From positions 1-38,267 of the forward strand of contig MSHD01000014.1 in NCBI GenBank assembly GCA_001941045.1: 38,267 nt of DNA, written 5' to 3'. Positions 1 to 38,267 of the stretch are shown piece after piece. Numbering within the stretch: position 1 is the stretch's first letter; every line of letters begins with the position of its first letter. The notes beneath the pieces were generated by a model. The model was not told the DNA's origin and ran no database searches. It saw nothing but the letters and a program-made list of their open reading frames with translations. A program made the translations under genes and the position numbers. The DNA comes from Lachnospiraceae bacterium Zagget2. Its GTDB lineage: Bacteria; Bacillota; Clostridia; Lachnospirales; Lachnospiraceae.

Positions 1-19
1 GGTACTCATGTTTGAGTAT

Positions 20-720
20 TTACGTCACATCAATCTTATCCGGCCATTGTCCATCGTTCCAGATTGTGATCTTATCATCATAGACCCTGATCTGAATCGG
101 TATCCCGGTCTCATACGCTTTATGGTTGACGAAATTCAACAGCACTTCCCCGAAACCTTCTTTTGGCCATAGGAAGGTTTCTACTCTTTGCAATCCATCG
201 TACGATATCAGCGCTTTCAGGTATTTTGTGTAAATCAGATCGATTGCCTTATCTACCTGCGTCATCAACGGCCCGTGTATATCATCGGAGTAAATAATAT
301 CATCTACCTTATTCTGACCATAAGCTCCGGCCGGCGCAAAATAAGCGATTTTAATATATGCACCGGTCACATACTGTTCCGGATCTGGATGAAACATGAG
401 CGCCGCCGCCCGCACAAGACGTTCATGATCATACAATCATCCGCCGCAGATACTTCCGCCTCCGTCATACGTTTTTTCGCAACCGCTTTCTTTCGGAACG
501 TCGCCATTGCTTCTTTACTCAGATCCTCCACCTTTACATCCGGCATGGGAACAGCGTCCCAGGTCATACGCGCTCTTTCAAGCAAAAAATTCTGCAGTTC
601 AAATCCGTTCAATTCATGAAGGACAGAACCGGAACGTTTGTAGTATTTCCCATCACAGGAAATAGCAAAAGGATACGGCCGAACCGATATTTCAATATAA
701 TTCATGAGCCCATCTGACAT
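20..720 (-). pseudogene. Broken Schlafen/AlbA_2-type ATP-binding protein
   Basis: Two overlapping minus-strand reading frames form the middle of a COG2865-like protein (AlbA_2 putative nucleic-acid-binding domain plus HATPase). The upstream piece (720 to about 440) carries YIEISVRPYPFAIS and the YYKRSGS segment typical of the end of the AlbA_2 domain. The downstream piece (about 436 to 20) carries LVRAAALMFHPDPEQYVTGA, then EVLLNFVNHKAYETG, the ATPase N-box-like segment. Continuity is lost at about 430-445, where a one-base frame change joins SAADD to YDHERLV. The first ~70 residues of the domain are absent: the frame begins in mid-domain, three bases after the stop of an unrelated fragment. 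The C-terminal ATPase and wHTH parts are also missing. An intact relative lies at 5057-6451. This is clearly a remnant. Confidence 0.75.
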
Positions 721-723
721 GAT

Positions 724-897
724 CTAAACCGGAGTTTCCTGCTCAAGCCTGTTTACAGCCGCATATCTGCGATCATCTTTTGAAAGCGTATCTGTACTCA
801 GCAGCCCCCTTGCGAACTGATTCGCTATTTTCGAGGAGACATTTTCCGGCACCTCTGTGCCATAGCGTACATTGATCCCCTGCTGCTCCGTTGCCTT
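724..897 (-). pseudogene. C-terminal remnant of an unrecognised protein
   Basis: A minus-strand frame of about 57 codons ends in TAG at 724-726. It reads NVRYGTEVPENVSSKIANQF, then a charged tail ending RLEQETPV. In-frame TGA at about 898-900 blocks the upstream side, and no ATG with a ribosome binding site is visible. It looks like the tail of a truncated gene abutting the broken AlbA_2 gene. I do not recognise the family. It could also be chance open frame. Confidence 0.3.
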
Positions 898-929
898 TCA
901 TCCATTCCCCATAATAATGGATGCCCTCT

Positions 930-1075
930 GCCAGTCTTTGCACCTCACATATTGTTCATCACAAAATCGCTATTTTTGATCGCCCATTTTTTCACAGAAT
1001 CGCTTATTTTGTATGACCATTCTACATTTCATTGATTTCTATACACCCAGATTTTCTGTGACATAATGCACCCAC
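930..1075. repeat. Dispersed paired-hairpin repeat, copy 1
   Basis: This stretch matches 16247-16457 and 21022-21222 in the same orientation. Shared landmarks in order are a GCCARTCTTTG start, CCTCACATATTGTTCAT, then two successive hairpin-like units built around AATCGCTATTTT and AATCGCTTATTTTGT, then GACCATTCT and CATTTCATTGA. This copy is shorter on the right than the other two. No complete gene is seen inside it. The stretch 900-1118 otherwise holds nothing I can identify. Confidence 0.75.
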
Positions 1076-1118
1076 TTCATGTAAGTTCTATATATCTTTT
1101 GTCAATTATTTCCGCGTA

Positions 1119-1721
1119 CTACCATTTGCGTTCCGAAATCTTCACCGTATTTATTATCCGACTCTTAATATCACATTCAAACACATGGTATTGGCGATCC
1201 AGATATATTTTGTCAAATATAAGCCTTTCGTGAGTTTCCTGGGCTTTGACAAAATCTATAACTTCAAAAATACAATAATCAAATACCTCTAAATATATAG
1301 AGTCCACAAAAATATATAAGAAATTTTCTGGAAAAACCTCCAATGATCCATCATTTAGCTTTTCCAACTTTTTGTTTATTGTTGTTTTAATATGCTCTGG
1401 ATTATCATATTGACCAGTGAAAATTGTCTGACGATTTCCAGCCACATCATCTGAAATTTTTCCACCTAGTTGATGAAAACGTCTAAGCCCCTCCTCAGGT
1501 ATTAAATCCAAGGGAGTATTCTTATATTCTGCTAGGAAAGAACTCATTTTCATCTCTTTCTGAATAGCATCTTGAACCACCTCTATTCCAAATCGCTTGC
1601 TGTGGCTTTTTATATCAGGCCGGTCACTACGATATAAGTCATTCTCATCATAATTAAAATATTCAACAAGCATCTCAAGAGCTAAATCTTCTGTTTTACG
1701 TGAGCCAAACTGTACTTCCAT
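1119..1721 (-). CDS. Uncharacterised protein, possible PD-(D/E)XK-like nuclease
   Basis: A 200-residue soluble protein with no membrane segment. Residues ~35-52 read RPDIKSHSKRFGIEVVQDAI: an acidic residue, a short loop and a hydrophobic strand ending in E-x-x-Q. That layout occurs in many PD-(D/E)XK-like defence nucleases, although the usual lysine is not present, so the assignment is an inference. A GGGGTGAAAG ribosome binding site precedes the ATG. The gene is AT-rich like the two genes to its right and unlike the rest of the window, which suggests transfer. A methyltransferase-like 3' remnant lies directly upstream (1767-1845). It could be the nuclease partner of the DUF4062/HEAT pair at 1860-4713, but it has its own spacing and a possible promoter. 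Confidence 0.6.
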   Translation of the reverse strand: MEVQFGSRKTEDLALEMLVEYFNYDENDLYRSDRPDIKSHSKRFGIEVVQDAIQKEMKMSSFLAEYKNTPLDLIPEEGLRRFHQLGGKISDDVAGNRQTIFTGQYDNPEHIKTTINKKLEKLNDGSLEVFPENFLYIFVDSIYLEVFDYCIFEVIDFVKAQETHERLIFDKIYLDRQYHVFECDIKSRIINTVKISERKW

Positions 1722-1755
1722 TCTTTCACCCCTTGTGCCCTTTTTATCGACAATT

Positions 1756-1783
1756 ACTATACAACCTATATAAATTCAGTTAA
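1756..1783 (-). promoter_or_regulatory. Candidate sigma-A promoter for the 1119-1721 gene
   Basis: On the minus strand TTAACT (1778-1783) and TATAGT (1756-1761) are separated by 16 bases and lie about 35 bases upstream of the ATG. It falls inside the methyltransferase remnant, so this is a reasonable but unproven promoter. Confidence 0.35.
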
Positions 1784-1845
1784 AGTCTGCCCCTTCTCAT
1801 AATTAACCTTCTCCCCATTATCCAAATTAATGTTAATTTGACTTA
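1767..1845 (-). pseudogene. 3'-end remnant of a DNA methyltransferase (PglX-like), copy 1
   Basis: The minus strand reads INLDNGEKVNYEKGQT and then a stop. This closely parallels IALEDGVKVNYEKVQTGRDG at 4741-4932. The L-(D/E)-(D/N)-G-x-K-V-N-Y signature is typical of the C-terminal end of PglX/type II adenine methyltransferases (family knowledge). Only about 25 codons survive. An in-frame stop at about 1850 separates it from anything further upstream. Confidence 0.55.
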
Positions 1846-1859
1846 CTCGTTAATCGTTT

Positions 1860-2420
1860 CTATAACTCCCCCATTTGTTCTTCTTTCATACAGACCATTC
1901 TAACAGCAAAATTAGCGTCCTCTCTGCATTTAGATATAATATAATCTTTTGTTGTATCTGTTAATCCCTGAACATTTTTTAATCTGTACATAATCAGAGT
2001 TTTAATGCGAACACTGTCTGTATTCACTAATTCGATTAACTGATGATTTACAATACTGTAATTTTCTGGTCTTCGAGATAGCGCGAGTAAAATTTTTGTT
2101 GCATTCAATCTAATATCTATATGTTCTGAATGAAGCCATCGTAAAACATTTTGAAGAACTATACCTTCCACTCTGATTGGCAATAAAACATCTTCTGCTA
2201 TTTCTAAATATTCCACCAAAATATTTGTAACTGAAATCGTTGCCGCTATATTGTCCTGAATTAACGGCATTAATTCAAGAATATCTGTATATACATCTAT
2301 ATTCATGGAAGCTCGCAAAAGCTGCATCCCAATTTTTAAAGGAACATTATCAATATTCGACAAAATGACTGAGTAATCGGCATTCTCTATCACTTCCCTT
2401 TCAGTAATTATTTTTTTCAT
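1860..2420 (-). CDS. HEAT-like helical repeat protein, probable detached C-terminus of the DUF4062 protein
   Basis: About 186 residues from ATG at 2418-2420 (an upstream ATG in the same frame lies at 2441). It is built of amphipathic helices of HEAT/ARM type, for example NVLRWLHSEHIDIRLNATKI followed by a repeat with SVRIKTLIMYRLKN. It overlaps the end of the DUF4062 gene by 20 bases. Removing one A from the 7-A run at the junction (plus-strand T run 2411-2417) makes the two frames continuous, and the DUF4062 protein already ends in the same repeat type (LDAIELLICICIKYP). So it is either a coupled second subunit or, more likely, the split C-terminal quarter of one ~950-residue protein. No good ribosome binding site is visible before 2420. 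Confidence 0.6.
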   Translation of the reverse strand: MKKIITEREVIENADYSVILSNIDNVPLKIGMQLLRASMNIDVYTDILELMPLIQDNIAATISVTNILVEYLEIAEDVLLPIRVEGIVLQNVLRWLHSEHIDIRLNATKILLALSRRPENYSIVNHQLIELVNTDSVRIKTLIMYRLKNVQGLTDTTKDYIISKCREDANFAVRMVCMKEEQMGEL

Positions 2421-4713
2421 AAACATTACTGTTACGCGCATAATCTGCCGGATATTTTATGCAAATACAAATGAGAAGTTCTATTGCATCAAGTTTAATA
2501 GCTATACTCTCTTTCGAGGTAAGCGTTTCTGATACTGTAGTTATTAATTCATCCATAGTTGCAGAATCAATTACCTGGTCTTCCTCAAGCAGAATATTTC
2601 TTAAAGTAGCAATTTCGCGTATGCCAGCTGTAAAATATACGCCTCCTTTTCCTTGTTTTTTATTATTTTCCTTAATACGCTCCACATAACCCCGTACAAA
2701 TACAGGCATATCTCGTTTTTCATCTTCTGTAGTTTCCAACCGATAAATACCTTCATAATATTTCGGGAAATATGTAGCCACTTTTTTATCCATCTTATTT
2801 GTCAATAAAGGATTTTGCTTCCTGAGAACATACAAAAATTTGGATTCATAATTAATTTGCGCTCGTTCATTCTCATTTTCAAATATAATATTAATGTGCT
2901 CAATAAGTTTTTTCGCGGATTCATCGTCCATCCTTCTCAAGTCTATATGATTGGCAATAAATTTAAATAAATCTGTATACCAACGACTATAATGTTTATC
3001 AATAAATTGACAGCAAATATCACTGAGCGTATTCTGTGACATTCTGAGTGCAACTCCTGAAAGGCACCTGAAAACGTTTTGTCCAACCGAAATTACATGC
3101 TTTTCATCATTTAGCCACGTAGTAATCTCCGAAACGATGAATTCTTCATAGTACTTAAAATTTTCATCACTCAAGAAATAACCTATTGCTCCAAAAGCTA
3201 ATAATTGACTGCTAAACCTTTCATGTTTTATAGGATGATTAGAACAGAACTCAATAATTGATAAAGCACTATCCGCGGTCATTTTATTTAAGACATCCGG
3301 ATAGGAATTCTGAATCCCCTTAATTTCTTTTTCTTTTCCAGCAAATATCGCGAGCTTATACAAGTTAAGCCTGATATTCCAATCATCCTCTTTGCAACAT
3401 AAATAAAATATAAAGTCTTTTATTTCCTCATAAATAAGCAAAATGTGGGTTAACGACCCATTGTACATAGCCGCAATAAGTACACTTGCCAACATTTCCC
3501 CATATTGTTCCCAATTATTACCTATTGTAACCGAATACGGGGAATCCGTTTTCTGCTTATATAAACCTTCTATGTATTTTCTATGCAATGAATCATGAAG
3601 CCGATCCAAAACGGGATAGTAAAGTGTTTCATTACTTTCAGTCAACTCCGTCTGCGCTGACGGTTCAGAAAACTCATTTCTTGCTGTACACCGCGTCCAA
3701 TGCTGATTGCGCAAGTCGATCAAAATATCGTTGATTATCCATGATGGTTCTTTTAATTCTTTTGCTTCGTTTAACGCTGTTTCAAGATGATCTACACATT
3801 TTTCTATATCACCGGAAAAATATGCTTGAATTGCCTGCCAACGGGTTTGAACGACCTGAAAATAATTACTATCTTGTTGATTTTTCAATTCCTCCAGATA
3901 CATTGCCACATTGAATTGTTTAATAGATTTTCCTTCAAACAACACCTGAAAAATCTGAACGCCCCAATCGTCAAACTCACCGGTTCTTTCACTTTTATCT
4001 GAGATTTTTCTTCGTGATCTTCCTAATGCAAACTGTAAAATACAATCTTTACACCTATCTACATTTTTTAATGTAGATTTGGGAATTGTTAGTAACTGAT
4101 ACTTTTCCGTTCCTACAACATCTTCTCGCTGAATTTCATCAGTGTCACTAGGATTCAAAACAATTTTTCCATCACAATAATAATGATAAACATTAACAAT
4201 ATCTTCAATTAATCCATTAGCACCTTTTTGACTCAACTCCTCAAAGCAGTGTACTGTTTTGCTTTTTGCAAAACGTGCACCCTTGAGACTTTGCTCTAAA
4301 GCAGTTTTTTCTTTACTGGTCTCATCGCAAAAATAATACAGTGCTTTTTTATTATATCTATTTACCGTATCGATTTCTTTCTGCACTCCTGGCGTAATTC
4401 CATCAGCATTATCAATTAAAAAAATACAAATGTCACTGTCCTCTAATGCAAATATATAATGATCACCTGCTGTCAGTGTAGATGCCTCTTCCTCTTCGAA
4501 GATATAAACTTTGGCCAATTGTGTGGCCTCAATAGCCTTTTTCAGTTTTCTACGAACTTTATCATATTTTTCGACGCCACAAATAGAACTAATAAAAACG
4601 TTTATTTTTCGATTTGGAAATATAAAACTCAACTCTAATCGGTTTCTTTTCTTAACGTATTCCCATGAAATCCCACCTAGAGGTGTACTGATTCCAGTTA
4701 ACCTTATGCACAT
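2401..4713 (-). CDS. DUF4062 (TIR-like) protein with long helical C-terminus
   Basis: A 770-residue protein. Residues 37-43 read INVFISS, followed by a helix, SDICIFLID (~93-101) and a TPGVQKEIDTVNRYNKKALY segment (~107-126). This pattern, V-F-(I/V)-S-S, then S-D-I-x-I, then E-x-x-x-A/V plus K-K-x-x-x-Y, is that of DUF4062, a TIR-related fold used in anti-phage and signalling proteins. The remaining ~600 residues are predicted all-helical TPR/HEAT-like sequence without membrane segments, consistent with a sensor or scaffold arm on an effector head. A GAGGGGGA element lies about 13 bases before the ATG. The gene is markedly AT-rich. Its stop lies next to a 7-A run, beyond which the HEAT-like frame 1860-2420 continues. 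An NADase-type effector role is inference. Confidence 0.7.
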   Translation of the reverse strand: MCIRLTGISTPLGGISWEYVKKRNRLELSFIFPNRKINVFISSICGVEKYDKVRRKLKKAIEATQLAKVYIFEEEEASTLTAGDHYIFALEDSDICIFLIDNADGITPGVQKEIDTVNRYNKKALYYFCDETSKEKTALEQSLKGARFAKSKTVHCFEELSQKGANGLIEDIVNVYHYYCDGKIVLNPSDTDEIQREDVVGTEKYQLLTIPKSTLKNVDRCKDCILQFALGRSRRKISDKSERTGEFDDWGVQIFQVLFEGKSIKQFNVAMYLEELKNQQDSNYFQVVQTRWQAIQAYFSGDIEKCVDHLETALNEAKELKEPSWIINDILIDLRNQHWTRCTARNEFSEPSAQTELTESNETLYYPVLDRLHDSLHRKYIEGLYKQKTDSPYSVTIGNNWEQYGEMLASVLIAAMYNGSLTHILLIYEEIKDFIFYLCCKEDDWNIRLNLYKLAIFAGKEKEIKGIQNSYPDVLNKMTADSALSIIEFCSNHPIKHERFSSQLLAFGAIGYFLSDENFKYYEEFIVSEITTWLNDEKHVISVGQNVFRCLSGVALRMSQNTLSDICCQFIDKHYSRWYTDLFKFIANHIDLRRMDDESAKKLIEHINIIFENENERAQINYESKFLYVLRKQNPLLTNKMDKKVATYFPKYYEGIYRLETTEDEKRDMPVFVRGYVERIKENNKKQGKGGVYFTAGIREIATLRNILLEEDQVIDSATMDELITTVSETLTSKESIAIKLDAIELLICICIKYPADYARNSNVYEKNNY

Positions 4714-4740
4714 ATACTGCTTAAATTCCCCCTCTATATA

Positions 4741-5016
4741 TCAGATCTTCGTCAGAAACTGCATCTTCTTCCCGTCTCGCCCCGTCTGCACCTTTTCATA
4801 ATTGACCTTCACACCGTCCTCCAAAGCAATGTCAACCCGGTACAGCGCGATATATCCCAGCTTCACATCATATTCCTGCGTCTCTTTCAATTGTTTCTGG
4901 AGCTTATCCCTGCGCTTCATGGCTCTGACCATCTGTCAACTGTTGCGGTCTTCCTCGATGATCTCAAGCATCTGCTGCATCTCCCACTTAATACCTCCCG
5001 CACACACTACTCTCAT
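4741..5016 (-). pseudogene. C-terminal remnant of a DNA adenine methyltransferase (PglX-like), copy 2
   Basis: The minus strand reads KWEMQQMLEIIEEDRNS, a TGA (4936-4938) where tryptophan would fit, then QMVRAMKRRDKLQKQLKET, a YDVKLGYIALYRVDIALEDG segment, KVNYEKVQ and a final LTKI. The coiled spacer followed by (D/E)DGVKVNY is the usual ending of PglX/type IIG methyltransferases, enzymes that methylate adenine in BREX or restriction systems. All catalytic domains are missing. It ends 27 bases before the DUF4062 gene start, so that gene appears to have followed a methyltransferase gene in its source locus. Confidence 0.6.
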
Positions 5017-5056
5017 ATTTTAATCAGCACCCGTAATGAGACGTTATCCTTATTTT

Positions 5057-6451
5057 TCAGTAATCCTTTACATCCCAATACCCGTAACGCTTGCCACCTT
5101 TTCGCTCAATATCGCCTTTATCAACCATACTTTTTATTACACGTTTTACGGTACTTCTGGAAATCTGAAACTTATCTTCTAACTCTGAATATGTTGTTTT
5201 CGGTCTGGCAGCAAGAATTCTCTTAATTTTCATTTCCAAAGGTTCATCTAAAGGTTCATTCTGAGCCTTTGGCCCTTTAGGAACTGAACCATTGGCACCC
5301 ACATCTGCTCCCCATCCTTCACCACAATGGCGATAAAAGCGAACCGTAAATCCATACTCATCTCCATAATACTCAACCTTGCACCCTGCCTCGTCACAAG
5401 CGTCCTGTATACGCTTTAATCCAGTGGCAAAGCTTTCCATATCCTTAGAATAGTATAAAGTGCGCGTGATCAGCGGATTGCGACGAATCGGTTTACGGAT
5501 TTCCCTGATAAACATTTCCGGCGTCACTCCGTCAGGAAACCTGCCCGGACTGTAAATCTCCATAAAGCTGCGGTAAATCGCCACTTCCACGCTCTGGCCG
5601 GATTCTATCAGGCGATGCGCAAAAGCGTTTATCACCGCTTCTCTGGCAGCATCCACTGGAACTTCCGGAATTTCTTTCCGTTCAAGACTTCCATCAAATT
5701 CCACGCGCCAGTCCATTGCGTCAATGATATACTGAACCGCCTTATCTGCCAGATCAAGAATAGAGCCAGTAAACCTGCGAATGTCAGTAAATGTGAGCCT
5801 TTCATCCGAAGCAAATTTCGCCATCTGAAGCTCGTTGATTCCACAGTCCACAAACAACGCCGCACCGGCATTTAAAAGCTGTCCATCATCTGACAAACCC
5901 AGCTTTGTCATCACCTCCACCGGTTCTTCATTTTCAAAACTGATTCTTCCGACCTTTCTGGCTTTTTTCAAATAGGATTTAAACACATTCTGGTCAATAT
6001 CCGCAATGCCATATTTCGATTTCTGACTTTCCCATGAATAACTAACGCTGTCTCTCTTACGCAGCATTTCTTCATACACAGGCTGCTCCATCACCAAATC
6101 CTCATCCGCAACACGAATACGCGGAATATTATAAGCAAGATACGGCTGCCGCGTTCCGGAAAATTCCACCAGAACGACCGTCCGATCTCCATATCGCTGC
6201 TTCTTAATATCAGGATATACTGTCGGCCGCAAATGATTGCCAATCGCCTGGCTAATCGTGCGGAGTGTCGTATCGTTAATCTCCTGTCCGACAACTGTTC
6301 CATTATTCTTTACTCCAAAGTATAATTTCCCACTCTGATGCTTATTCAGAATGGCTGCCATGGAGATCACAGCCTCTTTCAGCTCGCCAGTACTTTTCTT
6401 AAATTCAATCTGCTCCGTTTCCTCGCCAAGCGAAAATACTTTTTCTTCCAC
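5057..6451 (-). CDS. AlbA_2/Schlafen-like ATP-binding protein with C-terminal winged helix
   Basis: A complete 464-residue protein of the COG2865 type. The AlbA_2 domain spans about residues 10-130: E-x-I-E-F-K at 13-18, a GKLYFGVKNNGTVVGQ turn at 41-56, and YLAYNIPRIRVADEDLVMEQ before residue 125. The GHKL-type ATPase part spans about 265-345, with AREAVINAFAHR as the N-box region and MEIYSPGRFPDG as the G1-like loop. Residues ~405-460 form a helix-turn-helix (TTYSELEDKFQISRSTVKRV). Such proteins act as regulators or defence-associated nucleic-acid-binding ATPases; the substrate is not known. It starts with GTGGAAGAAAAAG context where ATG is at 6449-6451 or an equivalent start codon, downstream of a GAGGGGGA element. 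A methyltransferase-like 3' end lies directly upstream. Confidence 0.8.
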   Translation of the reverse strand: MEEKVFSLGEETEQIEFKKSTGELKEAVISMAAILNKHQSGKLYFGVKNNGTVVGQEINDTTLRTISQAIGNHLRPTVYPDIKKQRYGDRTVVLVEFSGTRQPYLAYNIPRIRVADEDLVMEQPVYEEMLRKRDSVSYSWESQKSKYGIADIDQNVFKSYLKKARKVGRISFENEEPVEVMTKLGLSDDGQLLNAGAALFVDCGINELQMAKFASDERLTFTDIRRFTGSILDLADKAVQYIIDAMDWRVEFDGSLERKEIPEVPVDAAREAVINAFAHRLIESGQSVEVAIYRSFMEIYSPGRFPDGVTPEMFIREIRKPIRRNPLITRTLYYSKDMESFATGLKRIQDACDEAGCKVEYYGDEYGFTVRFYRHCGEGWGADVGANGSVPKGPKAQNEPLDEPLEMKIKRILAARPKTTYSELEDKFQISRSTVKRVIKSMVDKGDIERKGGKRYGYWDVKDY

Positions 6452-6472
6452 GCAAATCCCCCTCTATATTTC

Positions 6473-6499
6473 AGATCTTCGTCAAAATCTGCATGTCTA
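6473..6499 (-). pseudogene. 3'-end remnant of a methyltransferase gene, copy 3
   Basis: On the minus strand ATGCAGATTTTGACGAAG encodes MQILTK and is followed by ATC and TGA. Copy 2 reads MQFLTKI then TGA at its very end. Similarity continues past the stop, through ATATAGAGGGGGA, to just before the start codon of the downstream gene. It is short, but the shared flank makes chance unlikely. Confidence 0.5.
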
Positions 6500-6512
6500 A
6501 GGCTTCTGTTAC

Positions 6513-6550
6513 AAATAATTTTACCATGCTGAGAAGTAATTTACAATTTG
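6513..6550. repeat. 39-bp dispersed repeat, copy 1
   Basis: Shares ATTTTACCATGCTGA, one mismatch, then AAGTAATTTACAATTTG with 8882-8920 in the same orientation. The second copy contains a plausible promoter for the AAA-ATPase gene. This copy lies upstream of the AlbA_2 gene. Confidence 0.6.
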
Positions 6551-6582
6551 ATTCCCCTAAAAGCCGCTCTGATTTTACTGTC

Positions 6583-6613
6583 AAAAAAAACAGGACAGGC
6601 TCCTCACCTGTCC
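6583..6613 (-). terminator. Rho-independent terminator of spoVT copy A
   Basis: On the minus strand GGACAGG, a 7-base loop and CCTGTCC are followed by TGTTTTTTTT. The same hairpin follows every spoVT-derived copy in the window. Confidence 0.8.
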
Positions 6614-6618
6614 CGCTC

Positions 6619-7139
6619 CTACTGCTCCATCTGCTTCCCCAGAAACACCGCCGCCGTGGCCGCGAGCTTCTGCTCCGTCTCGCTCATCTTGCTTCGTTCG
6701 TCCCGCCCCATGAGGACCACCGCGCCAATCGCGTCCCCCTCGCTGATGATCGGACAGATCGTCTCGGCATAGACGCCCTCAGCCGTTTCCTTCACAAATG
6801 GAATGAATTTTTTATCTCCGGCGGCGGCCTGTCGGCTCTCCCGCTCCGTGATCAGCTTCTCCAGCTCGGAACTGATCCGCTTTCCCTGATATTCCTTCTT
6901 CGCTCCGCCCGCTGCCGCGACGACGCCGTCGCGGTCGGTCACGCAGACCGGTCTGCGCCAGGCACTCCGCGTACTGCTGTGCGAAGACGCCCAGCTCCCC
7001 GATCGGGGAATATTTTTTCAGGATGATCTCGCCCTCGCGGTCGGTAAAGATTTCCAGAGGGTCGCCCTCCCTTTATTCTCAAGGTGCGCCGGATCTCCTT
7101 TGGCACGACGACGCGGCCCAGGTCGTCCGACTGTGTCAA
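6619..7139 (-). pseudogene. Truncated, frameshifted spoVT copy A
   Basis: Near-identical to the intact spoVT at 22653-23201 from DDLGRVVVPKEIRRTLRI to the C-terminal KLAATAAVFLGKQMEQ. The first ~11 residues of the AbrB domain are replaced by KIFVPYLTQS, exactly as in copies C and D. A one-base insertion in the CCCTTTATT run (about 7069-7075) and an ~11-base deletion at about 6950 break the frame, giving two partial frames (AbrB part 6939-7139, GAF part 6619-6942). It cannot make a full protein, though the GAF-like C-terminal half is still open. It lies about 23 bases after the stop of the AAA-ATPase gene. Confidence 0.85.
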
Positions 7140-7161
7140 GTAAGGGACAAAAATTTTTCTT

Positions 7162-8838
7162 TCAACCCAGCTTTTCTCTTAGTACTTCCACCTTGCACTC
7201 ATGCCGTCTGGTTGTATCTTCTTTATCGTAAGCAATTCCTACTGCAAGCACCCGGCCTGTATATTCCGGCTTCTGCCCCAGCTTGCCTTCAAAGCGGAGC
7301 GCATACTGACGATCCCTGATCTGCTGAACTGCTTCTTCCGCCGTATGGTTCACCTTCAGTTCTATAATAATCGCGTCGTCGTCATTCTTAAACGGATAGA
7401 AAATAAAATCCACATATCCTATACCCGCTTTATCCTCCCGCTCGATCCGATAATAATTAATTGCATCCAGATAGACCCAACGAATAATGGAGGCCAGTTC
7501 CGCCTCATTGTTGTACATCAGAAGCGGACTTTCCGTGTTATGAACAAACTGCAGAATCTCCGCCATCGTTTTTGTATCGCCAGCTTTCGTAGCTCTCAAC
7601 ATACGCCCGGATTCTCTTGTGAGTCGGTACACATTTCCCAACGACTCTTCTTTTTGAACCATCTCGGCAAATTTGTCCATCAATTCCTTATTGGGAATCG
7701 AAACATAGCCGTCTTCATAATTCAAAAAACCATAGACAACCATCGCCGAGAAGATCTCATCCCGCGTTTTCAATTCCATCGAAGTCGCGGCATACTCCCG
7801 TACCTTTGCCGGAACCGGAATATCCGCCACCAGCAAGGCAACATCGTCTTTTACCTGATCCACATTCGCGCCGATATAATAAAACAATTCGTCATAAGGG
7901 CCTGAACTCGTCCAGTAACTGCCCAGGTTATTATTAGTCAACGCCAGTACGACAGACCTTGGATTGTAAACCCGCGCTCCTGCTTTTGTATGGTAACCAT
8001 CATACCAGAGACGCAGCCCTTCTCTGCTTACCTTTCTGCAAGCCATTTCCTGCGTAAGATATCTCTGATAAAGCTCGTCAACTTCTTCATCCGTAAATCC
8101 AAAGTATTCAGAAAACTTTTCTTCCGTTATCATGGTGTATTCACAGAACATATTAAGTTCAGAACCGCTCGAATACTTCGAGATCGGGAGGATTCCTGTC
8201 ATATATGCCAGTTCCACATATGCCTTATCTTTCAGAAGATTGCTCAGAAATTTTGTAAAATTATCTTTATCTTCTTCTGTCACAAATTTCTGATGATAAA
8301 TATAGTCCCATTCGTCAAGCACGAAAATAAAACGTTCTCCCCCACAGTATTCGTAAACATTTGTCAAGGCATCCCAGAGCGCATCATCCTTTTCAATTTC
8401 AGCGTCAGGATAAGCCTGCCTGAGATCCGCCATAAGCCTCTTTCTAATCCTTGTAATATACTTTTCATATGAAAGAGGGACGTCCGGCAATTCACTAAAT
8501 GTAATATGAATCACGTTATGCTGATTCAAATGCTTCTTATACCAGCCAAAAGAAGACACTTTCAGCGAATCAAATTCCCTACTGCTGTCCACGCCCCTTC
8601 CAAAATAAGACGCGATCATATTTGCCATAATCGTCTTGCCAAAACGACGTGGCCGTGTAAGGCTGATATATTTGGGATTTGTCTTAATATTCTGTGTCTC
8701 ACCCGCAAAATTCACACACTCCGGATCCACAACCGCCACCAATTCCTCAAGAATCTGTGTTTTATCCACGTAGTAAGGGAGTGTGCACTCATTCTGGAAC
8801 AATCCATAAGCTCCGGTTCCATTTAAATAGAGTCCCAT
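7162..8838 (-). CDS. AAA-ATPase-like protein with C-terminal DUF1703 PD-(D/E)XK domain
   Basis: A complete 558-residue member of the AAA-ATPase_like/DUF1703 family common in gut anaerobes. The Walker A-like segment RPRRFGKT is at 62-69 and the Walker B segment FIFVLDEWD at 170-178. The C-terminal nuclease-like core is at 474-497, with D477, E493 and K495 forming the D...E-x-K triad in GYVDFIFYP and IIIELKVN. These proteins usually occur in many paralogues; a role in nucleic-acid cleavage or defence is suspected but not established. GTGAGG stands before ATG 8838. A promoter-like region lies in the 39-bp repeat upstream, and spoVT copy A with its terminator follows directly downstream. Confidence 0.85.
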   Translation of the reverse strand: MGLYLNGTGAYGLFQNECTLPYYVDKTQILEELVAVVDPECVNFAGETQNIKTNPKYISLTRPRRFGKTIMANMIASYFGRGVDSSREFDSLKVSSFGWYKKHLNQHNVIHITFSELPDVPLSYEKYITRIRKRLMADLRQAYPDAEIEKDDALWDALTNVYEYCGGERFIFVLDEWDYIYHQKFVTEEDKDNFTKFLSNLLKDKAYVELAYMTGILPISKYSSGSELNMFCEYTMITEEKFSEYFGFTDEEVDELYQRYLTQEMACRKVSREGLRLWYDGYHTKAGARVYNPRSVVLALTNNNLGSYWTSSGPYDELFYYIGANVDQVKDDVALLVADIPVPAKVREYAATSMELKTRDEIFSAMVVYGFLNYEDGYVSIPNKELMDKFAEMVQKEESLGNVYRLTRESGRMLRATKAGDTKTMAEILQFVHNTESPLLMYNNEAELASIIRWVYLDAINYYRIEREDKAGIGYVDFIFYPFKNDDDAIIIELKVNHTAEEAVQQIRDRQYALRFEGKLGQKPEYTGRVLAVGIAYDKEDTTRRHECKVEVLREKLG

Positions 8839-8881
8839 TTCTATGCCTCACTTTCTTTTTGGTGAATCCTTCACAATTATT

Positions 8882-8920
8882 AAAACAATTTTACCATGCT
8901 GACAAGTAATTTACAATTTG
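8882..8920. repeat. 39-bp dispersed repeat, copy 2, with a candidate promoter
   Basis: Same sequence as 6513-6550. On the minus strand TTGTCA, 17 bases and TAATAA form a plausible sigma-A promoter whose start would lie upstream of the AAA-ATPase gene. Confidence 0.5.
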
Positions 8921-8981
8921 CTTTTCCTAACTTTCTCAAAGTTTACGAGCAAATCCCATTTCGGGTAGTTTGGGCGGATTC

Positions 8982-9075
8982 AAAAAAACAGGACAGGCTC
9001 CTCACCTGTCCCGCTCCTACTCCATCTACTTCCCCAGAAACACCGCTGCCGTGGCTGCGAGCTTTTGCTCCAAAT
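8982..9075 (-). pseudogene. spoVT copy B: 3' end plus terminator only
   Basis: Contains the hairpin terminator (8982-9011) and about 20 codons matching the spoVT C-terminus, slightly diverged (an AAC codon cluster and CTGCCGTGGCTGCGAGC). At about 9076 it is joined to the tail of an unrelated small gene. The left flank, a GGGTAGTTTGGGCGG stretch, matches the flanks of copies D and E. Confidence 0.8.
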
Positions 9076-9194
9076 ACGGTATCTTCATCTACAATCAGGG
9101 CAAGTACAGGCAACTCTGTAAATATAATCTGTATGGCATGCTTCACTTTTCCCGTCATTCCCGCATGATATAAGTCAGTCAGGCGTTTATCCAT
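9068..9194 (-). pseudogene. Truncated unknown gene beginning MDKRLTDLYHAG
   Basis: About 42 codons, MDKRLTDLYHAGMTGKVKHA then a segment ending LALIVDEDTVFG, before the frame runs into spoVT copy B. The start ATG overlaps the stop of the upstream XRE-like fragment (ATGGATAA), so the two were an operon pair. A diverged copy of its last ~20 codons (PSAIAIIVGEDTAF) precedes spoVT copy C at 12478-12535. I do not recognise the family. Confidence 0.5.
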
Positions 9195-9370
9195 GCAAGC
9201 TCTCCTTATATTTGCGTTTGAAGTCGATCAGATTCATAATTTTCCGCTTGTCAATATCAGACAGCTCAGAAAAAATTCGAGCGAACATCTCTATCTCGGT
9301 CTCTCTGGCAACTTTCCCATACATCAATTCATCCACGCTGACACCATATAATTGGGCATACTTACTACCA
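9191..9370 (-). pseudogene. C-terminal remnant of an XRE-family regulator
   Basis: The minus strand reads YAQLYGVSVDELMYGK, then a charged helix with ARIFSELSDIDKRKIMNLI and KRKYKESLHG before TAA. L-Y-G-V-S-V-D-E-L is the usual end of an XRE helix-turn-helix domain. The DNA-binding helices are missing. On the left its stop overlaps the next start; on the right it is joined to a helicase fragment at about 9371. Confidence 0.6.
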
Positions 9371-9539
9371 CACGGAAAGGATGGTATACGGCAACATAAG
9401 GCTCATGGTAAACCGAGCCTTTCTGTTCCAACATCTTCTGAATCGAGCCCCTGAAGGGCTCGTTGGTCATTGGGAATGTAGTTTCTATATAATCCCCAAT
9501 ACCCTCTTCCAGCTGTTTTGCGAGTATAGATGGCAGCAT
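9371..9539 (-). pseudogene. N-terminal remnant of a defence-type DEAD/DEAH helicase
   Basis: From ATG at 9537-9539 (AAGGGA 10 bases upstream) it reads MLPSILAKQLEEGIGDYIET, then TFPMTNEPFRGSIQKMLEQ and VYHEPYVAVYHPFR, and stops matching at about 9371. This is the characteristic N-terminus of a large DEAD/DEAH (DUF1998-type) helicase family found in defence loci; the helicase motifs themselves are absent. It is fused to an XRE fragment by deletion. Confidence 0.6.
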
Positions 9540-9579
9540 ACGCTTTTTCCCTTTGTATGATTTACTGTGACAGTGGAAT

Positions 9580-9740
9580 TGATACACCAACCAATGCACC
9601 AACTGAATTCTCAACGCACCAACTGATACACCAACTAGATTTTCAATACTTCAATTGATACATCATCTGAATTCCTAAAAACTTCAATTCAAACACTCAA
9701 ATGCTAATTCATCCACTCAAGTGCCAATTCATCCACTGTT
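9580..9740. repeat. Degenerate short tandem repeats
   Basis: Units resembling TGATACACCAAC occur at 9580, 9592, 9612 and 9624. Farther right two 20-base units, ATGCTAATTCATCCACTCAA (9701-9720) and GTGCCAATTCATCCACTGTT (9721-9740), lie in tandem. No long frame runs through them. The stretch 9615-9788 holds nothing else I can identify. Confidence 0.5.
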
Positions 9741-9788
9741 TCATCTACTCATTTACTTATAAATCACTTTATTAAGTAGATAAACTGC

Positions 9789-10064
9789 CTACTTTGTATC
9801 GCATTGCTCAAAAACTTTTTTCATGTACACGCAAGGAGCAGCATCGCCGATTCTGATGTTGATTTCCTGCTGCGGAAAAACATAATTTGCAATCTGATTG
9901 TACTGAGATTTCGGGATGCCATTCTTTTTTAAATAATTTGGGGGGAACAAATGATGAATATCCCCACGACTTTCCAGCATCGCCTCGACATCAATTTGCT
10001 CTGACAAAAATCCTTTATCATGAGCTTTTACCTGCGCTGCAAGACTAATATTTGCATCTTTCAT
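9789..10064 (-). pseudogene. C-terminal remnant of a DUF262/DUF1524 (GmrSD-type) endonuclease
   Basis: 91 codons reading IDVEAMLESRGDIHHLFPPN, then YLKKNGIPKSQYNQIANYVF and a tail with INIRIGDAAP. D-I-H-H-(I/L)-F-P-x-N-Y-L is the HNH-type motif of DUF1524, the nuclease half of GmrSD-like type IV restriction proteins that cut modified DNA. The DUF262 domain and most of the protein are missing. The same frame extends upstream through an in-frame TAG (about 10094) into a segment that does not look like this family, so the break is a fusion as well as a truncation. Confidence 0.6.
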
Positions 10065-10323
10065 TCCATCCCAAGAAGAAGCATCTTCCTAAGGTTTATA
10101 TTCTCTGTACTGTGCTTCGTATAAATGCCAATAATACCCATCTGATAAGCACGGTATAAAATCATATCGAAATGATTGATAAGAATCTATTCTTTCGCAT
10201 TCATATTCATTTTTTCATTAGCTCCTTCTTGCACAAGTTCTTTATCATCGCCCATCATTATCCATGTTCCTATAAACACTATTTCAAATATTTTCACAAT
10301 TAGTCAAACAAACTCTAAAACCA
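10065..10323. other. Intergenic stretch with two short open frames
   Basis: The minus strand holds a ~40-codon frame (YDFIPCLSDGYYWHLYEAQY and a few residues more, then TAG) and, overlapping it, a ~35-codon frame containing FIGTWIMMGDDKELVQEGAN that ends at a TAG near 10190. Both look like tails of lost genes. No RNA gene, terminator or promoter is convincing. Confidence 0.25.
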
Positions 10324-11540
10324 TCAACTTGCATTTTCGATTCTTTTACCATCAAATGACAACTCGTTCCTTGACGCTGCCTCACATACTTTATCCATAG
10401 CTTCAGCAATACAATGTGATTTATCCCCTATTATAGAATTGTCGGGAACTGTCAATTGCTCCTGTTGCTCCTGAAATTGAACAGATGTTAATCCAGAAGA
10501 TAACAACTCAATTTGCTCATAACGCATATTCTTCAATTCAATTTCCCGGGCTTCTGCCTCTGCTTTCCTCGCTTGAGCACTAGAAAGCGATGCGTCCGCA
10601 TTAGCTTTCGCCTCCTGCGCTTCAAGCAACTTTGTATCGGCATCAGCTTTCTTGCGATTATGATAATCATTGATCATTGTATTTATTTCTTCAATGATAG
10701 CAAGAATTCCAGTCACTGTCGAGCCATCGGTTCCTTTTACCTTTCCAATTAAAAACTTAATTATAATTGCCGCTATTACAGCTACAGAAGTGTTTGGAAG
10801 AATGAACTCGATAAAACCAGGAGAGCCAACCGCTGTCTTTACAGCTATCTCGTTTCTAAAACTTCTCATTTCATATAAAGACGCGGTTTCATCCATTACA
10901 CTCAATAAACTTACAAACAGGTCTGCATTATTTGCAAGGCCAAACTCTGAAGTGGTTTTTTTCAAGAGAGTTAAATGTATCTCCTGACCAGATATATACA
11001 CTGAATATAAATTCCGAAGAACAAGTTCGGCGTCACATGTTATATCTGAAATAGTCTGTTGTGCGCGAAGTGTTTCAAATAGATAAACATCCTGGTACGA
11101 CTCTACCTCTTTAATCCAATCTACATGTCTTTTATGTATATAGGAACACATAGGATATTCATCTTCTGATATTTTATGAACCACTTCATCCTGAAAATCG
11201 CCGAGAATACCGATTTGAATCCTTTTCCCGCCAGCTGAAGGGATGACAATCAAATCTCCAATACTCATACGATTATAAAAAGTATCCATCTGTCCATAAA
11301 TCAAGCCCGGGCGCTTTTCATTTTCGTACAGGTCAGCAATTAACTCCACTTTCGCGTCTTTCCCTTTTTGCGCGTCGCAAATTAATTCAGGAGAAATCAA
11401 ATCCCAGCCAAGCGCAATATAACCGTTCAAAAAAAGTCATAATAGAAGAGACCTGCTTTGGTTCTGAAAAACCAAATTCTCTGTTTGTCGTTAATTACCT
11501 GTATGTCAAAAGCTTTCGCAAGTTCATCAGACAGTCTCAT
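10324..11540 (-). CDS. PUA-like/TM/coiled-coil protein, frame broken at a 7-T run
   Basis: The clearly open part is 10324-11430 (368 codons), but the true start is probably ATG 11538-11540, preceded by GGAGG at 7-base spacing. From there MRLSDELAKAFDIQVINDKQ, IWFFRTKAGLFYYDFF and then NGYIALGWDLISPEL would be one domain, if a single extra T were present in (or a -1 slip occurred at) the run 11429-11435. That N-terminal region (R-x-W-F-x-R, G-x-x-Y-x-x-F, NGYIALGWD, GDLIVIPSAG, IGILGDF) resembles the PUA/EVE-like N-terminus of Mrr-type restriction proteins. Residues ~210-232 of the open part form one hydrophobic segment (SVAVIAAIIIKFLIG), followed by a ~60-residue coiled coil rich in A, E and K. 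No nuclease motif is visible. The function is unknown; a membrane-linked defence effector is only inference. Confidence 0.65.
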
Positions 11541-11562
11541 TTTTATCCTCCATGTGCCTATT

Positions 11563-11775
11563 TTAAATGGTATCGTTGCTTTCTTTCTTTTTGCCCTTCA
11601 GATATTTCCCGGATTTAATCCTCGCGTCTGCCGGTTTCTGTGCATCTGCCGGAATGATCCAGGAATAACCTACCTTTTGCGCACCCGGAATTCGTTCAGA
11701 TGAGCATAAAGTCTGTATTCTCCTCACGGAAATCCCCCATTTTTCAGATGTTTGTTTGATAGACAGATATTCCAT
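11563..11775 (-). CDS. Small helix-turn-helix DNA-binding protein
   Basis: 70 residues from ATG 11775 (GAGAGG 6 bases before), MEYLSIKQTSEKWGISVRRI, then LCSSERIPGAQKVGYSWIIP and a basic tail. This is the MerR/excisionase-like single-domain HTH in which W-G-I-S-x-R-R-(I/V)-Q-x-L-C is the recognition helix. It lies 22 bases upstream of the PUA-like/TM gene in the same direction and probably regulates or accompanies it. An upstream in-frame start at 11856 is less likely because it has no ribosome binding site. Confidence 0.75.
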   Translation of the reverse strand: MEYLSIKQTSEKWGISVRRIQTLCSSERIPGAQKVGYSWIIPADAQKPADARIKSGKYLKGKKKESNDTI

Positions 11776-11882
11776 AAACAACCTCTCAAATATAAAAACA
11801 GTTTCACCATTTTCTTTTATATTTTTCATTATAGTCCAATTTACGAACAAAATCAATTATTAGTAGATGAGAGGATTTGCGC

Positions 11883-11911
11883 AAAAAACAGGACAGGCTT
11901 CTCACCTGTCC
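11883..11911 (-). terminator. Rho-independent terminator of spoVT copy C
   Basis: GGACAGG/CCTGTCC hairpin (minus strand) followed by six T, the same as after intact spoVT. Confidence 0.8.
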
Positions 11912-11916
11912 CGCTT

Positions 11917-12447
11917 CTACTGCTCCATCTGCTTCCCCAGAAACACCGCTGCCGTGGCCGCGAGCTTCTGCTCCGTCTCGCTCATCTTGCTTCGCTCGTC
12001 CCGTCCCGCGAGGACCACCGCGCCGATCGCGTCCCCCTCGCTGATGATCGGGCAGATCGTCTCGGCAAAGACGCCCTCCGTCGCCTCCTTCACAAATGGA
12101 ATGAATTTTTTATCCCCGGCGGCGGCCTGCCGGCTCTCCCGCTCCTGGATCAGCTTTTCCAGCTCAGAGCTGATCCTCTTCCCCTGATATTCCTTCTTCG
12201 CGCCGCCCGCCGCCGCGACGACGCCGTCGCGGTCGGTCACGCAGACCATGTGTCCTGTCGTCTGCGCCAGGCACTCCGCGTACTGCTGCGCGAAGACGCC
12301 CAGCTCCCCGATCGGGGAATATTTTTTCAGGATGATCTCGCCCTCGCGGTCGGTAAAAATTTCCAGAGGGTCACCCTCCCTTATTCTCAAGGTACGCCGG
12401 ATTTCCTTCGGCACGACGACACGGCCAAGGTCGTCCGATTGTGTCAA
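11917..12447 (-). pseudogene. 5'-truncated spoVT copy C, frame open
   Basis: An open frame of about 176 codons, nearly identical to intact SpoVT from DDLGRVVVPKEIRRTLRIRE through the GAF domain to LGKQMEQ, but starting KIFVPYLTQS in place of MKATGIVRRI. The first beta strand of the AbrB swapped-hairpin DNA-binding domain is therefore missing. Its only available starts are TTG-like and no ribosome binding site is clear. Upstream, in frame but behind a TGA, lies the tail FTDPSAIAIIVGEDTAF of the unknown MDKRL-type gene. It may express a GAF-only protein, or simply be a remnant. Confidence 0.75.
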
Positions 12448-12477
12448 ATAAGGGACAAATATTTTTTTACTTTTTCA

Positions 12478-12535
12478 AAATGCGGTATCTTCACCTACAA
12501 TTATGGCAATTGCAGACGGATCTGTAAATATAAAA
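12478..12535 (-). pseudogene. Tail remnant of the MDKRL-type gene, second copy
   Basis: About 18 codons parallel to those at 9068-9140 (I-(V/I)-x-E-D-T-x-F), ending in TGA just before the spoVT copy C leader. It shows that two different spoVT copies carry the same neighbour on the same side. Confidence 0.5.
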
Positions 12536-12547
12536 TGTCTCCCTGAT

Positions 12548-12587
12548 AGCAAAAACACAGCCCCCGTTTCCAGAAGCTGTGTCTCTT
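12548..12587 (-). terminator. Candidate terminator
   Basis: On the minus strand ACACAGC, a ~14-base loop, GCTGTGT and then a T-rich stretch form a terminator-like hairpin. It lies downstream of the Rpn pseudogene. The remaining sequence to 12718 shows no gene I can identify. Confidence 0.5.
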
Positions 12588-12718
12588 AATATCTTCCCGA
12601 TCCGCGCTCAAATATCGCCCTGATCTTTTGCTTGGAGGGACACGTCCCATCAGAACAGGTGAACCCTGCAGATTTGTTAAGTCACTTGATGGCAACCAAG
12701 AATGAGGCGGGCAACGAT

Positions 12719-13197
12719 TTATATCGCCACCAGTCCGACCCATTCCTCCACCTGTTTCTCGGACACCTTCAAGGAGTTTGCAATAATTTTTACAGAAACG
12801 CCCTGCTGAAAAAGATTCTTTGCAGTTTCTTTGGCAGTTTCTTTGACAGCCTCCCTTTTTTCGTCCGCCACATACGTTTTCAAAATATAATCGTCGTCAA
12901 ACAGTGTCATCATAATGTCCACAACCTCCTTTTCTCTGGACTTTAGATACTCCGCTAAAACATTTTTATCTTTGCATATCCGGATTGTTTCCAATACCGC
13001 TTTTCTCGTCCTGCCATGAATTTTAATCTGCTCGTTGTATACTTTTGTAAAAATGACGTACTGGCTAATGATGTCTCCTTATCCTCCGGATGTAAAGCCT
13101 GATAGAGCTGAAGCAGATATTTAGGAATCCCGAACAGATCGGTAAATACACTGTCTTTGGCCGTACGTTTCGCAATAACTGATTCTCTGGCCTCCAT
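12719..13197 (-). pseudogene. Rpn-family recombination-promoting nuclease with internal deletion
   Basis: The N-terminal part (13197 to about 13060) reads KRTAKDSVFTDLFGIPKYLL and QLYQALHPEDKET, the standard opening of Rpn/PD-(D/E)XK transposase-like proteins. The C-terminal part (about 13055 to 12719) is in a different frame: FTKVYNEQIKIHGRTRKAVL, then ICKDKNVLAEYLKSREKEVV, then DIMMTLFDDDYILKTYV and a KETAKETAKN helix. Compared with the family's usual ~300 residues, about 150-200 central residues, including the nuclease core, have been deleted at about 13055. The C-terminal helical regulator is intact, but the gene cannot make the enzyme. RpnA-type proteins promote RecA-independent recombination (family knowledge). 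Confidence 0.75.
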
Positions 13198-13324
13198 CTA
13201 CAGGAAGATCATTCTCATATTCCATTGTATACTGATACCTCCGAGCCGTTTTCTTTTATCTTAGCACAAAAGCAAATACCGAACAAGAAGGAAGCAAAAT
13301 ATCACTCCTGGAAATTTTATTGCA

Positions 13325-13690
13325 GTCTCCTGACTGCCAAAAGATATGATAGAATCTGGCAGGACTCCTGATGGAGCCGGGACGGGACAGACAACCCGTT
13401 CCGACTCCATCAGGAGAATTTTACCCAGGCGCTCGACATCACAGCCACATACGAGATCTTATCAGCGCTGCAGTCTATGATGGCAGAAGCGAGGATATGG
13501 CGTTTAGCGTTGACGGGAAACGTAATATTCACGCTATCTCCAAAATGTCGTTCGAAAAATCTGCCAAAGAAATCGAACTTGGCGCCAAAATTGCCATGAA
13601 CCGCTTCGACGCCATGGTTTCCGATTTTGAAAAACACTCTTATCTGCAGGCAAAGAACTTAAAGAGCAGGGAATTGCGCGACAATAGGTT
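13325..13690 (+). pseudogene. Degenerate hipA fragment
   Basis: Aligns to intact hipA at 17540-18147 in the same orientation. Landmarks are ATATGATAGAATCTGGCAGG, a CTCCATCAGGAG stretch, DLISAAVYDGRSEDMAFSVD, a GKRNIHAISKMSFEKSAKEI segment and then AKIAMNRFDAMVSDFEK. Internal losses remove the segment with the catalytic N-T-D-N-H motif, and the last ~16 codons are shortened. An inverted duplication of part of the gene is present at 13367-13414. The copy ends just past the 3' end of ohyA. Confidence 0.75.
13367..13414. repeat. 20-bp inverted repeat inside the hipA remnant
   Basis: Left arm 13367-13386 and right arm 13395-13414 pair at 18 of 20 positions around an 8-base loop. The ends are CCTGATGGAG and CTCCATCAGG. 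Intact hipA has only the right-arm sequence, so the left arm is an inverted duplication. Confidence 0.75.
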
Positions 13691-13699
13691 TTGTGTCGA

Positions 13700-15502
13700 T
13701 TACATTCCTTCCGGAATCAGTCCACTCTCTTTTAAAAGGAGTTCCACATCGGTTCCCCTGACCTTCTTCATGAGAATACGAAGTGCTTCGTGTTCCCAGA
13801 AGCTGAGCTTCACCTCCGTAATGGGTTTCTTGTCGATGCCATAGTAGGCTGCCCGCAACAGTTCCCTGATATCATACTTACTTCCCCAGACCTCCGGCAC
13901 GGCGCGATCTACATTCAGCAGAGTATAGACAGATTCCATGCCGGTTCTCATAGAATACTCTGTGGTGAAGATCGTGTCTCTGGGAGTCTCGGCAAACTGA
14001 CCGATGAAAGCGAAGTTTACAGCCCCATCAGGGACAACTTTCGGACGGTCAGACTCCTTTCTGGGCTGGAAAAAGGAGTTGATAAAGGGCATAAAGCAGG
14101 TCGTGGTGTTGCACTCATTCCCGGCAAGATAAGCGATTCGATCCTCGGGGACGCCGATGTGGTACAGCCATTCTCTGCAAATCTCCTCACCGGTACAATC
14201 GCGCATTGCCTTTTTGACATAATTGCCCTCTTTATTTGTAGTCAGTCCATACACCCATACCAGAATGCTTCCCTTCTCCTGGGACTTAAACTGCGGCTGA
14301 CGGTTAATCGTCCAGGACAGATACCAGTTGTCTGTGCTGTCCTTCACCGTCACGATTCCTCCTGTTGCCACCTTGCCGGAACGGGGATCACGCTGGCAGA
14401 TATTCATGATATAACGGATGATTTCTTCATTGGAAGTAGCAACCGTAGCGCTCATCCAGTTTGTTGCTTCAAAATCATCACAGTAATGATCCGGATTGCC
14501 GAATTCCCCGTGGGTGGCCTGAGCGGCAATATTTTTCCACAGATCCCAGCTTTCACCGGTAAGATTGCGTACATTACTCAAATCGGGTGCATGTGTCTGA
14601 TCACCATAACAGGAAGTGTCCGTGCAGCAACCATTGGTAATAAATACCAGATCATCTTCAGTCAAATCAATAATCTGATACTGACCTTCCTTCATATAAA
14701 CAATCCGCTTTGCAACCTGCTTATCGCCCATGCTTTCGATCAGCACATTCTTGACATCCATACCAAATTCCACTTGAACGCCATGACTCACCAGATACTT
14801 GACCAACGGAAGAATCATGCTCTCATACTGGTTATACTTCGTAAAGCGGAGGGCGCTGAAATCCGGCAGGCCATCGATGTGATGGCAAAAGCGGCAGAGA
14901 TAGCGCTTCATTTCCAGTGCACTGGACCAACGCTGAAACGCAAACATGGTCTGCCAGTACAACCAGAAGTTGGTAGACCAGAAGGATTCAGGCAACACCT
15001 CAGAGATCTTCTTATCCTCCAGCGCCTTTTCTGGTGTGATAAAGAGCTTTGTCAATGCCATTGCCGATTCTTTGTCCAAAGCGAACTTTTTATCTGTGTG
15101 GGCATCCTGCCCACATTTCTCCGTGGCGCGGCAGAGAGAGTAGTTGGGATCGTGCTTGTTCAGCCAATAATATTCGTCCAGCACGGAAACGCCAGGCGTT
15201 TCGATAGAGGAAACATCCCGGAACACATCCCACATGATCTCGAAATGATTGTCCATTTCACGACCACCACGCATATAGAAGCCTTTAGACACATCCTTAC
15301 GTCCATCACAGCTTCCACCGGCCAGATCCAGCTTTTCAAAAATGTGAACGTGCTCGCCCTTCATCTGACCATCCCGCACCAGATAAAAGGCAGCTGTCAG
15401 ACCAGCCAAACCGGCCCCAATGATATAGGCGGATTTTCTGTCTACGCCTTCCGGTTTTTCCGGGTGAGCAAACGCTTCATAAGTTCCTGCACCGTAATAC
15501 AT
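13700..15502 (-). CDS. ohyA: Oleate hydratase
   Basis: A 600-residue FAD-dependent fatty-acid double-bond hydratase (myosin-cross-reactive antigen family), at the usual length. It adds water across the cis-9 double bond of oleic or linoleic acid to give 10-hydroxy acids, a detoxification step in gut bacteria. The FAD-binding glycine motif IIGAGLAGLTAAFYL is at about 27-41, then HIFEKLDLAGGSCDG, and the RGGREMDNHFE loop with the catalytic glutamate at position 82. AGGAGGT precedes the ATG. It follows a TetR-type gene on the same strand after a 121-base gap containing a hairpin. Broken and intact hipA genes lie on either side of the pair. Confidence 0.95.
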   Translation of the reverse strand: MYYGAGTYEAFAHPEKPEGVDRKSAYIIGAGLAGLTAAFYLVRDGQMKGEHVHIFEKLDLAGGSCDGRKDVSKGFYMRGGREMDNHFEIMWDVFRDVSSIETPGVSVLDEYYWLNKHDPNYSLCRATEKCGQDAHTDKKFALDKESAMALTKLFITPEKALEDKKISEVLPESFWSTNFWLYWQTMFAFQRWSSALEMKRYLCRFCHHIDGLPDFSALRFTKYNQYESMILPLVKYLVSHGVQVEFGMDVKNVLIESMGDKQVAKRIVYMKEGQYQIIDLTEDDLVFITNGCCTDTSCYGDQTHAPDLSNVRNLTGESWDLWKNIAAQATHGEFGNPDHYCDDFEATNWMSATVATSNEEIIRYIMNICQRDPRSGKVATGGIVTVKDSTDNWYLSWTINRQPQFKSQEKGSILVWVYGLTTNKEGNYVKKAMRDCTGEEICREWLYHIGVPEDRIAYLAGNECNTTTCFMPFINSFFQPRKESDRPKVVPDGAVNFAFIGQFAETPRDTIFTTEYSMRTGMESVYTLLNVDRAVPEVWGSKYDIRELLRAAYYGIDKKPITEVKLSFWEHEALRILMKKVRGTDVELLLKESGLIPEGM

Positions 15503-15573
15503 TACAATGACCTCCTGTTTTTGTTGATAATTTAATTGTACAAATTTTCCGCAGGAATTCTATAAACAGAAAA

Positions 15574-15604
15574 GTGGCGCTGATAAGAAATTTATCAACG
15601 CCAC
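15574..15604 (-). terminator. Hairpin between tetR and ohyA
   Basis: GTGGCG-CTGATAA, 5-base loop, TTATCAA-CGCCAC: 12 of 13 bases pair. On the minus strand it is followed by CTTTTCTGTTT, so it may be a moderate terminator after tetR. Its symmetry would also suit an operator. A TTGTACAA palindrome at about 15537-15544 lies nearer the ohyA start. Confidence 0.5.
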
Positions 15605-15623
15605 AAGATTGTAAAAAAGTTTA

Positions 15624-16202
15624 TCATTTTGTTTCATTTGATGTATGATCCATTCGGAAACGCTCCAGCGACTGCCGGAATACACCCTGGATTTCAATTG
15701 CCAGCCTGGCGACTATCGTCGACGGTTCCTCCCGCATATCATCCCTGACCCAATCCAGCATCAATCCAATAAATATGTAGGAATAAATGTTTGCTATAAA
15801 TGCCATGTCTTCTTCCCTGACCGACATGCCTCTGGACTCTTCCTCCAAAACCCCCATAAGGAGCCTGTTTACCAACGGTTTCAGGTAGAGTTCTACCTGT
15901 TCCCGGTGAACACAATGGTAGACATTCAGAATAAATGGCTTATTTTCCTTAACTGCCTGAAAAATCTGCAGGAAACCTTCCTGCCACGTATCATAGGTTT
16001 TCTTTTGCTGAAGAGCCTTCTGAGCATCTTCCAGGCAAGCCCATTCCACCAGATCATAGATGTCCTTGAAATGATAATAAAAGGTCATCCGGTTGATACC
16101 GCAGTCCTCTGTTATATCGTTGATCGTGATTTTATTCAATGGCTTTTTGAGCAACAGGTTTTTCAGGCTTTGTTCCAATGCCCGTTTGGTGATCTGCGAC
16201 AT
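15624..16202 (-). CDS. TetR/AcrR-family transcriptional regulator
   Basis: 192 residues. The N-terminal helix-turn-helix is at about 8-50: ALEQSLKNLLLKKPLNKITI, DITEDCGINRMTFYYHFKDI, then YDLVEWACLED. The ligand-binding part is divergent helical sequence of the type found in DhaS-like TetR regulators. It lies directly upstream of ohyA on the same strand and is the likely fatty-acid-responsive repressor of it (inference from position). AGAGGGA precedes the ATG. Confidence 0.85.
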   Translation of the reverse strand: MSQITKRALEQSLKNLLLKKPLNKITINDITEDCGINRMTFYYHFKDIYDLVEWACLEDAQKALQQKKTYDTWQEGFLQIFQAVKENKPFILNVYHCVHREQVELYLKPLVNRLLMGVLEEESRGMSVREEDMAFIANIYSYIFIGLMLDWVRDDMREEPSTIVARLAIEIQGVFRQSLERFRMDHTSNETK

Positions 16203-16246
16203 AATCTCATTCCCTCTTTATTTCTTCGTAAAATGCCTGCACTTCC

Positions 16247-16457
16247 GCCAGTCTTTGCTCCTCACATATTGTTCATTACAAAATCGCTATTTTTGATCGC
16301 CCATTTTTCACAAAATCGCATATTTTGTATGACCATTCTGCATTTCATTGACATCTATGCACTTAGGTGCCTTCTAATTTGTTCATGCCTGTTTCCGATC
16401 CTGAATCATCATAATCATTATAAACTAACTTTTGTTCCCATTCAATTCAGAAATGAC
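16247..16457. repeat. Dispersed paired-hairpin repeat, copy 2
   Basis: Same element as at 930-1075 and 21022-21222. Here the second hairpin is perfect: ACAAAAT (16310-16316), CGCAT, ATTTTGT (16322-16328). The first unit is CAAAATCGCTATTTTTG. The element continues through TCATAATCATTATA to CCCATTCAATTCAGAAATGAC, a right end shared with copy 3. It sits directly upstream of the hipBA promoter. Confidence 0.75.
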
Positions 16458-16494
16458 CTGTCGGCATTTGCATAACTTGAGTGGAGGTATTCCC

Positions 16495-16523
16495 TTGACA
16501 TCCACCTTCGCAAAACCTATAAT
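16495..16523 (+). promoter_or_regulatory. Consensus sigma-A promoter of hipBA
   Basis: TTGACA (16495-16500) and TATAAT (16518-16523) with a 17-base spacer, both hexamers perfect. Transcription would begin near 16530, just where the first GYCGNNCGGC palindrome lies. Confidence 0.8.
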
Positions 16524-16531
16524 CAAATAAA

Positions 16532-16620
16532 GTCGTTCGGCATAATTTTAACAAAGCAGGCGCAAATACAGCCGTTCGGCATTTTTTATGAAGCACCTTT
16601 GGAAATAGCGCCGCTCGGCA
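16532..16620 (+). promoter_or_regulatory. Three 39-bp-spaced palindromic sites, probable HipB operators
   Basis: GTCGTTCGGCA at 16532, GCCGTTCGGCA at 16571 and GCCGCTCGGCA at 16610 begin exactly 39 bases apart. Each is GCCG-NN-CGGC (one mismatch in the first). They lie between the promoter start point and hipB. The last overlaps the leader just before the AAGGAG ribosome binding site. HipB-type antitoxins repress their own operon by binding several operators; assignment to this HipB is inference. Confidence 0.65.
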
Positions 16621-16637
16621 AAAAAGGAGACTTTCCA

Positions 16638-16853
16638 ATGAAAATCGCAGATGCAAAATCCTTCGGAGAAGCCATACGCAAAAGAAGGAAAGAACTTCAC
16701 TATACGCAGGTCTACCTCTCCGCATGCACCGGACTGAGCATTACTTTCATTTCGGATCTTGAGCGGGGAAAGCCCAGTATACAGCTGGAAAAGGCGATCC
16801 AGCTGGTAAACATTCTGGGGATGGACCTTTTGATCGAGAAGCGAGGTGAGTAG
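16638..16853 (+). CDS. hipB: HipB-type XRE antitoxin
   Basis: 71 residues. ATG 16638 is chosen because AAGGAG lies 8 bases before it; an upstream in-frame start at 16599 has none. It is almost entirely one XRE helix-turn-helix: FGEAIRKRRKELHYTQVYLS, then CTGLSITFISDLERGKPSIQ and a final helix ending LGMDLLIEKRGE. In the hipBA module the antitoxin neutralises the HipA kinase and represses the operon. hipA follows with one base between the stop and the ATG. Confidence 0.9.
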   Translation: MKIADAKSFGEAIRKRRKELHYTQVYLSACTGLSITFISDLERGKPSIQLEKAIQLVNILGMDLLIEKRGE

Positions 16854-16854
16854 G

Positions 16855-18147
16855 ATGCGGAAATTATCAGTGTGGATGGAAATCAAAGGAAAGGCTGTTT
16901 ATGTCGGTCAGATTACCGGACACGACAGCAACAACGCCTGTTTCTCCTATGCGGAGGACTACCGATCCCGTTCGGACAGCAGGCCGGTATCCCTAAGTCT
17001 TCCGTTGGAAGAGAGGACATTTTCGCCGAGCCGGACCGAGAATTATTTTGAGGGTCTCTTACCGGAGGGCTTTACCAGAAAGTGCGTTGCGAGGCGACTC
17101 CATGCCGATGAGGGCGATTATCTCTCCATCCTTTCTGCCCTGGGGAAAGAATGCCTCGGTGCGGTGAAAATACTGGAAGAGGGCGTGGCCGAAGATGCGC
17201 CGGAATACCGTCCCCTGTCTCCACAGGAGGTCGAAGATCTGGCGCGGGAAGGCGCGGTAGAGTCCGCATCGATCGTCGCCAAATCACACTTATCCCTGAC
17301 CGGCGCTTCCGGAAAAGTCGGCCTCTATTATGATGAGCAAAAAGAGCAATGGTATCTTCCCATTGGCGACGCACCCAGTACGCACATTGTCAAGCAGAGC
17401 CATGTGAGGCTGAGTCGGATTGTAACAAACGAACAGCTCTGCCTCCAGACAGCGAAACGCCTCGGCATTGTTGTGCCGGACAGTTTTATTCTGAATCTGT
17501 CCGACTCTGGAAGAAATCCCGGTGAAGAAGATGTTCTCCTGGCGACAAGAAGATATGACCGGATCTGGCAGGATTCCTGCAGGAATCTGAACGGGCTGCC
17601 TGTCCCGCTCCGGCTCCATCAGGAGGATTTTGCCCAGGCACTCGGCATCGCGGCCGCGCGCAAATATGAGCGAGGTGATGAAGAATATATGGCGAGAATG
17701 TTCCGCCTGCTGCAGCTGTATTCCGCGAATCCTCTGGAGGACCAGCTCCGGCTCTGGAATATCTGTATCTTCAACTACCTCATCGGCAATACGGATAACC
17801 ACATCAAGAATCTGTCTCTATTGTACAGCGCTGATCTGAAAAGTATCCGGCTTGCCCCCGCATACGATCTTGTCAGCACCGTGGTCTATGACGGCGGAAA
17901 CGAGGATATGGCTTTCAGCGTTGGCGGGGAACATAATATTCACGCCATCTCAAGAAAATCATTTGAAAAAGCTGCCAAAGAAATCGGACTTGGCGCCAAA
18001 ATGGCCATGAACCGCTTTGACGCCATGGTCTTCGGCTTTGAAAAAGCGCTCATTTCTGCAGGCGAAGAGTTAAAAGAGCAGGGATTTGCAGAGGCCAGCC
18101 ATATGAGTGAATCCATTCTGAACAAGGGTGGCATTGCACGGCAATAA
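16855..18147 (+). CDS. hipA: HipA-type serine/threonine kinase toxin
   Basis: About 430 residues, full length. ATG 16855 follows the hipB stop by one base, with AGGTGAG before it; an in-frame GTG at 16846 overlaps hipB. Motifs in order: the flexible Gly/Ser loop LTGASGKVGL (~148), the ATP-lysine segment IVKQSH (~178), the catalytic loop NTDNHIKN (~312) and the metal-binding AYDLVST (~336). HipA phosphorylates a translation factor or tRNA synthetase, giving growth arrest and persistence; the target here cannot be told. A shortened relic of the same gene lies at 13325-13690. Confidence 0.9.
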   Translation: MRKLSVWMEIKGKAVYVGQITGHDSNNACFSYAEDYRSRSDSRPVSLSLPLEERTFSPSRTENYFEGLLPEGFTRKCVARRLHADEGDYLSILSALGKECLGAVKILEEGVAEDAPEYRPLSPQEVEDLAREGAVESASIVAKSHLSLTGASGKVGLYYDEQKEQWYLPIGDAPSTHIVKQSHVRLSRIVTNEQLCLQTAKRLGIVVPDSFILNLSDSGRNPGEEDVLLATRRYDRIWQDSCRNLNGLPVPLRLHQEDFAQALGIAAARKYERGDEEYMARMFRLLQLYSANPLEDQLRLWNICIFNYLIGNTDNHIKNLSLLYSADLKSIRLAPAYDLVSTVVYDGGNEDMAFSVGGEHNIHAISRKSFEKAAKEIGLGAKMAMNRFDAMVFGFEKALISAGEELKEQGFAEASHMSESILNKGGIARQ

Positions 18148-18149
18148 AT

Positions 18150-18358
18150 TTACACATGCAGTCGCTGGCGTTATTCTCCGGAATTATATTCGTTCCGAAA
18201 ACTTCTTCCCAGGCTTTTTCGTCCTGAAGCACCAGACCTTCTGTCAGAATCACATTTTCATCACTGTCAAACACAATATTCAATCCAAATAAATCGTGAT
18301 AAAACTGCTTTGACTTTTCTATGTTCTTGACCACAATCAGTACATTTTTTAACTTCAT
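18150..18358 (-). pseudogene. N-terminal part of a VOC/glyoxalase-family protein
   Basis: From ATG 18358: MKLKNVLIVVKNIEKSKQFY, then HDLFGLNIVFDSDENVILTE and a segment ending FGTNIIPENNASD. This is the first half of a vicinal-oxygen-chelate domain (usual length ~120-130 residues). At about 18155 the frame passes into antisense of hipA, so the gene was cut where the hipBA segment ends. It starts one base after the stop of the 18360-18668 gene. Confidence 0.7.
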
Positions 18359-18359
18359 T

Positions 18360-18668
18360 TCAGTCTTCTTCCATTCTTCTGCGATTTAAATACTCGTTAT
18401 ATACCGCATTGCTGTGCTCCAACTGCTTTTTCTGCATGATCCGCTTCCTGTCGTCGAGGATTGCAAGCATCTCATCCACGATCTCCCCTTCCGGCAAGCT
18501 GCTATAATGGGAAAGATAATAAATCATTCTCTGCGCGGTGAAATCCGTATTCAGATTCTGCGTGACCAGGTCGCAGAACCGCTCCTGATAGCCCCTGTCC
18601 AGCATTATCTGATAAAGTTCTTTACTTACCTCCGATTTTGCTTTCATATACCGTAGCCACTCCCACAT
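18360..18668 (-). CDS. Hypothetical protein
   Basis: 102 residues, rich in charged helices, with no membrane segment and no motif I recognise: MKAKSEVSKELYQIMLDRGY, then a segment with NTDFTAQRMIYYLSHY. The start is uncertain: ATG 18668 has a GAGGAT about 20 bases upstream, while ATG 18647 has GGGAG 13 bases upstream. It is the penultimate gene of a same-strand run from 20984 to 18150. Confidence 0.6.
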   Translation of the reverse strand: MWEWLRYMKAKSEVSKELYQIMLDRGYQERFCDLVTQNLNTDFTAQRMIYYLSHYSSLPEGEIVDEMLAILDDRKRIMQKKQLEHSNAVYNEYLNRRRMEED

Positions 18669-18686
18669 TTTTACCGGGTACAGATT

Positions 18687-19529
18687 TTATCCTCTGTACC
18701 TGATGATTTCTCTTCTGTACGCAGATAGAATCTGCCTGATTTCCCGGTTCCTGTCCGGGTTCCGATAATGTTCCGTCTCCTTCTCCATCCGTATCCGAAA
18801 TGCGATTTCCGCTTTTACCTGGCGCAGATAACTTCCCTTGTCTCGTTGTATTCTGACGACCGTCATTTTCGCCTGTATCAGATGCGCGCGCATAAGAGGA
18901 AACAGACAATAATACAGCTCGTCCTCCGCGAAGGAAATATGCCCGAGCCCATTCCCCTGCGAATCTGCGACCATAAGCTTCCAGTCATGAAGCGCCGCCG
19001 GATATACGGCATCGCCTTTTTGAAGAGAGAGTATTCGCTTCATCCTCTCTCTGTCCTGCTTTTCCCCGATATAAGCACGGAAACAGTAAATCTTCCGTCC
19101 CGCCTCATCGGTCGTTTCCGTCTCTGCAATTTTCTCAAGGCAGTATAGCGGGTCCACGAACTGCAGCGCCAGGCAATGGAACAATTGCTTCTGGAAAGGA
19201 ATACGCAAAGCATCTGTTCCGCCATAAATACCGCATTCGCTTTCCACTTCATCCAGCAAATCCTTCCCGGCATGAAGGAGGCTTCGTAAAAACAGCGGGA
19301 ATTCTTCCTCATCCGGGTTCCACATGTATTTCCCATGGGCCAGGGTCTGATACATTCCGCCGGTATCAAGATCCATATGGTATGGGGCGTAGATATTTCT
19401 GGGGACATATGCGGCGTCGTTGACCGGAGCTTTCCACAAAAGCACCTTTTCTTCTCTTCCCCTGAAGAAGTCTTTTCTTTTGAGCAGCGTGTAAGCGGCA
19501 TTGATTCTTTGCGCCTGTTCCTCATCCAT
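18687..19529 (-). CDS. Hypothetical protein
   Basis: 280 residues, soluble, with no recognised domain. It contains VPRNIYAPYHMDLDTGGMYQ and LQFVDPLYCLEKIAETETTD in the middle, and a basic C-terminal helix. Neighbours on the same strand are a small antitoxin-like protein upstream and a 102-residue protein downstream. No catalytic motif can be named. Confidence 0.65.
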   Translation of the reverse strand: MDEEQAQRINAAYTLLKRKDFFRGREEKVLLWKAPVNDAAYVPRNIYAPYHMDLDTGGMYQTLAHGKYMWNPDEEEFPLFLRSLLHAGKDLLDEVESECGIYGGTDALRIPFQKQLFHCLALQFVDPLYCLEKIAETETTDEAGRKIYCFRAYIGEKQDRERMKRILSLQKGDAVYPAALHDWKLMVADSQGNGLGHISFAEDELYYCLFPLMRAHLIQAKMTVVRIQRDKGSYLRQVKAEIAFRIRMEKETEHYRNPDRNREIRQILSAYRREIIRYRG

Positions 19530-19554
19530 TTCAGTCCTTCTTTATTTCTCCGCA

Positions 19555-19791
19555 TCAAACCTCGCTTAAAATTTTCTGCCTCGCCTCATCGGTCGTCAAC
19601 TTTCCCGATCTGATTTCCTTCAGCATATCCAAATCGTCTTGCGTCAGAGACATTCCCTCCATTTTCAATGTGGCGTCTATCTCCCGAATTGCTTCCGCTG
19701 GAGTATATATAACCCTCCTGCCCTTTACCCCAAAAGGAATTCCACCCCGCGTGATTAATTGTTTCAGCGAATTTTTGTACCTTTCAGTCAT
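19555..19791 (-). CDS. Small protein with antitoxin-VbhA-like C-terminus
   Basis: 78 residues: MTERYKNSLKQLITRGGIPF, a segment with YTPAEAIREIDATLKMEGM, and then LDMLKEIRSGKLTTDEARQK. The (S/L)G-x-(L/I)-T-x-(D/E)-E-A-x-x-x-I-L ending resembles the VbhA/Fic antitoxin helix, but no Fic protein is next to it, so the similarity may be superficial. Its ATG overlaps the GNAT stop (ATGA) and a GGTGGG ribosome binding site is present. Confidence 0.6.
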   Translation of the reverse strand: MTERYKNSLKQLITRGGIPFGVKGRRVIYTPAEAIREIDATLKMEGMSLTQDDLDMLKEIRSGKLTTDEARQKILSEV

Positions 19792-20393
19792 TTTCCCACC
19801 TGTTTTTCGTGTTCAACTGCGTAAGGCTTACACAACCGGCCATAGACCGGGCGATAGATTTCCTGATACATCTCCTCCACAGCGCAATGCAGCTGTTCCA
19901 TCGAATGATCAGGAATCATTTGGCTGATATACAGAATATTATAATCCACACCAAACAGCAGGCATTTTGAGTTTATCAGCAAGGCGCCATTTGCGAGATA
20001 AAAACTGATCCGTCTCTTCCGGATCTGTACTTCCTCGTCTGTCTTTGCCGAATCAGGGCTCTCCGCCTCGATGAAAACGCCGCATTTCACCGACGCCACG
20101 TTTTTCAGGCGCTGCAGGAACTCACTGCCGACTCCATGGCCGCGCAGTCCAGGAACAACTGCAAAATAATCCAGAAGCGCATACATCCCGTTCTCTGTAA
20201 GAATGTAACAGGCATACGCCAGCAGGCTGCCATTATCATAATAGCCATAACAGGCATATTTTCCCGCCTTCGTCATACGTTTCATAGAAGCGAATGGACG
20301 GCGCTCGCTGCGGGGGAAATCCTCCCGTACATGGTCCCTGTAGATCCGTTTCAGCTTATCCAGTTCCAGCTTCTCAACTATTTCTCCAACCAT
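19788..20393 (-). CDS. GNAT-family N-acetyltransferase
   Basis: 201 residues. The acetyl-CoA-binding motif A is visible as YFAVVPGLRGHGVGSEFLQR (R/Q-x-x-G-x-G/A type) at about 76-95. It is preceded by the beta strands YACYGYYDNGSLLAYACYIL. The acceptor substrate is unknown. It overlaps the downstream 78-residue gene by four bases and follows a membrane-protein gene by 12 bases, so all three are probably co-transcribed. Confidence 0.85.
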   Translation of the reverse strand: MVGEIVEKLELDKLKRIYRDHVREDFPRSERRPFASMKRMTKAGKYACYGYYDNGSLLAYACYILTENGMYALLDYFAVVPGLRGHGVGSEFLQRLKNVASVKCGVFIEAESPDSAKTDEEVQIRKRRISFYLANGALLINSKCLLFGVDYNILYISQMIPDHSMEQLHCAVEEMYQEIYRPVYGRLCKPYAVEHEKQVGK

Positions 20394-20405
20394 GTCAGAA
20401 TCTCA

Positions 20406-20984
20406 TCATCGCCTAACGGCCACGCTGACCGTGACCGCCACCATCATCACCGCTACAAGAATCAGCGGGATCATGCCATCTACATATCCTTTCACACTGT
20501 CCAGACCGTAATACAGCAGATAACAAATCATACTGACAATAGCGGCAAGCAATGTGATGACAAGAAGCAGGATCACTGCTGACTTTGTAAAATGCCCCTG
20601 CGCGAACAGGGCGTTCAGCTCCAGAAACATCAAGACAGTCCAGCCGACTATAAGGAACAGTTCCGTCGTCACCTGCCGCTTTAATACAATCCCAGTCAAT
20701 GCCAACAGCAGAATATACGCAATCACGCCGCCGACCAGCACCGCGTCGCGCGGATACAGCAGGGCTTTACCATCTACCGCGCCGCTGCTCTGCACAATCC
20801 TAATCACCGCAGCCACGCCCAAGATAAACGCCGGGATCAGAAGCCATCCGCTTCGAATTCCCTTTACTGCCCCCTCCGGTTTAAATGCAATCAGCCACCA
20901 TGCAAGATAAAAGGCACAGCATATGACCATCAGAATATTTCCCATCAGCATCTGCCTGGTTGGCTCATCAAAATTTGAAAACAT
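20406..20984 (-). CDS. Multi-pass membrane protein, function unknown
   Basis: 192 residues with about six hydrophobic helices: MGNILMVICCAFYLAWWLIA, GWLLIPAFILGVAAVIRIV, VGGVIAYILLLALTGIVL, LFLIVGWTVLMFLEL, AVILLLVITLLAAIVSMICY and a C-terminal PLILVAVMMVAVTVSVAV. Short positively charged ends suit the inner-membrane topology. GGGAG precedes ATG. No family recognised. Confidence 0.7.
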   Translation of the reverse strand: MFSNFDEPTRQMLMGNILMVICCAFYLAWWLIAFKPEGAVKGIRSGWLLIPAFILGVAAVIRIVQSSGAVDGKALLYPRDAVLVGGVIAYILLLALTGIVLKRQVTTELFLIVGWTVLMFLELNALFAQGHFTKSAVILLLVITLLAAIVSMICYLLYYGLDSVKGYVDGMIPLILVAVMMVAVTVSVAVRR

Positions 20985-21021
20985 CGGCTTCTCCCATCTG
21001 CGTCATCAACGGTCCATACCC

Positions 21022-21222
21022 CTGCCAATCTTTGCGCCTCACATATTGTTCATCGCAAAATCGCTATTTTGGATCGCCCATTTTTTCACAGAATCGCTTA
21101 TTTTGTATGACCATTCTGCATTTCATTGATTTCTATACACCCAGATGTCTTTTAATTTACTCCTGAATCATCATAATCATTATATCCTAACTTTCCTGCC
21201 CATTCAATTCAGAAGTGACACA
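21022..21222. repeat. Dispersed paired-hairpin repeat, copy 3
   Basis: Closely matches copies 1 and 2: GCCAATCTTTG, CCTCACATATTGTTCAT, two AATCGC hairpin units, GACCATTCTGCATTTCATTG, then TCATAATCATTATA and CCCATTCAATTCAGAAGTGA. On its left, TGCGTCATCAACGG also occurs inside the broken AlbA_2 gene (about 258-271), a possible trace of a shared past neighbour. No gene is seen in 20985-21325 apart from this repeat and the next one. Confidence 0.75.
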
Positions 21223-21246
21223 TTCTCAAAATTTGCAGGCTAATCC

Positions 21247-21290
21247 CACTTTGGGTAGTTTGGGTGGGACTTTGGGTAGTTTGGGTGGGC
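21247..21290. repeat. 21-bp tandem duplication beside spoVT copy D
   Basis: ACTTTGGGTAGTTTGGGTGGG occurs twice in tandem. The same unit occurs once beside intact spoVT (22595-22616) and in diverged form beside copy B (8957-8978). Confidence 0.8.
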
Positions 21291-21320
21291 AAAAAAACAG
21301 GACAGGCTCCTCACCTGTCC
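21291..21320 (-). terminator. Rho-independent terminator of spoVT copy D
   Basis: GGACAGG/CCTGTCC hairpin followed on the minus strand by seven T after TG. Confidence 0.8.
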
Positions 21321-21325
21321 CGCTC

Positions 21326-21787
21326 CTACTGCTCCATCTGCTTCCCCAGAAACACCGCCGCCGTGGCCGCGAGCTTCTGCTCCGTCTCGCTCATCTTGCT
21401 TCGCTCGTCCCGCCCCGCGAGGACCACCGCGCCAATCGCGTCCCCCTCGCTGATGATCGGGCAGATCGTCTCAGCGTAGACGCCTTCGGTCGTTTCCTTC
21501 ACAAATGGAATAAACTTTTTATCCGCGACGACGCCGTCGCGGTCGGTCACGCAGACCATGTGTCCTGTCGTCTGCGCCAGGCACTCCGCGTACTGCTGCG
21601 CGAAGGCGCCCAGCTCCCCGATCGGGGAATATTTTTTCAGGATAATCTCGCCCTCACGGTCGGTAAAGATTTCCAGAGGGTCACCCTCCCTTATTCTCAA
21701 GGTGCGCCGGATCTCCTTCGGCACGACGACGCGGCCAAGGTCGTCCGATTGTGTCAAGTAAGGGACAAAAATTTTTCCCAATATCAT
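21326..21787 (-). pseudogene. spoVT copy D, truncated, in-frame deletion, coupled to toxN
   Basis: An open frame of 153 codons. It begins MILGKIFVPYLTQSDDLGRV and then follows SpoVT. About 33 residues of the GAF domain (from after DRDGVVA to DKKFIPFVK) are missing in frame. Its ATG overlaps the toxN stop as ATGA, so it could be translated by coupling with toxN. It lacks the first AbrB strand and part of the GAF ligand domain, so normal SpoVT function is unlikely. I class it as a pseudogene, but expression is possible. Confidence 0.75.
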
Positions 21788-22311
21788 TGACTATTTTCCC
21801 ATTTTTGAAGCACTGTTTCCAGTTTTGCAAAATCACAACAACGTCTCTTTAAAAGGCCGCTGGCCTTACCGGATTCAATCATTTTATAAAGCTTGTTTGC
21901 TTTCTTTGTAATTTCATCCTGATGACCCTGACACCAGCTCAACTGCTTTGCAGCCATTTTTTTATAACGTCTCGACTGCGGGCTGTCCTTCCCTGTAACC
22001 TTGAGGTCCACCGGCGAAATGCAGCTTTCATCAACAGGAATCATATTATTAAAATTCAGCACTCCCAACAGTTTATCTTCGACAATAATTTTAGTGAAAT
22101 CGACATCATTTTTCATCGACTCGTGTTTATGTTTAGGTGAGCTTAAAGGCACGCAATATTCTTGCATATCGCACACAATTATAATTCCAACAAATGGTCT
22201 CTTTTCTTTTTCTATCTGCGGAGATACCGACATCACATTATCATCGACTTTTGACAGATTTCTAATATATTTCATATCAATCAGATACAAGTTCAAACGC
22301 CTTTGCTTCAT
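21784..22311 (-). CDS. toxN: Type III toxin-antitoxin endoribonuclease ToxN/AbiQ
   Basis: 175 residues from ATG 22311, chosen because AAAGGA lies 6 bases upstream and the family starts here (KQRRLNLYLIDMKYIRNLSK); an upstream in-frame start at 22404 would run through the attenuator. ToxN/AbiQ landmarks in order: PFVGIIIVCDMQEYCVPLSS, PKHKHESMKNDVDFTKI, GVLNFNNMIPV and a C-terminal helix with RRYKKMAAKQLSWCQ. The toxin is a sequence-specific ribonuclease that cuts its own antitoxin precursor and, when released during phage infection, cellular and phage RNA. Directly upstream lie a terminator and three 34-base repeats, the classic antitoxin RNA layout. Confidence 0.92.
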   Translation of the reverse strand: MKQRRLNLYLIDMKYIRNLSKVDDNVMSVSPQIEKEKRPFVGIIIVCDMQEYCVPLSSPKHKHESMKNDVDFTKIIVEDKLLGVLNFNNMIPVDESCISPVDLKVTGKDSPQSRRYKKMAAKQLSWCQGHQDEITKKANKLYKMIESGKASGLLKRRCCDFAKLETVLQKWENSQ

Positions 22312-22325
22312 ATGATTCCTTTCGT

Positions 22326-22357
22326 AAAAAGAGACTGCGCTTTTTACACGCAGCCTC
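22326..22357 (-). terminator. Attenuating terminator between toxI and toxN
   Basis: On the minus strand GAGGCTGCG, a ~9-base loop, CGCAGTCTC (with a G-U pair) and five T. In type III systems a leaky terminator here sets the antitoxin-to-toxin ratio. Confidence 0.85.
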
Positions 22358-22362
22358 AAATC

Positions 22363-22464
22363 GTTTCCACTTACGGTAGGACTCACCGCTCTTATAGGTT
22401 CCACTCACAGTAGGACTCACTGCTCTTATAGGTTCCACTCACAGTAGGACTCACTGCTTTTTAC
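22363..22464 (-). ncRNA. toxI: ToxI-type RNA antitoxin, three 34-nt repeats
   Basis: Three tandem units of 34 bases at 22363-22396, 22397-22430 and 22431-22464. The core in RNA sense is GAGTCCTACTGTGAGTGGAA. The second and third units are identical over most of their length and the first has a few changes. Repeat number and length, position 50-150 bases upstream of toxN, promoter before and hairpin after all fit a type III antitoxin, whose repeats are cut apart by ToxN and hold it in an inactive assembly. The mature unit boundaries cannot be fixed from sequence. Confidence 0.85.
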
Positions 22465-22509
22465 AGGAGCATTGCCCCTATACGATAAGACAAATCTTAT
22501 CTCTGATTA

Positions 22510-22538
22510 TTTTATACAGGTTTTCAGATGCTATGTCA
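22510..22538 (-). promoter_or_regulatory. Promoter of the toxI-toxN operon
   Basis: On the minus strand TTGACA (22533-22538), 17 bases, TATAAA (22510-22515). The start point would be near 22503. An ATAAGA/TCTTAT palindrome at 22485-22500 lies in the early transcript. Confidence 0.75.
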
Positions 22539-22616
22539 AGAACAATTTCCCTGTCAAAACTTTCTCAAAGTCTCAAAATTTACGGGCTAATCCCACTTTG
22601 GGTAGTTTGGGTGGGC

Positions 22617-22647
22617 AAAAAAAACAGGACAGGCTCCTCACCTGTCC
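22617..22647 (-). terminator. Rho-independent terminator of spoVT
   Basis: GGACAGG (22641-22647 on the complementary side), 7-base loop, CCTGTCC and then TG and a run of eight T on the minus strand. This is the parent of the copies elsewhere in the window. Confidence 0.85.
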
Positions 22648-22652
22648 CGCTC

Positions 22653-23201
22653 CTACTGCTCCATCTGCTTCCCCAGAAACACCGCCGCCGTGGCCGCGAG
22701 CTTCTGCTCCGTCTCGCTCATCTTGCTTCGCTCGTCCCGCCCCGCGAGGACCACCGCGCCGATCGCGTCCCCCTCGCTGATGATCGGGCAGATCGTCTCG
22801 GCATAGACGCCCTCTGCCGCTTCCTTCACAAATGGAATGAATTTTTTATCCCCGGCGGCGGCCTGCCGGCTCTCCCGCTCCTGGATCAACTTTTCCAGCT
22901 CAGAGCTGATCCGCTTCCCCTGATATTCCTTCCTCGCGCCGCCCGCCGCCGCGACGACGCCGTCGCGGTCGGTCACGCAGACCATGTGTCCTGTCGTCTG
23001 CGCCAGGCACTCCGCGTACTGCTGCGCGAAGACGCCCAGCTCCCCGATCGGGGAATATTTTTTCAGGATAATCTCGCCCTCACGGTCGGTAAAGATTTCC
23101 AGAGGGTCGCCTTCCCTTATTCTCAAGGTACGCCGGATTTCTTTCGGCACAACGACGCGGCCAAGGTCGTCAATCCGACGCACAATTCCCGTTGCTTTCA
23201 T
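22653..23201 (-). CDS. spoVT: Stage V sporulation protein T, intact copy
   Basis: 182 residues from ATG 23201 (GGAGGA 8 bases upstream; the longer frame to 23339 lacks a site). The AbrB-type swapped-hairpin DNA-binding domain is at 1-50: MKATGIVRRIDDLGRVVVPK, then a segment ending GDPLEIFTDREGEIILKKYS. A linker follows and then a GAF domain at ~60-180 (VCVTDRDGVVAAAGG; ETICPIISEGDAIGAVVL). SpoVT regulates forespore (sigma-G) genes and germination. This is the only copy with a complete N-terminus. It lies 65 bases downstream of cca on the same strand and marks the edge between conserved and accessory sequence. Confidence 0.92.
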   Translation of the reverse strand: MKATGIVRRIDDLGRVVVPKEIRRTLRIREGDPLEIFTDREGEIILKKYSPIGELGVFAQQYAECLAQTTGHMVCVTDRDGVVAAAGGARKEYQGKRISSELEKLIQERESRQAAAGDKKFIPFVKEAAEGVYAETICPIISEGDAIGAVVLAGRDERSKMSETEQKLAATAAVFLGKQMEQ

Positions 23202-23266
23202 ACAAAAAAATCCTCCGTTCACAGTAATATCCGTCTCCTGGTCTATTATCTGTAAATGGAGGAATT

Positions 23267-24634
23267 TTATACACGCATTCCGGCGCTGTCGTTTTCTGTT
23301 TGTTTTTCGTATATTTTCATCGCTTCGCCGAGCAGCCACTCCCGCTCGTTCCTCGCGGGCTCCTCGATCACCAGATCCAGCAGCCGCTGCAGGATCTCCC
23401 CCAGCACCGGCCCGGCGGGAATTCCCACGCCCATCAGGTCACGGCCCGTGACCGCCAGCTGCTTCAGGGTGAAGCAATTCTTCTCTTCCTGAATTTTTTC
23501 ATAAAGCCGTTCCACTTCCGCGATGCGCGCCAGCTTCTCCGGCTGCGTCGCAGGGCTCTGCGCAAGGGTGTCCGCACGCTGCACTTTCAGGTACAATGGG
23601 AAAAGTTCTTCTCCGATCCGGTTCGCCGCGCGGCGCACGCCCGCAGGCGTCAGAGCCGGACGGTAATCATGATGAAGCACGAGCTTTTTCACAGTTCGGG
23701 TAGTGTCGTTGTCAAAACGCAGCCGCCGCAGAATCTTTCCGGCGATCTCCTCGCTGGAGACCGGATGCCCTTTGAAGTGATCGACGCCCTGTTCATCGGT
23801 GGTCTTGCTCACTGGTTTCCCGATGTCATGCAGCAGCATTGTCAGGCGAAGGATCTTATCCGGCTCCACCTCCTGCATCGAATGAATCGTGTGCATCCCG
23901 ACCGAGTAGATGTGATGCGGCGTGTGCTGTTCACAGGCCATGCACGCGTCGAACTCCGGCAGCATGATCGCCGTAAGTCCTGTCTCCCAGGCGGTGAGCA
24001 GACGCTCCGGGTGCGGCGATGTGAGCAGCTTCACAAGCTCCACCTGAATGCGCTCGGCGCTGACCTTCGTGAGATTTTCCCGTAGCTCCACAATCGCGTC
24101 CCGCGTCCGCTCCTCCAGCTCGAAGCCGAGCTGCGCCGAGAAGCGCACCGCGCGCAGCATCCGCAGGGCGTCCTCGGAGAAGCGCTCTCTGGCGTCGCCC
24201 ACGCAGCGGATGATCCCCTTCTCCAGATCCTGCATCCCACCAAAGGCGTCGATCAGCCCGCTCTCCTCATTCCAGGCCATCGCGTTGATTGTGAAATCAC
24301 GCCGCTTCAGATCCTCGAGCAGATTTCCCGTGAATGTTACTTCGCTCGGATGACGACCGTCCTCATATAGCCCGTCCACGCGGTAGGTCGTCACCTCAAA
24401 GCCCTCGTGGCCGAGCAGCACCGTCACGGTCCCGTGCTGAATGCCGGTGTCGACCGTTCGCGGAAACAGGGCCTTCACCTCGGTGGGCAGCGCCGAGGTC
24501 GTGATGTCCCAGTCCGCAGGTTCTCTTCCGAGAACCGCATCACGAACACACCCGCCGACGGCGTAGGCTTCGTGCCCCGCGGCGGCGAGTGTGCTGATAA
24601 TCCTGTTCACTTTTTCCGGTGTTGCAATCTTCAC
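23267..24634 (-). CDS. cca: CCA tRNA nucleotidyltransferase with HD domain
   Basis: 455 residues. The class II nucleotidyltransferase head carries YAVGGCVRDAVLGREPADWD (GG at 27-28, D-x-D at 41-43), then RRDFTINAMA and EDALRMLRAVRFSAQLGF. The HD-type domain has LTMLLHDIGKP at about 265-273. It builds or repairs the 3' CCA of tRNAs, which fits the tRNA-Lys in this window that lacks an encoded CCA. It starts three bases after the proS stop, in a minus-strand operon with proS upstream and spoVT downstream. Confidence 0.93.
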   Translation of the reverse strand: MKIATPEKVNRIISTLAAAGHEAYAVGGCVRDAVLGREPADWDITTSALPTEVKALFPRTVDTGIQHGTVTVLLGHEGFEVTTYRVDGLYEDGRHPSEVTFTGNLLEDLKRRDFTINAMAWNEESGLIDAFGGMQDLEKGIIRCVGDARERFSEDALRMLRAVRFSAQLGFELEERTRDAIVELRENLTKVSAERIQVELVKLLTSPHPERLLTAWETGLTAIMLPEFDACMACEQHTPHHIYSVGMHTIHSMQEVEPDKILRLTMLLHDIGKPVSKTTDEQGVDHFKGHPVSSEEIAGKILRRLRFDNDTTRTVKKLVLHHDYRPALTPAGVRRAANRIGEELFPLYLKVQRADTLAQSPATQPEKLARIAEVERLYEKIQEEKNCFTLKQLAVTGRDLMGVGIPAGPVLGEILQRLLDLVIEEPARNEREWLLGEAMKIYEKQTENDSAGMRV

Positions 24635-24636
24635 TG

Positions 24637-26073
24637 TTAGTATGCCTTACCCCAGTAAACCATCTTCTTCGCGGGCTTTCCGCAGCAGACGCAGCGGTCG
24701 GAGATCTGATGCTGCTCGAACGGCATGCAGCGGCTCGTCGCCGTCGTGTCCTCTTTGATCTTGTCCTCGCAGGCCTGATCGCCGCACCACATCGCGCGCA
24801 CGAAACCCGGCTTATTGTTGATGGTGTCCACGAATTCCTCGTAAGTCGTGGCGTCATAGGTATGGGCGTCGCGGTGTGCTCTCGCCCGCTCGAGCATATC
24901 GCTCTGCATCGTCTCCAGCACCCCTGCGAGCTTTTCCTCGATCTCGTCGAGCGACACAACGATCTTCTCGCGCGTGTCGCGGCGCACGATCACCGCCTGA
25001 TTCGCCGCAATATCCTTCGGCCCGATCTCGATGCGGGTCGGGATGCCGCGGATCTCCTGCTCCGCGAACTTCCAGCCCGGAGACTTGTCCGTCGCGTCGA
25101 TCTTCCCCGCGAAGCGCCCCGCGAGCCGCTCCTGCAGCGCGTTTGCCGCGTCGAGAACACCCTCCTTGTGCTGAGCGATCGGCACGATCATCGTCTGTAC
25201 CGGCGCAATCCGCGGCGGCAGCACAAGTCCCGAGTCGTCCCCGTGCACCATGATGATCGCCCCAATCATACGGGTCGTCATGCCCCAGGAGGTCTGGTGC
25301 ACATATTTTAACTGATTATCCTTATCCGTATACTGGATGCCGAAGGCCTTCGCGAAGCCGTCGCCGAAATTGTGGCTCGTGCCGGACTGCAGCGCCTTGC
25401 CGTCATGCATCAGCGACTCGATCGTGTAGGTCGCCTCCGCGCCGGCGAACTTCTCCTTGTCGGTCTTCTGTCCCTTGATAACCGGGATCGCGAGCACCTC
25501 CTCGCAGAAATCCGCGTACACATTCAGCATCTGAATCGTCCGCGCCTCCGCCTCCTCGGCAGTCGCATGCGCCGTATGTCCCTCCTGCCACAGGAATTCC
25601 CGCGAGCGCAGGAAAGGTCTCGTCGTCTTCTCCCAGCGCACGACCGAGCACCACTGGTTGTACACCTTCGGGAGATCGCGGTAAGAGTGAATCTCATTCT
25701 GATAGAAATCGCAGAACAGCGTCTCGGAGGTCGGACGCACACACATCCGCTCCTGCAGCGGCTCGAGACCGCCGTGCGTCACCCAGGCCACCTCCGGCGC
25801 AAATCCCTCGACGTGATCCTTCTCTTTCTGCAGCAGGCTCTCCGGGATGAACATCGGCAGATACACGTTCTCGACGCCCGTCTCCTTGAACCTGCGGTCC
25901 AGCTCCTTCTGAATATTCTCCCAGATCGCGTAGCCTGCGGGCTTGATCACCATGCAGCCCTTGACGCTCGTATAATCGCAGAGCTCCGCTTTCTTCACTA
26001 CGTCCGTATACCACTGGGCGAAGTCCACATCCATGGAGGTGATGCCCTCCACCAGCTTTTTCTCCTTGGCCAT
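24637..26073 (-). CDS. proS: Prolyl-tRNA synthetase, archaeal/eukaryote-like type
   Basis: 478 residues from ATG 26073 (AAAGGAG about 12 bases before); a longer open frame to 26238 reads into the preceding intergenic region. Class II motifs: motif 2 [20 protein letters not shown] then LWQEGHTAH, and motif 3 in the [10 protein letters not shown] region. The C-terminal zinc-binding cysteines lie in [15 protein letters not shown] and [10 protein letters not shown], and the protein ends in a tyrosine (YWGKAY). That C-terminal domain and length mark the ProRS type without the insertion domain of the E. coli enzyme, which is known in Clostridia. It charges tRNA-Pro. Confidence 0.95.
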
Positions 26074-26132
26074 ATCCGTAAAATCTCCTTTAAAATCGCT
26101 GATTTTCATTGTAAAAAGGAATGAAAGGTTTG

Positions 26133-26858
26133 TCAAGCCTTTCTCCCACCGGCATCTCCATAAGAAAATGTCGGCTCCGCCCGGAATTCCATCCGTTCCC
26201 CTGTTCGGGGATGCGCGAAGCACAGGCGGCAGGCGCACAGGCAGAGCCGGGCTGGCACGACACGGCGCGTCGGTCGGACTGCGTCTGCTGCGGAAGCCCC
26301 GCTGCTCTCGCCTGCGTCTCCCCCATATTTAAAATCACCTACAAGCGGATGTCCCGCATGCGCCAGCTGCACCCGGATCTGGTGGTGCCGCCCGCTCTTA
26401 AGACAGATTTCCAGAAGACTTGTGTCTTCTCTGCTTTCCAGCACCCGATAGGCGAGCTCGCTTCTCTTCGCACCCTTCGTCCCTGCCGGAACCACGCGCG
26501 AGGTATTCGTCCGGCCATCTCGCAGCAGAAAGTCCACCAGCGTCCCCTCTCCCTCCGAAAATACACCGCGGACCAGCGCCCGGTATTCCTTTTCCATGCG
26601 GGTATGCTCCTGCGCCTGCGCGCTCAGAGACGCCGCTGCCCGCGCATTCTTCGCGACCAGCAAAAGTCCCTCCACCGGCTGGTCCAGGCGGTTGATCAGC
26701 GCCAGATACGGTTCCTGCTCTCCCCGCTCGAGACACTCATTTTTCAGAAGACTCATCAGATCCGGCTGCGTCGGGCGGGCGCTCTGGCAGGCCAGTCCCG
26801 CCGCTTTGCGGATCACATACAGATCCTCGTCCTCAAAGACTACCTCATACTTCTTCAT
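26133..26858 (-). CDS. RluA-family pseudouridine synthase
   Basis: 241 residues. The catalytic segment is [19 protein letters not shown], with Asp59, followed by [10 protein letters not shown], then the [20 protein letters not shown] motif and a GDFKYGG end. It isomerises uridine to pseudouridine in rRNA or tRNA; which site cannot be decided, and no S4 domain precedes it. Its start overlaps the flippase gene stop by 14 bases, so it is probably translated with the polysaccharide operon, 60 bases upstream of proS. Confidence 0.88.
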
Positions 26859-28305
26859 GCTTCGCGTTTCTCATTTCCGCAAGAATACGGACAAACTCAT
26901 TTCTCTTCGCCACAAAGACCGCGCAGACCGCGACATACAGCAGAATCCGGACGAGTACATGGTTGTACGCCCCCATCATCAGACCGCAGAGCGCGACAAA
27001 TACGACCGAGCTCCCGACGATCAGCTTCATATTATAAACCTTCTCGCCATCCATATATTTCCTGCTGACCCAGCGCATGACAAGGTAATGTCCCACGCAG
27101 TAGAGGATGTAACAGAACAGCGTCGTGTAGCCCGCCGCATAGTATCCGTATATCCCGATGAAAATATAATTCAGCACAACATTCGTGCAGGCGCCCAGAA
27201 CAGATGCCACCATCATGAATTTGGTCTGATCATAGTAAAATTCAAAATTGGAAAACAGGCTGTACATAAAGATAAAGTAGGTACTCGCAGCCACCGGCGG
27301 TATGATCCAGATCGCCTCATAGTAGGACGAGGGCGCAAGAATCCGGATCGCCTCCGGCGCAAAGGCCGTCAGCGTGAAATTCGCGAAGGCGACGAGCCGC
27401 AGGATCGGAACCGTCTTCGTTCCCACCGCCACATAGTCCTTCTGTCGGATCCGCTTGTACATCCAGGGCGTCAGCGTGTTGATCACCGCTGTGTTCAGGA
27501 TAAGCATCAGGGACGCCAGGCTGTAGGCCAGACTGTAGATACCGGCCTCCGAGGAGCCGACCATCGACTTGATCATCACACGATCAGACTGGTTCAGCAC
27601 CGTCTGCGACAGATAGTGCGGCACGAGCGGAAGATTGAAAGCGAGCGCATATTTCCAGTACTTTGTCGTGAGTGTTTTGAGGCCGTTTTTGAAAAATCCA
27701 AGGAAAAAGCCGCCAAAGGTCAGAACATCCACCAGGATCATCGAATAGATCCGCGCCTCCAGCCGGTGCTCCGGGAAGGAAAGCACCGCAATCACGCCGA
27801 CCGTCGGCCGCAGGATCGCGTTCAGCAGCGTAAAAATTACCAGCCTTACATACTTGACTTCCACGCGCTGCTGTGCCGACCAGAAATGGAAGGCCGCCGC
27901 CACGAGAATTTCGATGAACATCGCGTACATGAACGGAGAGCTGAGCTCAAAGAAACTGTTCCACTGCTCCTGGAACAGCATGTAGATGACAAAGCAGATC
28001 CCCGTGCACAGCATGAGCAGACTCTCCAGCGAGCCTGTAAAGTGATCCTTATCGTCCTCATATTTGATCAACCCCCGGGTATAAACGCCGGAGGCCAGAT
28101 TTAAAGTCGCAAAGATGGAAATCACGTTCGTCCAGGTGTTGAACACACTGAAATCCCCGTACTCCGCCGTCGAGAGGACACGCGAAAAGATGGGCGTCGT
28201 GATCAGAGAGATTCCCCGCTGGAGAAATCCACACACCAGGAACCAGAACGAGGCCTTTACCTCCCGCGAAAGCGACTTATATTTTTCAATGCCTTTTTTA
28301 ATCAT
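26845..28305 (-). CDS. Polysaccharide flippase (Wzx/MATE-type)
   Basis: 486 residues, about 12-14 membrane helices. The N-terminal segment SFWFLVCGFLQRGISLITTP, IFSRVLSTAEYGDFSVFNTW is the hallmark of the polysaccharide biosynthesis (RfbX/Wzx) branch of the MOP exporter superfamily. It moves lipid-linked glycan repeat units across the membrane. Downstream on the same strand are RluA and proS; upstream (28318-30671) are three genes of the same operon that may modify or assemble the glycan. Confidence 0.85.
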   Translation of the reverse strand: MIKKGIEKYKSLSREVKASFWFLVCGFLQRGISLITTPIFSRVLSTAEYGDFSVFNTWTNVISIFATLNLASGVYTRGLIKYEDDKDHFTGSLESLLMLCTGICFVIYMLFQEQWNSFFELSSPFMYAMFIEILVAAAFHFWSAQQRVEVKYVRLVIFTLLNAILRPTVGVIAVLSFPEHRLEARIYSMILVDVLTFGGFFLGFFKNGLKTLTTKYWKYALAFNLPLVPHYLSQTVLNQSDRVMIKSMVGSSEAGIYSLAYSLASLMLILNTAVINTLTPWMYKRIRQKDYVAVGTKTVPILRLVAFANFTLTAFAPEAIRILAPSSYYEAIWIIPPVAASTYFIFMYSLFSNFEFYYDQTKFMMVASVLGACTNVVLNYIFIGIYGYYAAGYTTLFCYILYCVGHYLVMRWVSRKYMDGEKVYNMKLIVGSSVVFVALCGLMMGAYNHVLVRILLYVAVCAVFVAKRNEFVRILAEMRNAKHEEV

Positions 28306-28317
28306 TTTCGTATACGC

Positions 28318-29154
28318 CTACTTCTGGAGAAACAGCTGCGTGATTTCGTCATGCTCCGCCCGATGCTCCCGCAGATAAGCGGCCTCTCTTTGGTCAGCCC
28401 TCCTCTGCGCCCTCTTTTTCTTATTTTCCTTAAGCTGGCGATAGAGTTTTCTCGGATGGGTCAGAAGCCCGATTCCGGAGCGCAGGGCACGTCCGCATTT
28501 TCTCACAGACTGGTACGCCGCATTCCGCTTCCATTTCGGTATCGCAGCCGGCGTGACATAATTGTCAAAATAGAACCGCAGAACCGGCACGGCCTTCTCC
28601 GGATCCAGCTCCCACAGGCAGGCCGCGCGGTGCTGTCCGTCCATGATAATATTGTCATCCCCGTAGAGAATCATGTATTCGCCCTGATAAGGATAACCGT
28701 TCTCCCTCACGCTTTCCAGGAGAGCATCCAGGCGCTCCCGGTCCTTCTGCCCCTCATGGTAAATATCCCGCGTCCGGTCGATCTCCTCCGTGTCGCCTTT
28801 CAGAGCGCGGACGCACATGGACTGTCCGAGCGGCTCCACGCCGTTCCAAAGCACCTGCATATCCTTGGGAGCCACCTCATCAAGGCTTACCTTCGTAAGA
28901 TGCCGCAGCCTTCCCCCAAGCTGCATCTCCAGAAAGACCGGGTCAATACGGTGGCAGTCGAAGCCCGGAATGTCCACCAGCGCATTGATCGCCTCGCAGA
29001 GATCTGAACACATCTGCCGCAGCTCCGCATTCGTCAGGTCCGCCCGAAAATCGTCGATATGAATATGAATGGACTCGCCGAAATTGTCGTCCAGCCAGAC
29101 CGCATGATTTTCTATATGTCTGTTCTGCAGGGTAACGACCGCAGGATTGCTCAT
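28318..29154 (-). CDS. ParB-like domain protein in polysaccharide operon
   Basis: 278 residues. The central segment YMILYGDDNIIMDGQHRAAC, followed by LWELDPEKAVPVL, matches the ParB/sulfiredoxin nuclease-like fold (D-G-x-H-R-x-A). The C-terminal ~70 residues are highly basic (RKLYRQLKENKKKRAQRR). It is not a chromosome-partition ParB: it lacks the HTH and its neighbours are surface-glycan genes. A role as an ATP- or CTP-dependent enzyme or glycan-related factor is possible, not shown. GAGGCAG precedes ATG. It is 12 bases upstream of the flippase gene. Confidence 0.6.
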   Translation of the reverse strand: MSNPAVVTLQNRHIENHAVWLDDNFGESIHIHIDDFRADLTNAELRQMCSDLCEAINALVDIPGFDCHRIDPVFLEMQLGGRLRHLTKVSLDEVAPKDMQVLWNGVEPLGQSMCVRALKGDTEEIDRTRDIYHEGQKDRERLDALLESVRENGYPYQGEYMILYGDDNIIMDGQHRAACLWELDPEKAVPVLRFYFDNYVTPAAIPKWKRNAAYQSVRKCGRALRSGIGLLTHPRKLYRQLKENKKKRAQRRADQREAAYLREHRAEHDEITQLFLQK

Positions 29155-29166
29155 ATCTGCCTCCGA

Positions 29167-30036
29167 TCAATACTGATCAAATGAATAATAACTGCGAATG
29201 ATTGATCCATAATCTCCATCTCTTAAAATGGCCAGCAGCGAGGGGGTATACCGGAAAAATACGACTTCCAGGCACTCCTCCAGCTCCGGTCTCTCCAGAA
29301 GCCCGCGATTTTCGTCGAAATATGCCGCGTCATGCTCCGCAAAGCCCTCTTTGGTAAAAATGCACCAGCAAAGCCGGTAGATGTATCTGACTATCGGATC
29401 GATCTCCTTCGCTCTCTCTGCGCCGCACGAGCTCTCCCATACGCGCTGCTGGATCATCTTGTCCAGCGGTATCCAGGTCTTCGGCACCAGCGACATGCAG
29501 GGAATCCGAAAATAAATTTCAAAATATACATCCTCATAGCGCAGCAGCTCAAACGGGCGCATCTGATACAGAAAACGGTACTGAAAAAGCTCCCCGTACG
29601 GGTGCTCACAGCGCTTCACTCCCGGATTCTCATCCCTGAACACTGTATAACGCTCCACGGACTGCGGATGGATGATCAGGGTGAGCAGGCGATCATTCCG
29701 TTCGAGCAGGCGATAATCGATCTCCTGCCCTTCCAGCTCACGACAAAAATGCTCCTCCGCCTTTCGCGTGTCCTCTCCCGGCTCCACATGAGCGGACTGC
29801 TCCTCGAAGCTTTTCGCCGCTCCCTTTTTCTTGAAATAGTCCATCTCGCTCTTCGCGCGCAGCACCGTGCCCGCGAGATCGAGAAATCCCTGTTCGCTGA
29901 TCAGGAAGCGAAAGTGCGGATTCTGAATGTGGATCAGGCGTCCGGCTCTCGATTTTTCATAAGCCTCATTCAGCTCGATCATCAGTTCGCAGCAGCCGAT
30001 CTGAATCGGATGCAGATCCCTTATCTTTTCACCCAT
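29167..30036 (-). CDS. Uncharacterised protein in polysaccharide operon
   Basis: 289 residues, soluble, aromatic-rich in the C-terminal half (ERYTVFRDENPGVKRCEHPY, YEDVYFEIYFRIPCMSLVPK). I recognise no domain with confidence. Position between the ParB-like and nucleotidyltransferase-like genes and a 16-base overlap with the latter suggest a shared role in surface glycan synthesis. AAGGAG stands 11 bases before the ATG. Confidence 0.55.
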   Translation of the reverse strand: MGEKIRDLHPIQIGCCELMIELNEAYEKSRAGRLIHIQNPHFRFLISEQGFLDLAGTVLRAKSEMDYFKKKGAAKSFEEQSAHVEPGEDTRKAEEHFCRELEGQEIDYRLLERNDRLLTLIIHPQSVERYTVFRDENPGVKRCEHPYGELFQYRFLYQMRPFELLRYEDVYFEIYFRIPCMSLVPKTWIPLDKMIQQRVWESSCGAERAKEIDPIVRYIYRLCWCIFTKEGFAEHDAAYFDENRGLLERPELEECLEVVFFRYTPSLLAILRDGDYGSIIRSYYSFDQY

Positions 30037-30671
30037 GAGCGAATCTTCTCCTTTATCCTTTGCCTGCCCCGACGCAGCAGGCGCGCCGCACGCTTCGCCG
30101 GTTCTCTTTTTATCAGAGAGCGATCGACGCCCTTCAGATTCATATCCCCTTCCGTACAGCTGTACTGATAGCCATGACTGCGCATGTAGCTCTCCAGCTG
30201 CGCCAGAAGTGGCTCATCCCCGGAGACGCCGAGCTTCTCTCCCATGAGCCGCAGCCGGAGCCTGTAATCCTCTGACAGTGTATGCTTCTGGATCAATGCG
30301 TGATAGATCAGAGAGTAATAGTACTCCGTCTCCTCCATCACATAGACGCCATTTCCCAGCTTTCTGCGCCCGGCCAGCATCGCCCGCTCCCAGGGCTCGT
30401 CGTAATATCCGTCTCCGGGAATCCTCAGATCGACAGGGATCTCCTCTCCCGCGACCAGGATCTTCCGGCTGAAAGGCTCCTTCGCATCGCCCCGCGGCAC
30501 GGAGCCGCTCGCCCCGATAAATTTCTGCGGGTCGTCACACAGGAAATCAATATCCGGATGTTCGGATAGGAATCCCTCCTCGAAGAGATGCTCATAATTC
30601 CGCAGCACCAGATAATCGCATTTTTCATTCAGTTCGTCAAAGAGCAACTCCAGTGATTCCCAGTTTTTCAT
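30021..30671 (-). CDS. Nucleotidyltransferase-like protein in polysaccharide operon
   Basis: About 216 residues from ATG 30671, with AGGAG 15 bases upstream; the longer frame to 30698 begins at TTG and includes the ribosome binding site, so it is less likely. Near residue 40 lie NYEHLFEEGFLSEHPDIDFL and CDD, a D-x-D pattern reminiscent of a nucleotidyltransferase fold, then RKILVAGEEIPVDLRIPGDG. The C-terminus is very basic. First gene of the run that continues through the flippase. Substrate unknown. Confidence 0.55.
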   Translation of the reverse strand: MKNWESLELLFDELNEKCDYLVLRNYEHLFEEGFLSEHPDIDFLCDDPQKFIGASGSVPRGDAKEPFSRKILVAGEEIPVDLRIPGDGYYDEPWERAMLAGRRKLGNGVYVMEETEYYYSLIYHALIQKHTLSEDYRLRLRLMGEKLGVSGDEPLLAQLESYMRSHGYQYSCTEGDMNLKGVDRSLIKREPAKRAARLLRRGRQRIKEKIRSWVKR

Positions 30672-30704
30672 ATGCGACGCTGCCCCGCTCCTTTGCAAGA
30701 GATA

Positions 30705-30738
30705 ACACCCCGCATAGGCATTTACTCATGCGGGGTGT
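30705..30738 (-). terminator. Terminator after pgi
   Basis: Perfect 11-base stem, ACACCCCGCAT (30705-30715) with ATGCGGGGTGT (30728-30738), followed on the minus strand by a T-rich TTATCTCTT. It separates pgi from the polysaccharide operon. Confidence 0.7.
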
Positions 30739-30765
30739 CCATATGTCTTATCCTGTCTGTCTGCT

Positions 30766-32112
30766 TTACAGTCTCTTCCGCAGCGCTTCTGCCTCTGCCT
30801 CATAGCCTGGCTTGCCAAGCAGAGCGAACATATTTTTCTTGTAGCTCTCGACGCCCGGCTGGTTGAACGGGTTCACGCCCAGCAGATAACCGCTGACGCC
30901 GCAGGCGAACTCAAAGAAATAGAACAGCTGTCCGAGTGAGATCTCGTCCTGCTTCGGAATCTTTACCATCAGGTTCGGCACGCTGCCGTCCGTGTGGGCG
31001 AGGATCGTACCGTTCATCGCGCTCTTGTTCACAAAGTCGATGCTCTTTCCGGCCAGATAATTCAGACCGTCCAGATCGACCGGCTCCTCCTCGATCAGAA
31101 GCTCACTGTCACACTCCTCCACACTGAGCACGGTCTCAAACATGATCCGCGTGCCGTCCTGGATGAACTGTCCCAGCGAATGAAGATCCGTCGTCAGATT
31201 GAGGGAGTGTGGCATAAGGCCCTTCTTGTCCTTGCCCTCAGACTCCGCATAAAGCTGCTTCCACCACTCGGAAATATACTGCAGGCTCGGCTCATAGTTC
31301 GCCAGCACCTCAACGGATTTTCCTTTGCGATAGAGAATATTCCGGATCGCGGCGTAGCGCACCGGGTCATTCTGCTCATATGGCGTATTCAGCGCATGCT
31401 CTCTCTCCATCGCCGCGCCCTGCATCAGCTTCTCAATATCCGCTCCGCTCACCGCGATCGGCAGCAGACCAACCGCCGTCAACACGGAGAAGCGTCCTCC
31501 TATATCGTCCGGGACTACGAAGCTCTCATAGCCCTCCTCTGTCGCAAGGTTTTTCAGAGCCCCGCGAGCCTTGTCCGTGGTCGCGTAAATGCGCTTCGCC
31601 GCGCCTTCCTTGCCATACTTCTTCTCCAGCATCGCCTTGAATACACGGAATGCGATGGCCGATTCCGTCGTCGTACCGGATTTGGAAATAACATTTACGG
31701 AGAAATCACGGTCTCCGAGTACATCAATGAGACCTTTCAGATAACGGGTAGAAATGTTGTTTCCCACAAAATAGATCTCCGGAGTCTTCCGGATCTCTTT
31801 GGAAACAATGTTATAGAAGCTGTGGCGCAAAAAGTCGATTGCGGCGCGTGCGCCCAGATAAGAACCTCCAATGCCGATCACAAGCAGCACCTCAGAATCG
31901 CTCTGAATCTTCTTCGCCGCTTCCTGAATCCGCGCAAACTCTTCCTTGTCATAATTCACCGGAAGATCGATCCATCCGAGGAAATCATTTCCCGCTCCGC
32001 TGCGATCCAGCAGCACTTTCTTTGCCGCTTCTGCCTGAACCTTCATGTACCCCAGCTCGTCCTCGCTGATGAAGGGAGCTGCCTTCGAATAGTCGAATGT
32101 CAGATTTGCCAT
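30766..32112 (-). CDS. pgi: Glucose-6-phosphate isomerase
   Basis: 448 residues, the usual length of the Firmicutes enzyme. Signatures visible are [37 protein letters not shown] and the C-terminal [20 protein letters not shown]. It interconverts glucose-6-phosphate and fructose-6-phosphate in the cytoplasm. A promoter with TTGACT, 18 bases and TACAAT lies upstream, and a terminator follows, so it is probably a single-gene transcript. Confidence 0.96.
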
Positions 32113-32167
32113 TTCTTTCCCTCTCCTTTACTTTATGAGCATTTTCCTGCCCAGATCATATAGGAAT

Positions 32168-32197
32168 ATTGTAGCATCTCCACTATATAAAAGTCAA
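32168..32197 (-). promoter_or_regulatory. Promoter of pgi
   Basis: On the minus strand TTGACT (32192-32197), 18 bases, TACAAT (32168-32173), about 50 bases before the pgi ATG. Its -35 box overlaps the 3' end of the upstream gene. Confidence 0.6.
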
Positions 32198-32838
32198 CTG
32201 TTCAGCGCCTGTATTGGAGAACTTAACAGCTCTGTGAGAACTTCCTGAAACAGCTGTTCCTCCTCTTTCTTAAGCGCAAAGGGGTTTTCGGCCTGCTCTT
32301 CCTGCACCGGCGGCTCCTCAAAGTCCTCCCGGACATGCTGCCGATGAGGAGCAAGCGTATTCGCCAGATAGTCTACAAGGCAGATTTCCGCCTGTTCCCA
32401 CAGGCTCCCGCTCTCAAACCAGAGACAGGCCATCCGGATCAGCGCAAAGGCTGCTGCCGCCGCCAGAAAGCGGTCAATACAAAAAATCCTTCCATAGCCA
32501 AGATAGTGCAGCGTCACTGCTTCCAGAAATCCTGCTCCCAGAGTCAGACTTCCCCAGCGCTCCGGCAGTGTCCGCCAGCGTGGCAGTCGTATCCGGAATC
32601 TTCGTTCCTGGCCAAGATATCTCCGGACAAAGGCGGAAATGTCGCGAATTTCCATACCAAGTTCCGCGCTCTTCTCGTATTTCAACGCCATCGCCCTGCG
32701 CATCGGGCTGCCGCCGCTTCCTTCGACCGCCACATCGCGACACAGCCTTCCGAACAGTACCCTCCTCATCAACGCCAGCAGAATCCCCCAGGTTCCCAGC
32801 GCTGCAAACTCTCCATAGTAATGCCATAACTGATACAT
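32194..32838 (-). CDS. Hypothetical membrane-associated protein
   Basis: 214 residues. There is an N-terminal hydrophobic segment (GEFAALGTWGILLALMRRVL), a second around AVTLHYLGYGRIF to FLAAAAAFALIRMACLW, and an acidic C-terminal tail (EEPPVQEEQAENPFALKKEE). No catalytic motif. GGGAGG precedes ATG. Conserved-looking but unrecognised. Confidence 0.65.
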   Translation of the reverse strand: MYQLWHYYGEFAALGTWGILLALMRRVLFGRLCRDVAVEGSGGSPMRRAMALKYEKSAELGMEIRDISAFVRRYLGQERRFRIRLPRWRTLPERWGSLTLGAGFLEAVTLHYLGYGRIFCIDRFLAAAAAFALIRMACLWFESGSLWEQAEICLVDYLANTLAPHRQHVREDFEEPPVQEEQAENPFALKKEEEQLFQEVLTELLSSPIQALNS

Positions 32839-32940
32839 ACTGATGCCTCCCGTTTCTTAATCTGTGTGCATCAGTATAACGCATTTGCCGGAAAAGGACA
32901 TGCAAATCCTGTCGGAAGGTTTCGACAGAATGCCGCGCTT

Positions 32941-33636
32941 TTATAACCTTCCGATAAAATTCTCCACCAGCGCAACGTTATGACGAATTGCCTCCATCTC
33001 GAAGGCCGAATAGTCTACATGCGCACTGTCATCCGCCTTGTCGGAGATCGCGCGAATGATTACAAAAGGAATCCGATTCAGATACGCCGCCTGGGCGATC
33101 GCCGCACCCTCCATCTCCGCGCAGAGCCCGCCGAACTGGCTGCTAAGTCGCTCCTTTACCTCTCTGCCCGCGATGAACTGGTCGCCGCTCACCACACGCC
33201 CGGTGAAGGAGTGAATATCAGGCGCCGCCTCCGCGCAGGCCTCCTGCGCTGCCCGGATCAGTCTCTCATCCGCCTTGAAAAAGCTCTCCTCCATCCGCGG
33301 AATCACGCCCGGCTCATAGCCGAAGCCAACAGCATCCATATCATGCTGGACCGTGTCCGTGGAAATGACGATATCCCCGATATCAATCTGCGCGCTCAGT
33401 GAACCCGCGACGCCGGTATTGATGACCGCATCCACCGCAAAAACATCCACCAGAATCTGTGCGCAGATCCCCGCGTTCACCTTGCCAATACCGCTGCGCA
33501 CGACGACCACCTCACGGCCGCCCAGCTTTCCGGAATAAAAATCCATGGATGCCCGCGTGAACTTTTCCGGATTCTCCAGTTTCTCACGCAGAGCCTCCAC
33601 TTCCTCCTCCATTGCTCCGATAATACCTGTTTTCAT
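32941..33636 (-). CDS. mtnN: 5'-methylthioadenosine/S-adenosylhomocysteine nucleosidase
   Basis: 231 residues. The start MKTGIIGAMEEEVEALREKL contains the general-acid glutamate (E12 region). NTGVAGSLSAQIDIGDIVIS and the EMEGAAIAQAAYLNRIPFV segment, with the ribose-binding glutamates, follow. The catalytic aspartate is in AISDKAD. It cleaves adenine from MTA, SAH and 5'-deoxyadenosine, feeding methionine salvage and quorum-signal precursor recycling. AAAGGAGG precedes ATG. Transcribed away from the TSCPD gene. Confidence 0.95.
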   Translation of the reverse strand: MKTGIIGAMEEEVEALREKLENPEKFTRASMDFYSGKLGGREVVVVRSGIGKVNAGICAQILVDVFAVDAVINTGVAGSLSAQIDIGDIVISTDTVQHDMDAVGFGYEPGVIPRMEESFFKADERLIRAAQEACAEAAPDIHSFTGRVVSGDQFIAGREVKERLSSQFGGLCAEMEGAAIAQAAYLNRIPFVIIRAISDKADDSAHVDYSAFEMEAIRHNVALVENFIGRL

Positions 33637-33743
33637 TCTTTATGATCCTCCTTTATAACGCTGTTTTCAGTATACAAAAAAAATACGCGTTTGACTAGAA
33701 AAAACACAGATTATCTGCTATACTCCCCTGAGGAGGTGTCGAA

Positions 33744-33992
33744 ATGCTGTACAAAACAAGAGGAACCTGTTCTCAGGCCATCAATGTGGAGGCGGAGGAC
33801 GGCGTAATCAAATTCGTTGAATTCATCGGCGGGTGCAATGGAAACACCAAAGGCATCGCAAAACTTGTCACCGGCATGAAAGTTGACGACGTGATTGAAC
33901 TTCTGGAGGGAACGACCTGCGGCTACAAGCCGACCTCATGTCCCGACCAGCTCGCCCAGGCGCTGAAACAACTGAAAAGCGAACAGGCATGA
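33744..33992 (+). CDS. TIGR03905 family TSCPD-domain protein
   Basis: 82 residues, single domain: MLYKTRGTCSQAINVEAEDG, FVEFIGGCNGNTKGIAKLV, then TCGYKPTSCPDQLAQALKQL. The TSCPD motif and cysteine pattern match the short domain also found at the end of vitamin-B12-dependent ribonucleotide reductases, suggesting metal or redox binding; the function of the stand-alone form is unknown. GAGGAGGTG precedes ATG. Divergent from mtnN and followed by its own terminator. Confidence 0.85.
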   Translation: MLYKTRGTCSQAINVEAEDGVIKFVEFIGGCNGNTKGIAKLVTGMKVDDVIELLEGTTCGYKPTSCPDQLAQALKQLKSEQA

Positions 33993-33993
33993 T

Positions 33994-34035
33994 AGAAGGA
34001 GGGACCTTAAAGGTTTCCCTCCTTCTGCTTTTAAT
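33994..34035 (+). terminator. Terminator after the TSCPD gene
   Basis: AGAAGGAGGGA (33994-34004), a loop that itself pairs in part, TCCCTCCTTCT (34016-34026), then GCTTTTAA. Strong intrinsic terminator. Confidence 0.8.
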
Positions 34036-34141
34036 ACCCTGATTGTCTGGCAGTCTTTTTCCTCCTTCTCTTTTTTTATAAGGCCTTATATTTATATAAC
34101 GCCAAAAGTCTGCGATTTTGACAGTCCAGACTGAAATTTCG

Positions 34142-34169
34142 TTGACTTTTTTTTCGCGGCACATATAAT
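34142..34169 (+). promoter_or_regulatory. Promoter of murG
   Basis: TTGACT (34142-34147), 16 bases, TATAAT (34164-34169), about 36 bases upstream of the murG ATG. Confidence 0.65.
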
Positions 34170-34205
34170 AATGATAGATTTTGAGTGAGCTGGGAGGTCG
34201 GAAAC

Positions 34206-35288
34206 ATGAAACGAATCATTCTCACCGGCGGAGGTACCGCAGGGCATGTCACGCCAAATATTGCGCTTCTTCCCCGTCTTCGCCGCGCAGGCTATGAAAT
34301 CTCCTATATTGGTTCTGATAAAGGGATGGAAAAGCAGCTGATCGAGGCGCAGGGCATCCCCTACTATGGGATTTCCTCCGGAAAGCTGCGCCGTTATTTC
34401 GATGTGAAAAATTTCACCGACCCCTTCCGGGTGCTGAAAGGCTATGGCCAGGCGCTGAAGCTGATGAAGGAGCTGAAACCCGACGTTGTTTTTTCCAAAG
34501 GCGGCTTTGTAGCCGTTCCGGTGGTGATTGCTGCCAGGTGCCGCCACATTCCGATCATCTGCCACGAGTCCGACCTGACGCCCGGTCTTGCCAATAAGCT
34601 CAGTATGCCTTCCGCCACAAAGGTCTGCTGCAATTTCCCGGAAACCATGCAGTATCTTCCTGCCGGGAAGGCTGTGCTGACCGGCTGCCCGATCCGTCAG
34701 GAACTGCGCGAAGGCAGCCGCGACGCTGCGCTTTGCATGACCGGCTTTTCCGCTGATAAACCGGTCATCCTCGTCATGGGGGGAAGTCTCGGAGCGGCCG
34801 CAGTCAACCAGGCTGTCCGGGATTCACTGGATATCCTTCTGAAGGACTGGCAGATCATCCATCTGTGCGGAAAAGGAAAACTGGACGCTGCTCTGACGGA
34901 TATCAGAGGCTACGTCCAGTACGAATACATTCAGGAAGAGCTCGCCGACCTGTTCGCTTTGAGCGACCTTGTCATCTCCCGTGCGGGGGCGAATGCCATC
35001 TGTGAGCTTCTGGCGCTGAAAAAACCGGCGCTGCTGATTCCACTGCCGACAGGAGCCAGCCGCGGCGACCAGCTTCTCAACGCAGAATCCTTCGCGCGCC
35101 AGGGCTTTTCCATGGTGCTGGAGGAAGAATCCCTCTCCGTGGCGCGGCTTACCGATGCCGTTCAGGAGCTTTACAGCCACAGGCAGGATTATATCCGCGC
35201 CATGAGCGAATGCGCGCAATCCGACGCAATCGAGGCGATCTTCTCTCTGATCGACGAAGCGGCGTCCGCTCATTCCTCATCGAGATAA
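34206..35288 (+). CDS. murG: UDP-GlcNAc:lipid I GlcNAc transferase MurG
   Basis: 360 residues from ATG 34206 (GGGAGGT 8 bases upstream); an in-frame start at 34185 is less likely. The GT-B fold has the first glycine loop IILTGGGTAGHVTPNIALLP near the start. Then come PDVVFSKGGFVAVPVVIAA, HESDLTPGLANKLSM, a second Gly loop VMGGSLGAAAVNQ, and the UDP-sugar site LVISRAGANAICELLALKKP with PLPTGASRGDQLLNA. It converts lipid I to lipid II at the cytoplasmic membrane. It stands alone here rather than in the division/cell wall cluster, with a 19-base convergent overlap with the sigma factor gene. Confidence 0.95.
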   Translation: MKRIILTGGGTAGHVTPNIALLPRLRRAGYEISYIGSDKGMEKQLIEAQGIPYYGISSGKLRRYFDVKNFTDPFRVLKGYGQALKLMKELKPDVVFSKGGFVAVPVVIAARCRHIPIICHESDLTPGLANKLSMPSATKVCCNFPETMQYLPAGKAVLTGCPIRQELREGSRDAALCMTGFSADKPVILVMGGSLGAAAVNQAVRDSLDILLKDWQIIHLCGKGKLDAALTDIRGYVQYEYIQEELADLFALSDLVISRAGANAICELLALKKPALLIPLPTGASRGDQLLNAESFARQGFSMVLEEESLSVARLTDAVQELYSHRQDYIRAMSECAQSDAIEAIFSLIDEAASAHSSSR

Positions 35289-35782
35289 TCCTCCTCATAG
35301 CGTTTTCGAAGCCAGCATCCTGCACGCTCCTTCCACTTACTGACGAGCGACGCCGTGATGCCGAGCTCCAGCCCGATCGCTCCATTCCGCATCCCTTCCA
35401 TGCCGCTCATCAGAAGAGTCTCATACCAAAGGGGACGCTGTTCTTTCAAAAGCATCAGCGTCTCCTTCTGAACCTGTCTTTCTTCCCTTTTTTCCAGCAG
35501 CTCGCTCAGGTCAAAGCTTCCGGGGGCAGCCCATTCTTCCAGCTCCTCTTCCCAGTTCCCATACTTCAGGTGTTCACAGCGCCTTTTTTCATTCCTTTGA
35601 TGGTCAAGCGCCAGATGCTTCGACGTGTGCAGCAGCCAGGAGCGGACATTTTCATCCGGTATGTGTTCAAGCCTGGCATGCAGCCTTATGAAGGTCTCCT
35701 GACAGACATCCTCCGCTGCATAGTAATCTCCTGTAATAAGGTAGGCGTTGCGAATCACCATGTCCTGATACAGATGAAACAT
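35270..35782 (-). CDS. ECF-like sigma-70 family RNA polymerase sigma factor
   Basis: 170 residues. Region 2: YQDMVIRNAYLITGDYYAAE, DVCQETFIRLHARL, then SWLLHTSKHLALDHQRNEKR. Region 4: ALELGITASLVSKWKERAGC type helix-turn-helix (EGMRNGAIGLELGITASLVS). The start is uncertain: ATG 35782 has its AGGAGG about 20 bases away, and the frame is open to the HIT stop codon. No anti-sigma factor gene is adjacent. The HIT gene is 39 bases upstream. Confidence 0.8.
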   Translation of the reverse strand: MFHLYQDMVIRNAYLITGDYYAAEDVCQETFIRLHARLEHIPDENVRSWLLHTSKHLALDHQRNEKRRCEHLKYGNWEEELEEWAAPGSFDLSELLEKREERQVQKETLMLLKEQRPLWYETLLMSGMEGMRNGAIGLELGITASLVSKWKERAGCWLRKRYEEDYLDEE

Positions 35783-35821
35783 AACGTCCAGACGGTCATT
35801 CCCTGCAGCGCCCTCCTGCGA

Positions 35822-36235
35822 TCAGTTTTCCACAACAAGACGCCGGATTTCTTCCATCTCCTCCGGTGTCGTGCTGCCGGGCGTCCACAGGATCCCCGCC
35901 TGATCATTCTCATAGCGCGGAATCAGATGGATGTGAAAATGCATGACTGTCTGTCCGGCGGCCTCCCCATTATTCTGGACGAGATTAAAGCCGTCCGCTC
36001 CGAGCGCTTCCTTCATCCGCGCAGCAACCCTCTTCGCCGTCACCAGCGCCCTCCCTGCCAGCGCATCATCCAGTTCAAAGAGATTTGCATAGTGCTCCCT
36101 GGGCAGCAGCAGAGCGTGCCCCCGCGTAGCCGGTCCCATATCCAGAATCACGCGAAAATCGTCGTCCTCGTAGAGTGTCGTCGACGGAATCTCACCGTTC
36201 GCAATTTTACAGAAAATACAGTTACAATCCTTCAT
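35822..36235 (-). CDS. HIT-family nucleotide hydrolase/transferase
   Basis: 137 residues from ATG 36235 (AGGAGG 7 bases upstream; a longer frame to 36319 reads through a promoter region). It starts MKDCNCIFCKIANGEIPSTT with the zinc-type C-x-x-C, then HALLLPREHYANLFEL, and the histidine triad TVMHFHIHLIPRY. Such proteins hydrolyse AMP-lysine, dinucleoside polyphosphates or phosphoramidates. Confidence 0.92.
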   Translation of the reverse strand: MKDCNCIFCKIANGEIPSTTLYEDDDFRVILDMGPATRGHALLLPREHYANLFELDDALAGRALVTAKRVAARMKEALGADGFNLVQNNGEAAGQTVMHFHIHLIPRYENDQAGILWTPGSTTPEEMEEIRRLVVEN

Positions 36236-36268
36236 TTTATATGCCTCCTTTGCCGAATTTGTCCTAAT

Positions 36269-36298
36269 TTGACGAACGAATTTGTTTGCCAATATATG
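36269..36298 (+). promoter_or_regulatory. Candidate promoter of the histidine kinase gene
   Basis: TTGACG (36269-36274), 18 bases, TATATG (36293-36298), 37 bases before ATG 36335. Weak -10 hexamer. Confidence 0.45.
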
Positions 36299-36334
36299 AC
36301 TGTTTTGGTATATTTTCAATCAGGAAGTGATCAT

Positions 36335-37033
36335 ATGCTGATATACGAAGAACAGGAAAGAATCGCGGAGGAGGACTATCGCCTGATACTCTCACAGATC
36401 TCCCATGAAATCCGTAACCCGCTCACCTACGTAGACAGCTCTATCCAGTCGATACAAAAGATGCACCCGGAAGTGGAAAGTTTTGAATTCTGGGGACAGA
36501 TAAAAAATGATCTCCAATATATGAAGACTCTGCTGGACGGCGTCTGCGCCTTCAACAGCCGGGAACCGCTGAAGTATATGCAGATCGACCCGCGCGCCTT
36601 CGCTTTCGATCTGAAGGACACGCTGCTTCCGGAACTTTTGCGCCGCCATATCCCGCTTCTGGTCAAGCTTGATGATACGTATCCTGATTTTTACGGAGAT
36701 CCCATTCGTCTGAAGCAGGTCTTCATCAATCTGCTGAAAAATGCCATGGAGTCCATCTCCGGACGCGGGCGTATCACGCTCAAGGTCTTCGCCTACGAAA
36801 AGCGGCTGCTGATCGCAGTTCGCGACAATGGCTGCGGACTCACCCCGGAACAACAGCAGACGATCTTCCGGCCTTTCGTCAGTCACAAAGAAAATGGCGC
36901 GGGACTTGGCCTCAGTATCGCGCAGAAGCTCATACAGGCCCACGGCGGCTCGATCCATGTCCGTTCCTCCCTCGGAAAAGGGAGTGAATTTCAGGTCTAC
37001 CTGCCGCTTGGAAGCGCGCCTCCCGGCTCCTGA
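36335..37033 (+). CDS. Soluble sensor histidine kinase
   Basis: 232 residues. ATG 36335 is chosen because AGGAAGTGA lies just before it; the reading frame is open much further upstream, but that part is antisense of the sigma factor and HIT genes. HisKA box with SQISHEIRNPLTY (H24), HATPase with N box RLKQVFINLLKNAMESI, G1 RDNGCGLTPEQ, F box FRPF and G2 GAGLGLSIAQKLIQAHGG. No membrane or PAS domain, as in the NtrB/KinB-type sporulation-related kinases. There is no response regulator next to it, so it is an orphan. It overlaps the convergent GIY-YIG gene by 37 bases. Confidence 0.85.
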   Translation: MLIYEEQERIAEEDYRLILSQISHEIRNPLTYVDSSIQSIQKMHPEVESFEFWGQIKNDLQYMKTLLDGVCAFNSREPLKYMQIDPRAFAFDLKDTLLPELLRRHIPLLVKLDDTYPDFYGDPIRLKQVFINLLKNAMESISGRGRITLKVFAYEKRLLIAVRDNGCGLTPEQQQTIFRPFVSHKENGAGLGLSIAQKLIQAHGGSIHVRSSLGKGSEFQVYLPLGSAPPGS

Positions 37034-37974
37034 TCTCTTTTTATATTGCCATTTTCCGTATTCTTTTCGACCAGCTCACGAACGAGCTCCCACAGCCGCT
37101 CGGAACCCTCGTGTGTCCTGGCGTTCCTCTTCCGCAGCCAGGAATCCTGCACTCCATGCTCCCTCCAGGATTTCCCATCGGCGGCGTCTGTCAGAAGAAC
37201 CGGCTGCACCTTGTCCAGCGTATTCGCAAACTTTGCCTCCGGCGTCTCCATCGCCTCAAATTCGTCCCACAGGCTGCGCATATACGCCGCCTGCTCCGCG
37301 GGCAGAAGCCCATAGAGTCGGTCCGCAGCCCGCAGCTCACGCTCCCGCTTCGTGGCATTCCCCGCCACATCGTAGGCGTAGGTGTCGCCTGCATCGATCT
37401 CCACCAGATCGTGCGTCAGAAGCATCATCACGGTCTTTGCCACGTCAATCGGTTCATTTGCGTATTCACTCAGGATGCAGCACATGATCGCCAGATGCCA
37501 TGCATGCTCCGCATCGGTCTCTTTTCTGCTTCCGTCCGCCAGATAAGTCTGCCGGACAATCTCCTTTTCCTTGTCCAGCTCCATGATAAAGTCAAGCTGT
37601 CGCTGCAGTCTGTCTCCTTCCACACCTGCCTCCTTCGGCTCTGTCAGAAGATCCGCAAGCCGCAAATCCTCCCGGACCTTATAGTGCGCGCCCTTCAGCT
37701 TCTCTCCGAACAGCGTCTCCACATCTTCCGGCTGGCGGATCAGCTGCTCCTTCCGGGCTTTTTCCAGTCGCTTGATGTGGTACTCAAGGCGCGCCGCGTC
37801 CGACCATTCCTTCGTCTCCCACACCATCTCGAGCGCTGCAGGCGAATGGCTCTTTGTATACTTTGCACCCGATTTCATTCTGTAAAAGTGCTCGCGCATC
37901 CGCCTTCCAATGTCCCGCGCGATACCGGTATACAGGGAACCGTCCGCGCAACGCAGCATGTAAACGTATGCCAT
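36997..37974 (-). CDS. GIY-YIG domain fused to an HD-domain phosphohydrolase
   Basis: 325 residues, two domains. Residues 1-85 are a YhbQ/UvrC-like GIY-YIG domain: AYVYMLRCADGSLYTGIARD, conserved arginines at 20-25, and EYHIKRLEK with the metal-binding glutamate. Residues ~120-300 are a YfbR-like HD domain: ETDAEHAWHLAIMCCILSEY (H157) and LLTHDLVEIDAGDTYAYD (H188-D189, D194). Each half is known by itself; GIY-YIG proteins act on DNA, and YfbR-like enzymes remove phosphate from deoxynucleoside monophosphates. The C-terminal tail overlaps the kinase gene. The whole frame is uninterrupted, so this is a genuine fusion rather than a misread junction. Confidence 0.85.
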   Translation of the reverse strand: MAYVYMLRCADGSLYTGIARDIGRRMREHFYRMKSGAKYTKSHSPAALEMVWETKEWSDAARLEYHIKRLEKARKEQLIRQPEDVETLFGEKLKGAHYKVREDLRLADLLTEPKEAGVEGDRLQRQLDFIMELDKEKEIVRQTYLADGSRKETDAEHAWHLAIMCCILSEYANEPIDVAKTVMMLLTHDLVEIDAGDTYAYDVAGNATKRERELRAADRLYGLLPAEQAAYMRSLWDEFEAMETPEAKFANTLDKVQPVLLTDAADGKSWREHGVQDSWLRKRNARTHEGSERLWELVRELVEKNTENGNIKRDQEPGGALPSGR

Positions 37975-38100
37975 ATCCTGTTCCTTCTGAAAATTGTTTC
38001 TATTTAGATTTTAGCGTATCGGATAAGGATTGGCAAGGAGACTTTTACACAAAAAAAGAACACCGCCCCCGGACGACAAATCCAAAAACAGCGCTCTGCA

Positions 38101-38173
38101 TGCATCTCCAGGGGTTCGAACCCTGGACACCCTGATTAAGAGTCAGGTGCTCTGCCAGCTGAGCTAGAGATGC
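38101..38173 (-). tRNA. tRNA-Lys (anticodon CTT)
   Basis: 73 bases, full cloverleaf: acceptor GCATCTC/GAGATGC, D arm GCTC/GAGC, anticodon stem CCTGA/TCAGG with loop CTCTTAA (anticodon CTT, reads AAG), T arm CAGGG TTCGAAC CCCTG, discriminator A. The CCA end is not encoded. The flanks 37975-38100 and 38174-38267 hold no gene I can identify. Confidence 0.95.
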
Positions 38174-38267
38174 ATTTCTTCGTTCGCTTCACGAACAAAA
38201 GTTATTATACTCAACTGCTCTCTAAATTGCAAGTACTTTTTTAATATTTTTTATATTTTTTTCATTC

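Follow-up and report, generated by a model that had tools for sequence, protein, structure and literature searches.

Partial spoVT copies in a Lachnospiraceae genome look like scars of mobile DNA elements that dock at one exact point in a sporulation gene

The window, which is the whole 38,267-nucleotide stretch of Lachnospiraceae DNA analysed here, carries one intact and four partial copies of spoVT with accessory genes between them. The intact gene encodes a protein with 99% identity to the spoVT products of two relatives (G007 and G009). The features of the window are the following, with attachment-site roles given as predicted.

5057..6451, minus strand: SLFN_AlbA_2/HATPase_c_4 gene, beyond copy A (Pfam and relatives)
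6619..7127, minus strand: copy A, spoVT 3' part, frameshifted (repeat comparison and spoVT homology)
7128..7158, minus strand: leader of copy A, putative P arm (junction alignment and leader scan)
7162..8838, minus strand: AAA-ATPase/PDDEXK_9 gene, its end adjoining leader A (PF09820, PF08011)
8981..9071, minus strand: copy B, only the final 58 nt of spoVT (9014-9071) and the terminator (repeat families)
11917..12435, minus strand: copy C, spoVT 3' part, open frame (repeat comparison and spoVT homology)
12436..12466, minus strand: leader of copy C, putative P arm (junction alignment and leader scan)
13700..15502, minus strand: oleate hydratase (MCRA) gene (Pfam)
15624-16202: TetR gene (Pfam)
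16846..18147, plus strand: hipA (PF07804, PF13657)
21326..21745, minus strand: copy D, spoVT 3' part, frame open, without codons about 85-116 (about 32 codons)
21746..21776, minus strand: leader of copy D, putative P arm, TTGACA-N6 preceding the core (junction alignment and leader scan)
21784..22404, minus strand: toxN ORF (type III toxin), adjoining leader D (PF13958, E 3.9e-48, residues 37-202)
22355..22456, minus strand: three 34-nt repeats, probable toxI antitoxin RNA (direct-repeat analysis)
22617..22652, minus strand: spoVT terminator region, repeated at 21290-21325, 11881-11916, 8981-9013 and 6583-6618
22653..23201, minus strand: intact spoVT, 182 aa, predicted attachment gene (attB) (SpoVT_C and MazE/AbrB Pfam domains)
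23166..23171, minus strand: putative crossover point, spoVT codons 11-12 (GAC GAC), shared core GA (G006 and truncated copies)

Pfam searches bear out the AAA-ATPase (PDDEXK_9), ToxN, HipA and oleate hydratase (MCRA) assignments of the first-pass annotation and the TetR gene as well. The true start of toxN may lie inside the listed ORF. The two marks of a type III toxin-antitoxin toxIN system, a ToxN domain and upstream tandem repeats, are both present in the window, and the repeats have no Rfam match at the gathering threshold. A 368-aa gene earlier described as 'PUA-like/TM' has no Pfam match at 1e-3 and a weak PADLOC match to PDC-S02 (E 3.3e-9). In the stretch that had been read as helicase and regulator fragments, the ORF at 9789-10064 has no Pfam match.

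Direct-repeat analysis confirms the earlier claim that spoVT and its four partial copies share one orientation and the same terminator. A 300-nt family begins at 6585, 11883, 21292 and 22619, with 81-97% identity to the reference copy at 11883. The 41-nt terminator family has five members (6583, 8981, 11881, 21290 and 22617; 90-100% identity), as does a 58-nt family of the spoVT 3' end (90-91% to the reference, copy B). Every copy in these families is on the minus strand. The annotated copies thus exist, but the limits of their spoVT homology had to be corrected to those listed above (for copy B, 9014-9071 plus the terminator). Copies A, C and D had also been described as cut at the same codon and joined to the same leader, and this holds: in a scan that allowed up to three mismatches, the leader TTTGTCCCTTAYTTGACACARTCGGACGACCT matches exactly at 7120-7151, 12428-12459 and 21738-21769, and it is found in none of 100 shuffles. 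Independent pseudogenes are ruled out, since one breakpoint and one leader are common to three copies. Copy B is apparently what is left of a fourth junction between the leader and the truncated gene (spoVT'). The 64 nt upstream of it resemble, at 80%, DNA that precedes leader C by 9 nt, and we therefore read it as a deletion derivative of such a junction. An in-frame TTG in the leader was rejected as a start for spoVT'; no ribosome-binding site is seen there, and many leaders contain an in-frame stop.

The match of the truncated copies to spoVT begins at codons 11-12. The native spoVT of G006, a genome from the same clade, is cut after codon 11, where its match to the window gene ends (23169), and is joined to a left arm (P'). 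Also in this clade, a triplet of large serine recombinases (LSRs) adjoins a leader of the window type. When genome contigs were scanned for TTGACAN{4,10} preceding spoVT from codon 11 onward, 112 loci were found, two of them in the window's clade (L085 in G006 and L176 in G007), and TTGACA lies 6 nt from the core in all but one (111/112). The insertion point in the window is that of these 112 loci, a site-specific point common across hosts. One 46-nt leader adjoins 13 spoVT' sequences that have only 32-81% pairwise ungapped identity. Where 1.8 kb or more of upstream DNA is available (46 loci), LSR matches occur upstream of the junction in 40 cases; where 5.2 kb or more is available (18 loci), all three LSR classes are present in 16. 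Of 44 ORFs in the class nearest the end, 28 terminate 130-185 bp from the junction. In a tree of one LSR class (proteins of at least 450 aa), 43 spoVT-site proteins fall together on the same side of a branch (99/92), with a background of five rows that amount to three distinct genes and with long branches flagged. One junction locus (L081, 1/112) is titled 'uncultured Alistipes', a non-spore-former, which is probably a binning error.

The left arm is joined to codon 11 in 18 of the 24 attR-bearing genomes searched, in addition to G006. Joining the two arms gives TTGACA-N17-TATAAT (TATTAT in one case), and the spacing is 17 nt in 18/18 pairs; the script that located left arms demanded the -10 motif but not this spacing. 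What is joined may be a short gene resembling spoVT, rather than spoVT itself, in at least four genomes (G417, G424, G427 and G430). At other loci P is followed by a short spoVT-like stretch that has a conserved tail, and such stretches are found as complete small genes too. On single contigs, spoVT is split by elements of 62.3 kb (G413), 66.9 kb (G412) and 25.6 kb (G418). The G418 element contains a relaxase, and the G413 element a relaxase, T4SS-DNA_transf, TrbL and PrgI; among 20 window ORFs scanned with Pfam, no relaxase or conjugation module was seen. A transposon with terminal inverted repeats had been suggested by the left end in G006, which resembles an inverted leader, and this was replaced by a reading as LSR att sites because LSRs were found beside the junction.

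The genes that accompany spoVT differ among relatives. Behind it lie toxIN, BREX, SLFN or GNAT genes, with BREX following spoVT in G009 and SLFN in G008. The toxIN genes of the window genome (G000) and of its sister species G007 are 97% identical, and in G007 they lie at another position with different neighbours. In G007 and G008 the SLFN_AlbA_2/HATPase_c_4 gene is next to a copy of spoVT; in G009 it lies beyond BREX. Falcatimonas (G415) has intact spoVT, BREX with SpbK, and then a leader with spoVT'; its two spoVT copies differ at 5 of 504 nt, and the duplicated part starts at the core and ends 3 nt past the stop codon. Because cargo differs in this way, a gene order fixed in all strains, which the first-pass annotation had named as evidence against its proposal, does not describe the locus. 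The spoVT copies of the clade have 92-99% identity, and their tree is too weak to order exchange events or to read their direction or age.

Judging by the matching junctions, the leader is built like the P arm, the right end (attR), of LSR-carrying elements that insert after spoVT codon 11. The best account of the array, which we consider probable, is that LSR insertion left attR scars and that homologous exchange between the spoVT repeats followed. Codons 11/12 would serve as the chromosomal attB (core GA) for a family of integrative elements that as a rule carry three LSRs. On insertion, the element's left end (P', with TATAAT) would become linked to spoVT codons 1-11, and the rest of the gene, from codon 12, would follow the element's right end (P, with TTGACA-N6). 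In this view A, C and D would be right junctions of this kind and B what remains of one, their LSR parts having been lost. Because the window keeps an intact spoVT, which may have been retained or regained, the array amounts to cargo enclosed by direct repeats of about 500 nt. Units consisting of the spoVT 3' part, terminator, cargo and P arm would most likely be inserted, removed and exchanged by homologous recombination between these repeats, both within and between related strains. The original proposal of accessory modules arriving at spoVT therefore stands as far as truncated 3' ends with one breakpoint and variable cargo are concerned. It did not include that the breakpoint is where LSR elements join the gene elsewhere; recombination between the repeats is a good account of later shuffling that leaves the breakpoint unexplained.

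Several observations count against this account. In G007 (C130) the leader is joined to different DNA, and when compared with leaders from outside the clade the window leaders reach at best 62-67% identity over 52 nt. Within the genus the leader is present in 2 of 17 genomes, the window's own and G007, and across the family in 1 of 397, again the window's own. No LSR was matched on the window contig with three LSRs as tblastn queries (E<=1e-3), and one LSR query against the whole G000 genome (E<=1e-60) retrieved only proteins of 33% identity. A left arm was looked for in the window without success, and no excised circle was observed.

The restriction of the leader to this clade and the near identity of its three copies would also fit a single chance fusion of leader and spoVT' that was later copied by ordinary duplication, with the resemblance to LSR ends being secondary. 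We regard this as very improbable, given that 112 loci share the junction geometry, most of those with enough upstream DNA having LSRs, and given the matching left side in G006. It seems unlikely, although less so, that the units are themselves LSR cassettes that restore spoVT. Their attP would consist of the P arm and a spoVT 3' copy, and integration in trans would rebuild an intact gene and leave attB reusable, as in SCC accretion. The limits of the Falcatimonas duplication and the loci with a conserved tail after a short spoVT-like stretch favour such cassettes. However, the window has no LSR, the short stretches that are complete small genes may be targets rather than cassette ends, and homologous recombination over 500 nt yields the same product. 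For LSRs in general, no excision would occur from an attL identical to attB. Programmed excision that restores spoVT during sporulation, as with skin, would make the window scars leftovers, and is distinctly improbable. SpoVT acts in the forespore, where an excision would be inherited. The spoVT' frame is open for at least 155 codons at 90 of the 112 loci (five more are cut by contig ends and 17 are short), although an open frame is no proof of use. Interruption of a sporulation gene by an LSR element has been described before (PMC5595907): the gin element in gerE has three serine recombinases and a demonstrated sporulation-timed excision, and the same paper names skin in sigK.

The preferred account, LSR insertion followed by exchange between repeats, has relatives among known systems, and the earlier statement that no described element has this design is too strong. 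The comparisons here draw on the accessible parts of the cited papers. Streptococcus ICEs with serine-integrase triplets (PMC4701971) use mutT, traG and hsdM as sites. They resemble the spoVT elements in having three co-oriented LSRs near one end that cluster by position, a disrupted target gene, very short repeats, and conjugation genes, which are present here in the scanned G413 element. They differ in that the spoVT target is in Clostridia and the window is an LSR-free array with its target gene intact. SCC/ECC cassette chromosomes at rlmH (PMC6222049) are likewise LSR-based at one conserved chromosomal gene with variable cargo, leave remnants with att sites, and are also mobilised by homologous recombination. 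Their site is in the 3' region of the gene and their repeats are about 50 nt, whereas spoVT is entered near its 5' end, is split by full elements, and has repeats of about 500 nt. Intact spoVT is accompanied by several units in the window and by one in G415; elsewhere full elements split the gene. The gin element (PMC5595907) is similarly a recombinase-bearing element inside a sporulation gene; an array of target-gene 3' ends like that of the window is not among the features described for it there. Tn4451/TnpX shares a promoter built across the joined ends of the circular form (Lyras and Rood 2000, cited in PMC13023037) and a GA core (2-bp core, GA target; PMC5704250), but it has a single recombinase and numerous target sites.

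Triplet-LSR ICEs and SCC-like cassettes are thus already known, and spoVT as their site was not met in our literature search. No report of spoVT as an integration site, attB, or target of a serine integrase or prophage excision was found, with most subscription papers and preprints outside the coverage. Titles and abstract openings gave nothing that links spoVT to a genomic island or conjugative element, and PMC10083194 has no mention of spoVT or AbrB. The analysis identifies an integration hotspot within the gene of a sporulation regulator, represented by more than 100 loci, would provide exact att sites for a serine-recombinase family, and offers a sequence marker for locating accessory and defence genes beside spoVT, some of which are anti-phage defences. 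It makes testable both the persistence and shuffling of defence genes after recombinase loss and the fate of sporulation where up to 67 kb of foreign DNA splits spoVT.

A wider scheme is conceivable but somewhat doubtful, in which spoVT acts in Clostridia as the hub of a cassette chromosome. Codon 11 would be attacked by LSR-triplet elements whose ends carry promoter halves (TTGACA and TATAAT) complete only in the excised circle. Hosts and elements would have responded with cassettes that restore spoVT, rescue copies within elements, and mini-spoVT decoy sites. LSR-free defence cassettes, such as toxIN and BREX with SpbK, would now travel in the form of P-spoVT' units through recombination at spoVT.

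Viral contigs gave no match to the strict leader-type pattern. The bare split-promoter pattern matched them at least 120 times, and these matches were taken for ordinary promoters without inspection and set aside. The general junction pattern occurs in four viral contigs, each with three LSR-like ORFs upstream.

The intact spoVT gene and all of its partial copies lie on the minus strand of the window, which is the entire contig G000:C14. A repeat search recovers these copies together with five terminators, in line with the single orientation and shared terminator that the first-pass annotation had described. Its proposal that copies A, C and D enter spoVT at the same point behind one common leader is borne out by alignment, and a search of the window finds three occurrences of this leader versus none in 100 shuffles.

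spoVT and its partial copies in the window
6619-7127, minus strand, copy A, frameshifted
8981-9071, minus strand, copy B, the last 58 nt of spoVT plus the terminator and nothing more
11917-12435, minus strand, copy C, reading frame open
21326-21745, minus strand, copy D, lacking about 32 codons
22653-23201, minus strand, intact spoVT

The same repeat search finds similarity between the sequences upstream of B and upstream of leader C, and B fits a deletion product from which the leader, along with the greater part of the copy, would have been removed. Direct repeats of about 200 bp that are not spoVT (16247-16457 and 21024-21219, 85-92%) flank the hipBA-GNAT block. A hipA fragment at 13395-13677 is 78-85% identical to parts of 17604-18089, and related DNA is also found beyond the second copy in contig G007:C34.

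The right junction of leader and spoVT' (spoVT from codon 12 onward) also occurs far outside the window. A scan of genome contigs for TTGACA, 4-10 free bases and spoVT codons from 11 on finds 112 loci, with a gap of 6 between TTGACA and the core in 111 and of 5 in one. By record title, the hosts are Oscillospiraceae, Lachnospiraceae, Clostridia, other Bacillota and one Alistipes bin. An identical 46-nt leader occurs at 13 loci whose spoVT' parts are 32-81% identical (ungapped, 300 nt), a pattern that we read as one mobile end in many hosts. Upstream sequence reaches 1.8 kb or more at 46 of the 112 loci, to which the next count is confined (the other 66 are excluded): 40 have large serine recombinase (LSR) matches there and six (L105, L112, L121, L132, L176 and L184) have none. 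Where upstream sequence reaches 5.2 kb or more, ORFs of all three LSR classes occur at 16 of 18 loci. In the close-clade genome G006, a homologue of the window CCA gene, recognized by sequence reading, adjoins native spoVT, which breaks off precisely past codon 11 and gives way to foreign DNA; on contig C93 of this genome, a leader of the window type that runs into a short spoVT-like piece lies about 160 bp from three consecutive LSRs. At L042 2346-2378 (G007:C130), the leader runs not into spoVT' but into unrelated DNA ahead of a 161-aa ORF that may encode a TIGR02452-like protein.

Left ends were sought as spoVT codons 1-11 in 24 genomes picked for having the right junction. Matches occur in 23, with none in G420, and a reversed-pattern control gives zero in all. 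Codon 11 is joined to an arm bearing a -10 box in 18 genomes (TATAAT in 17, TATTAT in 1), together with intact spoVT in G417, G427 and G432 and with a short spoVT-like gene in G430. Intact spoVT alone is found in G415, G421 and G429, and the short gene alone in G425 and G426. G006, examined separately, has TACGAT in the -10 position. The distance from TTGACA to the -10 box is 17 nt in 18 of 18 same-genome pairs of right and left arms; arms were selected by the -10 motif, spacing was not a criterion, and in some pairs the right arm runs into the short gene. The left arms of G412, G416 and G417 read GAG at codon 11, so the shared core is GA. Seven of 12 genomes in one set (G412, G413, G418, G419, G420, G422 and G423) show only truncated spoVT, so the gene is disrupted in those assemblies.

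Split spoVT genes with both halves on one contig
Mordavella massiliensis An420c, 62.3 kb between halves
Flavonifractor An112, 66.9 kb between halves
G418, 25.6 kb between halves

The 10 ORFs scanned in the G418 element include a relaxase, type I restriction, an IstB-like ATPase and TnpV, and SLFN_AlbA_2 adjoins its left end. In the G413 element (41 of 52 listed ORFs scanned), the 25 of 66 families listed include relaxase, T4SS-DNA_transf, TrbL, PrgI, RepA_N and BrxL. The repA, parA and parB genes of this element lie some 1 kb in from the left end and are oriented towards its interior, so a promoter restored on circularization would face replication and partition genes. Tn4451 (cited in PMC13023037) is a precedent for a promoter formed on a circle.

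Outside the close clade (G005-G009), spoVT is single in 10 of 11 members of the genus (76-79% protein identity); a protein search finds no match in G010, and G011 has an additional paralogue (32% identity). Within the clade the surroundings of spoVT vary. Contigs of G005, G006 and G007 stop at the spoVT repeats, so that gene order there is readable only in part. G007:C34 carries, in this order, the SLFN gene, a copy, toxIN, a copy and DNA known from upstream of window copy C, so toxIN (97% identical) has other neighbours there than in the window, whose toxIN is flanked by D and intact spoVT. A toxIN-length match occurs in two of the 17 genus genomes sampled; a third genome, G005, gives a match of 57 nt (E 5e-4). 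On G007:C70 the GNAT gene lies about 0.5 kb past intact spoVT. SLFN directly follows spoVT in G008, where spoVT is matched in two frames and is thus probably frameshifted; upstream, a 1527-aa SpaA-domain protein (G008:C73, L048 38-4621) takes the place of the window's CCA tRNA nucleotidyltransferase. In G009, spoVT and 86 bp of the same flank precede a block of about 10.3 kb that opens with BrxA, BrxB and BrxC and is followed by the SLFN orthologue, and on G006:C146 relatives of that BrxA and BrxB (95-97% identity) follow a spoVT 3' end. Cargo at spoVT boundaries therefore varies among G006, G007, G008, G009 and the window, as had been anticipated. Schlafen/AlbA_2 ATPase-like genes adjoin spoVT junctions in different hosts (L254 5067-6539, window 5057-6451 and L397 4488-5981, the last assigned by sequence reading alone).

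Counting G415 and G432, three lineages combine intact spoVT with cargo and an attR copy, G432 doing so in a different way. Falcatimonas sp. MSJ-15 (G415) has intact spoVT, BrxA, BrxB, BrxC, PglX, PglZ, BrxL, SpbK, leader and spoVT' in order; its two spoVT copies show 5 differences over 504 nt, and their similarity starts at the core and stops 3 nt past the stop codon. The intact spoVT of G432 belongs to an element of 19 kb, in which it is flanked by a left end and an attR; this element also contains a Fic-domain gene and the remnant of an LSR.

These comparisons demonstrate a fixed crossover point, adjoining LSRs, both half-sites, split genes and differing cargo. The explanation we favor, and consider likely, is that LSR insertion at spoVT codon 11/12 left attR scars and homologous exchange between repeats followed; the finding that short spoVT-like genes account for some of the left arms lowers our confidence slightly. 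The window leaders would then be scars of elements since deprived of their LSRs, and neither an LSR match nor a left arm was found in the window. RecA could exchange units through the 500-nt spoVT repeats, and insertion by homologous recombination would keep spoVT intact, in agreement with the window. A less likely alternative is a cassette that uses P-spoVT' as its own LSR site, which would yield the same picture with spoVT intact.

The parent kind under the favored LSR-insertion reading is already known: mutT, traG and hsdM are disrupted by streptococcal ICEs that carry serine integrases in triplets (PMC4701971). ECC/SCC elements share the LSR and one-gene logic, remnants and homologous exchange (PMC6222049), and gin in gerE places three recombinases within a sporulation gene (PMC5595907). 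spoVT was not met as an integration site in the literature search. We regard as new the spoVT site and its reach, the split promoter with constant 17-nt spacing, and a cargo array bounded by repeats with spoVT intact.

Mini-spoVT genes of 57-58 aa occur at L384, L387 and L392 (at 1501, in spoVT orientation) and at L085, L090 and L257. They comprise spoVT codons 1-34 and a conserved tail (roughly TLxxWxxFCxxMLxLAKRxGW), and may be a decoy or second attachment site. Leaders are joined to mini-spoVT too, and a Fic gene follows the one in L387. In G417, an attR with mini-spoVT (L252 7602-8423) lies about 0.8 kb upstream of intact spoVT, and a left end is about 30 kb away on the same contig.
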